Positions 1 through 64,000 of a DNA stretch of 64,000 bases are shown in pieces (the stretch's first letter is position 1; each line of letters starts with the position of its first letter). Both the position numbers and the translations under genes were made by a program. Source of the DNA: Fimbriimonadaceae bacterium (GTDB taxonomy: Bacteria > Armatimonadota > Fimbriimonadia > Fimbriimonadales > Fimbriimonadaceae). The notes beneath the pieces were generated by a model. That model searched no databases. It was not told the DNA's origin and saw only the letters and a program-made list of their open reading frames with translations. Location: the NCBI GenBank assembly GCA_023957775.1, contig JAMLGR010000006.1:1-64000 (forward strand). The letters run 5' to 3'.

Positions 1-1320
1 GTCGATGTCGAAGTCCATGTGCGTGTCGTGCGAGCGCATCAGATAGAAGAAGCGCGCCACGTCCCGGCCGCGCACACGTTGGTTCTCGGTGCCCCCATGT
101 AAGCGAATCGCCTCGGCATCTGGGTCGTCGGCCAGCGAAGCCTTGCCGATCTCGTCCATCAAATCTCGGAGCGAGTAGATGTTGCCGTCGCGCTTGCGCA
201 TGGGGGCGGGCTGGCCTTCTTTGACGAACCTCACGATCTGGAAGATGATCACCTCGAACTGCTCGGGGCGGTGGCCCGCGGCGGCGACGGCCGCCTTCAT
301 GCGGCCGATGTAGCCGTGGTGGTCGGGGCCCCAGATGTCGATCAGCTTGTCGAAGCCCCGCGAAAACTTGTTCTCGTGGTACGCGATGTCCGAGGCGATG
401 TACGTGGGGCGGCCGTCGGCGCGCACCAGCACGCGATCCTTGTCGTCGCCGTATTCGGTCGAGCGCAGCCACAGCGCGCCGTCCTTCTCGAAGGACACGC
501 CGTCGGCCTTCAACTTCTCCAGCGCGGCGGAAACCGCGTCCTCCTCGTGCAGCGACTGCTCGGAAAACCACGTGTCGAACTCGACGCCGAAGTCGGCGAG
601 GTCCTTCTTCTGGCGAGCGATCATCAGCTCCTGCGAACGCCGCTGGAACCAGTCCACGTCCTTCTCGGCCGCGTCGGGATGCCCGGCCAGAACCGAGGCG
701 GCCACCTCCTGCACGTAGTCGCCCTTGTAACCGCCTTCGGGGAAGCTCGAGGCGAGACCGGCGGCCTCGCGCACGTAGTGGCGCACGGACTCTGCGAACA
801 GGCGCATCTGCTCGGAGTTCACGCCGTCGTTGACGTAGAACTCGCGGTGGACGCGGTGCCCGGCGGCCTCAAGCACGCGGCAAAGGGTGTCGCCGAACGC
901 CGCTCCTCGCCCGGAGCCGACGGTGATCGGACCGTTGGGGTTGACCGAGACGAACTCGACGTTAAGCTTCAGAGAAATCTCGGCGGGGGAGCGCTCGAAT
1001 CCGGCGCCCACCTGAGCCGCGAGCGAACCGAGCCAGGCCGGGTCGAGGCGCAGGTTCAAAAAGCCCGGGCCGGCGATCTCGACGGCGGCGATCGCCTCGT
1101 GCGTTCCCAACTCGAGGGCAAGCGCCTCGGCGATGGCGCGCGGGTTCATACCGGCCTGCTTCGCGGCGGTGAGCGCGAACGCGCACGCGAAGTCCCCGTG
1201 GTCGGGGTTCTTCGGTTCGGCGATTTCGGGCGTTCCGTACTCGGCCGGGGGCAGGGTGCCGGCGGCGACGAGCGAGGCCACGGCGTCGGCAAGATGGCGG
1301 GTGAGAAGCGAGCGGATCAA
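1..1320 (-). CDS. argS: Arginine--tRNA ligase, 5' part (gene runs off the window edge)
   Basis: Charges tRNA-Arg with arginine in the cytoplasm. The 440 codons visible from a TTG at 1318-1320 start LIRSLLTRHLADAVASL and read through the N-terminal additional domain and the catalytic Rossmann core (FYVNDGVNSEQM, IWGPDHHGYIGRM) into the start of the anticodon domain. The C-terminus (about 110-140 residues in most ArgRS) is missing because the window ends. The TTG start is chosen because a TAAACT -10 box lies exactly 7 nt upstream, the spacing seen before several other genes here. Odd: the class I HIGH signature reads ITVGS (T133, S136) with both histidines replaced, and the KMSKR position reads PMRKR (373-377). 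Surrounding ArgRS-specific residues are intact, so identification is firm, but the catalytic signatures are divergent. Confidence 0.93.
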   Translation of the reverse strand, partial: MIRSLLTRHLADAVASLVAAGTLPPAEYGTPEIAEPKNPDHGDFACAFALTAAKQAGMNPRAIAEALALELGTHEAIAAVEIAGPGFLNLRLDPAWLGSLAAQVGAGFERSPAEISLKLNVEFVSVNPNGPITVGSGRGAAFGDTLCRVLEAAGHRVHREFYVNDGVNSEQMRLFAESVRHYVREAAGLASSFPEGGYKGDYVQEVAASVLAGHPDAAEKDVDWFQRRSQELMIARQKKDLADFGVEFDTWFSEQSLHEEDAVSAALEKLKADGVSFEKDGALWLRSTEYGDDKDRVLVRADGRPTYIASDIAYHENKFSRGFDKLIDIWGPDHHGYIGRMKAAVAAAGHRPEQFEVIIFQIVRFVKEGQPAPMRKRDGNIYSLRDLMDEIGKASLADDPDAEAIRLHGGTENQRVRGRDVARFFYLMRSHDTHMDFDID

Positions 1321-1327
1321 GGCGCCG

Positions 1328-1333
1328 AGTTTA
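1328..1333 (-). promoter_or_regulatory. -10 box of argS, leaderless architecture
   Basis: TAAACT on the minus strand, 7 nt before the TTG start of argS. Transcription would begin at or within one base of the start codon. No clear -35 is seen. Confidence 0.6.
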
Positions 1334-1434
1334 CCGGGCGTCCCGCGCGAACCGACCGGCACCGAATTCGCGTCGTGAAGGTGAACCCTCGTGATTCGAG
1401 TATTCGACTGCTGGCAATCGGTGTGCGTTTGGTC

Positions 1435-1440
1435 TAGAAT
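1435..1440 (+). promoter_or_regulatory. Candidate -10 box for the pilB operon
   Basis: TAGAAT about 70 nt upstream of pilB. The -35 position (TGGCAA at 1412-1417, 17-nt spacer) matches the consensus poorly. It is the best promoter-like site between argS and pilB. Confidence 0.45.
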
Positions 1441-1509
1441 GGACGTGCCCGGCGGGGTGCGCGCCCGCGGCCGTTTGTCGGGTCATCGAGGGTGGGAGTA
1501 AGAGAGTCA

Positions 1510-3273
1510 ATGGCGTTGCCGCGAGTTCCTTTGGATCAATATCTCCTTCAAAAGGAGTATCTCAAGCCCGAGCAGTTGGACGAGGCGAAGAAGGTCCAGA
1601 CCCAGACCAAGCAGGACTTGGGCAGGGTGTTGGTCGAGCTTGGCTTTGTCGGCGAGCGCGAAGTGCTCGAGGCCAAAGCCCAGGAGTTGGGCATTCCGTT
1701 CGTCGACTTGGACCGGCATTCGGTCGAGAGTTCGGCGATCAACGTCGTGCCGGAGCGGATCGCCAAGAACCACAGCGTCGTCCCGGTCAAGAAAGAGGGC
1801 ACCAACCTCTGGCTGGCGATGTCCAACACGAACAACATCCAGGCCATGGACGACGTGCGCATGGTCTCCGGGTGCCGCGTGTATCCGGTCATGGCCGTGC
1901 CCGGCGCCATCGACGACGCGCTCCGCAAATACTACGGCGGCTCCACAACGAACGGCGACACGCCCGTTGCGGCTCCGATAACCGACGAGCAGTCCAATTT
2001 CAACTCGGACATCCGCGGCGCCATCGCGAGCGCCCAGGTGGCGCGCGGGCGGGAAGACGACATCGACCCCGCGGACGCCGAAGCGGAGAAGATGGCGGAC
2101 CAGGCGCCGATCATCAAGCTCGCGAACGCCTTGATCCAGCAGGGCATCGCCGACCGCGCGTCGGACATCCACGTCGAACCCCAGCAGCGTGCCCTTCGGG
2201 TTCGGTACCGCGTGGACGGCGTGCTCATGGAGGCGATGACGATCCCCAAGAACCTCCAGGCGCCGCTCGTCAGCCGCCTGAAGATCATGGCGGACATGAA
2301 CATCGCCGAGCGCCGCGTCCCGCAGGACGGCCGCATCGAAGTCCGCCACTCGAGCAAGGACTACGACATGCGCGTCAGCTCGATCCCCACGCCGTTCGGC
2401 GAGAAGATCGTCATGCGCATCCTCGACAAGTCCAGCGTCATGATCGGCCTGAACAAACTGGGCTTCACCGAGGAGAACCAGCTCAAGATCGAAGAGCTCA
2501 CGTCGCAGCCGAACGGCATGTTCCTCTGCACGGGACCCACGGGTTCCGGAAAGACGACGACGCAGTACTCGGTCCTCAACAAGCTCAACACGGTCGGGGT
2601 GAACATCATCACGGTCGAGGACCCGATCGAGTACCAGCTCAACGGCATCGCCCAGGTGCAGACCAACCGAAAGGCGGGTCTCACGTTCGCCACAGCCCTT
2701 CGCTCGTTCCTGCGCCAAGACCCCGACATCATCATGGTCGGTGAAATGCGCGACCTGGAGACCGCCGAGATCGCGATCGAGTCGTCGCTGACGGGCCACC
2801 TCGTGCTTTCCACGCTGCACACGAACGACGCCCCCTCGGCCACGATCCGTATGATCGACATGGGCGTCGAGCCGTACCTGATCTCGGCGACGGTCATCGG
2901 CGTGCTCGCCCAACGTCTCGGCCGCCGCATCTGCAACAACTGCAAGGAGCCCTACGAGGTGCCGGCGATCGACCTGCGCCGCTTCGGCTTCCAAGTCACG
3001 GATCCCGACGAGATGGTCACGTTGCACCGCGGCCGCGGCTGCGAAGATTGCCGGCAGACGGGCTACAAAGGCCGAACCGGCTTCCACGAGCTGATGGTCA
3101 TGAACGCCGAGATCGCCGAACTCGTCGTGCGCCGCGCCCCGCTGGCGGACATCAAAGAGGCCGCCAAGGCCAACGGCATGAAGGAGCTTCGCGAGGACGG
3201 CCTCACGAAGGTCTTGGCAGGAATCACCGACCCGCAGGAGGTCATGCGCGTGGTCTTCACCGCAGGCTTCTAA
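1510..3273 (+). CDS. pilB: Type IV pilus assembly ATPase PilB (GspE family)
   Basis: Cytoplasmic hexameric ATPase that drives pilus extension. The 587-aa protein has an N-terminal MshEN/GspE-N domain (about residues 5-140), Walker A GPTGSGKTT (342-350, K348), an Asp box ITVEDPIEY, Walker B in DPDIIMVGEMRD (from 404), a His box TGHLVLSTLHTN (about 428-439) and the zinc tetracysteine C475-NN-C478 with C511-ED-C514 typical of extension ATPases. ATG at 1510 is preferred over the GTG at 1492 because a GGGAGTAAG-like ribosome site lies between them. First gene of pilB-pilT-pilC, with no own terminator before pilT. GspE of type II secretion would look similar, but the adjacent pilT and the downstream pilMNOPQ make a pilus the better reading. 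Confidence 0.96.
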   Translation: MALPRVPLDQYLLQKEYLKPEQLDEAKKVQTQTKQDLGRVLVELGFVGEREVLEAKAQELGIPFVDLDRHSVESSAINVVPERIAKNHSVVPVKKEGTNLWLAMSNTNNIQAMDDVRMVSGCRVYPVMAVPGAIDDALRKYYGGSTTNGDTPVAAPITDEQSNFNSDIRGAIASAQVARGREDDIDPADAEAEKMADQAPIIKLANALIQQGIADRASDIHVEPQQRALRVRYRVDGVLMEAMTIPKNLQAPLVSRLKIMADMNIAERRVPQDGRIEVRHSSKDYDMRVSSIPTPFGEKIVMRILDKSSVMIGLNKLGFTEENQLKIEELTSQPNGMFLCTGPTGSGKTTTQYSVLNKLNTVGVNIITVEDPIEYQLNGIAQVQTNRKAGLTFATALRSFLRQDPDIIMVGEMRDLETAEIAIESSLTGHLVLSTLHTNDAPSATIRMIDMGVEPYLISATVIGVLAQRLGRRICNNCKEPYEVPAIDLRRFGFQVTDPDEMVTLHRGRGCEDCRQTGYKGRTGFHELMVMNAEIAELVVRRAPLADIKEAAKANGMKELREDGLTKVLAGITDPQEVMRVVFTAGF

Positions 3274-3282
3274 CTCAAACCC

Positions 3283-4497
3283 ATGGATACACCCACGAAC
3301 ACCCCGCAAGCCGCCCCCGGGTTCCAGCTCTCGGAGGACAGCGTCGCCGAGAAGCCGGCCGAAGAGGTCGTCAAGGCCGGCGCGCCGCGCAGCCTCGAAG
3401 ACCTCCACATCGACGAGCTGCTGCACATCGTCGTCGACAAGAACGCGTCGGACCTGCACATCTGCACGAACTCCGAGCCGATCATCCGCGAGGACGGCAA
3501 GCTCAAGAAGCTCAACTTCGAGAAGTTCAGCCCGCAGTCGCTGCAGCGCATGATGTACGACATCCTCTCGGACGAGAACATCAACCGGTTCGAGACGACC
3601 CTCGAGCTCGACTTCTCGTATGCGCTCCCGCGCCGCGCACGGTTCCGTGTGAACCTGTACCGCGACCGGGGCGCATGCGCCGCCGCGTTCCGTCTGATCC
3701 CCAGCAAGATCCCGACGGTCGGGGACCTGAACCTGCCCAAGGTGCTCGAGAAGATCACGGAGAAGCCGCGCGGCCTCGTGCTGGTCACGGGCCCCACCGG
3801 CTCGGGCAAGTCCACGTCGCTCGCGGCGATGATCAACCACATCAACACCACGCGGTCCGAGCACATCATCACGATCGAAGACCCGATCGAGTATCTGCAC
3901 ACGCACAAACTCTCGCTGATCAACCAGCGCGAGCTGGGCGGCGACACCAAGTCGTTCGCCGCCGCGTTGCGCGCGTCCCTCCGCGAAGACCCCGACGTGA
4001 TCCTGGTCGGTGAAATGCGCGACATCGAGACGATCGCCCTGGCGATCACCGCGGCGGAAACAGGCCACCTCGTGTTCGCCACCCTGCACACGAACAACGC
4101 GGCCGAATCGATGGACCGCATGATCGACGTGTTTCCCCCCGGCCAACAGGAGCAGATCCGCATCCAGCTTGCGAACAACATCCAGGCGGTCGTTTCGCAG
4201 CAGCTGATGCCCCGCGCCGGAGCGCCGGGCCGCGTGCCCGCGGTCGAGGTGATGATCGCCAGCCCCGCGATCCGCAACCTCATCCGCGAGAACAAAACGC
4301 ACCAGATCCCGTCTATGATTCAGACCAGTGCCGCCCACGGCATGATCGCGATGGACCAGAGCCTGCGCGACCTGTACCTCAAGGGTTATGTGACGTTGGA
4401 GGAAGCGATGACGCGCGCGATCAACGTCGAAGAATTGAAGAAGATGATCAACACGCCGCAGACGGGGACCGCACCCTCGTCGCCGCCGCGTCGCTGA
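3283..4497 (+). CDS. pilT: Type IV pilus retraction ATPase PilT
   Basis: Hexameric ATPase that depolymerises the pilus and powers twitching motility. The 404-aa product shows Walker A GPTGSGKST (170-178, K176), ITIEDPIEYLH, Walker B within DPDVILVGEMRD (from 236), the His box ETGHLVFATLHTNNAAES and, decisively, the retraction-specific AIRNLIRE motif (329-336). It lacks the zinc cysteines present in PilB. An acidic N-terminal extension of about 40 residues precedes the usual PilT start. The gene begins 9 nt after pilB and 16 nt before pilC, so the three are probably one transcript. A strong Shine-Dalgarno is not visible. Confidence 0.96.
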   Translation: MDTPTNTPQAAPGFQLSEDSVAEKPAEEVVKAGAPRSLEDLHIDELLHIVVDKNASDLHICTNSEPIIREDGKLKKLNFEKFSPQSLQRMMYDILSDENINRFETTLELDFSYALPRRARFRVNLYRDRGACAAAFRLIPSKIPTVGDLNLPKVLEKITEKPRGLVLVTGPTGSGKSTSLAAMINHINTTRSEHIITIEDPIEYLHTHKLSLINQRELGGDTKSFAAALRASLREDPDVILVGEMRDIETIALAITAAETGHLVFATLHTNNAAESMDRMIDVFPPGQQEQIRIQLANNIQAVVSQQLMPRAGAPGRVPAVEVMIASPAIRNLIRENKTHQIPSMIQTSAAHGMIAMDQSLRDLYLKGYVTLEEAMTRAINVEELKKMINTPQTGTAPSSPPRR

Positions 4498-4513
4498 CCG
4501 ATAGGAGAAGAGG

Positions 4514-5746
4514 ATGCCAGTCTACGGCTACACGTTCAGAGATCCCAGCGGCGGAACCCAAAAGGGAACCGCCGAGGCCGAAAGCGAAGAGATTCTTCGC
4601 AAGAGGTTTGAGGAGCAGGGGTTCACGATCACCGAGGTGACCGTGATCAAGGCGCGCTCGCCCAAGGCCAAGACGTACGGCCGGGTCAAGCTCGCCCACC
4701 TTTCGGTCTTCTGCCGCCAGTTCTCGACGATGGTCGACGCCGGCGTGTCGCTCGTGCGCTGTCTGGACGTGCTGGGCCAGCAGACGCAGGACCCCAAGCT
4801 CAAGAAGATCCTCGTCGACATCGGCGAGCGCGTCGAGTCCGGTGAAAGCCTGTCGCGCGCCATGCAGCGGCACCCGCGCACCTTCAGCAACCTGTTCATC
4901 GGTTTGATCCGCGCCGGCGAGATCGGCGGCGTGCTGGAGGAGTCCCTCCAGCGCCTTTCGCACTTCTTGGAGAAGGACGTCGAACTGCGCCGCAAGGTCA
5001 AGGCGGCGATGACCTACCCGGTCCTCGTTCTCATCCTCTCGACGGGCATCGTCATCTTCCTCGTGTCCTGGTTCGTGCCGCAGTGGGCCGCGATTCTCGT
5101 GGACCTGGGGCTCAAGGGCGACGACATTCCCGCCCCGACGCAGTTCCTGATCGACCTTTCGGACACGATCAAACACCGCTGGTGGATGCTCCTGCTGGGC
5201 GCCTTCATCATCATCTTTTCGTGGAAGCTGTTCACCAGCACCCGGTTCGGACGCCGCGTGGCGGACCGCATGAAGCTGAAGGTGCCGGTCTTCGGGAAGC
5301 TGCACCACAAGGTGTGCATGGCCCGGTTCAGCCGGACGATGGGCACGCTGCTCACCTCGGGCGTTCCGATCCTGCAGGCGATGGAGACCGTCGCGGGCAC
5401 CGTCGGCAACACGATCATGGCCGACGCCGTCCTCGAAGCGAGGGCGCGCATCCGCGAAGGAGACCGGATCGGCGAGCCGCTGGAAGCGTCGCGCCTGTTC
5501 CCGCCGATGGTCGTGCACATGATCGGCGTCGGCGAGGAGTCCGGTTCGCTCGACTTCATGCTGCAGAAGATCGCGGACTTCTACGAGAGCGAAGTCGAGG
5601 CGACGCTGCAGTCCCTGACGGCCGCCCTCGAGCCGATCATGATCGTGGGCCTGGGCTTCATCGTCGGTTTCATCGTCGTGTCGATGTTCCTCCCGCTGGT
5701 CCGCGTCATCGAGCGCTTGTCGAGCGGTGGCGCCTCAGACGCCTAG
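4514..5746 (+). CDS. pilC: Type IV pilus inner-membrane platform protein PilC
   Basis: Polytopic inner-membrane platform that couples PilB/PilT to pilin insertion. At 410 aa it has the family length, two T2SSF domains (about residues 70-195 and 275-400) and hydrophobic segments near 170-190, 222-240 and 378-398. Typical strings are FCRQFSTMVDAGVSL in the first repeat and ARFSRTMGTLLTSGVPI in the second. A ribosome site (GGAGAAGAGG) lies 5 nt before the ATG. A good intrinsic terminator follows 18 nt after the stop, ending the pilBTC unit. Confidence 0.96.
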   Translation: MPVYGYTFRDPSGGTQKGTAEAESEEILRKRFEEQGFTITEVTVIKARSPKAKTYGRVKLAHLSVFCRQFSTMVDAGVSLVRCLDVLGQQTQDPKLKKILVDIGERVESGESLSRAMQRHPRTFSNLFIGLIRAGEIGGVLEESLQRLSHFLEKDVELRRKVKAAMTYPVLVLILSTGIVIFLVSWFVPQWAAILVDLGLKGDDIPAPTQFLIDLSDTIKHRWWMLLLGAFIIIFSWKLFTSTRFGRRVADRMKLKVPVFGKLHHKVCMARFSRTMGTLLTSGVPILQAMETVAGTVGNTIMADAVLEARARIREGDRIGEPLEASRLFPPMVVHMIGVGEESGSLDFMLQKIADFYESEVEATLQSLTAALEPIMIVGLGFIVGFIVVSMFLPLVRVIERLSSGGASDA

Positions 5747-5763
5747 ACGGGCGCGCTGATGGG

Positions 5764-5804
5764 GCGGAGACCGAGCCTGAGCCGGGTTCGGTCTCCGCTT
5801 TTTT
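5764..5804 (+). terminator. Intrinsic terminator after pilC
   Basis: A 14-bp stem (GCGGAGACCGAGCC paired with GGTTCGGTCTCCGC, one G-T) is followed by six T. It ends the pilB-pilT-pilC transcript. Confidence 0.9.
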
Positions 5805-5817
5805 CGTGGTTCCGCGC

Positions 5818-5846
5818 TTGCAAGCGCGCGGTCAATCGGTTATCGT
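5818..5846 (+). promoter_or_regulatory. Candidate promoter for pilD and the pseudopilin operon
   Basis: TTGCAA at 5818-5823 and TATCGT at 5841-5846 with a 17-nt spacer, just after the pilC terminator and 57 nt before pilD. Each box matches consensus at 4 of 6 positions. Confidence 0.5.
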
Positions 5847-5902
5847 TGCAAGTGCCGGGTCTGCACGGCGCCAGGGAGGGGAAGTGAGAGGGAAGGAACC
5901 GC

Positions 5903-6979
5903 ATGTTTCCTGAGTGGACGTGGCTGGTCGGGCTGTGGCTGGGTGCCACGGTGGGCAGCTTCCTCAACGTCGTGGTCTACCGGACCCCTCGGAACCTCTC
6001 GCTCTCGGACCCGCCCCGCAGCTTCTGCCCCAAGTGTCGGCATCCCCTGGGCCTTCCGGATCTCGTGCCCCTGTTCAGTTGGCTCGCGCTCCGGGGCAGG
6101 TGCCGCCACTGCGGAGCCAAGGTCGCGTCGCGCTACTTCTTCGTCGAGCTGATCAACGGGGCGATTTGGGCGGGGCTGTGGTACCGCTTCTTCGTCGACG
6201 GGCACGACCCCGCCCGGTTCGTGGCGTTCGCTGCGGCCGCGTCGACGCTGGTCGCCGTCGTGTTCATCGACTGGGAGCTCTACATCATCCCGGACCAGGT
6301 CAACGCGTTCTTGTGGCTCGTCGGAATCCTCTACAACGTCGCGCTGCTCGCGACGGGCGCGCCCGAGGCGTGGACGTGGGGGATGCCGAGCGCGCTCGCG
6401 GGCTGGCTCGCGGGGGTGGGCGCGTTGTGGGGGGTCGCGGTGTTCGGACGCGTGCTGTTCCGCAAAGACGCCATGGGCCACGGGGACATCAAACTCGCCC
6501 GGGGCATCGGCGCGGTGCTGTTCCCGCTGTCCGCGTTCGTCAGCTTCGCCCTCGCCATCGTGTTGGGCGCGGTGCTCGGCGTGGTCCAGGTGCTCTTGCT
6601 GAAGGGCCAGGGCGACGCGGAGGGAGGGCCGGCCGAAGACGCCGGCGACGAAGGCGCGTGGGAGCCGGAGTCAATCGGCTCGCTCTTCAAGTCGGGATTG
6701 GGCTACTTCCTGTGCATCGACATCGTGGGGCTTTTCGTGCCCCGACTGTACGAGTCCTGGTTCGGCGAGCCCGCGTTCGCCGCAGCCGAGGAGATCGAAG
6801 AGTTTGAGGTAGAAAGAACGATGATCCCGTTCGGACCGTACCTCGCGCTCGGGGCGGTGGCCACCATGCTGTTCGAGGGACCGCTGCGTGGCTTGTGGGA
6901 TCGTTATTTCGATTGGGCGTTCGGGGGACCGGCCTTCGTGGAACACTTTCACGTCTTGCTCGGTCATATCCATAGTTGA
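5903..6979 (+). CDS. pilD: Prepilin peptidase / N-methyltransferase PilD with C-terminal extension
   Basis: Inner-membrane aspartic protease that cleaves and N-methylates the prepilins encoded next to it. Visible features are the GSFLNVVVYR start, zinc cysteines C42, C45, C67 and C70 (CPKC and CRHC), FIDWELYIIPD with candidate catalytic D123, and the second active-site motif GHGD (192-195). The family is usually 250-290 aa; this one has 358. The extra 100 or so residues after about 240 contain an acidic stretch (EDAGDEG) and further hydrophobic segments (GYFLCIDIVGLFVP, LALGAVATMLF). The start has AAGGAA upstream. The gene abuts the first pseudopilin, so protease and substrates are made together. 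Confidence 0.94.
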   Translation: MFPEWTWLVGLWLGATVGSFLNVVVYRTPRNLSLSDPPRSFCPKCRHPLGLPDLVPLFSWLALRGRCRHCGAKVASRYFFVELINGAIWAGLWYRFFVDGHDPARFVAFAAAASTLVAVVFIDWELYIIPDQVNAFLWLVGILYNVALLATGAPEAWTWGMPSALAGWLAGVGALWGVAVFGRVLFRKDAMGHGDIKLARGIGAVLFPLSAFVSFALAIVLGAVLGVVQVLLLKGQGDAEGGPAEDAGDEGAWEPESIGSLFKSGLGYFLCIDIVGLFVPRLYESWFGEPAFAAAEEIEEFEVERTMIPFGPYLALGAVATMLFEGPLRGLWDRYFDWAFGGPAFVEHFHVLLGHIHS

Positions 6980-7002
6980 TTGATGGGAGCGTGCGAATAA
7001 AG

Positions 7003-7875
7003 ATGACTCGAAAGCGTGCCTTTACGTTGGTCGAGCTACTCACGGTGATTGCGATCATCGCGTTGTTGGCCGCCATCGCCTTTCCGGTGTTGGCTCGGTC
7101 CAAGGACAATGCCAACCGCAGTTCGGACATAGCGAACATGAACTCGATTCGGACGGCGTTGCAGCTGTACCGCGTCGACCAGGGGGCCTATCCTCCCGCG
7201 CTGTTGGGTTACGCGACGCTTTACGCGACGGGTCCAAACGCCGGGAACGTGATGCCGGCATCCCAGGTCCGTGGCTTCCTTTATCCTCGCCGGGTGGACT
7301 CATCCAAGACGTTCCAGCCCGCGTACGCGCGTTACGGAAACGCGGACATCACCACGGCGGTCTGGCCCCCGGCCGACCCGCGGCCGCTGGGCTCGGCGCC
7401 GGTGTTGGATCTCAACGGCGACGGTTCGGTGGACTCGAACGACGACGTTGCGGGTGCGCGTCAGGCCTTCGGGCCCTCGGACGTGGTGAAGCGCCCCAAC
7501 CCGAACAACGCCGCCGAGAACATCGAGAACGACCCCAATCCTACGATCAACGCGTACTTCTACAAGATCAGCGGCTACGACGTGTCCGAGGTGCCCACGG
7601 GCGGCGGGGCCTCGCGATGGGAGCTGCGCTATGCGAAGTTCTGGACGACGTGGGGGCTGACCACGGGCGGCGCCGACGACGATCCGCGCCAATTGGGCTA
7701 CACCGATCCGCCGGACGGCACCGTGGTCACGTGGGACAGCTACTTCCGCGAGTTGGATGCGTCGGGGCAGGCGACCCGCGCGAACCGGGACGTAGTGTTG
7801 TTCCTCGGAGGCGGGGCGCGGACGTTCGATTCCAGGGCGATTTCGGAGCGCTCGTGGCGCGTGGTGGCCCGCTGA
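7003..7875 (+). CDS. Type IV prepilin-like protein (GspG/PilE type) with dockerin-like Ca loop
   Basis: A 290-aa prepilin of the pilus operon. The leader MTRKRA ends before FTLVELLTVIAII, giving cleavage after A6 and the conserved +5 glutamate (E11). The N-terminal helix continues into DNANRSSDIANMNSIRTALQLYRVDQGAYP, typical of GspG/major pilin folds. At about 137-148 the motif DLNGDGSVDSND is an EF-hand/dockerin-type calcium loop, unusual as an insertion in a pilin. ATG at 7003 is preferred to the TTG at 6976, which overlaps the pilD stop. It could be the major pilin or a pseudopilin; the H-X9-DG pilins elsewhere in the window are other candidates for the major subunit. Confidence 0.88.
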   Translation: MTRKRAFTLVELLTVIAIIALLAAIAFPVLARSKDNANRSSDIANMNSIRTALQLYRVDQGAYPPALLGYATLYATGPNAGNVMPASQVRGFLYPRRVDSSKTFQPAYARYGNADITTAVWPPADPRPLGSAPVLDLNGDGSVDSNDDVAGARQAFGPSDVVKRPNPNNAAENIENDPNPTINAYFYKISGYDVSEVPTGGGASRWELRYAKFWTTWGLTTGGADDDPRQLGYTDPPDGTVVTWDSYFRELDASGQATRANRDVVLFLGGGARTFDSRAISERSWRVVAR

Positions 7876-7912
7876 AGACCGTGGCGGACCGGGGCAGAAC
7901 AAGGAGCATTTG

Positions 7913-9799
7913 ATGATTCGCAACAGGCGCACGGCTGGAACCACGCTGATCGAGGTCCTGGTGGTCATCGTGATCTTCCTGATCGGCATTCTCGCGGTCG
8001 TTCAGGTGTTTCCGGGCGGGTTCAAGGTCTTGCGCGCGACGCGGGACCAGTCGGTCGCGACGGCCCTCTCCCGGGCCGAGATCGAGCGGATCAAGGCGAA
8101 CAGCGCGCAGTTGCCGGAGATGGTGCTCCCGGTCCTCTACACATGGATAGCGGGCGGGGTCGTGATCTCCGCGGACACCGAGCGCGGGCCGGACGACATC
8201 GGTCCGGTCGCCGCAGGGCTCGACCAGAACGGCGTGCTCTACGACGCCTCGAACAACGCGCTGGGCTCTTGGCCGTATCTGAGCGGAGCGAACGTGCAGC
8301 GCCGAGTCATCGGCGAAGGGCGCCGCGTGCCCGCGCCGCGCGTCATCGGGGCCGAATACGGCGGCCTGTTGGTGCTTCAGTTCGGGCCGGTGGTGTTCAA
8401 TCCCCAGTACCAGAGCCTCTTCCAGGTGTATGGCAACGACATGATCGCCCGCGAGGGGGCGCCGGACGCGTTCTCCCGCAGGCGGGACTACCTCTTCTAT
8501 CTGGAGGACATCGACGACGCCTCGGGGCAACTGTGGCTTCCGAGCGGGCCGACGAACCGCACGTATCGGCTCTCGTTCAGCGCGTGGGTCAGCGAAGGCG
8601 GCGACTACTATCGGCACGACGTGGTCGACGCGACGATTCCCGTGCGCGCCAATCTCGGTTGGGTGCCTTTCCAGCTTTCCAACTACGCTCCTCTGGGTGC
8701 TGGGGAGACGTACCTGGGCGCTGAGTTCGACTCGGTGCAGGTGCAGCGGCGCTTCGACCAGCTCCCGAGCGGCGTCGGGTTCACCGCGGGCGAGCCTTAC
8801 GAGTACAAGCTGCTCGATGCGAATCTCGGCCTTCTCCTGTTCAACCCGGCGGGGGCGACGTTCACCGAGCGGCGGCCCGGCGGCAGGAGCATTCCGCTGA
8901 TGGCCCGGGTGAGCTACGACGTGTGGGACTGGCGCATTCTCCGCGACGAGTTTCGGGTCCCGGATCTCGGCGCCGCGCAGCAGAAGCTCACGCTGGGCAA
9001 CCTCAAGGTGCTCGGCAACCGAGACGTGGACGGGCTTCGGTACGGGGGCCTTGGTTTCGACGTCGCAGATGGCGCGGGCGGAGTCGAGCCACGCGATTTT
9101 GTGCTCGTCGATCTCGACACGGGCGCCGTGGTCACGCAGGACTCGTACCGGGTGGATCGGTCGCTCGGCGTGGTCACGTTCCTCGATGCCGACGGCGACG
9201 GCACGAACGGCATCCAAGGGCGCATGACCCTGCCCGGGGCGGCCGCCGCGACCGGTGTCACGCTCGGGGGGCGCAACGTGCGCGCCCTGTACCATGCGGT
9301 GGGCGAGTGGTCCGTGCAGATTCTCAAGCCGGCAGCGCTCTACTCGGTCACCGACGCGGTGCCGGTCGGCGTCGGCCAGTACTACGTGGGCCAGACGCCC
9401 GACAATCCGGTGGGTTTGCCCACGCGCGTGTACTTCCCGAAGATGGATTTGGGCCGCAAGGTGACGATCGCCGAGGTTTGGTACCGCGACGGCGGCGGCG
9501 CGCTCAAGCTGTTGGAGAACGTGGACTTCGTCATTCAGGGCACGCCGCCCGACGCGACGGGGCTGCCCTACATCGACATCCGCAGCGTGGATCCCGGTGC
9601 GCAAACGTTCGACTATGCGACCTACGGGTACGCGCTGCGCGGAGTGCGCGGCGCGTCGGTTTCGGTCCGCGTGCTGCACAACCCCTCGTTCCTCTCGCTC
9701 GGCGGCAACGCGGCCGACAACATGGCTTCGCTCGAGCAGTGGGGCCGCGACTGGCGCCGCACGGAGACGGAGACGTTCCTGCAGCGGGGTGAGAAATGA
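7913..9799 (+). CDS. Giant PilV/GspI-like minor pseudopilin
   Basis: A 628-aa protein with a class III leader: TAG then TTLIEVLVVIVIFLIG, with the +5 glutamate at E14, so PilD should process it at G9. Only the first 60 residues are pilin-like (LIGILAVVQVFPGGFKVL, then an RAEIERIKAN helix). The remaining 560 residues are beta-rich and of unknown fold, with DADGDGTNG (425-433) as a probable Ca-binding loop. Minor pilins of this class are normally 130-200 aa. An AAGGAG site sits 6 nt before the ATG at 7913. The stop overlaps the next start (ATGA), indicating translational coupling. Likely role: priming or tip complex subunit (inference). Confidence 0.85.
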   Translation: MIRNRRTAGTTLIEVLVVIVIFLIGILAVVQVFPGGFKVLRATRDQSVATALSRAEIERIKANSAQLPEMVLPVLYTWIAGGVVISADTERGPDDIGPVAAGLDQNGVLYDASNNALGSWPYLSGANVQRRVIGEGRRVPAPRVIGAEYGGLLVLQFGPVVFNPQYQSLFQVYGNDMIAREGAPDAFSRRRDYLFYLEDIDDASGQLWLPSGPTNRTYRLSFSAWVSEGGDYYRHDVVDATIPVRANLGWVPFQLSNYAPLGAGETYLGAEFDSVQVQRRFDQLPSGVGFTAGEPYEYKLLDANLGLLLFNPAGATFTERRPGGRSIPLMARVSYDVWDWRILRDEFRVPDLGAAQQKLTLGNLKVLGNRDVDGLRYGGLGFDVADGAGGVEPRDFVLVDLDTGAVVTQDSYRVDRSLGVVTFLDADGDGTNGIQGRMTLPGAAAATGVTLGGRNVRALYHAVGEWSVQILKPAALYSVTDAVPVGVGQYYVGQTPDNPVGLPTRVYFPKMDLGRKVTIAEVWYRDGGGALKLLENVDFVIQGTPPDATGLPYIDIRSVDPGAQTFDYATYGYALRGVRGASVSVRVLHNPSFLSLGGNAADNMASLEQWGRDWRRTETETFLQRGEK

Positions 9800-11937
9800 T
9801 GATGCGCAATCGAAGGGCCTTCACGTTGATCGAACTGTTGACGGTGCTCGCGATCACCGGCGTGTTGATGACCCTGATCATCTACCCTGTGATCCAGAGC
9901 TTCAACCTCACCCGTTCCGCGCAGGGGTTCTCGGAGGCACAAGACCGGGCGCGCATTCTGATCGATCGGCTCTCCCGCGAAATCGGCAACGCCGCGGGGG
10001 TCCGCGCCAACGAAGGGCTCGCCGGGTCCGTGGCGGCCGTCGTGCCCGGCGCGGACGGCCAGCCGGAGACCGTGATCCTGCCCTACACGAAGCTCGACCT
10101 CGTCGTTCCCGCGCAAGGCGACCCCTCGGCGATCGTCAACGGGGCGTTCGTCGATCCGAACACTGGCAAAGGCGACCCGACGCTTCGCGCGCCGAAGGGG
10201 CAGGTCGTGCTTCCGGCCGCTCCGGGAGCGGCGATCGTCCGCTACTGGGTTGGGCTCCGCCGGCCCTTCGCCGCCGACCCCGGCGATCCCGCCGGGCGCG
10301 TGCCTCGCCGCTACGACAACCCCTACGACGGCCTCCTCACCGCGCGCAGCACGAACCGGGACAACCTGTACGTGCTCTACCGCGCCGAGGTGCAGCCGAT
10401 CATCTTCCAGAACGGGCAGTTCCGCGTCAACACGGCCCTGTTCCTCGACGTGGACAACGACGGCGTGCCGGACGATATCGACGATCCCGCGTTCTTCACG
10501 CTCCTTCCCGGCACCGACGTGTCCACCGAGCCGGTCAACAACCAGGGCGGAGCCTTGACGGCGGTCGGTCAAGCCAAGGCGCAGCGGATGCAGAACTGGC
10601 TGTCCCGGGCGTCGGTCGTCACCGAGATCAGCCGCTACGACATGATCCGGCCGATCTACGACAAGCGCACGCGCGCCGTGACGTACGACCGCAACGCCGC
10701 GAACGTTCTCAACGTGCCTCGGCTCGTGCCGCTGATCCAACTCAGGCCCACGCGGGTGACCAACGAGCCCGCCGAAGGCATGACCGCGGTCCGCCAAGGC
10801 CAAGAGGCCGAGGGGATGGATCGGGTGGCTCCCGACGTGTTCCGCACGCAGTACGGAGCGTGGACGAACCCCCTCGTGCGGCTGTGGCCGGCGGGTGCGA
10901 GCCCGCGGTACCTCGTCGCCCGCCCCGACCCGGCGGTTCCCGGGCTCAGCATCTTCGCGTACGAACCCGCCCTCGGCCCCGAATTGTCGACGGGTACGGA
11001 GCTGTTCGACATCGAGGAGTACGCGAGCAGCGTCGCCCTCAACCGGCGGTTCCCGTTCTCGCGCGCCACCGCCGCGGCGAACGTGAGGTCGGGCTGGCTC
11101 GGCAACCAGTCCGCCCGGGACCTTTTCGAACCGTTCGTGCTCGACTCGCGCGGCGGGCGCGTCGTCGCCAGCTTCGAAATCTCCGAAGTCGGGGATGCGT
11201 CGCAGCCGGTGGACCCGAACAATCCCCGCAACCTCCCGGTCGTGGCCACAGGGCCCGCGCTCACGCCGAACAACGATCCCGGCCTCGCGGCGGGGGTGTT
11301 CTCGGACGCTCAGTACGCCTCGATCAATCGGAAGTTCAACAAGATTTGGAACGACTACCCCGCGCTGCGGCCCAATCTGCACCGGTTCGTCGACCTTCGC
11401 GTGACGCCGACGGCCGACGGGACGGCCAGCCCGTTGAATCCGAATCCCGCCGTGGGATTCGATCGCGCGCGGATCGTTCCGGGAAGCGAAGTGGTTTTCG
11501 GGCCGGACCAGGTTCCGGGCGCGAACTACGGAGCGATGATCCGGTACACGCGCACAGTGGGCAACCCGGGGCCCAACCAGTACCGCCTCAACTACGTGAA
11601 CCTCGCCGAACCGACGGATTACACGCTGCTGGGGGTGCCGAACCCACCGGCGCAGTACACCGCCACGGACTTCGTCTCCGCGGTGATCCAGCCCCGGTTC
11701 CGTGCGGGGTATCTGCAGTTCAACTCCGATCCCAACGTGCCGTTGCCCCAAGGGAACATTTTCGTCTCGTACAGGTTCCAATTCACGGGAGTTGGCGATG
11801 TGGTCGCCGTCGACTACGATTCGCGCGAGATCATGTCGATCTTGCTGACGATTCGCAACTATCCGCAGACCACGCAGCCGGATCCGCAGTCGATCACCCT
11901 GAACGGCGCGGCGAAGGTGAGGAACTTCCTACGGTAA
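9796..11937 (+). CDS. Giant PilW/GspJ-like minor pseudopilin
   Basis: A 713-aa protein starting MMMRNRRA then FTLIELLTVLAITGVLMT, with E13 as the +5 glutamate. The helix continues into AQDRARILIDRLSREIGNA, characteristic of PilW/GspJ pseudopilins. Family members are usually 200-350 aa; here a long beta-rich region follows with a calcium-type loop DVDNDGVPDDIDD (218-230). The first ATG overlaps the stop of the preceding gene; ATGs at 9799 and 9802 are alternatives. Together with its two neighbours it corresponds to the PilV-PilW-PilX order of minor pilin clusters. The function of the large C-terminal part is unknown; surface adhesion or ligand binding is a guess. Confidence 0.85.
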   Translation: MMMRNRRAFTLIELLTVLAITGVLMTLIIYPVIQSFNLTRSAQGFSEAQDRARILIDRLSREIGNAAGVRANEGLAGSVAAVVPGADGQPETVILPYTKLDLVVPAQGDPSAIVNGAFVDPNTGKGDPTLRAPKGQVVLPAAPGAAIVRYWVGLRRPFAADPGDPAGRVPRRYDNPYDGLLTARSTNRDNLYVLYRAEVQPIIFQNGQFRVNTALFLDVDNDGVPDDIDDPAFFTLLPGTDVSTEPVNNQGGALTAVGQAKAQRMQNWLSRASVVTEISRYDMIRPIYDKRTRAVTYDRNAANVLNVPRLVPLIQLRPTRVTNEPAEGMTAVRQGQEAEGMDRVAPDVFRTQYGAWTNPLVRLWPAGASPRYLVARPDPAVPGLSIFAYEPALGPELSTGTELFDIEEYASSVALNRRFPFSRATAAANVRSGWLGNQSARDLFEPFVLDSRGGRVVASFEISEVGDASQPVDPNNPRNLPVVATGPALTPNNDPGLAAGVFSDAQYASINRKFNKIWNDYPALRPNLHRFVDLRVTPTADGTASPLNPNPAVGFDRARIVPGSEVVFGPDQVPGANYGAMIRYTRTVGNPGPNQYRLNYVNLAEPTDYTLLGVPNPPAQYTATDFVSAVIQPRFRAGYLQFNSDPNVPLPQGNIFVSYRFQFTGVGDVVAVDYDSREIMSILLTIRNYPQTTQPDPQSITLNGAAKVRNFLR

Positions 11938-11941
11938 CGCA

Positions 11942-14900
11942 ATGAGAGCCACCATGCGCAGAGACATTCGAGGGCGTGAGTCGGGACAGACGCTGATCAT
12001 CGCGTTGATCGTGCTGGGCGTTCTGCTCGTGCTGGGGATCGTGTTCCTCGGCATCATCAGCCGCAACATCAACACCGCGGGAAGGATCCAACAGCGGTCC
12101 CGAGCGACCGACCTGGCGGAGGCGGGGGTCCGGTACGCGCACGCGCAGCTCCTCAACTCCTCGGACGGCGCGGATTGGCGCGGGCAACCCACGCCGCCGA
12201 TCAGCGGCCGCGATCCCGACCTCGAGTACCTGCAGGCGGGCGGCCCCGACGGGCTCGGGTCTTACTTCCGCGTGAGCTTCAAGAGCGGGCGCGCCCTCGT
12301 GCGCGTCCGGTACGCGCCCAGCGACGCGAACATCTTCCAAACCAATCCGCAGGGCGCCCTCCGGCAACCGGGCCAGGCGCGCAACTACCTGATGATCGAG
12401 TCGGTCGGGCGGCCCGGCCAGGTGCTGGCGAACGACCCGACCACCGTGCTCAACGTGGACCGGACCGAGTCGCGCAAGATGACCGCGTTCGCTTCGATCG
12501 GCATCATCGAATCGGCGCGCTTCATCACGAACAAGTACAACGTGTCCACGCCTGCCGAGATCGGTGCGCCGCGCGAACTCGGCGTGCAGACCGAGGGCGT
12601 CAACGTCCAGGTGCCCGTGCAGATGGGCCAGCCGACGCCCATGTACAACTTCGGCAATCCGCCGACCCTGGCGGTCACGCCGATCGACTTCGGCGGCAGT
12701 CTCTACTCGAACGCCGACATCCTCGTCCACGGCGACGTGCGCGCCGATTTGAACTACACCCTTGGGGACTCGTGGAGCATCGCGGGCGACATTCGCGGGG
12801 TGGACGATCAGGCGCGGCTTCTGGTGACCCGTGCGGCGTGGAACACGGGCACCAACACGTGGCAGAGCACGACCACCCAGCTTCAAAACGGAACGAACCC
12901 CAGCCTCGACAACCGGAGCGCGGCTTTCGGCACCCTCCAAGGGGTGTTGAAGGACGGGCTGAGCGAAATCGACGCCCAGGGTTTCTCGAGGGGCGTCGCC
13001 CGCAAGACGCCGCCTTCGATCGAGCACGTCGACAGCGAAACGGGTCTGAACCGTTACCTCCTGCTCACCCGGGAAAGCGGCCGCTTCTCCGGCAACGGAA
13101 ACGACGGGCGCTTCGGCCATGGCCGCGGCGTCTACGTGGACAACTTTGCCGATCGCCAGATGCGCGTCGACGAGGAGGGCCGCGCCGAGGCGGGCACCGC
13201 GGAGGCCCTCTTCAGCGACTGGCTCAATCCGAACAACCCCAACGGCTCGTGGAAGGGGCCTTTCTACACGCCTCGGGGGGCCTATCTGCAGCTCCTGTCC
13301 GACGGGTTCGTGATCGTGAGAGACGGCGGCGCCCCCGGCCGGCAGCGCACGTGGCGGTTCCCCGACGGAACCGACACCAACAGCGGGGCGATTCGGTACC
13401 GGATCGGCAACGTGGGCGGCCAGGCGTACATCATCAACTCCTTCACGCCCGGCGGAAACGTCAATGCCGCGAACCCCAACTACGCGGCCGGCGTGCCGTT
13501 CAACGGCGTGCTGCTGTTCGAGGGCAACGTCCGCGTGCGCGGCGTGATTCCGGTGGACCAGCAGCTCACGGTCGTTTCCAACGCGACGATCTACGTCGAG
13601 GGCAGCATCACGAAAGGCCTTCCGGTCGACGCCGGCGGCAACCGCATCAACCGGCTGAGCCGCTCGATGCTCCTTCTGGCGGCCAAGGATTACGTCGCGA
13701 TCAACACGTCCCAATTCTTCGGCAACGGCATCGAGGACGTCGACGAGGTGGCCGAGCAGGCGGGCGCGGTCTCGTGGAATGCGGTGAAGATGCCGCTCGG
13801 CGGCGGCACGCTCACGCTGCGGGCCGAAGAGTTGCTCGACCCGTCGTCGAGCGCCAATCCCGCGCTTTGGCGGCCGTTCGCCCTGGACTACAGGGAGTTC
13901 ACCGATCCCGCCGTGGGAATGAACTCGGGTCCGGAGATCGACCAGCTCCTCATGCTCGCCCACTCGATGGAGGACGGCGCCGCGCCTTACTCGTTCGTCT
14001 CCCTCGACGTCAATCCCGCGCTGACGACGCCCACGTTCCTCTTTCCGATGAGCGCCTCGAACGCCGCGACGGGGCAGCCCCCCTATCTCAACGGGTACAT
14101 CACGCCCGGCTACGTGACCCCGAACTACATCCCGCTCTACGGGTTGGGAGTCGAGCCCTGGCAGCGCTTCGCGAAGTTCGAGCAGATCGGTTTCCCGATC
14201 GTGCGCCAGACGACGGCCTCCGTGTCGTCGAACACGCTGGTCGCCAGCGCGCCGGAGGGGACGTACCGGCTGCTGCTGCAGGACACCAGCGATCTGGTCT
14301 TCCGTCCCAACAACGTGGGCGGCGGCGCGACCAACGCGTGGTATCTCGCCCGGGCGGCGCTCATTCCGCACGACGTCCGCATCGAGGCGTCGATGTTCGC
14401 CGAGGAGGGCTCGGTGTTCGTGATTCCCGGACCGCCCTTCAATCCCAACCCCAACGACCGGCGCGACGCCTACGATCTCGCCATCGCCGGGTACGTGGCG
14501 CAAGGGCTGCCCGGCGCCCAAGCCCAGGCGCAGGCCAACCAGGACCGCCTCGACTCGTTCGGCGCCTTTCCGGAAATGCCCTTCTTCGGCGAGACCCCGG
14601 ACGTGCGCGTGACGATCGTGGGGGCCGTGAGCGAGAACATGCCTCCTCCCATCTCCCAGCAGGGCGAGTGGCTCAAGAAGTGGGGCTGGATTCCGCGCAA
14701 GTTCGGATCGACGGGCCGGCTCATCCCCAAGACGCACGTCCCGAACGGCTACGACATTCGCGACTCCGGGCCGGACCGCTACGTGCCGAACCTGGTCGTC
14801 GTCTACGATCCGGCCTTGGCCACCGGACGAGTCGGCGGATTCGACAACGCCAACGCTGTGATCCGCACCGACGCGCTCGGTCGCGTGCTGCCGCCGTTGC

Positions 14901-14953
14901 CGCGGCTACCGGTCAGTCCGACGCTGGCCTTCTTCGGAGAGGTGAATCCGTGA
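11942..14953 (+). CDS. Giant PilX/GspK-like pilus protein
   Basis: A 1003-aa protein whose N-terminus ESGQTLIIALIVLGVLLVLG, with no +5 glutamate, followed by an alanine-rich helix (RATDLAEAGVRYAHAQL), matches the PilX/GspK N-terminal pattern. GspK also lacks Glu5 and caps the pseudopilus tip. The rest (about residues 60-1003) is large, beta-rich and exported, with one segment (GVLLFEGNVRVRGVIPVDQQ, then TIYVEGSITKG) resembling the beta-roll of polymer-type surface domains. The stop and the next start share one base (TGATG). ATG at 11954 is an alternative start. By analogy it would sit at the pilus tip and connect to the giant exported protein that follows. Confidence 0.82.
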   Translation: MRATMRRDIRGRESGQTLIIALIVLGVLLVLGIVFLGIISRNINTAGRIQQRSRATDLAEAGVRYAHAQLLNSSDGADWRGQPTPPISGRDPDLEYLQAGGPDGLGSYFRVSFKSGRALVRVRYAPSDANIFQTNPQGALRQPGQARNYLMIESVGRPGQVLANDPTTVLNVDRTESRKMTAFASIGIIESARFITNKYNVSTPAEIGAPRELGVQTEGVNVQVPVQMGQPTPMYNFGNPPTLAVTPIDFGGSLYSNADILVHGDVRADLNYTLGDSWSIAGDIRGVDDQARLLVTRAAWNTGTNTWQSTTTQLQNGTNPSLDNRSAAFGTLQGVLKDGLSEIDAQGFSRGVARKTPPSIEHVDSETGLNRYLLLTRESGRFSGNGNDGRFGHGRGVYVDNFADRQMRVDEEGRAEAGTAEALFSDWLNPNNPNGSWKGPFYTPRGAYLQLLSDGFVIVRDGGAPGRQRTWRFPDGTDTNSGAIRYRIGNVGGQAYIINSFTPGGNVNAANPNYAAGVPFNGVLLFEGNVRVRGVIPVDQQLTVVSNATIYVEGSITKGLPVDAGGNRINRLSRSMLLLAAKDYVAINTSQFFGNGIEDVDEVAEQAGAVSWNAVKMPLGGGTLTLRAEELLDPSSSANPALWRPFALDYREFTDPAVGMNSGPEIDQLLMLAHSMEDGAAPYSFVSLDVNPALTTPTFLFPMSASNAATGQPPYLNGYITPGYVTPNYIPLYGLGVEPWQRFAKFEQIGFPIVRQTTASVSSNTLVASAPEGTYRLLLQDTSDLVFRPNNVGGGATNAWYLARAALIPHDVRIEASMFAEEGSVFVIPGPPFNPNPNDRRDAYDLAIAGYVAQGLPGAQAQAQANQDRLDSFGAFPEMPFFGETPDVRVTIVGAVSENMPPPISQQGEWLKKWGWIPRKFGSTGRLIPKTHVPNGYDIRDSGPDRYVPNLVVVYDPALATGRVGGFDNANAVIRTDALGRVLPPLPRLPVSPTLAFFGEVNP

Positions 14954-17900
14954 TGTATCGACGCTTCTGGATGGTCGCCGGCCTGGCTCTGCTCGCCGCG
15001 ATGACCGGAGCCCAGCCCGTGACGTACGCGCAGCGGGGAACGGAGATACGGGCCGGCGTCTTGCTCGTCGACAGCAACAAGCTCCCGGTGATCAACGTGC
15101 CGGCGAACGACACTCCCCACGTTTGGTTCAACCTCGACTCGAACCGGGCCGTCAAACCCGCCGGGCTGAACATCTACAACCCGCGTGCGTCGAGCCAGGT
15201 CTCCGCGGCCGTGGAGACCCGCTGGACGCTGATCGCCTCGCAGGTGGGCGGAACCGCTCCGGCCGCCGGCCAGCGCATCACCAAGCGCGATGCCGCGTAC
15301 TGGGAGGTCCCGCTCAGCGCGGTCGGCGATCAAGAGCTGTCCGATTACGACGTCCTGCTCCTTTCGGGGTACCGGCTCGTTTCCCTGAATCCGATCGAGC
15401 GCGAGAAGCTGCGCCGATTCATGGACCTGGGAGGCGTGCTCTGGGTCGATTTCGCCCAAGGGGCGACCCTGGACGGCATCAACTCGTTCCCCGTACCGTT
15501 CCAACTCAACGCCACGAACCTCGGACTCGTCCGCAACGCGGATTACTTCCACCCCCTGCTCAGCTATCCCAACGCCGTCACCGAACAGAACCTGGCCGCG
15601 ATGGAGACCGACGGGGCGCTGGGGTTGGTGCTCACCACGCTCGCCTCGCAGGGGATCGGGCAGCTCGAGCCGATCTTGTCGCCGCTCGAGACGGACTCGC
15701 TCAAAATCCGCTCGGTCGTTCAGGACGAGCGCGGCGTCTCCGTCGGCGCCGCCAAAGTGGGCGACGGCTATTTTGTCGTGACCACGCACGGCGTGGCGAC
15801 GGCGTTGAACCGCGTCGTCAACGCCGCGGGGAACTACGACGTCAACAACCGGTACCAAGCCGCCGACCCCACCGCCGACCGGTCCGCCGAGGGCGCGTCG
15901 AAACTGGCGCTCAACATGGCGAGCCTGCGGTCCGCGAACACGCAGCCGGGAGCGGGTTCGCGCAAGGCCGGAACGACTCCCGTGGACATCGGCGCCCCGT
16001 TGCTGCAGCGGTTCGAGGCAACTCTGAACCGGTCTGCCTCGAATCTGGTGCACTCCCCGCCGATCGTCTTCAAGGGGGTCGTGGTCATGACCTCGGACGA
16101 CCGCGTCTACGTGTACGACGCCAATCCGGCGTCCGATCTCGACGGAGACGGCAATCCCGACGATGGCATTGCCGACTACTCGACGGGTTCGAACCTCGAC
16201 CTCGTTTGGGTCAGCGCTCCGATGGCCTCTCCGATCTCCTCGCCGACGGCGTTCGAGATTCCCAATCCGAGGAACGGCGTCCCGCGCGACCAGGTGGTGG
16301 TGCAGGACGCCAGCGGACGGCTCAACGCGTTCGACCTGTTCCCGCTCAACGCCAACGGCCAGATCCAGCCGCTGGCCAACGCGCCGACGTCGTACCAACT
16401 GTCCGGGCCCGGTGGACCGTCTTCGTGGGATCTGGGCCTGCCCGGCCGAGGGCCATACGCGCCCACGATGCACGAAGGGCTGCTCTACGTCGCCGACACC
16501 CAGGACACCGGCTTCAACAAGATCGGCCGGGTATGGGTGGCGGACCCCAGCGTCGGCCTCAACGTCTCCACGACCGGGACGAGCTGGTCGGTGGGCGGCG
16601 CCGGCACGAACTTCATCGGCGACCCGTCGTGGAGTCCGACGGTCGGCTACCTGCAGATTCAAGACAGCTCGGGCGGGCTGGACAAGGTCATGTACGTCCC
16701 GACGCGGCCGAATCCCGCGATTCCCGGACCGAACACGACCGCGGGGATCACGAGCCTCTGGCTGGGCGTGCGCGGCGAGCGCGTGTCCCGGCCCGAGGTG
16801 AACGGCAACCAGCTCGAACTGCCGACGCGCGCGTCCCTCCAGGGGTTGGACATCTTCCTCCCGGGCGCCGATTTCAAGCAGCTCGGCGTGAAGCTGACCA
16901 TGGTGCACTCGAACGGCGACCCGTACACCGCGACGGAGATGGCGGACCGCTTCACCGGCCGCATCACGCAGTTCCAGGGCCGTCTGAACGCGGAGTTGAC
17001 CCCGGCGGGGGTCGGGCTGGTCACGAATGAGATCGACGCGTCCCTGCCGTCGCCTGCGACGGTGCGCGTCGACTACCAGATCGACTGGGGCACCGGCCAG
17101 CCGAACGTCACGGCGCAGATCATCCGGGGCCAGTTGTTCCTGCCGGACAACGCCAACAAGAACCGGCGGATCATCCACGGGATCGCGATGGGACCCGACG
17201 GCAGCATCTACGTGGCGCATAGCAACCAGATCTCCGGCGGGGCGTTCTACGCCCTGCGCGAGGAGGGTCGCGGCACCTTCAAGCTGCGCTACCGGTACGA
17301 CATGTACAGGGAGCACTCGATTCGGCTGAACCAAGCCCAGCCGCAGATGTACTCCGAAACGCTGTTCGACACGGACGACCTGACCACGCTTCCCGGCATC
17401 GGTGCGCTCTTGGGCGGGCCGATCCAACAACTGCACTTCGACGGCGGCCCGATCGTGCGGGACGGCGTCGTCTACGTGGTGGGAGGCGGCCACAAGGGGA
17501 CCGGGTTCGTTCAGGTTCCGCTCTCCATCATCCTGGCGTTCAAAGCCGATCCCGCGGCCGTGGAGATCCGAACGGGAGATCTTGCTCCCGGCTTCTCGAT
17601 CGTCCAGCCCGACATCGCGCGCAGCACGAACCAGGCGATGCCCGAGGTGTTCAACACGCTCCAGCCCAACCAGTTCGTCTACGAGCGGCAGCGCGGGGCG
17701 AGTTCGGGAACGATCCGCATCGACAACCTGATGGCGACGACGCGCGGGCCCATGCTCAACGCGCTGAGCACCAGCCAGCCGATCATCATTCGGCGGTCCG
17801 GCCAACCGGACGTGCTGATCGAGCCGGACCGGAACGGAAGCACGTGGAGTCCGCTCTCGTGGTACATCGTGCTGCACGGCCTGCGCAACCACAGCCCTTC

Positions 17901-19665
17901 GTTCGTGAGCGGCAATACCTTGTTCGTGACGGGCTCCAGCTCGTTGCCCAGCATCGTGACGACTGGCTCGCCCTTCCCCGAGCGCGGAATCATCATGGGG
18001 ATGGACGCCCAGATCACGCCGAACGACCCGTTCCTGTTCTCAAACAGCGCGCGCCCGTGGCTGCACCAGCTCTACCAGCTTCGGAACTCCGGTGGACTCC
18101 AGCCGAACCCGGACATCCGCTGGCCGCAAGCGGCGGGAGTCGACTCGTTCGAGACCTGGCGCGTGCGGCTGCTCCAGACCCTCCTCGGCAACTCGACGGA
18201 CTCCGAGGGCGTGATCGGAGGCGACGGCACCCTGGTCGCCTGGAGCGACGACGGGCTGTTCGGCTTCTCGCGGCAGGACTTCCTCGTGTGCGACGAGGGG
18301 CGGCTGCTGAAAGTCGATCCCAGCGGCAATCCCCTTTGGACCTCCGATACGACGCTCAATTCCGGCATCGCCTTGGACGTGAACGCGGCCGGAAACGCGC
18401 GGCCGCTCGTTCGGCCGACCAAGGCGTACCCCGTCGGGCAGAACGGGACGCTCATCGTCGATACGGGCGCCAATCGGGTCGTGCGCATCGACTCGGCCGG
18501 TCGCGAAGTGCGGTCGATCGAGGCATTGAGTCTCGATCCGACGTATCGCCCGGAAGGCTTCCAGGCCAACGAGAGCGAGCTGCTTCGTCAGCCGCGCGAC
18601 GTGTTGACCTACACGACGTACGAATCGTCGCCGCCGTTGAGCAACTCCCGGCCCCTCGAGTACTGGGTCCACTACCTGATCGCGGACAGCGGCAACAACC
18701 GCTTGGTCGAACTGATCGACCGGTACGACGTGGACCCCGCGACGAGGCGGATCCGCGGCGTGATCCTCGACGCGAACAACAACCGCGCGCTTGGCGTGCT
18801 TTGGTGGCACTCGCCGGCCAACGTCTCGGGCAAGCAGTTCGCGTACAACGGATTGGCGCGCGTGTTCAACCAGGCCACCGGGCGCTACGTCTACGCCGCG
18901 AGCATCGGCGGATCGCTGCCGACGCGCGTGGACAGCGGCCTCGATGCCCCCTCGACCGATCCGCGATTCGTTCGCGAGAACTCGACGGGCAACGGCGGCG
19001 TGGTCCTGTTCGACGGGACCGGGACGGTCGTCGTGAACGAGATCGTGGTTCCCGAGGTGGGTCCGAACGTGTACTGGAATGAGGGTGCCTCGCTGAGTTT
19101 CAACTCGCCCCCGGTGCCGATGCACGCCAAGAAGCTCACGAACGTGAACTCGGTGACGATGCGTTACGTGAACTCCGGCGCAGGCCCCGAGATCGCGATG
19201 ATGATCACGGACTCGACCGGCGTGTACGAAGTCGTGGAGCGAGCGGATCCGCGTCCTCCGTTGACGCAGGACCCGTCCGGGAAGGCGTGGGTGGTGCGTT
19301 GGATGCTGCCGCGCGAGGCGTACCGTGTGATTCGTCGCTTCAATGCGCCGGTTGGACAGCCCTGGCTGGGCGTGCCGACGGCCTCCAACCCGCGCGACTT
19401 CCGTCCCGCCTACGCGCGCCGGCTCGATTCGGGCCAGGTGCTCGTGGTCAACAGTTGGGGCGGCTTGACGCGTGGCGGCGGATCCTACCAGGGCGAAGTG
19501 CTGGAGATCGAAGGCGGCGTCGACGCTTCGGAAACGAACTCCGTGCTCGGATTCGGGTTCACGAAGGTGAATCTCGGCTTTTACTCGTCCAGCATCCGTG
19601 CGGAGCTTCCGCCGGTGCAGGGCGCGAGAGGACTTGTGATACCGGTGTTTGCGGACCGGCGCTAG
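14953..19665 (+). CDS. Giant exported protein with beta-propeller-like repeats (PilY1 position)
   Basis: A 1570-aa protein with a signal peptide (MVAGLALLAAMTGAQPVTYA, cleavage near residue 27). Residues about 120-190 (YDVLLLSGYRLVSL, then FMDLGGVLWVDFAQG) resemble the class I amidotransferase-like/DUF4159-type fold used in Bacteroidota and planctomycete exported proteins. Later parts hold propeller-like repeats: VVVQDASGRLNAFDLFP near 450, GTLIVDTGANRVVRIDSAGR near 1164 and YLIADSGNNRLVELIDRY near 1241 (NHL type). A Ca loop DLDGDGNPDDG lies at 395-405. It is coupled to the PilX-like gene by a one-base overlap. Its place after pilVWX equals that of pilY1 in proteobacteria, a calcium-binding propeller tip adhesin, but direct homology is not shown. 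Confidence 0.8.
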   Translation: MYRRFWMVAGLALLAAMTGAQPVTYAQRGTEIRAGVLLVDSNKLPVINVPANDTPHVWFNLDSNRAVKPAGLNIYNPRASSQVSAAVETRWTLIASQVGGTAPAAGQRITKRDAAYWEVPLSAVGDQELSDYDVLLLSGYRLVSLNPIEREKLRRFMDLGGVLWVDFAQGATLDGINSFPVPFQLNATNLGLVRNADYFHPLLSYPNAVTEQNLAAMETDGALGLVLTTLASQGIGQLEPILSPLETDSLKIRSVVQDERGVSVGAAKVGDGYFVVTTHGVATALNRVVNAAGNYDVNNRYQAADPTADRSAEGASKLALNMASLRSANTQPGAGSRKAGTTPVDIGAPLLQRFEATLNRSASNLVHSPPIVFKGVVVMTSDDRVYVYDANPASDLDGDGNPDDGIADYSTGSNLDLVWVSAPMASPISSPTAFEIPNPRNGVPRDQVVVQDASGRLNAFDLFPLNANGQIQPLANAPTSYQLSGPGGPSSWDLGLPGRGPYAPTMHEGLLYVADTQDTGFNKIGRVWVADPSVGLNVSTTGTSWSVGGAGTNFIGDPSWSPTVGYLQIQDSSGGLDKVMYVPTRPNPAIPGPNTTAGITSLWLGVRGERVSRPEVNGNQLELPTRASLQGLDIFLPGADFKQLGVKLTMVHSNGDPYTATEMADRFTGRITQFQGRLNAELTPAGVGLVTNEIDASLPSPATVRVDYQIDWGTGQPNVTAQIIRGQLFLPDNANKNRRIIHGIAMGPDGSIYVAHSNQISGGAFYALREEGRGTFKLRYRYDMYREHSIRLNQAQPQMYSETLFDTDDLTTLPGIGALLGGPIQQLHFDGGPIVRDGVVYVVGGGHKGTGFVQVPLSIILAFKADPAAVEIRTGDLAPGFSIVQPDIARSTNQAMPEVFNTLQPNQFVYERQRGASSGTIRIDNLMATTRGPMLNALSTSQPIIIRRSGQPDVLIEPDRNGSTWSPLSWYIVLHGLRNHSPSFVSGNTLFVTGSSSLPSIVTTGSPFPERGIIMGMDAQITPNDPFLFSNSARPWLHQLYQLRNSGGLQPNPDIRWPQAAGVDSFETWRVRLLQTLLGNSTDSEGVIGGDGTLVAWSDDGLFGFSRQDFLVCDEGRLLKVDPSGNPLWTSDTTLNSGIALDVNAAGNARPLVRPTKAYPVGQNGTLIVDTGANRVVRIDSAGREVRSIEALSLDPTYRPEGFQANESELLRQPRDVLTYTTYESSPPLSNSRPLEYWVHYLIADSGNNRLVELIDRYDVDPATRRIRGVILDANNNRALGVLWWHSPANVSGKQFAYNGLARVFNQATGRYVYAASIGGSLPTRVDSGLDAPSTDPRFVRENSTGNGGVVLFDGTGTVVVNEIVVPEVGPNVYWNEGASLSFNSPPVPMHAKKLTNVNSVTMRYVNSGAGPEIAMMITDSTGVYEVVERADPRPPLTQDPSGKAWVVRWMLPREAYRVIRRFNAPVGQPWLGVPTASNPRDFRPAYARRLDSGQVLVVNSWGGLTRGGGSYQGEVLEIEGGVDASETNSVLGFGFTKVNLGFYSSSIRAELPPVQGARGLVIPVFADRR

Positions 19666-19674
19666 GAAATCGGA

Positions 19675-22600
19675 ATGATGATGAAAAGGCAGATCGGGTT
19701 GACGTTGGTCGCGGCCGCTTTGGTGGCGGGCGCGACAACCGCCTGGGCGCAGGATTTCAAGGCGTTCAAGGGCGACAACCAGCGCGTGGGACGCAACGAC
19801 CTGGCGGCCACCTCCGGCCCCGGGCGGGCCCTCCTGCGCTGGTGGCACCCGAACGTCGCGGATCCTGCGACCGGTTCCGTGCTCATCCGCAACAACACGG
19901 CGCCGAACCCCTGGACGGCGACCACCGGTCCTTGGATCAGTCCCGGTCCCGCCGAAGAAGCCAACCTCGTCTTCACCCCTCCTCCCGTCGATCGGGTTCC
20001 GCCCGATCCCCTTGAGGACGCGGCGACAGGGTACGCCGCCGACCCGGGGTACCTCTACGTACCGACGATCCCGTCCGCGGTCGGCTCCGACCCGACGATC
20101 CCGCAGAACGCCCTCGACCCGCTCGCCACGTTCACTTGGCGCGTCGAACCGGCGGATCCGATCAACCGATTCCCCCAGAGCTATGCGCTCTACGTTTGGC
20201 TCCCCAGCGGTCCGACCGACGTGGACCCCGGCCCAGGCGTGACCCTGAGCTATCCGCAACGGTACTTCGTCTACGAGGTCCTCTACGGGACCGGGCAACG
20301 CTGGATCGAAGTGATCGACACGTTCGTTTCGGGCGGTGGATGGGTCCGGATCGGCAACGGGGGCGCGCAGACGCTCCAGCGCTTCCCGTACGACGGTGTG
20401 AACCCGATCCTCGTGCGTCTGTACAACACCGTGCCGCGCGACGCGTTCGGCGCGTTGACGGATAATCCGGGCGCGACGCTCGTTTACGCCGACGCCGTGA
20501 AGGCCGAACCGCAGACCGGCTACTATGCCGCCACGCCGATCGTCGGCATGCACAACGGCGCGCCCGTCAGCACGATCGCGGCTCGGAACGAGCAGTCGGA
20601 AGGCGTGCGCGAAGGCGAGTCGGTCACGATCACCAAGGGTGTGGTGACCGCTTACGAGCACGACACGGGCAATGTCCGGTGGACGTTCTCGCCGCTCGAC
20701 GAGTCGGAGTTCACGGTGCAGCAGGACAACACGAGCGCCGGCGTCGCCGCGTCTCCGGCCTGGATTCCCGAAAGCTTCGCGCCGAACTACCGGGGAACGA
20801 ACTACCACGCCGCGCCGATCGTCGGCGCCTTGGGCTCGGCCTCCGCGATCACGTACTCGCCCACCCTCGACGACGGGACCTACGAAATCTACGCGTGGCT
20901 TCCCGGGGACGGCGGCGGCGAGCAGTTTGGCACCGCCGTGACCTACGAGGTGCACGAGGGCGCGACGACATCGACGTTCACCCTGGACCAGTCCGTCAAC
21001 GGAGGATGGGTGCGCGTGGGCAACCGCCGCTTTGCGCACCAGGAGTCCACTGCGGACCTCACCGTCTCCGTGCTGAACTACAGCGCGGGAGGCGACGTGG
21101 GGCGCAAAGCCTACGCGGACGCGATCCGATTCGTCGGCGCCGCCAACATGGCTATCAACTCCACGCCGGTTTTGGCGACCGCCCGGGTCCGCACGACCAA
21201 CGGGGGCGCCCCAACGCCCACGGACGTCGTGCTCGTCGCGACGGAGAACGGGCGTCTCTACTGCCTCGACGCGCTCGGCAACGGCGACGGGACCACCAAC
21301 GTCTACTGGACCTATCCGTCGACTCCGGATCCCGACGACGCGGCATGGACCGACCCCAACCAGGTGGTCGGGGTCGACGGTCCGAACGGGGTCGCCGAGA
21401 TGCCCATCGGATTCGACCTCAGCTCGGCGCTCGTCCAGACGGTGAGCCCGGGCGGCGTCCCCGAAGACCGCCTCTACATCGGCTCCCGCAACGGGCGCGT
21501 GTACTCGATCCATATGGATGGGCGCGGCGACATGGATCTGGCGAGGCGGGTGCCCGGGACTACGACGCGCGCCTGGACCTACCCCAACGACTACCCCGCG
21601 GCCGTGCAGACCAGTCTTCTGGGACCGATCGAAGGGTCGGTGGCGTTTGCGGACGTCGCTTCGGGACCGACGATCTACGTGCCGACGACGCAGGGGCGCA
21701 TGTATGCGCTGGACGCCATCGGAACCGCAGGCACCAAGACGACGTCGGTCCGCTGGCGTTATCCCGCAGCGACGGACGAGACGCTCGGTGCGATCCGGAC
21801 GACGCCCGCCATCGAGTTCGGCAACATCTACTTCGGAACCGATGCGATCGACGGCGCCCAGGACCCCCGGGGCCAACTGATTGCGCTCGATGCCGACACG
21901 GGTTCGCTCCAATGGACCTTCGACGGCACCGCCGGAGTCCCGGCGGGCGACTTCCGCGGTAGCCCGATCACCGTTCCCGCGGCCGAGATGGCGCCGGGGA
22001 CGATGCCGGACACGGTGTTCGTGGCGAACGAGAATCTCTTCGTGTACGCCGTGCGCGCCTCCGACGGAACGCTTCTCTGGTCGACGGACGAGCTCGGCTC
22101 GGGCGTGTCCGGCGCCCTCGGATTCACGCCGATGTCGGTGTTCGACAACTCGGGCACGGGAACGCGGATCGCGGCGCCGATGGTGCTTGTGCCCACGTCG
22201 GACGGCCGCTTCTCGGCGCTCTTTGCCCGCGACACGGACCTCAACCGGTTCGGCACCAAGCGCGGCTACGAGTTCATCACGGCCAGCGACTCCCTGACCG
22301 CGTCCCTCGCCGTCGGTCGGAACTGGATGTACGGCGCGGACATGGCCGGGAACCTGTACGGGTTTGACAACGACACGTTCAACACGGGCTACATCTCGCC
22401 GGGGAACCCTCCGGGACAGCAGACGGTCGTCGAGAACGACGCGTCGGGCGACATCTTCCGCGACGCCAAGATCAAGTTTGTCACCAAGGACACCTACCAG
22501 CAGTTGCGGGCCAACCCCCCCACCCTGACGTACGTCGAGTCGGTCGACCCCGGGCGCGAGGTCACCCGCGTCGCGTTCGACTGGGGTGAGACCCTGTACA

Positions 22601-25600
22601 TCCTGGTGTACGACTTCCCCTATCAGATCCAGCAGATTCCGGCGCCCAACGGCGCCACCACTCCGCCGATCGTCAACTACTCCTTCGCCACCGAGGGGGC
22701 GGCTATCCGGAACCTGGCGATCGAGAGCAAGCTGTTCGCCGGAAGCAGCCCGAACACGGCCGACTCCGGCTACACCGTGATCGCGTACTCCCTGCAGGGA
22801 GGCGGCGCGAACGCGCTGCCGCCGGGACGGGCCCGCGTCAGCGCCACGATCAGCACGACCGCCCTTTCGAATCCCGCGCGGGCGCAGACGATCGCTTTGG
22901 ACCCGGCGAACTCCCGCAAGGCGTTCGCGATCGGGAACCCGCTGGCGCTTGCCACCGCGTTCGATCCGAGCACGGGGGCTCCCTTGGCGGGGTACGGCAT
23001 CGGCTACTCGCCGGACGCCTCGCTGCCGGAGAATCTGGTGAACGGATCGCCCGACGTCGTCGGCACGGGAGCCCGCGAGGATCGACTGATCTCAAGCACG
23101 GGACTCCTTTCCCATGGCCAGGCCGGATCGAGCCGCATGGCGGTCTACGACCGGAGCATGATGACGCTCATCCTGGGCCCCGGCCGCGGCCTTTCCAACG
23201 TGCGCGTGGCCCGCGACGATCTGTCTTGGCGCAACCCGGCGAATGGGTCGTCGGTGGTCAAGCCCCTGCCGCCGCTGCTGTTCCCGAACTTCGAGGATTT
23301 GCCCTTCAACCGCCCCAACGGAAGCTTGGACTACCCGGACATGAAGCGGGAAGTGATCTCGGTGACGAAGGACCCGCTGGGCAATGCCGAGAACCCCGTG
23401 TTCAGCCCCGTCTCCCTCAATCCGCCGCTGAACGTGGACGAGAACAACCCGCTGCTGCGAACGCTGGTTCCCACCCTCATGGACTTCGAGGTGGCGGTTC
23501 CCAAGTTCCAGCCGGCCAACCTCCTGCTGATTCCCGACTCGACCGGCACCAACACGGTGGGCGGCTACACGGGCCGCGTGCAGGTGTACGTCGATGCGAA
23601 CGGCAACGGCGAGCTGGAGCAGTCCGGCCGTCGCGAGGCCTTCCGCAGCTTCACGCTCGGCGCGGGCGTCGGCATCGACGAGGCGATGAGCATCCCCACG
23701 CCGACGCTCGACCTCGGTCCTTTGGCGGCCGCCACCGGCTACTCGCCGATCGCGCCGTACGGGGCGGGCACTCCGTTCAGCCCCTGGGCGGGCGGGGCGT
23801 TCAACAACCTCTTCACGCCGTTCCGCGTGTTCAACGACGGCAACGTCAACATGTTGGACGTGCGATTGGCGCACGCGTCAAACGTGGGCGCCGGCGCCCC
23901 CCAGCCGTGGCCGATCTTTGCCTCGGGCAACCACGCGTTGGCGTGGTTGGACAGCCAGTGGTACGTGTGGTCGGACATCGATCCGGTGTTCGCGCTGACG
24001 TCGCAGGTCATCATCCAGAAGGCCCGCGTCGGGGACCGCGTCTCCACCGAGCTGCTCACGAACCCGCGACGTCGGGACAATCAGAACCTGGGCGTGTCCG
24101 CGGGGACGCTCCTGCCCGGGCCGACTCCGGCGCCGCCTCGGATCGCGGTGACGCCTCCGCTCGGCATGCCGGTGGGGACGTACAGCCAGATCATGCGCGT
24201 GATCGAGGATCGCAACGGCGACCTGTCGCTCGCGCTCGACGGGACGAACAACGGCCTCGAGCCTTACACCGACCCGACCCTGAACCTCGTGTTCAAGGTG
24301 CGCGAGACGCGGCTGACCAACAAGTTCACGACGAACACGGCCCCGATGGTCGACGATCCGTCGGTGATCGGGTCCGGCAGCTTCCAGCACAAGAACGCAC
24401 AGCCCGCGGCGATGCGCGACCTCAACGGCAACCTCGTGGTGGCGTTCGCTTCGAACCGCCCCGCGTTCAACGCGCCCCAGCCTCCCGCGGCGCCGCTGGT
24501 GGACGGTTGGCGGATCTACGTTGGTTCCGTGCGCGGCGCCACCCCTTCGGGCGGCGTTGGGTCCAGTCCGCTGGGGGATCTCGGAGCGTTCGTGCCCGCG
24601 AGCAACTCGCAGTGGGTCTCGCAGCAAGTCGGCGCCTATCCGAGCGTTCCCACGCCCGATATCCTGTTCGACGCGCAGCCCGGCGAGACGATCTTGGCGA
24701 ACACGGTCAAGTTCCGCGATCCCGCGTTCCCGTCGCAAGGCATGGTCGATCCGTTCAGCGGATCCGCGCTGACCACCGTCTACCTGGCGTTCGTCGGCGA
24801 CGCGGTCAAGCAGACGCCGGCCGGCCTCCAGAACGAGTCCAGACTGATGTTGGCCCCGACGACGGTTTCGGCCACCGGCACGGTCTCGCTGGGGGCGCCC
24901 GTGGTGCTTCCCAACGATCCTCGCGTCGAGAAGTCGAATCCCAGCGTGGTCCAGATCGGGTCTCGCGCGATCGTCTACTTCACGTTGGGAGGCACCGGCC
25001 ACAGCCAGGTCGCCTACGCGACCTACGATCCCACCAACCCCTCGTGGGCCGCCAACGGCGGCTGGAGCCGGACGAACATTCTTCCTCTGGGAACGGGCTT
25101 CGAGTCGGCGACCTCCCCGAGCGCTTCGGGCCGCGTCTACCGGGGCGCCCCGGTCTCGGGTCTGGGAACGGGGACTACCATCGTGGAAGTCGCGTTCGTC
25201 GGCAAGCTCAAGGGCCGTTCGATCAGCGATGTGTTTTACGGCCGAGTGCGCGTCGACGCCAGGAACGGTTCCTACACCACGGTGTACCTGCCGGAGCGCG
25301 GCTTGGACCGGATGACGGCTTCGGGCGAGCCGGGCGTGTACCAGACGGGCGGAGTGGAGTGGAACCCGCGCGACACCATCGCGTTCTACGAGAGCGTCAA
25401 CGGCGGGCCGTTGGTGGATATCGAGGTTCCCAACACGCGGAACTACGACCGCGACACCAACACGATGAGCTTCGACACGAAGCTCGGCGGGAAGGCGTTT
25501 GCGGACCTTTCGCTCGGTCGCCTGACCTTCACGTCGGCGACGTTGCCCCAAGGCGCGGAGCTTCGTGCGACCTACACGCCCCGCTACCTGCGGATCAGCG

Positions 25601-26241
25601 GCTCGAACCGTGCGGCGGGTCACTCGAGCCCGACGGTGCTGTTCGACAACCGCCTGATCGGGGAGTTCGGTTACTGGGCCCGGCCCAGCAACGTCGCGAT
25701 CGCCCCGTCGGACCCGGTGCGGCCCGCGCGGCTGGTGTTCGCGTACGGGCGTGGGGCGTCCGGAGAGGGCCAGACGGCGCGGCCGTATGTTCGGACCGCC
25801 CGGTTCGGCATCCAGCTCCCGACCGGCGTGCACACGCAGCCCAACGGCACGTTGACGAACTTCCAGGTCATTGGGGCGACGGGCTACTACCAAGTCGACC
25901 CGTCGGTCGGCCGTGTGTACTTCACGGATGTGGACGAGAATCGAGCGTTGACCGTCAGCTACACCGGACTCGATCCGTCGACGGGGGCGCAACTGCCCGG
26001 GCTTGCGATCTCCACGGTGGTGACGCTGGTTCCGGAGCGCGACGAGACCCCGCTCCCCATCGACCAGGCGGTGAACGAGACGCAGCTCACGGCCTTCCTC
26101 GACCCGTTCGATCCGGCACCTGCCGCGCAGCGAAGGCCCGGTCTGATCTGGATGTTCTATACGAGCACCCGGGCAGGCGGACCCGACTTGTACTTCCAGA
26201 CGATCGCGCCCCGCTTCACCCCGCTCGTTCCGGGCGGATAG
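19675..26241 (+). CDS. Giant exported protein: two golvesin-like domains plus PQQ-type propeller
   Basis: A 2188-aa protein with a signal peptide ending AQD (LVAAALVAGATTAWA). Two golvesin/xly-like carbohydrate-associated domains are recognisable at about 153-280 and 393-489 (GTYEIYAWLPG, then VNGGWVRVGNRRF and YADAIRFVG). Between about 520 and 900 seven blade-like repeats follow the PQQ/Kelch style: GRLYCLDALGN, GRVYSIHMDGR, GRMYALDAIG, GQLIALDADTGSLQW, FVYAVRASDGTLLW, GRFSALFARD, GNLYGFDND. A Ca-type loop DANGNGELE lies at 1307-1315. The last 300 residues are beta-rich and unassigned. It starts 9 nt after the previous gene and ends in a terminator, closing the operon. Likely a pilus tip adhesin or a secreted substrate of the machine (inference). 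Confidence 0.82.
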   Translation: MMMKRQIGLTLVAAALVAGATTAWAQDFKAFKGDNQRVGRNDLAATSGPGRALLRWWHPNVADPATGSVLIRNNTAPNPWTATTGPWISPGPAEEANLVFTPPPVDRVPPDPLEDAATGYAADPGYLYVPTIPSAVGSDPTIPQNALDPLATFTWRVEPADPINRFPQSYALYVWLPSGPTDVDPGPGVTLSYPQRYFVYEVLYGTGQRWIEVIDTFVSGGGWVRIGNGGAQTLQRFPYDGVNPILVRLYNTVPRDAFGALTDNPGATLVYADAVKAEPQTGYYAATPIVGMHNGAPVSTIAARNEQSEGVREGESVTITKGVVTAYEHDTGNVRWTFSPLDESEFTVQQDNTSAGVAASPAWIPESFAPNYRGTNYHAAPIVGALGSASAITYSPTLDDGTYEIYAWLPGDGGGEQFGTAVTYEVHEGATTSTFTLDQSVNGGWVRVGNRRFAHQESTADLTVSVLNYSAGGDVGRKAYADAIRFVGAANMAINSTPVLATARVRTTNGGAPTPTDVVLVATENGRLYCLDALGNGDGTTNVYWTYPSTPDPDDAAWTDPNQVVGVDGPNGVAEMPIGFDLSSALVQTVSPGGVPEDRLYIGSRNGRVYSIHMDGRGDMDLARRVPGTTTRAWTYPNDYPAAVQTSLLGPIEGSVAFADVASGPTIYVPTTQGRMYALDAIGTAGTKTTSVRWRYPAATDETLGAIRTTPAIEFGNIYFGTDAIDGAQDPRGQLIALDADTGSLQWTFDGTAGVPAGDFRGSPITVPAAEMAPGTMPDTVFVANENLFVYAVRASDGTLLWSTDELGSGVSGALGFTPMSVFDNSGTGTRIAAPMVLVPTSDGRFSALFARDTDLNRFGTKRGYEFITASDSLTASLAVGRNWMYGADMAGNLYGFDNDTFNTGYISPGNPPGQQTVVENDASGDIFRDAKIKFVTKDTYQQLRANPPTLTYVESVDPGREVTRVAFDWGETLYILVYDFPYQIQQIPAPNGATTPPIVNYSFATEGAAIRNLAIESKLFAGSSPNTADSGYTVIAYSLQGGGANALPPGRARVSATISTTALSNPARAQTIALDPANSRKAFAIGNPLALATAFDPSTGAPLAGYGIGYSPDASLPENLVNGSPDVVGTGAREDRLISSTGLLSHGQAGSSRMAVYDRSMMTLILGPGRGLSNVRVARDDLSWRNPANGSSVVKPLPPLLFPNFEDLPFNRPNGSLDYPDMKREVISVTKDPLGNAENPVFSPVSLNPPLNVDENNPLLRTLVPTLMDFEVAVPKFQPANLLLIPDSTGTNTVGGYTGRVQVYVDANGNGELEQSGRREAFRSFTLGAGVGIDEAMSIPTPTLDLGPLAAATGYSPIAPYGAGTPFSPWAGGAFNNLFTPFRVFNDGNVNMLDVRLAHASNVGAGAPQPWPIFASGNHALAWLDSQWYVWSDIDPVFALTSQVIIQKARVGDRVSTELLTNPRRRDNQNLGVSAGTLLPGPTPAPPRIAVTPPLGMPVGTYSQIMRVIEDRNGDLSLALDGTNNGLEPYTDPTLNLVFKVRETRLTNKFTTNTAPMVDDPSVIGSGSFQHKNAQPAAMRDLNGNLVVAFASNRPAFNAPQPPAAPLVDGWRIYVGSVRGATPSGGVGSSPLGDLGAFVPASNSQWVSQQVGAYPSVPTPDILFDAQPGETILANTVKFRDPAFPSQGMVDPFSGSALTTVYLAFVGDAVKQTPAGLQNESRLMLAPTTVSATGTVSLGAPVVLPNDPRVEKSNPSVVQIGSRAIVYFTLGGTGHSQVAYATYDPTNPSWAANGGWSRTNILPLGTGFESATSPSASGRVYRGAPVSGLGTGTTIVEVAFVGKLKGRSISDVFYGRVRVDARNGSYTTVYLPERGLDRMTASGEPGVYQTGGVEWNPRDTIAFYESVNGGPLVDIEVPNTRNYDRDTNTMSFDTKLGGKAFADLSLGRLTFTSATLPQGAELRATYTPRYLRISGSNRAAGHSSPTVLFDNRLIGEFGYWARPSNVAIAPSDPVRPARLVFAYGRGASGEGQTARPYVRTARFGIQLPTGVHTQPNGTLTNFQVIGATGYYQVDPSVGRVYFTDVDENRALTVSYTGLDPSTGAQLPGLAISTVVTLVPERDETPLPIDQAVNETQLTAFLDPFDPAPAAQRRPGLIWMFYTSTRAGGPDLYFQTIAPRFTPLVPGG

Positions 26242-26245
26242 GCGG

Positions 26246-26282
26246 CAAAAGGCCCCTCGAGCGAAACTCGAGGGGCTTTTTT
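26246..26282 (+). terminator. Intrinsic terminator closing the pilD-pseudopilin operon
   Basis: Stem of AAGCCCCTCGAGT type (GGCCCCTCGAG with CTCGAGGGGC, short CGAAA loop) followed by TTTTTT. Confidence 0.9.
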
Positions 26283-26506
26283 GCGTCCAAACGGCGTCAT
26301 CGGCGCCCGGATCTCCCCCCGCGCATCGCCAAAGCCGAGTATGATCAGCGTGATGGACTCGTCCCCGAACACCCTTCGCGATGGGTCCCGAACTCCCCGT
26401 TTGGCGGCCGTCGGCGGCGCCGTTCCTGCAAACTCCACGCTTTTTTCTTGGGAGCGAACCACTTGCCACGGGTATGGCGTCTTTGATGCGTGGTCGGCTT
26501 TCGACG
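26283..26506. other. Non-coding stretch before the pilM promoter
   Basis: No open frame with coding character or ribosome site is seen between the terminator and the pilM promoter. It probably holds only upstream regulatory DNA. Confidence 0.5.
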
Positions 26507-26536
26507 TTGACACCCGTAGAAAGCCGGTGATAACAT
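26507..26536 (+). promoter_or_regulatory. Sigma-70-type promoter of the pilMNOPQ operon
   Basis: A perfect TTGACA at 26507-26512, an 18-nt spacer and TAACAT at 26531-26536, leaving a leader of about 30 nt before pilM. Confidence 0.75.
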
Positions 26537-26572
26537 AGCTTCGCCCTCCCGGGGAAGCAGGTTTCAAAACAT

Positions 26573-27790
26573 ATGGCCAAAAAGCTGAACAGCGTTCTGG
26601 GCATCGACATCGGCAGTCGAAAGATCAAAGTCGCCGAGGTTCGAAGCCAGGGACGGGAGCCCGTTGTGACGGCTCTTGGAATGATCGACACTCCCGAGGG
26701 CAGTGTGGATCACACGGGCGTGTACAACAGCGACGCGGTCGGAGCCGCCCTGAAGCAGGTGCTCGCCGAGAGCGGCGCTTCGGTGCCTCACGCCGTGATC
26801 TCCATCGCCGGCCAGGCTTCGGTTCTCGTGCGCACGTTGGAAGTGCCCCGAATGAACCCCGCCGAGCTGAAAGAGCACATGCAGTGGGAGATCAACCGGA
26901 ACATCCCGTTCGCGGAGAGCACGGTGGTCAGCGATTTCCAGCCTTTGGCGTCCGACGATCCGAACTCGCAGAACATGGACGTGGTCATGGCGATCTCTCC
27001 CCAGTCCGCGATCGACATGATTTTGGCGTGCGTGAAGAAGGCGGGGAAGCAGACGGCGGCGATCGACGTCGAGCCGCTGGGGCTGGCGCGCTCGGTGAAG
27101 ATGAGCTACGACGACCAGTACGACCAGCAGACGGTCTGCGTGGTGGACGTCGGCCACAAAACGACTTCGATCAACATTTTCAAGGGTGGCAAGCTCCTGA
27201 TGCCGCGCCAGGTACCGATCGGCGGCGAGATGTTCACCAAGGCCGTGGCCGACGCGATGGGCGTCGGCACCGAGGAAGCGGAGCGCCTCAAGTCGGAGAA
27301 GTGCCAGATTCCGAACGACGCCGCCCAGCAGACGGGCACGTTCGGCGGAGCCGCCACCCAGGAGTTCCAGCCCTACAACCCGTTCACCGACGAGCCTGCT
27401 CCGGCTCCGGTCGCCGCGCCGGTCGCCGGCGAGGGCGAGGAGGCGGCGCCCGCATCGCCGGCGCCCGTGCCAGCCGGGGGAGGCGACACCCAGATCTACA
27501 ACGCGATTGCACCGGTCCTCGACGAGTTCGTCGCCGAGATCCGGCGTTCGATCGATTACTTCCGGAGCCGGGGTGGAGAGGTGTCGCGGGTGACTCTCTG
27601 CGGGGGCGGTTCCAAGCTCAAGGGGCTCGCGGAGTTCCTCGCGAGCACCGTCGGCATTCCATGTGACACCTACGATCCCCTTCGCCGTCTAAGCGTCAGC
27701 GCCCGCAAGGCGTCGGACGAGTTCGTGAACGAGCATCGTCAGGAGTTTGCCGTCGCGGTGGGCAACGGGCTGCACATCTTTTTCGACTAG
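26573..27790 (+). CDS. pilM: Type IV pilus assembly protein PilM (actin-like ATPase)
   Basis: Cytoplasmic actin-fold protein that binds the PilN N-terminus and links the platform to the alignment complex. Motifs in order: phosphate-1 LGIDIGSRKIKVAEV (about 9-23), MQWEINRNIPF, phosphate-2 VVDVGHKTTSINIF (about 191-204), GGEMFTKAVADAMG, and adenosine motif LCGGGSKLKGLAEFLA (about 343-358). At 405 aa it is longer than the usual 350; the surplus is a Pro/Ala/Glu-rich insert at about 250-305. The PilN-contacting N-terminus is not obviously altered. First gene of pilMNOPQ under a strong promoter, with pilN 9 nt downstream. Confidence 0.94.
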   Translation: MAKKLNSVLGIDIGSRKIKVAEVRSQGREPVVTALGMIDTPEGSVDHTGVYNSDAVGAALKQVLAESGASVPHAVISIAGQASVLVRTLEVPRMNPAELKEHMQWEINRNIPFAESTVVSDFQPLASDDPNSQNMDVVMAISPQSAIDMILACVKKAGKQTAAIDVEPLGLARSVKMSYDDQYDQQTVCVVDVGHKTTSINIFKGGKLLMPRQVPIGGEMFTKAVADAMGVGTEEAERLKSEKCQIPNDAAQQTGTFGGAATQEFQPYNPFTDEPAPAPVAAPVAGEGEEAAPASPAPVPAGGGDTQIYNAIAPVLDEFVAEIRRSIDYFRSRGGEVSRVTLCGGGSKLKGLAEFLASTVGIPCDTYDPLRRLSVSARKASDEFVNEHRQEFAVAVGNGLHIFFD

Positions 27791-27799
27791 GAACCAAGC

Positions 27800-28690
27800 A
27801 TGAAGCTGAATCTACTCCCGTCATCGGTTTCCAAGGGGAAGCAGACCCAGACCGCCATCGTGCTGTCGGCGCTGATCGCCGTGATCGGCATCGTGGGCGC
27901 GGTGGGCATGATTTCGGCTTCGCGCAACGAGCGCGCCAACGCCATCAACGAGGCCGAGAACGCCCGTCCCCGGGCCGAGCTCGCCGCCTCCACGTCGAAG
28001 TATGCGGACGAGGTGATCTCGCAGGCGCGGGTGATTCTCATCAACATCAACCTCGCCGAGGCGATGAAAAACCACAACACCGTGTATCCGGACCTGTACG
28101 ACGAGGTGCGGCGCTACATTCCGGCCTTCTACCGCGTGACGTCGATGCAGGCCACTCCCGGCGGCGCCGACACGACCGTGGTGACGATGAACGGCGTGCT
28201 GGCCAGCTACCAGCAGTACGCGGACCTGATGCTCGCCCTCTACCGCATCCCGGGCGCGCAGACGGTGTCCCGGACCGGCTACCAGTACACGTCTCCGTTC
28301 GTTCCCGGATTGACGCCCGTCGATCAGACCGGACGCCCGGTCGCACCGGGCCAGGGGCCGATCCCCGACGATCCTCTTGCGCGGTTGGACTACTTCATCG
28401 CGCAAGGCACGGTCACCGGGTTCACCGGAACCGGAGGTTTCGGCACGGGGCCCGGCGTGCGCGGTGCCATGCCGGGCGAGTCGGCGGTGACCGTTTCCGT
28501 GGTGTTGCAGCGCAATTCGCAGACCCCGAACCCGCGCGCCACGCTCGCCGGGATCGGCAGCGTCGCCCCGCCGGCACCCGGCGGATTCCCCGGAGCCCCG
28601 CCCGCGGGTGGGGGCGTCAGCCCCGCAGGAGCCCCGGCGGTCCCGGCGGGACGTGGTGGTCCGCCCCGCGACCGCTTTGACGAGGAGTAG
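27800..28690 (+). CDS. pilN: Type IV pilus assembly protein PilN with Gly/Pro-rich tail
   Basis: Bitopic inner-membrane protein of the alignment complex. It begins MKLNLLP, the conserved PilN start that docks into PilM, then one membrane helix (about 20-42, IVLSALIAVIGIVGAVGMI) and a periplasmic coiled coil plus ferredoxin-like domain to about 190. At 296 aa it exceeds the usual 180-210. The extra C-terminal part, from about 245, is Gly/Pro/Ala-rich (GGFPGAPPAGGGVSPAG) and ends in PPRDRFDEE. The same kind of tail occurs in the next proteins of the operon. Spacing to pilO is 12 nt, with GGAGAG before the pilO ATG. Confidence 0.9.
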   Translation: MKLNLLPSSVSKGKQTQTAIVLSALIAVIGIVGAVGMISASRNERANAINEAENARPRAELAASTSKYADEVISQARVILININLAEAMKNHNTVYPDLYDEVRRYIPAFYRVTSMQATPGGADTTVVTMNGVLASYQQYADLMLALYRIPGAQTVSRTGYQYTSPFVPGLTPVDQTGRPVAPGQGPIPDDPLARLDYFIAQGTVTGFTGTGGFGTGPGVRGAMPGESAVTVSVVLQRNSQTPNPRATLAGIGSVAPPAPGGFPGAPPAGGGVSPAGAPAVPAGRGGPPRDRFDEE

Positions 28691-28702
28691 AGGAGAGTCA
28701 CT

Positions 28703-29497
28703 ATGAAGATCGGAGCCCTTCCCATTTTTCTGATCGGTCTCGCCGTCGGCGTGATCGCGCTCTCCTACGCCTATTTCCGAGAATGGGTGCCGAACAAGAC
28801 CGAGGCGATGTACTACCAGGAGCTTCGGCAGCAGCGCGAGGCCGAGGGAGCCAAACTCCCCGCCGCCGAAAAGCGCGTCGAGGACGCCAAGGCGATGGTT
28901 AACGAGAAGGCCGCGGAGTGGCGCAACGTGGTCGAGCAGCACACGCCTCCCGCCAACCTCTCCTCGGGCGGCATCAACCTCGCGGTCAACGCGTGGCAGT
29001 TGACCGTGGATGCGCGCACCTTCCGGAACAACGTGCAGCGCGCGCTCAACGCCCAGGTGCGGCGGGGCGGCGTGACCGTGGTGAACGGCCCGACGGTGCC
29101 GTTTCCGGACGAGGATGCGACGACGGTCGTGGCCAACTACTTCAACTACCCAGCCATTCCGTTCCCGGTCGTCATCTTCGATTTGGGGACGGTCACGGTC
29201 CAAGGCACCTACGCCCAGATCATGGCCAACGTCCGGTCCTGGTCCGGTATGAGGGGCTACCTCGCCGTTGCAGACGGGCTCGCGTTGACGGGCACGTCGC
29301 CGCAGTTGACGGGCACCTACAATCTTTCGCTGGTCGGCTACATCCGGGGCGACCGGGTCTACCCGGCCGTTCCCGCGGGAGCCGCTCCTTCCTCGAGCGG
29401 CGGTGGATTCGGCGGCGGCGGTCCCGTGGGCGCCGGTCCCGTCGGCGGCGGCCCGAGCGCCGCGGGTATGGGCGGTGGCCCGAGGGCCGGGCGCTAG
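28703..29497 (+). CDS. pilO: Type IV pilus assembly protein PilO with Gly-rich tail
   Basis: Partner of PilN in the inner-membrane alignment complex. The 264-aa protein has one membrane helix near the N-terminus (residues 5-25, LPIFLIGLAVGVIALSYAY), a coiled coil at about 30-75 (ELRQQREAEGAKLPAAEKR) and a periplasmic domain to about 225. The last 37 residues are glycine-rich (SSSGGGFGGGGPVGAGPV). Sequence similarity to known PilO is low, so the call rests on topology, length and position between pilN and the pilP-like gene. Confidence 0.82.
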   Translation: MKIGALPIFLIGLAVGVIALSYAYFREWVPNKTEAMYYQELRQQREAEGAKLPAAEKRVEDAKAMVNEKAAEWRNVVEQHTPPANLSSGGINLAVNAWQLTVDARTFRNNVQRALNAQVRRGGVTVVNGPTVPFPDEDATTVVANYFNYPAIPFPVVIFDLGTVTVQGTYAQIMANVRSWSGMRGYLAVADGLALTGTSPQLTGTYNLSLVGYIRGDRVYPAVPAGAAPSSSGGGFGGGGPVGAGPVGGGPSAAGMGGGPRAGR

Positions 29498-29524
29498 GCT
29501 GATCGAAGGAGTCCAGGTTTAAGC

Positions 29525-30277
29525 ATGAGTCGCAACACCTACAAGCAGATCGGTTGGATGGGAGCCCTGGGCGCTTGCCTGGCGCTCGTCGGCTGCGGCG
29601 GAGGGACTGCCGTGAGCAGCGCCCCGCCCCCCGCGACGAGCACCGTGACGCGCGAGCCTTTCCGGCCCGACGCCCCGGCGGGCATCCCGATCGCGCAGTA
29701 CGCGGAGACCGACCTGGCCACCGTGGCCAGCAACCGGAACTTCGGCGGCACGCGCCAAGATCCGTTCTCGCTCAAACCCACCGAACAGCGCTACGAGGCC
29801 GAGCAGCGCGTCATGCGTTTCCTCCAGGACGCCGGCGGCTTCTCGATCATGTTCGAGCCACCCGAGGAGAAGCCGGACGACACCTTGGTGCCGATCGAAC
29901 AGCAGCCGTACCGCCGGCTCTCGGGCATCTTGGTCGGGGACTCGGTCCACGCGATCATCGAATTGGAAGGGGGCCGCACGGAGATCGTCCGGCCCGGCAC
30001 GAAAATCCCGAACACGGAGTGGACGGTCGTCTCGATCGACGGGGAGAAGGCGATCTTGCGACGTCCTGGTAACCGGCGCCCCAACGAGATCGTCGTAAGG
30101 TTGGAGAGCCCACCAGCCGGCCAGGGCGGCGGGCGGGCTCCCACCGGCGGCGGTGCGGGTCGACAAGGCGGCGGTGCGGTTGGAGCACCGGGCGGCGGCG
30201 CGATCGGAGCACCGGGCGGCGGTGCGGTCGGGGCTCCCGGCGGCGGTCGCCGCGGAGGGACGCCTCCCCCGCCTTAG
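29525..30277 (+). CDS. pilP: PilP-like pilotin/alignment lipoprotein with Gly-rich tail
   Basis: Exported lipoprotein with lipobox LVGC (C24). PilP links PilN/PilO to the secretin, and here the PilP hallmark RDPF appears as RQDPF (77-81), followed by a beta-rich HR-like domain (YRRLSGILVGDSVHAIIELE, then RPGTKIPNTEWTVVSIDGEKAILRR) resembling the PilP/GspC fold. The C-terminal 50 residues are repeats of the type GGGAVGAPGGG, encoded by a short tandem DNA repeat (about 30150-30250). At 250 aa it is longer than typical PilP (about 175). Position after pilO and before the secretin genes supports the call; overall identity is weak. Confidence 0.78.
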   Translation: MSRNTYKQIGWMGALGACLALVGCGGGTAVSSAPPPATSTVTREPFRPDAPAGIPIAQYAETDLATVASNRNFGGTRQDPFSLKPTEQRYEAEQRVMRFLQDAGGFSIMFEPPEEKPDDTLVPIEQQPYRRLSGILVGDSVHAIIELEGGRTEIVRPGTKIPNTEWTVVSIDGEKAILRRPGNRRPNEIVVRLESPPAGQGGGRAPTGGGAGRQGGGAVGAPGGGAIGAPGGGAVGAPGGGRRGGTPPPP

Positions 30278-30357
30278 TAGTGACGGACGCGACGGCGGTG
30301 AGGACCGCCACGAAGTAAAGAGAATTTGGCAACGGCCCGAGAAGATCGGAGGAAATG

Positions 30358-31071
30358 ATGAAGAAGCACATGTCGTTTGTTTTTGGAGCACTGCTGGCGG
30401 TGCTGCTGGTAACCGCAGCCCCGGTGCGCGCGATGGCGCAGGATGATCCGAGCAACAAGATCATCCCGTCGCTCGAGCTCGATCAGGCGGACGTGCGCGA
30501 TGCGCTCAAGATCCTGTTCCGCAACGTGGGAGTGTCCTATTCGATCGCTCCCGAAGTGCAGGGAACGGTGACGGTGAGCCTGAAGAACGTGCAGTTCGAA
30601 GTGGCTCTGCAGAACATCCTGAAGCAGGTCAACGCCACGTACCGCGTCGAAGCGGGCATCTACCAGATCATCGTGCGCGAGGAGCCTCCGATCCCCTCGA
30701 ACACCGGTGGCCCGGACCTGACCGGTCCGCAGCGCAACACCGTGATTCGACGACTCCCCATCCGCCATGCGGACCCCCTGTACATCATCACGATGTTGTC
30801 GGGTTCGCAGAACGTGGCGAGCCTCGCCCCCGAGATGAGCACCTTGTTTAAGACGGGCTCTAGCGGCGGCGGCGGTTTCGGCGGCGGCGGCAATGGCGGC
30901 TTCGGCGGCGGCGGTTTTGGCGGCGGCGGCTTTGGCGGCGGCGGCTTTGGCGGTGGCGGCTTCGGCGGCGGCGGTTTTGGCGGCGGCGGCTTTGGCGGCG
31001 GCAGCTTCGGCGGCGGCGGCTTCGGCGGCGGTCGTGGCGGCGGCGGCGGCCGCGGCGGCGTGGGCTTCTAA
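30358..31071 (+). CDS. Stand-alone secretin N-domain (STN) protein with GFGGG repeat tail
   Basis: A 237-aa exported protein: signal peptide (FGALLAVLLVTAAPVRAMA), then an STN/N0 domain (about 30-90: LELDQADVRDALKILFRNVG, VSLKNVQFEVALQNILKQV) and the start of an N1-like segment (VIRRLPIRHADPLYIITML). It stops there; about 65 residues of GGGGF repeats replace the rest. Normal PilQ/GspD carry N0, N1 and the secretin barrel on one chain. Here the next gene encodes a second protein that has its own N0 as well as the barrel. ATG at 30358 is preferred to 30355 because GGAGGA lies 4 nt upstream of it. It may be an extra ring on the secretin channel (inference). Confidence 0.83.
   Translation: MKKHMSFVFGALLAVLLVTAAPVRAMAQDDPSNKIIPSLELDQADVRDALKILFRNVGVSYSIAPEVQGTVTVSLKNVQFEVALQNILKQVNATYRVEAGIYQIIVREEPPIPSNTGGPDLTGPQRNTVIRRLPIRHADPLYIITMLSGSQNVASLAPEMSTLFKTGSSGGGGFGGGGNGGFGGGGFGGGGFGGGGFGGGGFGGGGFGGGGFGGGSFGGGGFGGGRGGGGGRGGVGF
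30864..31068 (+). repeat. 15-bp coding tandem repeat (GFGGG)
   Basis: Imperfect tandem copies of a GGCGGCGGCTTTGGC-type unit in frame inside the STN-only protein. Length variation here would change the glycine tail without a frameshift. Confidence 0.85.
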
Positions 31072-31117
31072 GCCGCGCCCAATTGGTTTCGGATTCGAAG
31101 AGGGTTAGGAGGATATG

Positions 31118-32764
31118 ATGCGTAACAGATGGGCGCAATTTGCGCTGGCGGTGGCGATGACCGCGACCTTGACAGGGGTCGCGGCCAATGCCGGCGCCCA
31201 GATCGCGGACGAACTTCGCGTGGACGTGTCGCTGAAAGATGCCGACATGATCACCGCGACCCAGATGCTGACCAAGCAGACGGGCGTCCAGTTCGTCGTC
31301 GAGACGAGCGATGAGGCGTTTCCCCGAATCACGCTTTCGTTGACCCACGTGTCGGCGGAAGAGGCGATTCGCTACATTTGCCAGTCCGCGGGCGCGACGT
31401 TCCGTCGCGACGAGGCGGGCGTTTACATCATCAGCAATGGCAAGAAGCAGCCCGACACGGCGGTCCGCCCCGTGGATCCCCCCGCGGTCAAGCTGCCCAA
31501 GAAGGTGTCGAAGTTCAAGATGATGAAGGCGGACGCGCGCGACGTGTACCGCCAGCTCACGGCCGGGATCGAATACGATCCGACGTACGGCTTCCGCGAG
31601 CTGAACCGCTTCCAGGAGGTCTCGGCGCCCAAGGTCACTCCCACGACGCGGCAGCCGCAGGTCTTCAACAACCAGCAGAACTTCACCCCGCAGCCCGCTC
31701 AGATGTCTCCCGTCCCGAACGCGTTCGAATCGGGCCGCGACATCCGGCTTCCGGGTGAGACGGCGGGCCAAGGCCCGCTCGGTGGCGGCGGCGGCCTCGG
31801 CCAGGGCGGCGGCCTCGGCGGCGGCCAGGGCGGCGGTCTCGGCGGTGGCCTCGGCGGCGGGCTCGGCGGTGGTCAGGGCGGCGGCCTCGGCGGCGGCCAG
31901 GGCGCGACCCTCCAAGCGGGTCAGGGCCTCGTGGGCGACTCGATCGACTTTATCAGCTTCGACCCGACGGACAACAGCCTCGTGGTCCGCGGATCCGAAG
32001 AGGATATCGCCGAGCTGCAGCGCAACATCGCGCTGTTCGACGTGGCGCCCCGACAGGTCATCATCAAGGTCGAGTTCATCACGACCAGCTCGAGCATCGC
32101 CAAGTCCCTTGGCTTCGACTGGCTGTACCAGCGCGGCACGGTGTTCGCGGGCAACCGCCCCGGCTCGTTCGCCCGCGCCGGCGACCCGATCTTCATCAAC
32201 TACGCGACGGGCAACGTCACCACGCGGCTCCGCACGCTCCTGCAGGAAGGCTACGGCAAAACGGTTCAGGCGCCGATCATCCGGACCCTGAACAACCAGC
32301 CCGCGTTCGTCCAGCAGTTCGTGCAGACCACGGTGTTCGTGAACCAGATCACGGCGGTGGGCAACGGCCAGATCATCATCTCGCCGCAGCCGGTTCCGTT
32401 CCCGATCACCACGGGCCTCGCGGTCGCGCCGCGCATCAACGGCGACGATACGATCACGATGTTCATGACTCCGACCGTCCAAGACTTCGGCCAGGTGCGC
32501 CGCGGTCCCGACGGGCAGGAAGTCCCGGACGTCCTGGCGCAGACCATCTCGGTGGTGGCCCGCGTCAAGAACAACGAGACGATCGTGCTGGGCGGCCTCA
32601 CGCGAAAAGCGGAGACCGGCTCCACCGCGCGGTTCCCGATCCTGAGCGATCTCCCGATCATCGGGCAGTTCTTCCGGGCAAGCAACAAGGACAAGAACAC
32701 GACCGAGTTGCTGGTCTTTGTGACTCCCACGATCGTCGAGGACGACTCGTCCGGCGGCTTCTAA
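31118..32764 (+). CDS. pilQ: Type IV pilus secretin PilQ (short GspD/PilQ family)
   Basis: Outer-membrane channel for the pilus. The 548-aa protein has a signal peptide (ending ANAGA), an STN/N0 domain (about 35-105), one N-domain, a long Gly/Gln/Leu-rich linker (about 225-268, GGGLGGGQGG type), a second N-domain (LVVRGSEEDIAELQRNIALF) and the C-terminal secretin barrel with the signature VKNNETIVLGGLTRK, FPILSDLPIIGQFF and ELLVFVTPTIVED. It is shorter than proteobacterial PilQ (about 700 aa) and has no AMIN domain. ATG at 31118 lies 5 nt after AGGAGG; 31115 is an alternative. A terminator follows, ending the pilMNOPQ operon. Confidence 0.93.
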   Translation: MRNRWAQFALAVAMTATLTGVAANAGAQIADELRVDVSLKDADMITATQMLTKQTGVQFVVETSDEAFPRITLSLTHVSAEEAIRYICQSAGATFRRDEAGVYIISNGKKQPDTAVRPVDPPAVKLPKKVSKFKMMKADARDVYRQLTAGIEYDPTYGFRELNRFQEVSAPKVTPTTRQPQVFNNQQNFTPQPAQMSPVPNAFESGRDIRLPGETAGQGPLGGGGGLGQGGGLGGGQGGGLGGGLGGGLGGGQGGGLGGGQGATLQAGQGLVGDSIDFISFDPTDNSLVVRGSEEDIAELQRNIALFDVAPRQVIIKVEFITTSSSIAKSLGFDWLYQRGTVFAGNRPGSFARAGDPIFINYATGNVTTRLRTLLQEGYGKTVQAPIIRTLNNQPAFVQQFVQTTVFVNQITAVGNGQIIISPQPVPFPITTGLAVAPRINGDDTITMFMTPTVQDFGQVRRGPDGQEVPDVLAQTISVVARVKNNETIVLGGLTRKAETGSTARFPILSDLPIIGQFFRASNKDKNTTELLVFVTPTIVEDDSSGGF

Positions 32765-32791
32765 CCCACGCCGGGCCCATCGGTTACGCAG

Positions 32792-32826
32792 GCAGCGGCG
32801 GGATCTTCCCGCCGCTGCTCTTGTTT
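32792..32826 (+). terminator. Intrinsic terminator after pilQ
   Basis: An 11-bp perfect stem GCAGCGGCGGG / CCCGCCGCTGC is followed by TCTTGTTT. Confidence 0.8.
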
Positions 32827-32842
32827 GGCCCTCCCGAAAACC

Positions 32843-33358
32843 ATGGCGCGCATGTGGATCCTGGTCGGAATGATGGGAGCGGGGAAGTCCTCCGCCGCCC
32901 GAGCGCTCGGCAAACTGGTCGGGCGGCCCGTGCTCGACACCGACCAGCTCCTCCAAAACCGGTTTGGACGCTCCGTCGCCCAAATCTTCGCGGTCTACGG
33001 CGAACTGGCGTTCCGGCAACACGAGACGAACATCCTGCGCGGCCTGGAACCGACCCCCGCCGTCCTCTCCACAGGTGGCGGCATCGTCACGCGGCCGGAG
33101 AACTGGGACGAGATGAGGCGCCTTGGAACCACCGTGTACCTGGAGGGGTCGACCGCCACGCTTGCCGCAAGGCTCCGGGCCAGCAAGCGCCGGCGTCCGC
33201 TGCTCGAAGTCGAAAACTGGGAGGACCGCCTCGAAGCGATTCTCGCGGAACGGCGCAGGCTGTACGAGCAAGCCGACCTCCGGTGCTCGATCGACGGCCG
33301 CTCGCTCGAGGAGATCGTGATCGAACTCCGAGCGAAGTTCGAGGAGGAGGCTCGGTGA
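32843..33358 (+). CDS. aroK: Shikimate kinase
   Basis: Phosphorylates shikimate to shikimate-3-phosphate in the aromatic pathway. The 171-aa protein has Walker A GMMGAGKSS (9-17), the VLDTDQLL shikimate/Mg site, the STGGGIVTR loop and an RRRPLL lid arginine cluster, all standard. ATG at 32843 is preferred to TTG at 32825 because the latter overlaps the terminator of pilQ. The gene ends in GTGA shared with the aroB start, so the two are translationally coupled. First gene of a seven-gene overlapping operon. Confidence 0.94.
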   Translation: MARMWILVGMMGAGKSSAARALGKLVGRPVLDTDQLLQNRFGRSVAQIFAVYGELAFRQHETNILRGLEPTPAVLSTGGGIVTRPENWDEMRRLGTTVYLEGSTATLAARLRASKRRRPLLEVENWEDRLEAILAERRRLYEQADLRCSIDGRSLEEIVIELRAKFEEEAR

Positions 33359-34371
33359 CCATTCGCCACTCTCGAGGTACGTACGACGTCCGGTTCGCCT
33401 CGTTCGACGAGGTCCTGGACCAACTTCCCGCACGGAGTCTCGTGGTCTCGGACTCCAACGTCCTGACCTCGTGGCGACCCCGCGGCCTGCCCGTGCTCGA
33501 GGTCCCCCCGGGGGAGCCTGAGAAGAACCTCGCGAACTTCGGCGCCCTCCTGGAGGCGTTCGCCTCGCAGGGCGCGACCCGGTCGACGACGATCGTCGCC
33601 TTGGGCGGGGGCGTCGTGGGCGACTTGGCCGGGTTCGCAGCCGCCGCGTACATGCGCGGCGTGCCGGTGATCCAGGTGCCGACCACGCTCCTTGCCATGG
33701 TGGATGCGTCGGGCGGTGGCAAGGTCGGCGTCGATCTGAAAGCCGGAAAAAACCTCGCGGGAGCCTTTCACCCGCCCCAAGCGGTTTGGATCGCACTGGA
33801 GACCCTTCGGACGCTCTCCGAGCGGCAGTTCGTCAACGGCACGGCCGAGGTGTGGAAGACGGGGTGCATCCTCGATGCCGCGTTGTTTGGGTCCTTGGAA
33901 GCGCAAGCCCTGCATCTCGAGGACGAGCGCCTCGAGCAGGTCGTGGGCCGGTGCGTCGAACTCAAGGCCCAAGTCGTGGCCGAGGACGAGTTCGAAACGT
34001 CCGGCGCGCGCGCCATCCTGAACTTCGGCCATACGGTCGGGCACGCCTTGGAGGTGGTGAGCGGGTACGGCGAACTGCTGCACGGGGAAGCCGTCGCCAT
34101 CGGGATGGTCGCCGAGGCGGTGCTCGGCGAGCGACTCGGGCACACCGAATCCGGCGTCGCATCGCGACTCCGTCGGGCCCTCGAACTGCAAGGTCTGCCG
34201 GTCGCCACCCCCTGGCTGCGCGAAGAGGATGCGCTGCTGGACGCCATGCGCCGGGACAAGAAATCCACGGAAGGGGAATTGGCCTTCAGCCTCGTGCCCC
34301 GTCTGGGCGAGTGTAAACTGGTTCGGGGCGTCGATCCGCGCGAGGTGCGAGCGGCGCTTCGGTCGCTATGA
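33355..34371 (+). CDS. aroB: 3-Dehydroquinate synthase
   Basis: Converts DAHP to 3-dehydroquinate (second step of the shikimate pathway), NAD- and Zn-dependent. The 338-aa protein keeps the NAD-binding GGGVVGDLAGFAAA, the TTLLAMVDASGGGKVGV active-site loop, the AEVWKTG metal-ligand region, NFGHTVGHALE and HGEAVAIGM. DASGGGK replaces the commoner DSSVGGK, a conservative change. The GTG start at 33355 overlaps the aroK stop by 4 nt (GTGA) and the stop overlaps the next ATG (ATGA). Confidence 0.94.
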   Translation: MTIRHSRGTYDVRFASFDEVLDQLPARSLVVSDSNVLTSWRPRGLPVLEVPPGEPEKNLANFGALLEAFASQGATRSTTIVALGGGVVGDLAGFAAAAYMRGVPVIQVPTTLLAMVDASGGGKVGVDLKAGKNLAGAFHPPQAVWIALETLRTLSERQFVNGTAEVWKTGCILDAALFGSLEAQALHLEDERLEQVVGRCVELKAQVVAEDEFETSGARAILNFGHTVGHALEVVSGYGELLHGEAVAIGMVAEAVLGERLGHTESGVASRLRRALELQGLPVATPWLREEDALLDAMRRDKKSTEGELAFSLVPRLGECKLVRGVDPREVRAALRSL

Positions 34372-34559
34372 ATGGTCTGAGGTACGCGCTCTCGGTGTCG
34401 ACACTCGTCGCACTGGCCGGCGGCTACGCTGGAAGCCAGTGGAGCTTCTTCCATGGCGCCCCGTGGACCGTCGGCGGGTGGGTGAAGTGGGTCGCGTTGG
34501 GCGTGCTCGCCGGGGCCGTGTTGCTGGCGATCGTGCCGGCCGAGGGGCCCGAAGGGTGA
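34368..34559 (+). CDS. Small membrane protein, unknown function
   Basis: 63 residues with two hydrophobic segments (YALSVSTLVALAGGYAG and VKWVALGVLAGAVLLAIV) separated by a short polar loop. Not recognised as a family. It is wedged between aroB (ATGA overlap) and the pseudokinase gene (GTGA overlap), so it is probably translated. A role with the membrane-anchored pseudokinase next to it is possible but only by position. Confidence 0.65.
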   Translation: MNGLRYALSVSTLVALAGGYAGSQWSFFHGAPWTVGGWVKWVALGVLAGAVLLAIVPAEGPEG

Positions 34560-36274
34560 TCGGCGCGAGGCTGAAGGGCCGGTACGAGGTCACCAAGCTC
34601 CTTTCGGAAGGGCCTTTGTTCACCCTTTACGGGGCGCGCGACCAGATCGACTCGAAGGACGTGTCGGTGGGGGTGGTCGCGCCGATTTGCGCCACCGAAC
34701 CCTCCTTTGTGGAGAAGCTGAAGCAGGTCGTCGGGAAGACCGCCATGCTCGGCCATCCCGGACTGCACGCCGTCCGATCGCTGGAAGTCGACCAAGACCA
34801 GGTCTTCCTGGTAGGCGAGCCGGTGGCCGGCGCGCCGCTCAACGAGCGCCTACGAAAGCTCGGGTCGTTCTCCGTCCCCGTCGCCGCATCGATGGGGATG
34901 GCCGTGAGCGAGGCGCTCGGCGCGCTCCACCGAAGCGGCGTGGTCCACGGCGATCTGGGATCGCACACGACCTACCTCCTGCCCGACGGCTCCGTGAAGG
35001 TGCATCGCGCGGGGCTCTGGGAGGCGTATTCGCACTGCGCCCACGGCGGGGCGCTGGCGTTCGCCGCCATGGCGCCCTACCTGGCTCCCGAAGTGGCGGC
35101 GGGCGGGATGCCCACGCCGCGTTCCGACCTCTACGCGGTCGGCGTGATGCTTTTCGAACTGGTCACCGGACGACTGCCCTACATCGCCAACTCGCCCCAG
35201 GAGATGGCGGAGAAGCACGCCCAGGCTCCGGTTCCGAGCGTCAAGCTGTTCAACCCGTCGGTCCCCCATGTGCTCGACGAGATCATCCGCAAAGCCATGA
35301 GCAAGGAGCCGGCCCACCGCTACGCCTCCGCAAGCGAGTTGGCCGAGGATCTGCGGCTCCTGCAGGATGCGCTGCGGTTCGGCCGGCCCTTGACGTGGCC
35401 GCTGAGGCCCGGGGCGGCGCAAGACCCCGCGCCCCAACCCGTCGCGCCCAAGCTGTCCGCCGTCAAGCCCGAACCGACGCAGGTGTACGACTACGACAGC
35501 GGCGACGTGCCGACGTGGATCAAGGTCTCGATCGCCTTCTTTTCCGCGCTCCTCGTGTTCATGATCGGCGGGTGGATCGTGTTCAACTTCAACAAGCCCC
35601 GTGAGATCGTTCTGCCCAACCTCGTCGGCCAGAGCGTGAGCGAGGCCAACGGCATGCTCGACAAGATGGGCCTCCGGCTGAGAATCGGGTCGAAGCAAGC
35701 CAGCGAAAAAGTGGCGGCGGACCGCATCCTCGATATGAACCCTTCGCCGAAAGAGCGCGTGCGGGAAGGCGCGTTCGTCACCGTGGTCGTGAGCCTGGGC
35801 AGCAAGTTCGTCGAGGCGCCCGATCTGCGCGGGATGACCGTGGACCAGGCCAAGGCCATGCTGAGTACGGTCAATCTCGAACTGAGCGACAGCGTGCAGG
35901 AGGTGCCCGACAGCTCGGTGGAGCCGGGGATGATCGTGTCGCAACTGCCGGGACCGCACTCGAAGGTGGAGCGCTTCACCTCCATTCGGGTGAAGGTGAG
36001 CTCCGGCAAGGGAGGCGAGTCCGATACGGGCGATCGGGAACGAAACATGTACTCGCTTCGGATTCGGATGACCGATGTGCCGGTGCCCGTCACCGTCCGC
36101 GTCGATATGACCGACGCCGATGGAACGAGGACCGTGCACGAGGATTACCACGAGCCGAACGACACGTTCCTCGTGGATGCCGAAGGCGTCGGCTCCGAGG
36201 TTTTGTTCCGGATCTTTTATGATGGCGAACTGGTGAAGCAGGTCAAGGGAAGTCCCAGGGAGCCCGCCCAATGA
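34556..36274 (+). CDS. Membrane-anchored PASTA-domain pseudokinase (Hanks-type fold, catalytic residues lost)
   Basis: 572 aa from a GTG overlapping the previous stop. Residues about 10-275 align with bacterial Ser/Thr kinases: YEVTKLL start, YLAPEV (APE region) and SDLYAVGVMLFELVTGRLPY are kept. The catalytic set is gone: the glycine loop reads SEGPLFTLYG, the VAIK lysine is G39, HRDLKPxN reads HGDLGSHTT (131-139, Asn to T138) and the DFG aspartate is R151 (HRAG). One membrane helix lies at 321-345 (IAFFSALLVFMIGGWIVF), then two PASTA domains (about 351-420 and 421-486) and a 75-residue beta-rich C-terminal domain. PASTA modules bind peptidoglycan fragments, so this is likely a non-enzymatic cell-wall sensor or scaffold. 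It overlaps rpe by ATGA. Confidence 0.9.
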   Translation: MIGARLKGRYEVTKLLSEGPLFTLYGARDQIDSKDVSVGVVAPICATEPSFVEKLKQVVGKTAMLGHPGLHAVRSLEVDQDQVFLVGEPVAGAPLNERLRKLGSFSVPVAASMGMAVSEALGALHRSGVVHGDLGSHTTYLLPDGSVKVHRAGLWEAYSHCAHGGALAFAAMAPYLAPEVAAGGMPTPRSDLYAVGVMLFELVTGRLPYIANSPQEMAEKHAQAPVPSVKLFNPSVPHVLDEIIRKAMSKEPAHRYASASELAEDLRLLQDALRFGRPLTWPLRPGAAQDPAPQPVAPKLSAVKPEPTQVYDYDSGDVPTWIKVSIAFFSALLVFMIGGWIVFNFNKPREIVLPNLVGQSVSEANGMLDKMGLRLRIGSKQASEKVAADRILDMNPSPKERVREGAFVTVVVSLGSKFVEAPDLRGMTVDQAKAMLSTVNLELSDSVQEVPDSSVEPGMIVSQLPGPHSKVERFTSIRVKVSSGKGGESDTGDRERNMYSLRIRMTDVPVPVTVRVDMTDADGTRTVHEDYHEPNDTFLVDAEGVGSEVLFRIFYDGELVKQVKGSPREPAQ

Positions 36275-36918
36275 CCGCGTGCGAGCTGACCCCCTCGATT
36301 CTGTCCTGCGATCCTTCGCAGTTTCGCCCCGCGGTGCGCGAGCTGATGGAGGCGGGGGTCGAGTGGATTCACTTCGACGTCATGGACGGCCAGTTCGTCC
36401 CGCCGATCACGTTCGGCCACGAGCTGGTGGCCAGCCTGCGCTCCTTGGGCGAGACGCCGTTCGAGGCGCATCTCATGACCTTGACGCCGGAGCGCCATTT
36501 CCAAGCGTTCGTCGAAGCGGGGTGCAGCAGGGTGACCTTTCACGTCGAAGTGGCTCCCCACGCGCACCGCCTGATCCAGACGTTGCACGAACTCGGAGCG
36601 CAGGCGGGCGTGGCGCTGAATCCCGGCACGCCGGTCGAGGCGGTGCGGGGCGTCCTGGAGATCGCCGACCTGATCTTGGTGATGACCGTGAACCCCGGCT
36701 GGGGAGGGCAGGCGTTCCTCGATCCGATGCTGCGCAAGGTTGAGCAACTGCGCTCGCTGAAGCCGGACTTGACGATTCAGGTCGATGGAGGGATCGATCC
36801 CGTGCACCTCAGGCGGGCGCGTGAGGCCGGCGCCAACGCCTTCGTGTCGGGGAGCTTCCTTGTGCAGCAGCTCAGCCTCGCGGACGGAGTCGGCCAATTG
36901 AGGGCCGCATGCGGGTAA
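36271..36918 (+). CDS. rpe: Ribulose-phosphate 3-epimerase
   Basis: Interconverts ribulose-5-P and xylulose-5-P in the pentose phosphate pathway; ribulose-5-P is also a riboflavin precursor, which fits the neighbouring ribD. The 215-aa TIM-barrel protein shows LTPSILSCD, the metal/catalytic HFDVMDGQFVPPITFG, EAHLM, MTVNPGWGGQAF and the IQVDGGID phosphate loop. The ATG overlaps the pseudokinase stop (ATGA) and the end overlaps the next gene by 10 nt. Confidence 0.95.
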   Translation: MTACELTPSILSCDPSQFRPAVRELMEAGVEWIHFDVMDGQFVPPITFGHELVASLRSLGETPFEAHLMTLTPERHFQAFVEAGCSRVTFHVEVAPHAHRLIQTLHELGAQAGVALNPGTPVEAVRGVLEIADLILVMTVNPGWGGQAFLDPMLRKVEQLRSLKPDLTIQVDGGIDPVHLRRAREAGANAFVSGSFLVQQLSLADGVGQLRAACG

Positions 36919-37211
36919 AGCTCGTCACAACCGCGCTGCTCGTCTTTGGGATCGTGCTCCTAGTGGGTTGGCCGTGGATCGTCGGCGCCAAGCCCGCCGC
37001 GACCGCGCCCGAGCAGGAAAGGCTGCGCTACCTGCTACGTTACGGAATCTACTTCGTCACCCTGCTGCTCACGTTCTTCTCGACCGCCGTCGGGGCCGTG
37101 CTGGTGGCGCGGCAGGCGCGCCGCCAACTCAAGGAGGAGGCGATGGAGAACTTCCACAGCCTTCTGGAAGGCACGCTCGAGGACCATGGGCAGGGCCGAA
37201 ATGACGCTTGA
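36909..37211 (+). CDS. Small two-helix membrane protein, unknown function
   Basis: 100 residues with hydrophobic helices at about 6-26 (VTTALLVFGIVLLVGWPWIV) and 45-68 (YGIYFVTLLLTFFSTAVGAVL), then a charged C-terminal helix (RQARRQLKEEAMENF). Not recognised. It starts inside the end of rpe and runs 26 nt into ribD, so it belongs to the coupled operon. Confidence 0.68.
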   Translation: MRVKLVTTALLVFGIVLLVGWPWIVGAKPAATAPEQERLRYLLRYGIYFVTLLLTFFSTAVGAVLVARQARRQLKEEAMENFHSLLEGTLEDHGQGRNDA

Positions 37212-38265
37212 GCGGGCGATGGACCGCGCCATCGCGCTCTCGCGCCGCGGATACCCCGCGCCGAACCCCCGCGTGGGGTGCGTGATCGTGCGGGACGGCG
37301 AGATCGTGGGCGAGGGATTCCACCCGTACGCCGGGGCGCCCCACGCCGAGGTCTTCGCGCTTCGGGAGGCCGGGGACAAGGCCAGGGGAGCCACGGCGGT
37401 CGTCACCCTCGAGCCGTGCGCGCACACCGGCCGCACCCCGCCCTGCGCTGAAGCCCTGATCGAGGCGGGGATCAAAGAGGTGGTCGTGGCCGTCCGCGAC
37501 CCCAACCCGCGCGCTGCGGGCGGGGGCGCGTGGCTTGAACGGCACGGCATTTCCGTGACCTACGGGATCCGGGCGCAGCGCGCGGCGTCTGCCAACGAGG
37601 TGTTCCTCCAAGCGCACGCCCTCGGCCGGCCGTTCGTGGTGGCGAAGGCGGCGATGACCCTGGACGGGCGAATCGCCCTTCCCGACGGCCGTAGCCGCTG
37701 GATCACCGGGGATCGTGCCCGGCGGGAGGCGCACCGGCTGCGCGCGGAACTCGGATGCGTTCTCGTTGGGCGGGGAACCGTGGCCGCGGACGATCCGCTC
37801 CTCACCGCGAGGCTTCGAGGCGTTCACCATCCGCCCGTCCGCGTCGTGCTCGATCCCCGCGCGCGGCTGAATGGAACGGAACGCATCTTCGGCCCCGAGG
37901 CGCCCACGCTGCGTTTTGTGGGGGACTCCTCGACTCTGGAAGCGGACAGAAAGGCCTCTCTGCGTGCCGGAGAGCTCGATTTGGGGCAGGTGCTGGGGGA
38001 TTTGTGGTCCGAGGGGATTACCGGAGTCCTTGTGGAAGGTGGCGGAGTCACCCTCGCAAGGTTTCTCAAGGCGCAGCTCGTCGACCGTCTCGAGCTGTTC
38101 GTCGCGCCCAAGGTGTTGGGGGCAGGTCCGGCCTGGGCAACCGGGGAACCGTGGCCGAGTCTGGAGGCCAGCCCAAGCTTCGACATCCGCCGGGTGCGTC
38201 GCCTCGGGCCCGACGTCCAGATCACCGCCGTCCCCCGACGTCACAAGGGTGCCAGGGGTGCTTGA
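37186..38265 (+). CDS. ribD: Bifunctional riboflavin deaminase-reductase RibD
   Basis: Catalyses the deamination and reduction steps that follow GTP cyclohydrolase II in riboflavin synthesis. N-terminal deaminase domain: NPRVGCVIV, zinc motif PHAE and EPCAHTGRTPPC. C-terminal reductase from about 145: AMTLDGRIALPDGRSRWIT, GRGTVAADDPLLTAR, EGGGVTLARF. 359 aa is normal length. ATG at 37201 is an alternative start. Odd: the last residues (HKGARGA) and the stop are encoded by the first, degenerate unit of a 49-bp repeat array, so the array has entered the 3' end of the gene. No other rib genes are in the window. Confidence 0.94.
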   Translation: MGRAEMTLERAMDRAIALSRRGYPAPNPRVGCVIVRDGEIVGEGFHPYAGAPHAEVFALREAGDKARGATAVVTLEPCAHTGRTPPCAEALIEAGIKEVVVAVRDPNPRAAGGGAWLERHGISVTYGIRAQRAASANEVFLQAHALGRPFVVAKAAMTLDGRIALPDGRSRWITGDRARREAHRLRAELGCVLVGRGTVAADDPLLTARLRGVHHPPVRVVLDPRARLNGTERIFGPEAPTLRFVGDSSTLEADRKASLRAGELDLGQVLGDLWSEGITGVLVEGGGVTLARFLKAQLVDRLELFVAPKVLGAGPAWATGEPWPSLEASPSFDIRRVRRLGPDVQITAVPRRHKGARGA

Positions 38266-38592
38266 CGGTCGTATGAACCGAGCCCGGGGTGCCACGCCCG
38301 CTCGACGGGCGTATGAACCGAGCCCGCTTCACAAGGGTGCCACGCCCGCTCGACGGGCGTGTGAACCGGGCCCGATGTCACAAGGGTGCCACGCCCGCTC
38401 GACGGGCGTGTGAACCGGGCCCGAAGTCACAAGGGTGCCACGCCCGCTCGACGGTCGTATGAACCGAGCCCGAAGTCACAAGGGTGCCACGCCCGCTCGA
38501 CGGGCGTGTGAACCGGGCCCGAAGTCAGAAGGGTGCCACGCCCGCTCGACGGGCGTGTGAACCGGGCCCGGGGTGCCACGCCCGCCGGCTGG
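38247..38592. repeat. 49-bp-period palindromic tandem array A
   Basis: Eight units begin at 38247, 38287, 38335, 38384, 38433, 38482, 38531 and 38571; most are 49 bp apart. The conserved core is GGGTGCCACGCCCGCTCGAC followed by GGGCGTG, an inverted repeat with CACGCCCG / CGGGCGTG arms and a 5-nt loop. The first unit is degenerate and supplies the stop codon of ribD; the last is truncated. Variants GTCGTAT and GGCGTGT alternate between units. The region 38266-38668 holds no gene. Confidence 0.92.
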
Positions 38593-38668
38593 AATCCTCG
38601 TAACCGCCGGGCCTCGACGGTCGTCAAGGGAATGGGAGGCGCGTGCGCGCCCCGCTAAGGAGCACGAC

Positions 38669-39721
38669 ATGAAAGAGCAACTGCACCGAAGGTTTTGGAC
38701 GACCCCTCTGGCCCTGGGCCTGGCCGTGTTGCCCGCCTTCGCGACCGCCGAGACGGTCACGATCCGGCGCGACAGCGTGATTCCCGTCGTGTTGCAGGAC
38801 TCCCTCAACTTCAAGGACAGCCGCCGCGGCGATCGCTTCTCCGCGCGGGTCGAAGAGAGCCGGGACCTTCCCCTGGGCACGGTGCTCGAAGGACGCGTGC
38901 TCGACGTTCGGCCGCGGCGGGGAGACCGACCGGCGACCATGGACCTCGAGTTCCAGAACATGGTGTTGCCGGACGGAAAGCGCACGGGAATTCGGGCGGT
39001 GCCTATCCGGTTGGACGACGGACGCATTCGACGAGGGGCAGATGGGCGCCTGGTCGCGAGCCGCGGCACCTCCAAAGAGAAGTTCGTCCTTGGCGGATTC
39101 CTGGGCGGCCTGATCCTGGGCAATTCGATCAAGAAGCCGTTCGAAGGCGCGGTCTTGGGTGCCCTCGCGGGGATCGCGCTCGCCGAGACCCAGGGGCAAG
39201 ACGGGGATTCCGTGGCCAAGCGCGGCACGACCCTCGGCGCCTACTTCGAGCGTGAGGTGAAGTTCGACTACCGCGGCCCTTGGAACTCGAGAGACTTTCG
39301 CAACGACGATCGGTACGATCCGCGAGATCCCGACCGACGGGACTACGGCGACGGCCGCGACCCGCGCGACGATCGCCGCGAGCCCGTGATCTCCTACGAG
39401 GGCCGCGAACTGCGCTACGGCTCCAACGAGACGCCGTACTGGCAGGGCAACACCGCCATGGTTCCCGTCGAGCGAACCGCGCGCGGCCTGGGCCTGGATG
39501 CAGCCTGGGCGGGGAACCGAACGCTGCTGATCGAAGACGATCGCAACCTCATGCGCCTGGATGCCGACTCGGACGAGTACCGCCTCAACGGTCGGCGCGG
39601 CCGATTGCCCGTGGCTCTGGTCGAGCGTGGCGGAGTCTGGTACTGCCCCATCGAGGCTTTTTCTGCAATTCGTTCCAATAATGTCCAAGTAAATGGATCA
39701 AGAGTTGGAAACAAGGCGTAG
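38669..39721 (+). CDS. Exported protein with glycine zipper and copper-amine-oxidase-N-like domain
   Basis: 350 aa with a signal peptide (LALGLAVLPAFATAE). Residues about 25-115 form a beta-rich domain (IPVVLQDSLNFKDSRRGDRF). Residues about 130-172 are a glycine-zipper membrane-type segment (GGFLGGLILGNSIKKPF, VLGALAGIALAE). A very charged Asp/Arg linker (about 208-238) follows. The C-terminal 90 residues resemble the copper amine oxidase N-terminal-like wall domain (MVPVERTARGLGLDAAWAGN, ALVERGGVWYCPIEAF). The ATG at 38669 has TAAGGAG upstream. Probably an envelope-associated protein; the exact role is unknown. A terminator follows. Confidence 0.83.
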   Translation: MKEQLHRRFWTTPLALGLAVLPAFATAETVTIRRDSVIPVVLQDSLNFKDSRRGDRFSARVEESRDLPLGTVLEGRVLDVRPRRGDRPATMDLEFQNMVLPDGKRTGIRAVPIRLDDGRIRRGADGRLVASRGTSKEKFVLGGFLGGLILGNSIKKPFEGAVLGALAGIALAETQGQDGDSVAKRGTTLGAYFEREVKFDYRGPWNSRDFRNDDRYDPRDPDRRDYGDGRDPRDDRREPVISYEGRELRYGSNETPYWQGNTAMVPVERTARGLGLDAAWAGNRTLLIEDDRNLMRLDADSDEYRLNGRRGRLPVALVERGGVWYCPIEAFSAIRSNNVQVNGSRVGNKA

Positions 39722-39761
39722 AAACCCGTAGAGAGAAGTCTTCCAACCTCCCTCCCCCGAA

Positions 39762-39797
39762 AGCCCCGTCTCTTCCCTCAGAGCGGGGCTCCTTTTA
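39762..39797. terminator. Terminator between convergent genes
   Basis: AGCCCCG / CGGGGCT stem followed by CCTTTTAT on the plus strand, between the envelope protein gene and the end of pdxT. Confidence 0.65.
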
Positions 39798-40376
39798 TGC
39801 GTCCTGGCCCATCGCGAGGAAGTAGCGGTGGAGCCGGATGTCGTCGGTCAGCTCGGGATGAAAGGACGTGCCGAGCCTCAGTCCCTGGCGAACGGCCACG
39901 ACCTTGCCATCGTAGCGTCCAAGGACCTGGACTCCCTCGCCGCACCGCGTGACGATCGGGGCGCGGATGAAGACACCCAGCACGGGGGCGTCCAACCCCT
40001 CGATCGGCACCAGATCCTCGAAGCTGTGGACCTGGGCGCCGAACGCGTTGCGTTCGACCGAGATGTCGAGGAGGTCGAGCGTGTACTGATCGCGGCCGAC
40101 GACTTCGTGCGCCATCAGGATCATCCCCATGCAGGTTCCCCACACGGGCATTCCGCCGCGGGCGGCCGCCTGCAGCGCCGCACCGAGGCCGTACCGCTCC
40201 ATCAACAGGCCCACCGTGGTGCTCTCGCCACCGGGCAAGATCACGCGTTCGACCCCTTCGAGCTCCTCTGGGGTGCGCACGCCGACCACCTCGAGCTTCG
40301 GATCGCACCGCGAAAGAGCCGCCGCGTGCTTCTCAAAATCGCCCTGGACGGCGATGACCCCCACGGTGCGCGGCAT
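39795..40376 (-). CDS. pdxT: Pyridoxal 5'-phosphate synthase glutaminase subunit PdxT
   Basis: Glutaminase that supplies ammonia to PdxS for PLP synthesis. The 193-aa class I amidotransferase has GVIAVQGDFEKH, the LPGGESTT loop, the nucleophile elbow WGTCMGMI (catalytic Cys) and the His/Glu pair in SFHPELTDD. All catalytic residues are present. It is a lone gene; pdxS is not in the window. TAGAAT lies 6 nt before the ATG, so the mRNA is probably leaderless. Confidence 0.95.
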   Translation of the reverse strand: MPRTVGVIAVQGDFEKHAAALSRCDPKLEVVGVRTPEELEGVERVILPGGESTTVGLLMERYGLGAALQAAARGGMPVWGTCMGMILMAHEVVGRDQYTLDLLDISVERNAFGAQVHSFEDLVPIEGLDAPVLGVFIRAPIVTRCGEGVQVLGRYDGKVVAVRQGLRLGTSFHPELTDDIRLHRYFLAMGQDA

Positions 40377-40382
40377 GCCCGG

Positions 40383-40388
40383 ATTCTA
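40383..40388 (-). promoter_or_regulatory. -10 box of pdxT (leaderless)
   Basis: TAGAAT on the minus strand, 6 nt before the pdxT ATG. It faces the -10 of the divergent arginase gene only 13 nt away. Confidence 0.6.
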
Positions 40389-40401
40389 CTCGCATGGCGT
40401 G

Positions 40402-40407
40402 TAGACT
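40402..40407 (+). promoter_or_regulatory. -10 box of the arginase gene (leaderless)
   Basis: TAGACT, exactly 7 nt before the GTG at 40415. This argues for GTG as the start rather than the ATG at 40394, which lies upstream of the box. Confidence 0.6.
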
Positions 40408-40414
40408 GGACGAC

Positions 40415-41356
40415 GTGATCGATCTCATCGGGGCCCCATTGGACCACTGCGGCAAGCGGCGCGGTACCCGTCTGGGACCCGCCGCGCTGCGGCTCGCCGG
40501 GTTGACGGACGTCTTGCGGGCGCAGGGAATCGATGTTGCCGACCTGGGCGATCTGCCGGTCGGGAACGAGGCCACGGTTCGCGGCGGGTTGCGCAACTAC
40601 GAGCCCGCGTTGGCGTTCCTGAAGACGCTGAAGGAGCGGGTGGCGGCCTCCCTCGAGAAGGGACGGTGCCCGCTCGTGGTCGGCGGAGACCACGCGTTGG
40701 CGATGGGAAGCGTCGCCGCCGCGTTCGAGCAGTACGGGGACGATTTGGCGGTCCTCTGGATCGACGCGCACGCCGACCTGAACACGCCAGGATCGTCGCC
40801 TTCCGGAAACCTCCACGGCATGCCGTTGTCGCTTCTTTCGGGTATGGCGAGCGGAACCGACGGACTGGCCGACGTTCAGTGGCGCGGGCTCAAGGATGCC
40901 TTGGCACCCGGGGGTTCGCTGCGGCCGGACCGACTCGCCTGGCTGGGGCTGCGCGAGGTCGACGACGGGGAGAAGGCGATCCTCCGTTCCTGGCACGGCG
41001 CCTTCACTTCAACGATGCAGGACATCGACCGCGGAGGTCTCGTGGCCACGATGACGCGTCTGGACTTTTGGCTCCGCGAGACCGGGGCGAAGGCGTTGTG
41101 GGTCAGCTTCGATGTGGATTCCCTGGATCCGGTGCTCGCCCCGGGAACGGGCACGGCGGTTCGCGGCGGTCTCACGTACCGCGAGTCCCACCTGTGCGCC
41201 GAGCTCTTGCGCGAGCAGCTCGATCGATCCGACGCCGGCTACCGCTTGGTGGGACTCGACCTGGTGGAGACCAATCCCCTGTTCGATACCAACAACCAGA
41301 CCGCGACCACCGCGGTGGAGTGGATCGCCTCGCTGTTCGGCAAGACGATCCTCTAG
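40415..41356 (+). CDS. rocF: Arginase/agmatinase (ureohydrolase) family protein, probably arginase
   Basis: Mn-dependent hydrolase releasing urea from a guanidino substrate. The binuclear metal motifs are intact: GGDHALAMG, DAHADLNTP, SFDVDSLDP. The arginase-type substrate loop SGNLHGMPLS and the E of the C-terminal VETNPLFD follow, which favours arginase over agmatinase. 313 aa from GTG 40415 (MIDLIGAPLDHCGKRRG); 320 aa if the ATG at 40394 were used. It is divergent from pdxT with a 38-nt intergenic region and is followed 22 nt later by kdsD, which has its own -10. Confidence 0.9.
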   Translation: MIDLIGAPLDHCGKRRGTRLGPAALRLAGLTDVLRAQGIDVADLGDLPVGNEATVRGGLRNYEPALAFLKTLKERVAASLEKGRCPLVVGGDHALAMGSVAAAFEQYGDDLAVLWIDAHADLNTPGSSPSGNLHGMPLSLLSGMASGTDGLADVQWRGLKDALAPGGSLRPDRLAWLGLREVDDGEKAILRSWHGAFTSTMQDIDRGGLVATMTRLDFWLRETGAKALWVSFDVDSLDPVLAPGTGTAVRGGLTYRESHLCAELLREQLDRSDAGYRLVGLDLVETNPLFDTNNQTATTAVEWIASLFGKTIL

Positions 41357-41365
41357 GGGCAGCGG

Positions 41366-41371
41366 TAGACT
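41366..41371 (+). promoter_or_regulatory. -10 box of kdsD (leaderless)
   Basis: TAGACT, 7 nt before the ATG of kdsD. Confidence 0.6.
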
Positions 41372-41378
41372 CGGCCCC

Positions 41379-42341
41379 ATGAGCGTGGAAACGGGACGTC
41401 GGGTGCTGCTGGAGGAAGCCGGGGCGCTCGAGCGATTGGCCGGGGCGCTCGACGCGTCGTTCGAGCAGGCCGTCCAGTGGTTCTTGGAGTGCGAGGGGCG
41501 GGTGATCACGTGCGGGCTGGGCAAGTCGGGGCACATCGCGCGCAAGACGGCGGGAACGCTGAGCAGCACGGGGACCCCCAGCCTGTTTCTCCACGCGGCC
41601 GAAGCGGTGCACGGCGACCTCGGCATGGTCACCCGCCGCGACATCGTGCTCCTCTACACCCACAGCGGCGAGACCGACGAGTTGGTGAAGCTTTTTCCAT
41701 CGCTGCGGGCGATCGGGGCGCGCACGCTGTTGATCACGGGCCGACCGGATTCGAGCGCCGGGCGCCTGTCCGACCTCGTGCTTTCAACCCATGTGTGGGA
41801 AGAGGCGTGCCCGAACAACCTGGCGCCGACCACCAGCACCACGGCGATGCTGGCGCTGAGCGACGCCTTGGCGGTCGCGGCGATGGAGAGGCGGGCGTTC
41901 GGCCGGGAAGAGTTCGCGCGCTTCCACCCGAGCGGATCCCTGGGGAAGCGCCTGCTGCTTCGGGTGAGCGACGTGATGCGCACGGAGTCGGATCTCGCGC
42001 TCGCCTCGGCGGGCGATCCTGTGCTGGACGTGATGAGGCGCATCACCCAGGCGGGCGCAGGTGCGGCCATCGTGGTGGACGCCCAGGGTGGATTGCAGGG
42101 CGTGATCAGCGACGGCGACCTCCGCCGCCACTTTTTGAACGCCGCCCAGCCCCTCGAGGGGAGGGCCGAAGACCTGATGACGCGAGACCCCAAGCGGATC
42201 GAGGCGGGCCTGCTGGCCGCCGAGGCCCTGGAGGTCTTTCAGAACCTGCCCGTGAAGATCGGTGAGATGCCGGTGGTGGAGGAGGGGAAGGTCGTGGGCC
42301 TGCTCGCCCTCAAAGACCTCCTCCGAAGCGGCATCGTCTAA
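41379..42341 (+). CDS. kdsD: Arabinose-5-phosphate isomerase (KdsD/KpsF family)
   Basis: Converts ribulose-5-P to arabinose-5-P, first step of Kdo synthesis for lipopolysaccharide, which implies an outer membrane. The 320-aa protein has an N-terminal SIS domain (CGLGKSGHIARKTAGTLSST, YTHSGETDELVKL, APTTSTTAMLALSDALA), the FHPSGSLGKRLL hinge and two CBS domains (about 200-320; GVISDGDLRRHF). Family-typical length. Ribulose-5-P links it to rpe upstream, though the genes are not one operon. Confidence 0.94.
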   Translation: MSVETGRRVLLEEAGALERLAGALDASFEQAVQWFLECEGRVITCGLGKSGHIARKTAGTLSSTGTPSLFLHAAEAVHGDLGMVTRRDIVLLYTHSGETDELVKLFPSLRAIGARTLLITGRPDSSAGRLSDLVLSTHVWEEACPNNLAPTTSTTAMLALSDALAVAAMERRAFGREEFARFHPSGSLGKRLLLRVSDVMRTESDLALASAGDPVLDVMRRITQAGAGAAIVVDAQGGLQGVISDGDLRRHFLNAAQPLEGRAEDLMTRDPKRIEAGLLAAEALEVFQNLPVKIGEMPVVEEGKVVGLLALKDLLRSGIV

Positions 42342-42354
42342 CTCCCAGAGGGCT

Positions 42355-42753
42355 TTAGTCCTGCGAGTCGCCGTCGTTGTCGCGGTGGCTGCGGTACGCG
42401 GGACGCTCGCGCCGAGGGCCGTAATCGCGCCGATCGGCACCCATTTCGGCGACCACAAACGGGATGAGCGCCATTTCGCGGGCGCGCCGGATCGCCGAGG
42501 CGATCATGCGCTGCTGCTTCGCGGTGTTGCCGGTTTGCCGGCTTGCCAGAATCTTGCCGCGATCGTTGATGAATCGCTTGAGGGACGCCACGTCTTTGTA
42601 GTCGATCGTGTCGATCTTGTTGATGGTCAGGTAGCTGACCTTGCGGCGCCGCTTGTTCTTGAAACGTCGGTCGTCGCCACCCATCCCCGCCGCGTCTTTG
42701 TCGCGGGGATACGAGTTGCGCCCGTCGCCTTTATCTTTGATGTCTTCGCTCAT
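42355..42753 (-). CDS. rpsR: 30S ribosomal protein bS18 with charged extensions
   Basis: Small-subunit protein binding 16S rRNA next to bS6. The core [40 protein letters not shown] and [14 protein letters not shown] is standard for bS18. At 132 aa it is longer than the usual 75-90: an acidic/basic N-terminal extension (about 45 residues) and a C-terminal [14 protein letters not shown] tail flank the core. ATG at 42753 is preferred to GTG at 42768. It stands alone rather than with rpsF and ssb. Confidence 0.94.
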
Positions 42754-42783
42754 CGTTGGTCCAAACACTCACACGGAGTCAGG

Positions 42784-42801
42784 CCGTATTCTAGCATACG
42801 G
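42784..42801 (-). promoter_or_regulatory. rpsR promoter -10 inside a palindrome
   Basis: The inverted repeat CCGTAT...ATACGG encloses TAGAAT (42788-42793 on the minus strand), about 35 nt upstream of rpsR. An operator overlapping the -10 is possible. Confidence 0.45.
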
Positions 42802-42808
42802 AGGCACT

Positions 42809-43654
42809 CTAGCGCGCGGAGCGGAACACGACGGGTTTGGCGCCGGCGGGGATCGTGAAGGTGAAATCGGCGGTCGGGGGGATGGCGTTGGGCCTCGCCT
42901 CGATCCTCCACTCGACGACGTGGGCGCGGTTGCCCACCAAGCCCCGTTCGGCGTACGAGATCGCACCCAGCCGGTAGTTGGGAGGATTGGGGTCGGGATC
43001 GCGCTGCAGTTCGAACGCCAGCACGCGGTCCGAGCCGGGCAGAGCCGCACGGTAGATTGCGAATTCGAGCTTGGGCGTGGCGTCGAAGGTGCGCCACGGC
43101 ACGATGGGGTCCTGCAGGCTCCCGCTCGTGTGCAGCAGGGGCGCGAGGTCCGCCGGCATCCAACGCGTGAAGGTCGCCGTGGCTCCGCCGCACGCTTCCC
43201 GCAGAAGGCGGGCCAGGTAGCCGTCCGTCCCGTTGGCGACCGACGTGAAGGTCTGGAGCAGATCGGAGAGGTAGGAGGGCGGCATCGAGCCGTCGTAGTT
43301 GCCGTACGGCTTGGCCCCGTAGGTGTTGGCCGCGGCGTCGTAGCGCCAGAAGACGACCCCGTCGCCGACGAGGCGGGTCGCCAGGGAGCCGTTCCGGTAC
43401 GAACGGGCCTCGAGGCGGGTCACGATCTGGCCCGACGCGTTGGTCGTTCGCGACCAGTAGACGTCGGTGGCGAGGGCCGTGACCTTTGAGCCCACGGTGT
43501 CCGAGCCGTCCAAGCGAAGCCAGAGGTTCCACGTGGGCCGAAGCGCCGCGAACGCCTGCTGGACCGCCGCGTCGGGCGTGAACGGCTGTGCGGCCGCCCA
43601 GGCGGGCAGAGTCGTCGCAAGGAGCAGGCCGAGAAGGCGTCGCAAAGGCACCAC
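42809..43654 (-). CDS. Secreted protein of unknown function
   Basis: About 281 aa with a clear signal peptide (PLRRLLGLLLATTLPAWAAA then QPF). The mature part is beta-rich, with phrases such as WLRLDGSDTVGSKVTALATD and GAKPYGNYDGSMPPSYLSDL that resemble outer-membrane lipoprotein-sorting or LolA-like scaffolds only loosely. Not recognised. The start is uncertain: GTG at 43654 or 43651 gives a compact signal peptide, whereas GTG at 43723 adds 23 residues and would overlap the divergent thrS promoter. It ends 55 nt upstream of the rpsR start, on the same strand. Confidence 0.72.
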   Translation of the reverse strand: MVPLRRLLGLLLATTLPAWAAAQPFTPDAAVQQAFAALRPTWNLWLRLDGSDTVGSKVTALATDVYWSRTTNASGQIVTRLEARSYRNGSLATRLVGDGVVFWRYDAAANTYGAKPYGNYDGSMPPSYLSDLLQTFTSVANGTDGYLARLLREACGGATATFTRWMPADLAPLLHTSGSLQDPIVPWRTFDATPKLEFAIYRAALPGSDRVLAFELQRDPDPNPPNYRLGAISYAERGLVGNRAHVVEWRIEARPNAIPPTADFTFTIPAGAKPVVFRSAR

Positions 43655-43701
43655 GAACGTACGACGCGATCCAGGCGCCTTAGGTTCCGGAGAGGCTGGG
43701 C

Positions 43702-43707
43702 TATAAT
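43702..43707 (+). promoter_or_regulatory. -10 box of thrS
   Basis: A perfect TATAAT 48 nt before the thrS ATG; no convincing -35. The leader of about 40 nt carries GGGAGG 8 nt from the start. Confidence 0.6.
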
Positions 43708-43755
43708 GGGGACTCGTCGACACAACTCGATCCCTTGGTCTGGGAGGTTTGCCTT

Positions 43756-45570
43756 ATGAATTCCAACTACGAAACATCGCATCTCTACAAGCTCCGCCAC
43801 TCCGCCGCCCACCTGATGGCGCAGGCCCTTACCGAGCTTTTTCCCGGCGTCAAACTCGCGATCGGCCCCCCGATCGAGAACGGCTTCTACTACGACGTCG
43901 ATCCGCCCGAGCCGATCCGCGAGGAGGACCTCGCCAAGATCGAACACCGCATGCGCGAGCTGGCGAACCTCAAACAGCCCATCGAGCGCAAGGTGGCGAA
44001 GGACCGCGACGAGGCGCGCTCGATCATCCTCGAGGAGTGCACCCTGGGGCAGGGTGAGGAGACGGCCCTGTACAAGCTCGAGCTGCTCGAAGCGGTCCCC
44101 GAGGGCGAGCCCGTCAGCTTCTACGACCAGAAGGCCGTGGACAAACAAGGCAAGGAACGCCGCTTCATCGACCTGTGCCGCGGGCCGCACATCGAAAACA
44201 CGGCGGAGCTCAAGCACTTCAAGCTCATGTCGCTCGCCGGCGCATACTGGCGCGGCGACGTCAAGAACAAACAGCTCACGCGCATCTACGGGACGGCGTT
44301 CGAGTCGAAGCAGGAGCTTGAGACGTACCTGCACAACCTCGAGGAGGCCAAGAAGCGGGACCACCGGATCCTCGGCAGAGAACTGGGGCTCTTCATGTTC
44401 TCGCCGCGCGTGGGACCGGGCCTCGCGCTTTGGCTTCCCAAGGGCGCGACGCTGCGCGACACGATGGTGGAGTTCCTCAAAGGCGAGCAGCTCAAACGCG
44501 GCTACGAGCCCGTGGTGACGCCTCAGATCGCGTCGCAGCGACTGTACGAGAAGTCCGGGCACATCCTCACGTTCAAGGACAAGATGTTCCCGTTCATGGA
44601 GGACGAGGAGAAGGAGACGTTCATCCTCAAGCCGATGAACTGCCCGTTCCACATCGAAATCTACGCGGCGCAGATGCGCTCGTATCGGGACCTCCCGATC
44701 CGCTACGCCGAGTTCGGGACCGTGCACCGGTACGAGCAGAGCGGGGAAGTCACGGGCATCTTGCGCGCGCGCGGCTTCACGCAGGACGACGCGCACCTGT
44801 TTGTGCGCCCCGACCAGCTTCTCGAAGAGTTCAAGGGCGTCGTCGACCTGATGATGACGGTGCTGAAGAAGCTCGGTCTGACGGACTATCGGGCGCGTTT
44901 GGGCACGAAAGATCCAGCCTCGGACAAGTATGTCGGGCACGACGACAACTGGAAGCTCGCGACGGCCGCAATCGAACAAGCGTGCCAAGAGATGGGCATG
45001 GAGTACGAGGTGTCGGTCGGCGACGCCGCGTTTTACGGACCCAAGCTGGACCTGATCATCAAGGACGCTCTGGGCCGCGATTGGCAGATGGGCACGGTGC
45101 AGGTGGATTACAACCTGCCCGAGCGCTTCGAACTGGAGTACATCGGCGAGGACAGCAAGCCGCACCGCCCCGTGATGATCCACCGGGCGCCGTTCGGGTC
45201 GCTCGAGCGGATGATCGGGCTCTTGACGGAGCAGTATGCGGGGGCGTTTCCGCTCTGGCTGGCACCGGTGCAGGTCGCGCTGCTGCCGATCGCCGATCGC
45301 CATTTCGAGTACGCCGAGTGCCTGGCCGCGAAGCTGCGGGGTTACGAATCCCCGGCGTCCGGCCCCAAGCTGCGCGTGAGCGTGGACGATCGCCGCGAGA
45401 CGCTTGGCAAGAAGATTCGCGAGAACCAGATGCAGAAGGTTCCCTACATGCTGATCCTCGGCGATCGGGACATCGAGAACGGGACCGTCGGCGTGCGCTC
45501 CCGGGAAGAGGGCGATCTGGGCGCGATGACGTTGGACGCGTTCCTCGCCCGGGTGGCTGGGGAGCTCTAG
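43756..45570 (+). CDS. thrS: Threonine--tRNA ligase lacking the N-terminal TGS domain
   Basis: Class II synthetase charging tRNA-Thr. The 604-aa protein starts directly at the editing domain (HSAAHLMAQAL, with the HxxxH motif near residue 14) instead of the usual 60-residue TGS domain. The catalytic core has the zinc ligands in MNCPFH, DDAHLF and MIHRAPFGSLERMIG, motif 2 RYAEFGTVHRYEQSG and the C-terminal anticodon-binding domain (about 500-604). ATG at 43756 has GGGAGG 8 nt upstream. Its TAG stop is the TAG of the CTAG end of a MITE-like element that begins at 45567. Confidence 0.95.
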   Translation: MNSNYETSHLYKLRHSAAHLMAQALTELFPGVKLAIGPPIENGFYYDVDPPEPIREEDLAKIEHRMRELANLKQPIERKVAKDRDEARSIILEECTLGQGEETALYKLELLEAVPEGEPVSFYDQKAVDKQGKERRFIDLCRGPHIENTAELKHFKLMSLAGAYWRGDVKNKQLTRIYGTAFESKQELETYLHNLEEAKKRDHRILGRELGLFMFSPRVGPGLALWLPKGATLRDTMVEFLKGEQLKRGYEPVVTPQIASQRLYEKSGHILTFKDKMFPFMEDEEKETFILKPMNCPFHIEIYAAQMRSYRDLPIRYAEFGTVHRYEQSGEVTGILRARGFTQDDAHLFVRPDQLLEEFKGVVDLMMTVLKKLGLTDYRARLGTKDPASDKYVGHDDNWKLATAAIEQACQEMGMEYEVSVGDAAFYGPKLDLIIKDALGRDWQMGTVQVDYNLPERFELEYIGEDSKPHRPVMIHRAPFGSLERMIGLLTEQYAGAFPLWLAPVQVALLPIADRHFEYAECLAAKLRGYESPASGPKLRVSVDDRRETLGKKIRENQMQKVPYMLILGDRDIENGTVGVRSREEGDLGAMTLDAFLARVAGEL

Positions 45571-45799
45571 TGTAGCGTCTCAATAATCTCAGGGCAGCGA
45601 GGCCCCGGTTGGGCCCTCCGGGCCCCTCTCCCCTCCGGGGGAGAGGGGTTGGGGTGAGGGGCCCGTTTTGGCGCGGTTTCAGCTTCAATTCCAGCGATCC
45701 GGACCCCTCACCCCCAGCCCCTCTCCCCCGGAGGGGCGAGGGGTGCCTCTTGCGCCTTTCGCCACGGCCCGCTGGGAAACTAGTGAGACACTACACTAG
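45567..45799 (+). mobile_element. MITE-like element, copy 1 (233 bp)
   Basis: Flanked by 16-bp terminal inverted repeats CTAGTGTAGCGTCTCA and TGAGACACTACACTAG (one mismatch). Outer segments match copy 2 at 60264-60401 (inverted) almost base for base. The interior is larger, with about 40-bp inverted arms at 45623-45661 and 45704-45743 (CCCCTCTCCCC type). No ORF, so it is non-autonomous. The left CTAG provides the thrS stop codon. The hairpin could also terminate transcription. The stretch 45571-45877 contains no other feature. Confidence 0.85.
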
Positions 45800-45877
45800 T
45801 TTGGGAGTTCGCCGATTTCATCCGCGCACTCCCAGAGGGGGGCGAGTTTGGCATCGTTGTTGCGTTTGCCTGCACCG

Positions 45878-46240
45878 ATGCTTGCCAGAACGAACTCCCG
45901 CGCCGGATTCTCGTTGGTCGAGATGATGGTGGTGGTCCTGATCCTTGCGATCCTCCTCGCCATTGCGGTTCCCCAGTGGTACGCCGCGCGTGGCAAGGCG
46001 CACCAGAAGGTGTGCATGACGCAGTTGCGCGAAATCGATGGGGCAAAGGAGTTCTATGCGGCGGAGCACCGTCTGCCGCCGGGTGCTCCGGTTACCGAAG
46101 CGAACTTGTGGCCCGTGTACCTCAAGGGCAGCGCGTTCCCCGCCTGCCCCGCGGGCGGGACCTACGTGATCCAGCCGATCGGCACGGCTCCCACGTGTTC
46201 CCTCGCTGGCGCCGCCACGTTCCCGCACGCGATCGACTAG
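45878..46240 (+). CDS. Small type IV pilin-like protein
   Basis: 120 aa. Leader MLARTNSRAG then FSLVEMMVVVLILAILLAIAVP, with cleavage after G10 and the +5 glutamate. The helix continues RGKAHQKVCMTQLREIDGAKEFYAAEH, the competence/major pilin style (ComGC, PulG), and two cysteines (ACPAGGTYVIQP, APTCSL) near the C-terminus could form a disulfide. ATG at 45878 is chosen over a TTG at 45848; no Shine-Dalgarno is seen. It stands alone after the MITE and faces the permease gene. PilD encoded at 5.9 kb could process it. Confidence 0.85.
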   Translation: MLARTNSRAGFSLVEMMVVVLILAILLAIAVPQWYAARGKAHQKVCMTQLREIDGAKEFYAAEHRLPPGAPVTEANLWPVYLKGSAFPACPAGGTYVIQPIGTAPTCSLAGAATFPHAID

Positions 46241-46250
46241 CGAGAACAGA

Positions 46251-46280
46251 TCCCCCTCGCCCCTCTGGGGGAGAAGGGGC
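46251..46280. terminator. Hairpin between convergent pilin and permease genes
   Basis: CCCC-TCGC-CCCTC / GGGGG-AGAA-GGGG structure resembling the inner hairpin of the MITE-like element; probable bidirectional terminator without a T-run. Confidence 0.45.
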
Positions 46281-46285
46281 AACCA

Positions 46286-47494
46286 CTATTCGTTCCGCAG
46301 CGAGACCACCGGGTCCTGGCGGGCGGCCCGCACTGCGGGAAGCAGTCCGAACACTCCCCCAACCCCCGTGCACGTTCCCACCGCCAGGAACACGGTCTTC
46401 GCCTCGATCAGCGGCTTGATGGGGGTCCACTGAGCGAGGCACAGGCAGATCGCGTAGCTCAAAGCGATGCCTGCGACGCCCCCAAGCATCGCAAGCAGGA
46501 GCGACTCGAACAGGAACTGCACGAACACGTCGGAACGTCGGGCGCCCACGGTCTTGCGCACGCCGATCTCCTTGGCGCGCTCCCCCACGGACATGAGCAT
46601 CACGGTCATGATGCCCACCCCTCCCACGAACAGCGCGATCGATGTGAGGCCGGTGAGGAGCCACGTGAGGATCCCGAGGATTCGAAACACGAGTTTGAGA
46701 AGATCTTGTTGGGTCTTCACCGAGTACATCGCGGGATCGAGGCGCTCCCCGAGGGCGCGTTCGACGGCCTTGACGAGCGGCCCCGGCTCGACGTCGGGCT
46801 GGGTCTGCACCATGAACCGGTGGATCTGGGGCTCGGGATTGCGAGCGGCGAACGAGGCGAACGGGACGATCGCGACGTTGGCGAAAGAGCCTGCGGAGAA
46901 GAGGCTGGCTTCGGCTTTGGGATCCGCGGTCACTCCGACGACCGTGTGGGGAACGCCGTTGATCTCCACCTTCTTGCCGAGGGCGGTTTCGTCGGGAAAC
47001 AATTTCTGTTTGGCGATCGATCCGATGACGCAAACGTCTTGGGTTTCGTCGGATGCGGAGAAGGGGCGTCCCTCCTCCATCTCGGTGGGCCGAATCGAGA
47101 ACCACTCCGGCCCCGTGGCGAGGACGAGGGTCGAGGGGCTGTCCTTTTCGCCCCGGCGAATGCTGCCTCCCACGAAGGTGAACGGGGTCGCCATCCGCAC
47201 GCCCGGCACGCGGCGAACGCGCTCCAGGTCTTCGATCTTGAGGTAGCTGAGGCCGGCGGCGTTGGGAATGAAGAGCGTGTCGTCGTCGGCGCGGAAGGGA
47301 AGCACGACCAGCAGGTTGATCCCCAGATCCTCGACCTGGCCGCCGATATCCTCCTGCACCCCGCGGGCGATGCTCACCAGCAGCATGATCGCCATCGCCC
47401 CGACCGTGATGCCCAGAGCGCTCAGGATCGAGCGTTGCCTCTGCTCCCGGAGGCTTCGAACGGCGGCCTGGAAGTTGGTGCGCATCGCCGCCAT
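46286..47494 (-). CDS. MacB-type ABC transporter permease
   Basis: 402 aa. One N-terminal membrane helix (RSILSALGITVGAMAIMLLV), a large periplasmic MacB-PCD domain (about 45-245), then three C-terminal helices in the FtsX domain (WLLTGLTSIALFVGGVGIMTV, SLLLAMLGGVAGIALSYAIC, LAVGTCTGVGGVFGLLPAV). MSVGERAKEIGVRKTVGARR is the coupling motif for the ATPase. The family moves lipoproteins, peptides or drugs by mechanotransmission with an HlyD-like partner. Neither ATPase nor adaptor gene is adjacent. CATAAT lies 6 nt before the ATG at 47494, so the mRNA is probably leaderless; ATG 47485 is an alternative. Confidence 0.9.
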   Translation of the reverse strand: MAAMRTNFQAAVRSLREQRQRSILSALGITVGAMAIMLLVSIARGVQEDIGGQVEDLGINLLVVLPFRADDDTLFIPNAAGLSYLKIEDLERVRRVPGVRMATPFTFVGGSIRRGEKDSPSTLVLATGPEWFSIRPTEMEEGRPFSASDETQDVCVIGSIAKQKLFPDETALGKKVEINGVPHTVVGVTADPKAEASLFSAGSFANVAIVPFASFAARNPEPQIHRFMVQTQPDVEPGPLVKAVERALGERLDPAMYSVKTQQDLLKLVFRILGILTWLLTGLTSIALFVGGVGIMTVMLMSVGERAKEIGVRKTVGARRSDVFVQFLFESLLLAMLGGVAGIALSYAICLCLAQWTPIKPLIEAKTVFLAVGTCTGVGGVFGLLPAVRAARQDPVVSLRNE

Positions 47495-47500
47495 GCGGAG

Positions 47501-47506
47501 ATTATG
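47501..47506 (-). promoter_or_regulatory. -10 box of the permease gene (leaderless)
   Basis: CATAAT on the minus strand, 6 nt before the ATG. Confidence 0.5.
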
Positions 47507-47612
47507 AAGGGGATGCGCGCCGATGCGGGAGCGGGTGGCGGCGATCCATGCGTCTGGACTCCACGGAGGCGGATGTCCTCGGGCCCTCGGCGTCGGCTTT
47601 GCGGAACAGTTG

Positions 47613-48047
47613 CTACTCGGGGATGGGGCGGCCCATCGACTTGTAGATGTCCTCGATCTCCTTCACCCACTTCGCGGACTCCGCATCGTTCGGATCGAGC
47701 TTCTGCGACTCGCGGTACAGCTTGAGGGACAGCGGATACTTCTCGCGTGGCGGGATCGCATCGTCCATCATCACCGCATAGGCGTAGGCGTTGGTCGCTT
47801 GGATGAGGGCCTTCGGATCCTCGGGCGCCTTTTCGTCCTTGGGCTTCGCGGCTTCGTAGGCTTGCTTCAACTCGTCGATCGAGGCGGTGGCTTCCTTCGG
47901 GGCGGCGGCGCTCGGCTCGGGCGCAGCCGACTGTGCTTCGGGGGCCTTCGTCGCCGTGCCCGCGGCGGGAGTGGACTCCTCTTTCGAGCCGCATGAGGCG
48001 AGGGGAATGCAAATCAGAAGGGCGATCAACCCGCGTGGAATTCTCAT
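47613..48047 (-). CDS. Lipoprotein with TPR-like helical region
   Basis: 144 aa with a lipoprotein signal (LLICIPLASC, lipid-modified C19), an Ala/Pro/Ser-rich linker (about 25-55) and a helical C-terminal part (SIDELKQAYEAAKPKD, LIQATNAYAYAVMMDD, YPLSLKLYRESQKLDPND) that looks like one to two tetratricopeptide repeats. Not otherwise recognised. TATAGT lies 7 nt before the ATG. The upstream region carries four heptanucleotide repeats and the tRNA-Arg gene. Confidence 0.8.
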   Translation of the reverse strand: MRIPRGLIALLICIPLASCGSKEESTPAAGTATKAPEAQSAAPEPSAAAPKEATASIDELKQAYEAAKPKDEKAPEDPKALIQATNAYAYAVMMDDAIPPREKYPLSLKLYRESQKLDPNDAESAKWVKEIEDIYKSMGRPIPE

Positions 48048-48054
48048 CGCCCTT

Positions 48055-48060
48055 ACTATA
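48055..48060 (-). promoter_or_regulatory. -10 box of the TPR lipoprotein gene (leaderless)
   Basis: TATAGT on the minus strand, 7 nt before the ATG. AAGG between them could also act as a short ribosome site. Confidence 0.55.
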
Positions 48061-48080
48061 TCCGACCGACTCCCGAACAA

Positions 48081-48108
48081 CCACAAACCACAAACCACAA
48101 ACCACAAA
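48081..48108. repeat. Four tandem copies of CCACAAA
   Basis: Four perfect 7-bp units just upstream of the promoter of the TPR lipoprotein and just past the 3' end of tRNA-Arg. Confidence 0.8.
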
Positions 48109-48115
48109 CTGAAAT

Positions 48116-48191
48116 TGGCGCGGCTGAAGGGATTCGAACCCCCGACTTCTTCCTCCGGAGGGAAGCGCTCTATCCACTGAGCTACAGCCGC
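48116..48191 (-). tRNA. tRNA-Arg (anticodon CCG)
   Basis: A 76-nt cloverleaf with encoded CCA. Acceptor GCGGCTG pairs with CAGCCGC; the D-arm holds AGCTCAGTGGATAGAGC; the anticodon stem CTTCC/GGAAG encloses CTCCGGA, giving anticodon CCG, which reads CGG codons; T-arm GGGGGTTCGAATCCC-like. Discriminator G followed by CCA. Confidence 0.95.
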
Positions 48192-48249
48192 ACGGCCCGT
48201 TCAGAATACCCTTCGCCCGAGGACCCCGCGGACCGGCGGGGCGATCAAG

Positions 48250-48255
48250 TAGACT
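48250..48255 (+). promoter_or_regulatory. -10 box of nuoF
   Basis: TAGACT 12 nt before the ATG, which leaves a leader of about 5 nt and no room for a normal Shine-Dalgarno. Confidence 0.5.
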
Positions 48256-48267
48256 CGCATTGAATCC

Positions 48268-49575
48268 ATGGGCGAATACAAACTCCTCCTCGAACATGCG
48301 CACGACGACGCGTATGGCACTCTCGACGGCTACAAGAAGACGGGGGGCTACGCGGCGCTCGCCAAGGCCCTGAAAGGGGACCGCCAGGCCGTGATCGACC
48401 AGGTCAAGGCGTCCGGCTTGCGCGGCCGCGGCGGGGCGGGCTTTCCCGCCTGGATCAAGTGGAACGGCATCCCCAAAGACGAGGCGAAGCCGCACTACAT
48501 TTTGTGCAACGCCGACGAGGGCGAGCCTGGGACGTTCAAGGACAAGGAGCTGATGGAGCGCTGTCCCTTCCAGCTCATCGAAGGAATGAGCCTGGCCGGC
48601 TACGCCACGGGGTCGCGCGTGGGCTACATCTACATCCGCGGCGAGTTTGTCGATGCCGCCCGGTCGATGCGGCGGGCGATCGATGAAGCGCGCGAAGCGG
48701 GATACCTGGGCGAGAGGATCTTGGGATCGACGTTCTCGTTCGACATTCAGCTTCATCTCGGCGCCGGCTCATACGAGTGCGGCGAAGAGTCCGCGCTGAT
48801 GAGTTCGCTGATGGGCGAGCGCGGCATGCCACGGCTCAAGTTTCCCCACGCCCCTCTTCCGACGATCGCCGGCCTTTGGGAGTGCCCGACGGTCATCAAC
48901 AACGTGGAAACATACTGCTGCGCCCCGTTCATCGTGGACCGCGGCGGCGAGTGGTACGCCTCGCTCGGCGCATCCACAAAGAATTCCCGCGGCACGAAGA
49001 TCTTCTCCGTGTCCGGCCATGTCGAGAAGCCAGGGAACTACGAAATCGAGTTTGGAACGTCGCTCATGGAGCTGTTGGAGCTGGCGGGCGGCATGAAAGG
49101 CGGCGCGCTCAAAGCGTGCGTGCCGGGCGGCAGCTCGGTCCCCATCCTCAACGCCGAGCAGACGCAGCGCGCGATCCTCGGTTACGAGGAGATGGCCGAC
49201 GTGCAGTCGATGGTGGGCTCGGGCGGATGCATGTTCCTCAACGAGCACACGTGCATCGTCACCTTCATCTGGCGGACCGCGCTCTTCTACGCGAGAGAGT
49301 CGTGCGGCAAGTGCACGCCGTGCCGCGAGGGCACCAAGTGGCTTGAACAGATCTTGCGCCGCATCCGCAACGGCGGCGGTCGGGAGGGCGATATCCAGCT
49401 CCTGCTCGACGTGTGTTCGCAGATCGACGGGCGTTCGTTCTGCGGACTTGGCGACGCCGCGGCGTGGCCGGTGGCCGGCGCCCTGCGGGTGTTCCCCGAG
49501 GAGTTCGAGTACTTCATCAAGCACGGACGAAGCGTGGTCGATTCACCGGAGACCGCCGCCATGGCCCCCGTGTAA
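48268..49575 (+). CDS. nuoF: NADH-quinone oxidoreductase subunit F
   Basis: NADH-binding subunit of complex I carrying FMN and cluster N3. The 435-aa protein shows the NADH site GRGGAGFPAWIKW, FMN motif CNADEGEPGTFKD, GAGSYECGEESALMSSLMG, VINNVETY and the 4Fe-4S ligands ESCGKCTPCREG with a fourth cysteine in SFCGLGDAA. Complete. It stands alone on the plus strand, separated from nuoE by a pilin cluster on the opposite strand. The next subunit normally found, nuoG, is not present downstream. Confidence 0.96.
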   Translation: MGEYKLLLEHAHDDAYGTLDGYKKTGGYAALAKALKGDRQAVIDQVKASGLRGRGGAGFPAWIKWNGIPKDEAKPHYILCNADEGEPGTFKDKELMERCPFQLIEGMSLAGYATGSRVGYIYIRGEFVDAARSMRRAIDEAREAGYLGERILGSTFSFDIQLHLGAGSYECGEESALMSSLMGERGMPRLKFPHAPLPTIAGLWECPTVINNVETYCCAPFIVDRGGEWYASLGASTKNSRGTKIFSVSGHVEKPGNYEIEFGTSLMELLELAGGMKGGALKACVPGGSSVPILNAEQTQRAILGYEEMADVQSMVGSGGCMFLNEHTCIVTFIWRTALFYARESCGKCTPCREGTKWLEQILRRIRNGGGREGDIQLLLDVCSQIDGRSFCGLGDAAAWPVAGALRVFPEEFEYFIKHGRSVVDSPETAAMAPV

Positions 49576-49587
49576 CGCTCCCACAAA

Positions 49588-49619
49588 AACGCGGGGCTCC
49601 GAATTCGGAGCCCCGCGTT
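49588..49619. terminator. Bidirectional terminator, 32-bp perfect palindrome
   Basis: AACGCGGGGCTCCGAA and its exact complement form a perfect 16-bp-arm palindrome between nuoF (+) and the pilin gene (-). The A5 run on the left gives a U-tract for the minus-strand transcript. Confidence 0.9.
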
Positions 49620-49640
49620 CTGGGGTGCTTCGGCGTGGGC

Positions 49641-50492
49641 TTAGCCGCCGTAGTAGTTGTCGTCCAGGTTCCACAGATAGACCGACTTGTCGGTGATGGC
49701 CGTGGTGGCCTGGTTGCCGTTGGTCGCGTAGTTGGTGCCCGCGGCCATGGCCGTGTCTTTCAGGTACTTGGCGTGGCCGTCGAGCCAGGCGACGTTGTTG
49801 CCGCCCTGGTGGCGCAGCGCGGTCTCAGCGGTGTACGGTTGGCCCGCGATCGAACCGGCGGGAGCCGTAGTGTTGAGCTTCGACCAGCCCGTGTCCAGAT
49901 AGATGCAGTACACGGGGTGCGGCAGAAGGATCGGGTACATGCCCGGCGCGGCGGCCGTGTAGTAACCGTAGGTGGCTGTGTAGTTGGGGTGACGCGACTC
50001 GACGAAGAACACCGTCTCAGCCGGGAGCTGAGCCTGGGTGAAGCTGCGCGACTCGGCCACGTCGCAGTTGGGCCACGGGCTGAGGAACAGGAAGTTCAAC
50101 GCGTAGAACGGGAACAGGTTCTGGTTTCGGAACCACGCGTAGGGGCCGGTGCCGAAGATGTTCGTGGGGTCGTTGGTGCTCGGATCGACCATCAACGTGA
50201 GGTTCTTGATGTAGGGCTGGATCTCCCAGACCCACGAGTCGGTCCGCTGGGTGGCGGTGGGATTCGTGAGGTAGGTGTAGTGGCCGTTCATGAGCAGCGG
50301 CATGGCGTCGTCGTAGTCGCCGCCGTACATGATCGCGGCGAGCGCGATCTGCTTGTTGTTGCTCAGCGAGCTGATCTTCTTCGCGGAGGCCTTGGCCTGG
50401 GCGAAGACCGGGAAGAGGATCGCCGCGAGGATCGCGATGATGGCGATCACGACGAGCAGTTCAATGAGGGTGAAACCCTTTCGATGGTTCAT
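49641..50492 (-). CDS. H-X9-DG type prepilin, copy 1
   Basis: 283 aa. Leader MNHRKG then [20 protein letters not shown], cleaved after G6, +5 glutamate present. The DUF1559-like head domain ends in the H-X9-DG motif ([12 protein letters not shown], then HAKYLKDTA). Most of the chain is almost identical to the two prepilins upstream on the same strand ([37 protein letters not shown]). It differs in its leader (MNHRKG instead of MKRKA) and in a few short segments. It is the last of three cassettes and lacks the following lipoprotein gene. ATG at 50492 is chosen because it gives a standard prepilin leader. Confidence 0.9.
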   Translation of the reverse strand: MNHRKGFTLIELLVVIAIIAILAAILFPVFAQAKASAKKISSLSNNKQIALAAIMYGGDYDDAMPLLMNGHYTYLTNPTATQRTDSWVWEIQPYIKNLTLMVDPSTNDPTNIFGTGPYAWFRNQNLFPFYALNFLFLSPWPNCDVAESRSFTQAQLPAETVFFVESRHPNYTATYGYYTAAAPGMYPILLPHPVYCIYLDTGWSKLNTTAPAGSIAGQPYTAETALRHQGGNNVAWLDGHAKYLKDTAMAAGTNYATNGNQATTAITDKSVYLWNLDDNYYGG

Positions 50493-50560
50493 GTGTTTGT
50501 TGACCTCCGCGGTGTGCGAGTGGAGTGGGGAGGCTGCAACATCCGTGCCACAGGGGGTGC

Positions 50561-50602
50561 AAAAGAAGAAGGGCGCCACTCCCCTTTCGGGTTGCGGCGC
50601 CC
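50561..50602 (-). terminator. Terminator after lipoprotein copy 1
   Basis: On the minus strand GGGCGCC / GGCGCCC stem with further pairing, followed by TTCTTCTTTT. Confidence 0.75.
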
Positions 50603-50630
50603 AGCCAAGTGCTGTCAGACGTTCGACTCG

Positions 50631-50849
50631 TCAGCCTGTCGGCGTCCCAGTCTTGGCCCAATCCGGCGCAGGCATCGCATCGGCGGCTTGAGCCCCCTGC
50701 ACGCCGCCCGCTTCCGACTTCTTCGTACCGGGGGGTATACCCCCGCTGTTCGCCGAAGTCGCCGCGGGAGGCGGTGCGGGTTCGGGTCCGCAGCCGACGA
50801 CCGTGCCCATGGCCAGAAGGATTCCAGCCAACCAGATCAGCTTGTTCAT
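50631..50849 (-). CDS. Small lipoprotein of pilin cassette, copy 1
   Basis: 72 aa with lipobox VVGC (C20) after WLAGILLAMGT. The mature part is short, Pro/Ala-rich at first (PEPAPPPAATSANSGG) and ends APDWAKTGTPTG. Unknown family. It starts 1 nt after the stop of the preceding pilin gene, so the pair is co-translated. It is almost identical to the lipoprotein at 51906-52124, differing at only two or three residues. Probably anchors or accompanies the adjacent pilin (inference). Confidence 0.8.
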   Translation of the reverse strand: MNKLIWLAGILLAMGTVVGCGPEPAPPPAATSANSGGIPPGTKKSEAGGVQGAQAADAMPAPDWAKTGTPTG

Positions 50850-50850
50850 C

Positions 50851-51699
50851 TTAGCCACCGTAGTAGTTGCTGTCCAGGTTCCACAGATAGACCGACTTGT
50901 CGGTGATGGCCGTGGTGGCCTGGTCGGGGTTGGTCGCGTAGTTGGTACCCGCGGCCATGGCCGTGTCCTTCATGTACTTGGCGTGGCCGTCGATCCAAGA
51001 GACGTTGTTGCCTCCTTGATGGCGCAACGCCGTCTCGCCGGTGTACGGGGTGCCGGCCGGCACGCCGCCCATTCCGGTCGAGTTCAGTTTCGACCAGCCC
51101 GTGTTGTAGTAGATGCAGTACACGGGGTGCGGGGCGATGATTGGATACATCCCCGGCGCGGCGGCCGTGTAGTAGCCGTACGTGTTCTGGTAGTTGGGGT
51201 GTCGCGACTCGACGAAGAACACCGTCTCGGCCGGCTTTTCGGCCTGGGTGAAGCTTCGCGACTCACCGACGTCGCAGTTGGGCCACGGGGCGAGGAACAG
51301 GAAGTTCAACGCATAGAACGGGAACAGGTTCTGGTTCCGGAACCACGCGTAGGGTCCGGTGCCGAAGATGTTCGTGGGGTCGTTGGTGCTCGGGTCGACC
51401 ATCAACGTGAGGTTCTTGATGTAGGGCTGGATCTCCCAGACCCACGAGTCGGTCCGCTGGGTGGCGGTGGGACCCGTGAGGTAGGTGTAGTGGCCGTTCA
51501 TGAGCAGCGGGATGGCGTCGTCGTAGTCGCCGCCGTACATGATCGCCGCGAGGGCGATCTGCTTGTTGTTGCTCAGCGAGCTGATCTTCTTGGCGGACGC
51601 CTTCGCCTGGGCGAAGACCGGGAAGAGGATCGCAGCAAGGATGGCGATGATCGCGATGACGACCAAGAGCTCAATAAGGGTAAACGCTTTTCGTTTCAT
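50851..51699 (-). CDS. H-X9-DG type prepilin, copy 2
   Basis: 282 aa. Leader MKRKA then [20 protein letters not shown] lies 5 nt before the ATG at 51699. Head domain with H-X9-DG (HQGGNNVSWIDG). Close to copy 3 along its whole length, with scattered substitutions (for example LAPWPNCDVGES against [12 protein letters not shown]). It has its own sigma-70-like promoter and is followed immediately by a lipoprotein gene. Paralogy by recent tandem duplication is evident. Confidence 0.92.
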   Translation of the reverse strand: MKRKAFTLIELLVVIAIIAILAAILFPVFAQAKASAKKISSLSNNKQIALAAIMYGGDYDDAIPLLMNGHYTYLTGPTATQRTDSWVWEIQPYIKNLTLMVDPSTNDPTNIFGTGPYAWFRNQNLFPFYALNFLFLAPWPNCDVGESRSFTQAEKPAETVFFVESRHPNYQNTYGYYTAAAPGMYPIIAPHPVYCIYYNTGWSKLNSTGMGGVPAGTPYTGETALRHQGGNNVSWIDGHAKYMKDTAMAAGTNYATNPDQATTAITDKSVYLWNLDSNYYGG

Positions 51700-51773
51700 G
51701 TTTCTCCTATTTGAATGATGAGGCACTCAGATTTCTGAATGAATGAGAGCCAGATGGGGTGCCTCCAGCGAGC

Positions 51774-51802
51774 ATTATAACGCAGGAAAAGTGAAATGCC
51801 AA
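51774..51802 (-). promoter_or_regulatory. Sigma-70-type promoter of prepilin copy 2
   Basis: On the minus strand TTGGCA (51797-51802), a 17-nt spacer and a perfect TATAAT (51774-51779), with a leader of about 70 nt. Confidence 0.75.
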
Positions 51803-51839
51803 GGGGGCCCGTGGCCGCGGGGGCTTGAAGCGAAACGCG

Positions 51840-51881
51840 AAAAAAGAGGCCGCCGCTCCCCCCAAGGGAAGCGACGGCCTC
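51840..51881 (-). terminator. Terminator after lipoprotein copy 2
   Basis: On the minus strand GAGGCCGTCGCTTCCC pairs with GGGAGCGGCGGCCTC and is followed by TTTTTT. Confidence 0.88.
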
Positions 51882-51905
51882 GGCTGTTTCAGCGGCGAAC
51901 GACCG

Positions 51906-52124
51906 TCAGCCCGTGGGCGTTCCGGTCTTGGCCCAATCCGGCGCAGGCATCGCATCGGCGGCTTGAGCCCCCTGCACGCCGCCCGCTTCCGACTTCTTCG
52001 TACCGGGGGGAATACCCCCGCTGTTCGCCGAAGTCGCCGCGGGAGGCGGTGCGGGCTCGGGCCCGCAGCCGATCACCGTGCCCATGGCCAGAAGGATTCC
52101 AGCCAACCAGACGAGCTTGTTCAT
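51906..52124 (-). CDS. Small lipoprotein of pilin cassette, copy 2
   Basis: 72 aa, lipobox VIGC (C20), nearly identical to copy 1 (I5V and V18I are the visible changes). It starts 1 nt after the stop of prepilin copy 3 and ends at a strong terminator. Conservation of the pair after duplication suggests the lipoprotein works with the pilin. Confidence 0.8.
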   Translation of the reverse strand: MNKLVWLAGILLAMGTVIGCGPEPAPPPAATSANSGGIPPGTKKSEAGGVQGAQAADAMPAPDWAKTGTPTG

Positions 52125-52125
52125 C

Positions 52126-52974
52126 TTAGCCACCGTAGTAGTTGTCGTCCAGGTTCCACAGATAGACCGACTTGTCGGTGATGGCCGTGGTGGCCTGGTC
52201 GGGGTTGGTCGAGTAGTTGGTGCCCGCGGCCATAGCCGTGTCCTTCAGGTACTTGGCGTGGCCGTCGATCCAGGCGACGTTGTTGCCGCCCTGATGGCGC
52301 AACGCCGTCTCGCCGGTGTACGGGGTGCCGGCCGGCACGCCGCCCATTCCGGTCGAGTTCAGCTTCGACCAGCCCGTGTCCAGATAGATGCAGTACACGG
52401 GGTGCGGCAGCAGGATCGGGTACATGCCCGGCGCGGCGGCCGTGTAGTAACCGTACGTGTTCTGGTAGTTGGGGTGGCGCGACTCGACGAAGAACACCGT
52501 CTCAGCCGGGAGCTGAGCCTGGGTGAAGCTGCGCGACTCGGCCACGTCGCAGTTGGGCCACGGGCTGAGGAACAGGAAGTTCAGCGCGTAGTACGGGAAC
52601 AGGTTCTGGTTGCGGTACCAGGCGTAGGGCCCGGAGCCGAAGATGTTGTTCGTGTCCGTCGCGCTGGGATCGACCATCAGACCCAGATTCTTGATGTAGG
52701 GCTGGATCTCCCAAACCCACGAGTCGGTCCGCTGGGTGGCGGTCGGGTTCGTCATGTACGTGTAGCTGCCGTTCATGAGCAGCGGGATGGCGTCGTCGTA
52801 GTCGCCTCCGTACATGATCGCCGCGAGGGCGATCTGCTTGTTGTTGCTCAGCGAGCTGATCTTCTTCGCGGCAGCCTTGGCCTGGGCGAAGACGGGGAAC
52901 AGGATCGCCGCCAGGATCGCGATGATCGCGATCACGACGAGCAGTTCAATGAGGGTAAACGCTTTTCGTTTCAT
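52126..52974 (-). CDS. H-X9-DG type prepilin, copy 3
   Basis: 282 aa, first cassette of the tandem array in the direction of transcription. Leader MKRKA then [15 protein letters not shown], +5 glutamate, head domain with [12 protein letters not shown]. It has local differences from copies 1 and 2 around residues 95-120 ([19 protein letters not shown]). AGGAG is 5 nt before the ATG at 52974, identical to copy 2. The 339-aa reading from further upstream is rejected because it buries the leader peptide. Confidence 0.92.
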
Positions 52975-53269
52975 GTTTCTCCTAGTAGATATCGTAAGGC
53001 ACGCTAAACAAATGAACCAAAGATGAAGGCAAGGATAGGGTGCCCTACCATTTCCTTTGACGCGCCTTAGCGCCAAAAGGTTCGTTTTGGATGCCGAATT
53101 GGAATTCAAGCCCGCGCGTGGTTTCCGTTTTCCGCCTCCGACCATGTAACAGAAAGCAATAGTGTAGACAACACTATCGATTTGTCACGAGGCGCCCAGA
53201 CGGTCGCTCGACCGAACGGCCCTGGGTGGTTCCTCCCCTTCTACGCCGACGGGGCGTGGAGCGCTCCCT
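52975..53269. other. Non-coding region upstream of pilin cassettes
   Basis: About 295 nt without a gene between prepilin copy 3 and the nuoE stop. The minus strand offers only weak promoter matches (TATCCT at 53032-53037). At 53161-53179 the short inverted repeat ATAGTGT-AGACA-ACACTAT stands out; its role is unknown. Confidence 0.5.
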
Positions 53270-53890
53270 TCAGCGGGCGCGTTCGTGTTGGGCGAGGTGC
53301 GTCTGCACGATCTCGTCGGCCAGTTGGACGACCGTGGATTGGGGGTTGGCGCGCAGCTCGGCGAGCAGGCGGTCGACCGCGGCTTCGTCGACGGGCCCGA
53401 CATACCGGTCGCCCACCTGGAGGACGGGGGCGCGGTCGCACGCGTCGAGGCACTCCACCTCTTCGAGGGTGAACATGCCATCCTCGGTGGTCTCTCCGTG
53501 GCCGATGCCGAGCTTTGCCTTCAGGTGCTCGTAGATCCCGTAGGCGCCGCACAGGTGGCACGAAAGGCACGTGCAGACCTCGATCTTGTGCTTGCCCGCC
53601 TTGTGCACGACGTTGTACATGGAATAGAACGTCGCGACCCCTTCGATCTCCGCGTAGCTGCGGTTCAATCGGAAGGCGACTTCGGCCAGGGCCTCGGGCA
53701 CCAGGTTGCCGCCGTACTCGCGCTGCGCGATCCAAAGCGCGGGCAGGATGCACGCCTTGACCTCGGGGTAGTGCGACTTGAGCGCGTCGAGCTCGTGGAC
53801 CGCCGCGTCGGAGAATCGAAGGGTGAGAGTTTCTGGAGCCGGGGCCTTGGGTCGCCCGTCGACGCCGCCGATGCGGAGGAGTTCGCTCAT
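53270..53890 (-). CDS. nuoE: NADH-quinone oxidoreductase subunit E
   Basis: 24-kDa subunit of complex I holding the 2Fe-2S cluster N1a. The 206-aa thioredoxin-like protein has YPEVKACILPALWIAQREYG, VEGV-type EIEGVATFYSMY, and the cluster ligands CTCLSC and CLDACDRAP. The C-terminal 30 residues extend past the usual end. TAAACT lies 10 nt before the ATG at 53890, so the leader is only a few nt. It is followed (minus strand) by the pilin cassettes, not by nuoF. Confidence 0.95.
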   Translation of the reverse strand: MSELLRIGGVDGRPKAPAPETLTLRFSDAAVHELDALKSHYPEVKACILPALWIAQREYGGNLVPEALAEVAFRLNRSYAEIEGVATFYSMYNVVHKAGKHKIEVCTCLSCHLCGAYGIYEHLKAKLGIGHGETTEDGMFTLEEVECLDACDRAPVLQVGDRYVGPVDEAAVDRLLAELRANPQSTVVQLADEIVQTHLAQHERAR

Positions 53891-53900
53891 GGACCGCGCC

Positions 53901-53906
53901 AGTTTA
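53901..53906 (-). promoter_or_regulatory. -10 box of nuoE
   Basis: TAAACT on the minus strand, 10 nt before the nuoE ATG. Confidence 0.5.
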
Positions 53907-53954
53907 CCGTCCGCGGTCACTTCCCGGCCCGCGCGCGCGTACGAATCGGTAGTC

Positions 53955-55460
53955 ATGGTGGTGCGTGTCGTGTTGGCGGTGCTCGGTCTCCTCGCGGCGC
54001 GCCCTTGTTTCGGGCAGTCGCCCGATGCGTTGCACGCCCTGATCGCCTTTCCCGATTTCGCCGTCCCGTACGAGCTCGATCTCGGCGCGCTCAACCGGAT
54101 CTTTGAAGGGGCGCGTCTCGCCGAGCTGCGCTCGAAGGGCGCGCGGCGCACGCTGCCCGAAACCCTCGAACTCCTGTGGCGCACCACGGATCGCGACGCG
54201 GCCCGCGCCCTGGCCGAGGAGTCGCTTGGCAAGAACCCCGGCGCGCAGGACCGCGTCGCCGCCGAGGCGGTTCTGGGACGCATCGACGACGTGTCCTCCG
54301 CCTACGCTTCCCTGACGGGGGCGTCGCTCGCGGATCGGCGCGCTCGGGTCGCGATCGCGCAGCTCGAAGTGGAGCGCGTGCTGGGCGAGGTCTTGGGCCC
54401 CGCCGCCGGGGAGGGGTGGGCCCTCAGTCCGATGGCGGTCTTGGCGGTCGGCAAGATCATGCGGGATGTGCCGACGGCCACCGCAGAAGCGATCACCCGG
54501 GTCCGAGGAACGATCGACTCGCTGGCGGCCGACCTCGACCGACAGCTCGACGCATCGCCCCAGGACCTCGACGAGTACCGCGTGTGGCTGCGCTGCAAGA
54601 ACCTGCAGACGACGCTCACGATGCTCGACACGCTCCTCAACGCGACGGTGGACCAGTGGGCGGAGAAGGTGCGGGCGCCCATGCTCGGGTTGCACGACCA
54701 GGCGTTCCAGCGTGCCTCCAAGACGGGGGATTTCGACGCCCTGGCCGAAGTGGTCGTCGGCTCCGCGGCGCTTGGCGCCCCCGGCCCTTCGGCCGCCGAG
54801 GGTTTCCAGAAGATGCTGGCCGCCGAAATCGCCGCCCTGGAGCAGGCGGCCGCCCAGCCCGACCAGCGGTTGGCCGCCCTTGTGGCGGGCGGCGCTCTCC
54901 GGTTCACCGTTCTCGGCGACGACGCGGGTGCGCTTAAGGCGCTGCGGTCCGCTTGGGAGGCGGGCGCCGAACGTCCGGAGTTGCGCAAGGCCCTGGCGTG
55001 GCCGTTGGTCGTGCTCTTCGCCTCCACCAGCGATTGGAAAGCCGGCCTCGAGTTCGTTCGTTCGGCACGCGCCCTGCTCGACGAACCGACCGTGACCCAG
55101 ATCGAGGCAAAGTTTCTCTTCGAAGTGGGGTCGTACGAAGAAGCCGGAATCGCCGTGGCCAGAATCGATCGCGAGTCTCTCGTGCTCTGGCGCTCGCTGG
55201 CACTGGCGACCATCGCCGCGCGGCGCGCCCCCGACGAGGCGGCGCTCAAGGCCGTGGCGGAGGAGTACAACCGGTTGCTTCCGCTCCTCCTCGCCGGGGA
55301 CGACGAAGGCCGCAAGGCCGACGCGATGTTTCTCGCGGGAATCTTGGCGGGGCTTTTGAACGACCGGGAGGGGGCGCAGGTCGCCTTGGCCGTGCTCGAG
55401 CTTCGGGAAGGGAAGTCCGCCCGTGCGCAGGCCCTGTCCAAGGCCCTCGGTCTCGGCTAG
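53955..55460 (+). CDS. Exported helical-repeat protein, unknown function
   Basis: 501 aa with a signal peptide (VVLAVLGLLAARPCFG, cleaved before QSPD). The rest is almost entirely helical and Ala/Leu-rich with TPR-like pairs (RAALAEESLGKNPGAQD-type, AGALKALRSAWEAGAERP) but no repeat fits the TPR consensus well. Not recognised. ATG at 53955 follows 64 nt from the divergent nuoE start. Its last 4 nt overlap the end of nuoD on the other strand. The longer upstream reading lacks a start signal. Confidence 0.78.
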   Translation: MVVRVVLAVLGLLAARPCFGQSPDALHALIAFPDFAVPYELDLGALNRIFEGARLAELRSKGARRTLPETLELLWRTTDRDAARALAEESLGKNPGAQDRVAAEAVLGRIDDVSSAYASLTGASLADRRARVAIAQLEVERVLGEVLGPAAGEGWALSPMAVLAVGKIMRDVPTATAEAITRVRGTIDSLAADLDRQLDASPQDLDEYRVWLRCKNLQTTLTMLDTLLNATVDQWAEKVRAPMLGLHDQAFQRASKTGDFDALAEVVVGSAALGAPGPSAAEGFQKMLAAEIAALEQAAAQPDQRLAALVAGGALRFTVLGDDAGALKALRSAWEAGAERPELRKALAWPLVVLFASTSDWKAGLEFVRSARALLDEPTVTQIEAKFLFEVGSYEEAGIAVARIDRESLVLWRSLALATIAARRAPDEAALKAVAEEYNRLLPLLLAGDDEGRKADAMFLAGILAGLLNDREGAQVALAVLELREGKSARAQALSKALGLG

Positions 55461-56671
55461 CGGTCGATCTCGCCCAGCACGATGTCGATCGAGCCGATGA
55501 TCGCGATCACGTCGGCGATCAGCCGCCCGATGGCGAGGACCTCGAGGGATTTGAGGTTCATGAACGACGAGGGGCGCTCGTGCCACCGGTACGGCCGGTT
55601 CGTGCCGTCGCTGATCACGTAGAACCCGAGTTCGCCCTTGCTGCCCTCGATCCCCGCGTACGCCTCGCCCACCGGCGGGTGGTAGCCCTCGGTGAAGAGC
55701 TTGAAGTGGTGGATGAGCGACTCCATCGACGAGTCGAGTTCCGCTCGCGGGGGAGGGGCGATCTTCCGGTCCGAAGTGGCCCAGCCGCCCTCGGGAAGCC
55801 CGTCGATGGCCTGTTCGAGGATGCGGCAGCTCTCCTTCATCTCGGCGATGCGGACGAGGAACCGATCGTAAACGTCTCCGTTCGAGCCCACGGGGACCTG
55901 GAAGTCGAAATCCTCGTAGCACGAGTAGGGGTTGCTCTTACGAAGGTCCCACGGCACGCCGCTCGCTCGGGCGATCGGCCCCGAGCAGCCCAGCTCCAGG
56001 GCCTGCTTGCCGCTGAGGATGCCCACGTCGAGCGTCCGCTCCTTCCAGATCGGGTTCTCGACGAGGAGATTCTCCACCACGGCCAGTTCGCCGGGGAACG
56101 TCTTGAGGAAGCTGCGCAGCTTGGGCTCGAACCCTTCCGGCATGTCGCCGCGGAGCCCGCCGGGGACGATCCAGCTCGGCATCATGCGCACACCGGAGAA
56201 CATTTCGAACAGATCGAGGATCTCTTCGCGCTGCTGCATGATGTAGAAGAACGGCGTCATGGCCCCAAGATCCAAGCCGTGGGTTCCCAGCCACACGCAG
56301 TGCGAGGCGACGCGGCTCAGTTCGGCGAGGATGACCCGCAGATACTGGGCTCGGCGGGGAATCTCGCATCCCAACAGCTTCTCGACCGCCAACGCGTGGG
56401 CGAGGTTGTTGCCGTTCGCGTTGAGGTAGTCCATGCGGTCGGTCATCACGACGCACTTGTGGTACTGCTGGTACTCGGCTTCCTTCTCCATGCCGGTGTG
56501 GAGGTAACCGATCTGGCACTTGCACGCGATGATCGTCTCGCCCTCGAGTTCGCAGATCACGCGGAGCACGCCGTGCGTCGAGGGGTGTTGGGGCCCCATG
56601 TTGACGACCATCGTGTTTTCGCCGGTTCGCTGAAAGACGGTCTCGGTGCTGGGAAGGAAGGTCTTGGCCAT
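55457..56671 (-). CDS. nuoD: NADH-quinone oxidoreductase subunit D
   Basis: 49-kDa subunit forming the quinone pocket of complex I. The 404-aa protein starts near NMGPQHPSTHGVLRV (quinone-binding His of the HPSTHG loop), then GYLHTGMEKEAEYQQYHK, RMDYLNANGN, GVRMMPSWIVPGG, CSGPIARASGVPWDLR and the C-terminal DIVLGEIDR, all standard. It is not fused to nuoC, which lies 4 kb upstream behind a pilin gene and the second MITE copy. Array B lies just upstream of its start. Confidence 0.96.
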   Translation of the reverse strand: MAKTFLPSTETVFQRTGENTMVVNMGPQHPSTHGVLRVICELEGETIIACKCQIGYLHTGMEKEAEYQQYHKCVVMTDRMDYLNANGNNLAHALAVEKLLGCEIPRRAQYLRVILAELSRVASHCVWLGTHGLDLGAMTPFFYIMQQREEILDLFEMFSGVRMMPSWIVPGGLRGDMPEGFEPKLRSFLKTFPGELAVVENLLVENPIWKERTLDVGILSGKQALELGCSGPIARASGVPWDLRKSNPYSCYEDFDFQVPVGSNGDVYDRFLVRIAEMKESCRILEQAIDGLPEGGWATSDRKIAPPPRAELDSSMESLIHHFKLFTEGYHPPVGEAYAGIEGSKGELGFYVISDGTNRPYRWHERPSSFMNLKSLEVLAIGRLIADVIAIIGSIDIVLGEIDR

Positions 56672-56711
56672 GGGTCTGAAGCCCGCTCAGAGGCAATCCG
56701 ATGTTACCTGG

Positions 56712-56850
56712 AGGTGCGACGCCCGCCGGACGGGCGTGCTCCAGACAGGTGGGTGCACGTGGGTGCCACGCCCGCCGGACGGGCGTGCCCCGGACAGGTG
56801 GGTGCACGTGGGTGCCACGCCCGCTGGACGGGCGTGCTCCGGACGGGCGA
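56712..56850. repeat. 49-bp-period palindromic tandem array B
   Basis: Three units spaced 49 bp (equivalent positions 56712, 56761 and 56810). The core GGGTGCCACGCCCGCCGGAC plus GGGCGTG is the same palindrome as in array A, but the 22-bp connector is different (CTCCGGACAGGTGGGTGCAC here). Lies between nuoD and a lipoprotein gene. Confidence 0.9.
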
Positions 56851-56866
56851 GGGGCACCCGGTCCCG

Positions 56867-57544
56867 TTAGGAGCTGGCCGAGGCTGCCGGTCGATCCGTC
56901 GACGTGTTGCGTACGAGGAATGCGTGCTTCTTGCCGTCGGGCGTGGCGACGACGTACACGGAGTACATCGCGTTCGCCTCGATCCTGCCGCCGACCGCAT
57001 CGGCCAAGCCGTTCCCGGCGAGGGTGTACTCCCCGGCGGGAAGTTCGAGCGTCTGGGTCGGAGGGTCCACGGTGAACGATCCGGCTCCCGAGAGGGAGAT
57101 CTCACCGGAGGGCGCGCTGCCGTCGAGGTTGACGAAGTGCACCTGGACGTTCGGGCCGGGCCCCCACTTGGTCGCGTCGCCGACCACGGCCTCGCTGGCG
57201 ATCGCGTCTCCGTCGTTGTAGACGACCAGCGTTACGCGGTCGTCGGTAGGCACTTCGACCTCGAACGATGCCGCAGGCTTGTCGTCCACGAGGAGGGCGA
57301 TCGTCTGCTTCTTGCCGGAGCCGATCGGCCGGAACATCGAGGCCGTGCCGAAACCCACGTGCTCGTCGAGCGTGAAGTTGGTCCACATCACCTTGAACGA
57401 TTGGTCGGTGAGATTGAGAATCCGGACGAAGCCTGGCGCGGGGCGGTTGCGGATGCGCGCCAGCGCCTCGTCTTCCTCCGAGGAGGCGCAACCCGCCGCG
57501 AGCAGAAGAAGGCCGAGCAGGGCGAAAGCGTGGGCAGATCTCAT
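56867..57544 (-). CDS. Lipoprotein with DUF4397-like beta domains
   Basis: 225 aa with lipobox LAAGC (C19). The mature part shows the DUF4397 pattern: PGFVRILNLTDQSFKVMW, KKQTIALLVDDKPAASFEVE, NVQVHFVNLDGSA and, near the end, NAMYSVYVVATPDG. Such domains are found in cell-surface lipoproteins and their function is unknown. It is preceded on its strand by another small lipoprotein gene. Confidence 0.82.
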   Translation of the reverse strand: MRSAHAFALLGLLLLAAGCASSEEDEALARIRNRPAPGFVRILNLTDQSFKVMWTNFTLDEHVGFGTASMFRPIGSGKKQTIALLVDDKPAASFEVEVPTDDRVTLVVYNDGDAIASEAVVGDATKWGPGPNVQVHFVNLDGSAPSGEISLSGAGSFTVDPPTQTLELPAGEYTLAGNGLADAVGGRIEANAMYSVYVVATPDGKKHAFLVRNTSTDRPAASASS

Positions 57545-57576
57545 GGCGTCACCTCTCAGGATGCCAAGTCAAGGTT

Positions 57577-57612
57577 CCCCCTGGAAGGGGCCCGGCCCAC
57601 GGTTCCAGGGGG
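57577..57612 (-). terminator. Hairpin between two lipoprotein genes
   Basis: CCCCCTGGAA / TTCCAGGGGG perfect 10-bp arms with a 16-nt GC-rich loop and no T-run; possible attenuator or processing site. Confidence 0.45.
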
Positions 57613-57628
57613 CGAGGGCCGTATCAAC

Positions 57629-57805
57629 TTAGAGGGGAGTCTGGGACGCGGCCCCTCCTGGTGTGTTGTTGTCGCCGGGGTTCGACGGATCCGGTTTCTG
57701 GCCATTGACGGTCGGGGTCTCCGTCGTCGGTTCGTCGCCGCCGCCACACCCGATGGCTACCAAACCAAGGCTGAGAAGCGCAAGGAATACAAGCAGGTGT
57801 TTCAT
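57629..57805 (-). CDS. Very small lipoprotein
   Basis: 58 aa: signal MKHLLVFLALLSLGLVAIGC (lipidated C20), then a short Asp/Glu/Pro/Asn-rich tail (DEPTTETPTVNGQKPDPSNP) ending GGAASQTPL. Too small for a fold; probably a surface tether or secretion by-product. Unknown family. Located upstream of the DUF4397-like lipoprotein on the same strand. Confidence 0.65.
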   Translation of the reverse strand: MKHLLVFLALLSLGLVAIGCGGGDEPTTETPTVNGQKPDPSNPGDNNTPGGAASQTPL

Positions 57806-58080
57806 CTTGTGGAATTTACCTCCCATACGAGGCGGTCATCTTGATCTGACACCAGCCTGCAGGTGGAGAAGTGTTCGGTGCAATGCCCTCGATGAACACG
57901 GAACGGCGCACTGTCCCGTAGACATGCATTCATGACCCATCGAGAGGATGGACCACAGAATCCGTCCTCAGAGTGTCACGTGATGTACTACTCGGCCTGG
58001 AGCGGACAACTTGCTCCGGTCCATACGGTGAAGTGGCGGTGTTGGCCACTGAGTAGCTCCTCGCTCAGACCCCTAGGCAA
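57806..58080. other. Gene-free stretch with lower GC
   Basis: I see no convincing gene here; base composition drops towards the Cys-rich gene, and short frames on both strands lack start signals. Confidence 0.45.
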
Positions 58081-58395
58081 CTATGGTTGGCACAGAGGAT
58101 TGTCAGGTGGCTCCTCGAGATAGACCTCGTCGTACTTCCCAAACGGGATACAGATGTAGTTTCCTCCAGGACACTGCCAGACTCGATACTGATAAAAGCG
58201 ACAGTACCAATTGGTTCCCAGTGCAGAGCCGGAATATCGAATTCCAGAGTAGTCGCCAATAAGGGTGGCCTCCGCGCAGAGCGTCTCACTCGTACATGGC
58301 TCACAGATATCTACCGCAGAAACTCGCCGGGACACCATGCCAAAGACCGCGGTGATCAGACACGCGAGGCAACAAAACACCATTCTTCTGTACAT
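58081..58395 (-). CDS. Small secreted cysteine-rich protein
   Basis: 104 aa: signal-like N-terminus (MVFCCLACLITAVFGMVSRR, ending VSA) and a 75-residue mature part with seven cysteines (DICEPC, ETLCAEA, NWYCRFYQYRVWQC, GNYICIPF, NPLCQP). GGAGAA lies about 6 nt before the ATG, so translation is plausible. Codon use is noticeably more AT-rich than in the neighbours, suggesting recent acquisition. No family recognised; disulfide-stabilised exported peptide (inference). Confidence 0.65.
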   Translation of the reverse strand: MYRRMVFCCLACLITAVFGMVSRRVSAVDICEPCTSETLCAEATLIGDYSGIRYSGSALGTNWYCRFYQYRVWQCPGGNYICIPFGKYDEVYLEEPPDNPLCQP

Positions 58396-58627
58396 ACGCT
58401 GTTCTCCAGTACCTCCCGCATGACGTCGGCCAGCAGGATGTTACGGTCATTATCATATAACCACCAACATATCTATGTCAATAGTTGTTTAGCCAATCTT
58501 CACAGATCAGAGTTCGAATCATCGCGTGTGCACTCCACCACGGAATCTGGACGAACGAAACGATGCCACACGTGGGTGATCCGACTGTCCTCGGTGGCTG
58601 CATACCGGAAACGGCACCGGCTGGACA
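58396..58627. other. Low-GC gene-free stretch
   Basis: Includes AT-rich sequence (58440-58500) unlike the rest of the window. No gene is supported. Confidence 0.4.
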
Positions 58628-59023
58628 TCAAAGTGGACCGCCCGGAGTCCTGCTCGCTCCCCCCGCCCCCTCCCGGGGCTGGCACGATGAGTGACTCTCG
58701 TAACTGAAGTCATGATCTGGTTGAACGCGCAAAGTGTGACAAGGGATGAGCCGACAGGGGTAATGGACCACCGAACCGCACGTGCTTCGTGCATTTACTG
58801 CCATGTAGTTGGCTGGCAGGGTTGGTGCCGTGGCCAGAGGCATAAGCTGGTCGTGGGCCCTTCGTACACCGCCACATCGGTGGTCATCGGTTTGAGTTTC
58901 TTGGGCGGGCGCGGCTTGGGCCCACCGTTTCGTCTGCGCAGCCACTGCAAAGAGAATCGCGGCGAGTATTGCGATGATCGCGATGTCCGGGCGGAGATCG
59001 ATGAGCGTCAAGGCTCTTCGCAT
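58628..59023 (-). pseudogene. Decayed H-X9-DG prepilin
   Basis: Reads MRRALTLIDL then [19 protein letters not shown], clearly derived from [19 protein letters not shown] and FPVFAQAK of the neighbouring prepilin, but with substitutions at the processing site, +5 Glu to Asp and lost leader logic. Downstream, HDQLMPLATAPTLPANYMAV recalls the [11 protein letters not shown] region before the frame drifts into unrelated sequence. No intact head domain. Best seen as a pseudogene copy of the intact prepilin at 59223-60113. Confidence 0.75.
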
Positions 59024-59222
59024 GAGAGCACGGTCTTGCGAATAGGCTGGTGATGCACAACCGCTCTAGCCTCCAACCCCCGATCCGCCCTGTGTTTCTG
59101 GTGGTTGGTCACTGGTATGCGAGTATCTAGTCGGGGGACAATCGGGCCTCGATTGGAGCCAGGATCCAAACACCAATAGCCCCGAAGGCCCTGACGGACC
59201 CCCGGGACTTGGACGACGACTC

Positions 59223-60113
59223 CTAGCTGAAGTCGTAATCCGGTCGGAAGAGCCAAGCGTGGCAGAGATTCCACCAGTAGCTGTTGGCGCTGCCGGTGGC
59301 CGTGTAGTTGGTCCACGGATCGGTGCGGTAGTCGGTCGCTCCGGGAGCGATCGTCGCCCCGACGCGTCGAAACTTGGCGTGCGTATCGGTCATCGACCAG
59401 TTCTGCCCGCCCTTGTACAGCCAGTACGAGCTGGCCGGGTACTCGAACGTCAGGTAGAAACCACCGGTTGCCCCGTTCCCGCCGTTAGCCGTCGAACAGC
59501 CCGTGCTGCCGCGCGGCGTGTAAACGCACGGCTGCCCCGCTGTGGGGCAAGCCAGGGCCGGATTGGCGAAGCCGGTGCCGAGACCGACCCGGTTGCCGTT
59601 CGCCGCGGTGAACAGCGGGAGGTTGGACGGGGAAGCGACCGCGGTGGCGCTCCAACCGTGCAGGAACCCGTTGTACGCATAGGTCGTCGTGCCCTTGATC
59701 TTGCCTGCAGCCACCGGCACGGTCGGCTGATAGACGTAGACGGACTGGCTTGGAGCCGCCATGATCGCGTCGTTCTTCACGTACGGCTGGATCGTGTTCA
59801 TCACGAAGGTTCGCGAGTAGTCCACGCGCTCCGGAGGCGTGGGCGTGGACGCCCAGTCCGCTGGAACGTACTTGCCGTAGTTGTAGCCGATCTGCCCGGT
59901 GGCGGGGTTGATGCCGTGGCCGAGGGGCATGAGATCGTCGTAGTCCGCGTCGTACATCGCGACCGCGGTGGCCAACTGTTTGACGTTGCTCAGGTCGGAA
60001 GCAGCCTTGGCCGACTCCTTCGCCTGAGCGAACACGGGGAAGAGGATCGCGGCCAAGATCGCGATGATCGCGATGACCACGAGGAGTTCGATAAGCGTAA
60101 AGGCTTTTCGCAT
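59223..60113 (-). CDS. H-X9-DG-like prepilin, divergent paralogue
   Basis: 296 aa. Leader MRKA then [15 protein letters not shown], cleaved after A4, +5 glutamate. Body: [20 protein letters not shown] and [14 protein letters not shown], as in DUF1559 prepilins; the terminal motif is altered ([14 protein letters not shown] instead of H-X9-DG then HAKY). It contains two cysteine pairs ([21 protein letters not shown]). The ATG at 60113 has AAGGAGG at a long 12-nt spacing. The upstream extension is rejected. It lies in the same strand and neighbourhood as a decayed copy of itself. Confidence 0.9.
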
Positions 60114-60263
60114 GATTGCTGGATTCCTCCTTATGACACTTGAGACGATTTCACTGTACAGCAAGTCACGGGATTTCCAACAGGGGATTTCCTCCAACAT
60201 CTCCAAAACCGAACCATGAAGTTCCTCACACGATCGGCGGGGTTGGCCGAACGCGTGGGGAGT

Positions 60264-60401
60264 CTAGTGTAGTGTCTCACTAGTTTCCCAGCGGGCCGTG
60301 GCGAAAGGCGCAAGAGGCACCCCTCTCCCCCAGAGGGGCGAGGGGCCCGGAGGGCCCAACCGGGGCCTCGCTGCCCTGAGATTATTGAGACACTACACTA
60401 G
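60264..60401 (-). mobile_element. MITE-like element, copy 2 (138 bp)
   Basis: Perfect 16-bp terminal inverted repeats CTAGTGTAGTGTCTCA / TGAGACACTACACTAG. In reverse complement it matches both outer parts of copy 1 (45567-45799) and lacks the inner expansion. No coding capacity. Located between the divergent prepilin and nuoC; the rest of 60114-60510 holds nothing else recognisable. Confidence 0.87.
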
Positions 60402-60510
60402 GTTCAAAGCAAGGAGAACGTCCTGGGGCGAAGGGAAGGGTCATGCAATGGGCGCAAGTCCACGATAGGCGGACTGCGGCGGGTCCAATGCCCCACCAGG
60501 GCCGCGTCGG

Positions 60511-61110
60511 TTACCTGCCCGAGACCTCGTCGGACCCCGTCTTGCCCTCGAAACTCTCGCCGGCGTGGGGGCGCGCGATGTCCTCGACGGCCGGGCCGCG
60601 GTCTCCCTTGTCGAAGAGGACGTCCTCTCCTCCTAGGGGGTACTCCTTCCGAAGGGGGTAGCCCGCCCAATCGTCGGGAAGCAGGAACCTCTGGTCTTGC
60701 TCGTTGCCCTCGAACACGACTCCGAACAGGTCGTTCACCTCGCGCTCGGGGTACTCCGCGCCGAGGAACACGTGCTTGCAGGTGGGGACCGTCTGGCCGT
60801 CGTCCACGCCGACCTTCACGAACACGCGCGAGGCGTGCTTGAGGGACATGAGGTTGTAAACCACCTCGAACCGCTCGACGAAATCCCGCTCGTGCTTCCA
60901 CGTGCTGTAGTCCACGCCAAGGCACTCGCTGAAGTAGACGTACTGCAGCTCGGGGTCTTCCTTGAGGAGCGCGAGCACGTCGGCGACGGATTCGCGCCGC
61001 ACGCACAGGAACAAATCGCCGCGCGACTCCTTCACTTTGAGCAAAGCGTCGCCGAAACGGGCGCGCACCTTGTCGATCTCGATCCGGTCGAGGGGCGCTT
61101 CGGCGGCCAT
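60511..61110 (-). CDS. nuoC: NADH-quinone oxidoreductase subunit C
   Basis: 30-kDa subunit of the complex I peripheral arm. 199 aa with the family blocks FEVVYNLMSLKHASRVFVKV, AEYPEREVNDLFGVVFEGN and the signature FLLPDDWAGYPLRKEYPLGG. The start ATG shares a base with the nuoA stop (TGATG). nuoB, which normally lies between nuoA and nuoC, is absent here. Confidence 0.95.
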   Translation of the reverse strand: MAAEAPLDRIEIDKVRARFGDALLKVKESRGDLFLCVRRESVADVLALLKEDPELQYVYFSECLGVDYSTWKHERDFVERFEVVYNLMSLKHASRVFVKVGVDDGQTVPTCKHVFLGAEYPEREVNDLFGVVFEGNEQDQRFLLPDDWAGYPLRKEYPLGGEDVLFDKGDRGPAVEDIARPHAGESFEGKTGSDEVSGR

Positions 61111-61553
61111 CAGCTCGCCACCGCCATGTCCGCCTCGCCCTGGGCCCGCGTGCGCTCGGGAAGCGAGATCGTCTCGTCCCAGTTGATCGCACCGACGCGG
61201 ATCGCATAGACGTAGCCGAGCACCCACGTGGACATGTAGAGCAGCATCTCGAAGAAGCTGAACACCACGTACGTGGTGTCGCCGGCCCTGGCGGCGGGCA
61301 GGAACGTCGTCATCCAGCCCCAGAGAAAGACGACTTCGATGTCGAACAGGATGAACAGCATCGCGACGAGATAGAACTTGATGGGGAACCTCTCGTGGAT
61401 GTCGCCGACGGGCTCGACGCCGCACTCGTAGGGCGCGGATTTGTAGGGGGTGACCTTCTTGGGGCCGAGCACCCAACTCAGCGTGACCATCGCGGTGGAG
61501 ATCAAGGCCGCGACCGCGATCAGCAACAGAACGCCCAGATAGCCTTCGAGCAC
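61110..61553 (-). CDS. nuoA: NADH-quinone oxidoreductase subunit A
   Basis: Membrane subunit of complex I with three helices. 147 aa: first helix YLGVLLLIAVAALISTAMVT, the quinone-region loop PYKSAPYECGVEPVGD, KFYLVAMLFILFDIEVVFLW and a final helix SFFEMLLYMSTWVLGYVYAI. The GTG start at 61553 is supported by TACACT 6 nt upstream. Diverges from trpD with overlapping promoter regions. Confidence 0.95.
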   Translation of the reverse strand: MLEGYLGVLLLIAVAALISTAMVTLSWVLGPKKVTPYKSAPYECGVEPVGDIHERFPIKFYLVAMLFILFDIEVVFLWGWMTTFLPAARAGDTTYVVFSFFEMLLYMSTWVLGYVYAIRVGAINWDETISLPERTRAQGEADMAVAS

Positions 61554-61559
61554 GCCGAA

Positions 61560-61565
61560 AGTGTA
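61560..61565 (-). promoter_or_regulatory. -10 box of nuoA (leaderless)
   Basis: TACACT on the minus strand, 6 nt before the GTG of nuoA. Confidence 0.55.
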
Positions 61566-61584
61566 CCCACCGCGCCACGGAGGA

Positions 61585-61590
61585 TAAACT
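61585..61590 (+). promoter_or_regulatory. -10 box of trpDCF (leaderless)
   Basis: TAAACT, 7 nt before the ATG of trpD; lies back to back with the nuoA box. Confidence 0.6.
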
Positions 61591-61597
61591 GCGCCGA

Positions 61598-62614
61598 ATG
61601 GAGTTCCGCGATGCGCTCGAGCGGGTGGTGACTGGCGGCCACCTCGACGCGCGCCAGTCGTCCGAACTGATGCGGTTCCTCGTCGGCGGCGACGCCGGCC
61701 CCGCGCAGATCGGCGCGATCCTCGCGGCGCTGCGGGCCAAAGGATGCACGGGCGAGGAGCTCGCGGGATTCGCCCAGGTGTTGCGGGAGAACGCCACGCC
61801 CGTGGACGCCCCCAGGGAACGTCTGGTGGACACGTGCGGAACCGGGGGCGGGCGCCCGACGTTCAACCTCTCGACCGCCTCGGCGATCGTGGCGTCGGCC
61901 GCGGGAGCTCGCGTCGCGAAACACGGCAACCGCGCCGTCACCAGCCTGTGCGGCAGCGCCGACGTGCTCGAAGCGGCCGGTGTGCGGCTCGAGATCGAGC
62001 CGGCAAGGGCGACGGAGCTGTTGGGAAACCTCGATCTGGCCTTTCTTTTTGCCCCGGCGCTGCACCCGACGATGCGTCTCGTGGGTCCGGCGCGGCGGGA
62101 ACTGGGGGTCCGCACGGTGTTCAACCAACTGGGGCCGCTCGCCAATCCCGCGGGCGCGCCGAGGCAGGTGATCGGCGTGTACGACGAGACGCTCCTGGAG
62201 CCGATGGCGGACGCCCTGGTCCTGTTGGGCGCGGAGCGAGCCCTGGTCGTGTGGGCCGAGGAGGGGATGGACGAGGTCTCCCCATGCGGGCCGACGCGCT
62301 GGGAGGGCGTCGCGGACGGCGAGCGAACCTCGGGCCGCTGGAGCCCGGACAGCTTCGGGCTGGACCCGCTTCCACCGGCCGCGCTGGCCCCGGGCGAAAC
62401 GCTCGAGCGGAGCGCCGCCATTCTCTGGGAGGCGATTTCGGATCCCGATTCCGCGCGATGCGCAGCCCTGCTTCCGGGGGCGGCCGCCACCCTTTGGTGC
62501 GCGGGGGTGGTCCCCGACCTGCGGGAAGGCGTGGCCCTTGCGCTCCAGGCCGTCGCGTCCGGTGCGGCACGCGCGCGCCTCGCCTCGTACGCGGAGGCGT
62601 CCCACCAGCCATGA
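61598..62614 (+). CDS. trpD: Anthranilate phosphoribosyltransferase
   Basis: Joins anthranilate to PRPP in tryptophan synthesis. 338 aa with the PRPP/anthranilate motifs VDTCGTGGGRPTFNLSTAS, KHGNRAVTSLCGSADVLEA, LFAPALHPTMRLVGPARREL and FNQLGPLANPA. All substrate-contact residues appear present. First gene of trpD-trpC-trpF; its stop overlaps the trpC ATG (ATGA). trpE/G and trpA/B are not in the window, nor is a Trp attenuator seen. Confidence 0.95.
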   Translation: MEFRDALERVVTGGHLDARQSSELMRFLVGGDAGPAQIGAILAALRAKGCTGEELAGFAQVLRENATPVDAPRERLVDTCGTGGGRPTFNLSTASAIVASAAGARVAKHGNRAVTSLCGSADVLEAAGVRLEIEPARATELLGNLDLAFLFAPALHPTMRLVGPARRELGVRTVFNQLGPLANPAGAPRQVIGVYDETLLEPMADALVLLGAERALVVWAEEGMDEVSPCGPTRWEGVADGERTSGRWSPDSFGLDPLPPAALAPGETLERSAAILWEAISDPDSARCAALLPGAAATLWCAGVVPDLREGVALALQAVASGAARARLASYAEASHQP

Positions 62615-63393
62615 ACCGGCTCGCGCAGATTCTCCAGACCAAGCGCGCCGAGCTCGTCGAAGCGATGGCGGCGACGCCCCTTGCGGCGTTGGAGTCCCGA
62701 CTGGCCGCCAGCCCGCCTCCCCGCGGCTTTCTCGCCGCGCTGGAGCGAGCCCAGCCCGGCCCGGCGCTGATCGCCGAAGCGAAGAAGGCCAGCCCTTCGC
62801 GCGGGCTCATTCGACCCGATTTCGAGGTCGTATCGGTCGTCCGCGCGTACGAGTCCGCGGGCGCCCATGCGCTCAGCGTGCTGACCGACGCGACGTTCTT
62901 TCAAGGAAGCAACGACAATCTCGTTCGGGCAAGGGAGGCCACCCGGCTTCCGGTTTTGCGCAAGGATTTCACGCTCGAACCTTATCAAATCGTGGAGTCT
63001 CGGGTCTTGGGGGCGGATGCCGTGCTGCTGATCGTCGCGGCGCTTTCCGAGCCGGCCCTTGTCGAAATGCACGCCCTGGGGCGCTCGCTGGGCATGGACG
63101 TGCTGGTCGAGGTCCACGACGAGGACGAGGCGGAGATCGCCCTGCGCCACGGATTTCCGCTGATCGGGGTGAACAACCGCGACCTGTCGACGTTCGCCAC
63201 GGACCCCGGCACGTCGTCGGCGCTGGTGCCGCGTTTGGCCCGGCACGCGTTCGTGGTCAGCGAGAGCGCGTTGGAGAGCGCGGAGGACGTGACGCGCGCG
63301 CGCGCGTCGGGCGCGCGGGCGGTGCTGATCGGCACGGCGTTCTGCGCGGCGCCCGACATCGAGCCGAAGGTGCGCGAGGTGATGGGTTGGTGA
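62611..63393 (+). CDS. trpC: Indole-3-glycerol phosphate synthase
   Basis: TIM-barrel enzyme closing the indole ring. 260 aa with ALIAEAKKASPSRGLIRPDF (catalytic Lys), SVLTDATFFQGSNDNL, LRKDFTLEPYQIVESR, DVLVEVHDEDEAE, IGVNNRDLSTF and VSESALES. Start ATG 62611 overlaps the trpD stop; the stop overlaps the trpF GTG (GTGA). The much longer upstream reading is an artefact. Confidence 0.95.
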   Translation: MNRLAQILQTKRAELVEAMAATPLAALESRLAASPPPRGFLAALERAQPGPALIAEAKKASPSRGLIRPDFEVVSVVRAYESAGAHALSVLTDATFFQGSNDNLVRAREATRLPVLRKDFTLEPYQIVESRVLGADAVLLIVAALSEPALVEMHALGRSLGMDVLVEVHDEDEAEIALRHGFPLIGVNNRDLSTFATDPGTSSALVPRLARHAFVVSESALESAEDVTRARASGARAVLIGTAFCAAPDIEPKVREVMGW

Positions 63394-63974
63394 CGCGCGT
63401 GAAGGTGTGCGGGGTGACGCGCTTCGACGATTGCGAGGTCGCGCTCGATGCCGGGGCCGACGCGCTGGGTTTCGTGATGGAGGCGGGCAGCCCCCGCCGC
63501 CTGCACGACGCGTCTTTGCCGGCCGCGGTGGGACCGCTTGCCCTTTGCGTCTCCGTTTACGGCGTCTACCTTCCCGGCACCGAGGTCTGTCCGTGGGTGC
63601 AGTGCTCCTCGGGGACCCCGGACGCGGCCTTCATCCGAGCCGTTCGCCTGAGACCCGAATCGACCGTGGAGTCCGTGCTCGCGCAGCTTGGCGACGAAAT
63701 CAGTAAGCCGGCCGCGGTGCTGCTCGACGCGTTCGACGGCGCGGTGGCGGGGGGCACGGGCCGCCTCGTGGACTGGGGCTTGGCCGCCGAACTCGTGCAG
63801 GCCCTTCCTCTTCCCGTGATTCTGGCGGGCGGCCTGGGGCCGGAGAACGTGGGTGAGGCCGTACGCAAGGTTCGGCCCTACGGGGTGGATGCCAGCAGCG
63901 GCCTGGAAGTTTCGCCCGGAATCAAGAGTCACGAGCGGGTGCGCGCGTTCGTCCTCGAAGCCAAAGGCGCCTAG
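63390..63974 (+). CDS. trpF: Phosphoribosylanthranilate isomerase
   Basis: Amadori isomerase of the tryptophan pathway. 194 aa starting at a GTG (VTRVKVCGVTRFDDCEVALD, with the catalytic Cys of KVCG). AGADALGFVMEAGSPRR, VLLDAFDGAVAGGTGRLVDW (catalytic Asp), ILAGGLGPENVGEAV and VDASSGLEVSPGIKS follow. Slightly short for the family (200-220) but with all motifs. Coupled to trpC by GTGA. Confidence 0.94.
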   Translation: MTRVKVCGVTRFDDCEVALDAGADALGFVMEAGSPRRLHDASLPAAVGPLALCVSVYGVYLPGTEVCPWVQCSSGTPDAAFIRAVRLRPESTVESVLAQLGDEISKPAAVLLDAFDGAVAGGTGRLVDWGLAAELVQALPLPVILAGGLGPENVGEAVRKVRPYGVDASSGLEVSPGIKSHERVRAFVLEAKGA

Positions 63975-64000
63975 GGAAACATAAAAAGTGCGGGAACGCT

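Follow-up and report, generated by a model that had tools for sequence, protein, structure and literature searches.

The locus encodes three giant minor pilins followed without interruption by two even larger exported proteins. The window analysed is a stretch of 64,000 nucleotides from a Fimbriimonadaceae bacterium (contig JAMLGR010000006.1, positions 1 to 64,000), and the genes and domains located in it below lie on its + strand. An earlier note on this DNA, made from the sequence alone, had proposed an enlarged pilus tip assembly or a secretion module. The five large ORFs of 628, 713, 1003, 1570 and 2188 aa were found where it had placed them and nearly without gaps: V (PilV/GspI-type minor pilin, 7913..9799), W (PilW/GspJ-type minor pilin, 9796..11937), X (PilX/GspK-type putative tip pilin, 11942..14953) and the exported proteins b5 (14953..19665) and b6 (19675..26241), all overlapping or at most 9 nt apart. 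They are preceded by the gene of a small GspG/FimU-like pilin of 290 aa (7003..7875, ATG at 7003).

This block sits between two groups of pilus genes. Upstream are the ORFs of the extension ATPase PilB, the retraction ATPase PilT and the platform protein PilC (1492..5746), with pilT itself at C6:3409-4431 and exceeding the TIGR01420 cut-off, and the prepilin peptidase gene pilD, assigned from its sequence (5903..6979). Downstream are pilM, pilN, pilO, pilP, a separate PilQ STN protein (STN 1.1e-06) and the secretin PilQ (Secretin 1.1e-32), at 26573..32764. PilB, PilT, PilC, PilD and PilM-N-O-P-Q encoded together make up the gene set of a retractile type IVa pilus. Since the five large genes overlap or are separated by 9 nt or less, and a strong intrinsic terminator follows b6 (26247..26283; RNA fold of -29.5 kcal/mol, z -5.4, stem then T6), the run from the small pilin to b6 appears to close a transcription unit, with pilM starting another. 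The terminator was overlooked by the consensus promoter/terminator scan and came out by RNA folding; the same scan gave a promoter-like site about 40-65 nt 5' of pilM.

Since the window is GC-rich and also contains long antisense ORFs, ORF length alone proves nothing, and it is conservation that does the proving. The locus regions were examined in 28 relatives from 13 families, 27 of which (12 families) had a contig long enough. The order small pilin-V-W-X-b5 was kept in all 27, with giant sizes throughout (V 503-764, W 509-847, X 799-1158, b5 1344-1764 and b6 2187-3811 aa), and b6 adjoined b5 in 26, G135 alone having it on a different contig. These conserved frames, giant sizes and order rule out ORFs arising by chance from the high GC content. 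Nor are the long C-terminal parts separate genes fused by sequencing error, since six single-contig genomes (G085, G117, G123, G022, G062 and G081) carry the block as the same single ORFs, which also disposes of a frameshift artefact. The two objections that the earlier note had raised against itself, absence from relatives and fusion by sequencing error, thus fall to the 27 relatives and to the single-contig genomes, and the five-gene block, for which it had suggested a synteny search in Armatimonadota, recurs in 26 of the 27.

Conservation was also followed on the flanks and across the phylum. On the 5' side, pilD adjoins the block in 25 of the 28 relatives. The linkage to pilM-Q is looser, since pilM follows b6 in 18 relatives only and the adjacency is lost in several families. 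Small pilin-V-W-X-b5(-b6) is the constant core, unlike the whole pilB-to-pilQ order. In pairwise comparison, V, W, X, b5 and b6 diverge in step with PilC and PilM (Spearman 0.71-0.88), which is what vertical inheritance together with the pilus core would produce. In the phylum, b5 was found in 106 of 151 genomes by single-sequence search and in 45 of 61 by profile search; in these 61 genomes, the profile did not find it in several Armatimonadota families. X was found in 143 of the 151 genomes and 99 of 100 genera, where weak matches may reflect parts of the protein only, and b6 homologues in 70 of the 151. The source genome gave one match each for b5, X and b6. In addition, an independent collection was scanned with two short peptide patterns from the close b5 homologue set; among the matches listed, the same gene order was seen at about 40 loci, and the loci retrieved with these two patterns look like Armatimonadota only. 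One locus of this collection comes from a MAG labelled Methanoregulaceae archaeon, for which a misbinned contig is the simplest explanation.

Four consecutive prepilin genes in fixed order, those of the small pilin, V, W and X, occupy the H, I, J and K positions. The small pilin shows an N_methyl match (9.9e-07) and a GspG-type N-terminus (1.2e-12). The PilV- and PilW-like N-termini attributed previously to the 628- and 713-aa proteins were confirmed, both starting with N_methyl/prepilin sequences: the PilV model matched 28 of 29 V homologues; for W, 28 of 29 homologues matched the Verru_Chthon C/D models as well as generic prepilin models, and 21 of 29 matched HpsC. The N-termini of V and W also resemble GspI/GspH and HpsC models. 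Glu5 (residue +5 after the cleavage site) is present in 56 of 57 V sequences, 56 of 59 W sequences and nearly all small pilins. With a class III N-terminus and an extra C-terminal module, V and W have the build of modular pilins, their homologues measuring 503-847 aa. Sequence searches with the V, W and X profiles against solved structures returned pilin stems or nothing.

Enlarged pilins have precedents. PilB and PilC of Streptococcus sanguinis carry bulky modules on pilin stems, which are tip-exposed and adhesive (PMC8179133, PMC9934059); those modules are single known domains, whereas in this locus the enlargement affects three minor pilins in a row, and X, with 1003 aa, exceeds the 860-aa extreme case of the modular-pilin survey (PMC8179133). 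The Verru_Chthon A-D and cyanobacterial HpsA-D sets are likewise prepilin-like and give weak matches to the N-termini of X, V and W. For TIGR02596, 02598, 02599 and 02600 (the last a model of 1296 positions), these matches were N-terminal only and far below the curated cut-offs. We know of no b5 or b6 counterpart in the Verru_Chthon or Hps sets, and no papers on Verru_Chthon cassettes were found in the literature search.

X, in the K position, departs from its neighbors. The PilX-like start ascribed to the 1003-aa protein stands, in that it has a class III-type N-terminus ending G|QTLII, though no N_methyl match was found there. Glu5 is absent in all 72 X sequences, a lack that marks the K subunit capping the filament (PMC9934059). 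Matches of X homologues to family models were weak and confined to few members, namely GspK in 5 of 31 (best 0.00048), PilX_N in one (0.079) and Verru_Chthon A, and the X of the window matched neither GspK nor PilX_N (NF037980, PF14341). The AlphaFold model (pLDDT 87.9, pTM 0.88) has a long pilin helix at residues 16-72 and is mostly beta thereafter. With this model, Foldseek gave no significant match, and VIA-align ranked ComZ (6qvi) first, with a Z of 13.2, 327 aligned residues and an rmsd of 7.1 Å, the next chain scoring 8.0. The alignment spans residue 47 to the last residue of the X model and residues 18 to 519 of ComZ. The chains ranking after ComZ (Z <=8.0) align to a jelly-roll at residues 593-811 (13718..14374), which resembles carbohydrate-binding modules of the CBM35/36/6 kind (Z 7-8, a fold match only).

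ComZ of Thermus thermophilus is a GspK-like pilin whose sheet holds a large inserted beta-solenoid; it binds DNA and has been proposed to sit at the tip (PMC6561018). X is like it in predicted fold over the whole of ComZ and apparently also in having a large beta-rich insertion in a GspK-like pilin; it differs in being about twice as long, in its extra jelly-roll, in being followed by b5 and b6 and in sequence, the X profile not finding 6qvi at E 5. Given this rmsd, which suggests that the domains are placed differently, and this lack of sequence similarity, the likeness is one of fold and not proof of descent. Without Glu5 and with a ComZ-like predicted fold, X would cap the filament as the K subunit, presumably at the tip.

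The same resemblance might point to a competence pilus, whose enlarged tip would be mainly a DNA receptor, with X binding DNA through its beta-rich insertion and the pilus pulling it to ComEA/ComEC. ComZ, which binds DNA and for which a tip position has been proposed (PMC6561018), is the only PDB chain standing out for X, and ComEC was present in 21 of 21 genomes searched, with ComEA-type domains in 19 of 21, the source genome included. However, the presence of ComEC and ComEA, both widespread proteins, is no proof of what this pilus does. X has an acidic pI of 5.5, published descriptions of the ComZ system include no counterpart of b5 and b6, and Golvesin domains are found on b6 and a carbohydrate-binding-type jelly roll on X. 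A pilus devoted mainly to DNA uptake is considered unlikely.

The gene directly after pilX in the minor pilin cluster is b5, in the position of pilY1. The block is collinear with the proteobacterial fimU-pilV-pilW-pilX-pilY1 cluster (PMC7541494, PMC13190605), and in both systems an exported propeller protein, with a differing N-terminal domain and the motif Dx[DN]xDGxxD in the propeller, comes after four minor pilins (PMC7541494, PMC8833165). Leaders of the Sec type were recognized by eye in b5 and b6. The N-terminal part of b5 contains a DUF4159-like domain, detected in 23 of 23 homologues (best 5e-08) and matched here at residues 123-168 (15319..15456). The AlphaFold model of residues 371-1570 (pLDDT 86.1) consists of two beta-propellers. 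The first, at about residues 371-1108 (16063..18276), aligns to eight-bladed designs (Cake8, 6tjg, Z 19.7, 293 aligned), and the second, at about 1108-1570 (18274..19662), to the six-bladed NHL type (Pizza6, 6i39, Z 21.6, 243 aligned), with NHL profile matches as well. The propeller reported earlier in the last protein, b6, was recovered (PQQ_2 4.9e-12, matched at residues 655-804); the two of b5 had been missed.

At the start of the first b5 propeller lies DLDGDGNPD (residues 395-403, 16135..16161), an EF-hand-like motif of the PilY1 kind that follows Dx[DN]xDGxxD, the calcium consensus reported for the PilY1 propeller (PMC8833165). The strict consensus was found in 50 of 60 b5 homologues, nearly always in the same place, against 0.3 expected after shuffling, and seldom occurs in the other proteins encoded by the block. 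That b5 is a true PilY1 member was rejected on the negative domain search: PF05567 (T4P_PilY1) was found in none of 23 b5 members and in none of the b6 homologues scanned, and in 0 of 151 genomes, although no control genome gave a match either. The chain 3hx6 was not among the matches listed for the b5 propeller model, an absence that excludes nothing. Compared with PilY1, b5 lacks a PF05567 match, has two propellers instead of one and contains one cysteine against 7-30 (PMC13190605), only two cysteines being present in total across the small pilin, V, W, X, b5 and b6. The best reading is that b5 is a functional counterpart of PilY1 that is not recognizable as its relative by sequence and that would bind calcium.

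A second giant exported protein and V, W and X of well over the usual size also set this locus apart from the PilY1 system. The propeller of b6 is closest to BamB/PQQ models and shares blade homology with b5 (hhalign E 1.8e-07), and a Golvesin_C domain was found at residues 351-487 (20725..21135; Pfam PF25275, 4.9e-11) and in four b6 homologues. Since its propeller is of the BamB type and the genes adjoin pilM-Q in the window, b5 and b6 might be outer-membrane or envelope scaffolds that share the operon only and aid secretin or pilus biogenesis. This is very improbable: the terminator parts b6 from pilM, several families lack the adjacency of these two genes, b5 comes after pilX exactly as pilY1 does, and display suits the Golvesin domains and the calcium loop of the PilY1 type better than a scaffold role does.

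Secretion was the other function considered. A pseudopilus-like set could push b5, b6, other proteins or polysaccharide through the secretin in a type II or Hps-like manner, which would agree with the GspI/GspH- and HpsC-like N-termini of V and W, the weakly GspK-like X and the Sec-type leaders of b5 and b6. Type II systems work without a retraction ATPase, whereas here PilT adjoins PilB and PilC and is encoded upstream of the block in 22 of the 28 relatives. In addition, the genome has two other secretins, one of them beside a PilB-type ATPase (C6:91690 and C6:92784), which is likely a separate type II system. Given PilT in the locus and these other secretins, the secretion module left as an alternative by the earlier note becomes the lesser of its two proposals, and we regard it as rather improbable.

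In our best reading, to which we give a probability of about 0.7, the block encodes the complex that primes the retractile type IVa pilus of Armatimonadota and forms its tip. In Myxococcus, pilus extension is primed by a complex of FimU-PilV-PilW-PilX and PilY1, which mediates adhesion at the tip and has been proposed to stop retraction (PMC7541494), and it is the same kinds and order of genes, together with the adjoining PilB and PilT, that make this role the most likely. The enlarged tip assembly suggested at the outset is thus the best-supported reading, through the collinear gene order, the absence of Glu5 and ComZ-like predicted fold of X, the propellers and calcium motif of b5 and the usual linkage to pilB-T-C-D.

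According to this tip-complex model, the small pilin, V, W and X would be the H, I, J and K subunits of a single complex, V and W being prepilins with large C-terminal parts. X would be the filament cap, given its missing Glu5, its ComZ-like inserted domain set and its jelly-roll. The b5 protein would sit on the X cap, made calcium-dependent by its putative calcium loop, and b6 would add a PQQ-type propeller and Golvesin domains, presumed to be sugar-binding. The resulting tip of about 650 kDa (the summed mass of V, W, X, b5 and b6 is about 655 kDa) would prime assembly, be displayed outside through the secretin, bind polysaccharide or surfaces, possibly capture DNA, and stop retraction. Polysaccharide is suggested as a ligand by the Golvesin and jelly-roll domains, and DNA by the likeness to ComZ and the presence of ComEC/ComEA. 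The best reading of the pilus function is adhesion, possibly with DNA capture. Fimbriimonas ginsengisoli is described as non-motile and fimbriated, and the authors assign its pili to attachment (PMC4072686), which fits adhesion. The complete picture is more tentative, at slightly less than even odds: a tip organelle of about 650 kDa whose minor pilins are, in three cases out of four, giant and modular, with a two-propeller protein of separate origin and the same calcium loop in place of PilY1, and with a second propeller protein added.

All parts are of known kinds, giant modular pilins being already represented by ComZ, S. sanguinis PilB/PilC and the Verru_Chthon and Hps cassettes, and it is their combination and phylum-wide conservation that appear undescribed. 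The statement that no such set had been described is consistent with the literature searched; the Fimbriimonas genome paper, in the parts consulted, counts pilin genes and does not mention the set (PMC4072686). Three features are new: the joint enlargement of V, W and X on a phylum-wide scale; a predicted ComZ-like cap outside Thermus; and, judging from sequence, a propeller protein at the pilY1 position with the PilY1 calcium loop and no detectable PilY1 domain. To our knowledge, ComZ has been seen in Thermus only.

In type IVa pili, PilY1 is regarded as both tip adhesin and mechanosensor. In much of this phylum, its operon position and calcium motif are held by a protein without a detectable PilY1 domain. 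Provided that the proteins do sit at the tip, the locus would offer an independent way to test what such a tip requires, namely a cap without Glu5, a calcium-locked propeller and a sugar-binding module. The Armatimonadota would then have a phylum-wide alternative to the PilY1 tip, and with it a problem of size, that is, how a tip of about 650 kDa passes the secretin.

PilQ was encoded by two separate genes (30355-32764), one for an STN-domain protein of 238 aa with a glycine-rich tail and the other for the secretin, a protein of 549 aa in which a glycine-rich stretch was also present. When the loci of relatives were read, the stand-alone STN gene was found again in many of them.

The block coding for the proposed giant pilus tip was also found on a contig filed as a Methanoregulaceae archaeon MAG (L122, JADZEW010000021.1), with b5, one of the two exported propeller proteins, at 46% identity; this contig was probably misbinned. 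Two small-pilin genes, not one, precede the giant PilV-like pilin gene in some families (loci L083, L086, L101 and L103). The six tip-set proteins encoded in the window (7003-26241) total about 6,400 residues, of which only two are cysteines.

Four more prepilin N-termini, in open frames of 291-352 aa, lie at 50412-60110 on the minus strand, and N_methyl matches total 38 in the whole genome. Genome-wide, five PilT-family genes passed the family cut-off (TIGR01420), and three PilT-family genes stand in tandem on contig C1 (330535-333715). Outside the window, at 84-95 kb of its contig (C6), a second secretin is encoded with a PilB-type ATPase and a 154-aa pilin; these genes probably belong to a distinct system, either for type II secretion or for a pilus.
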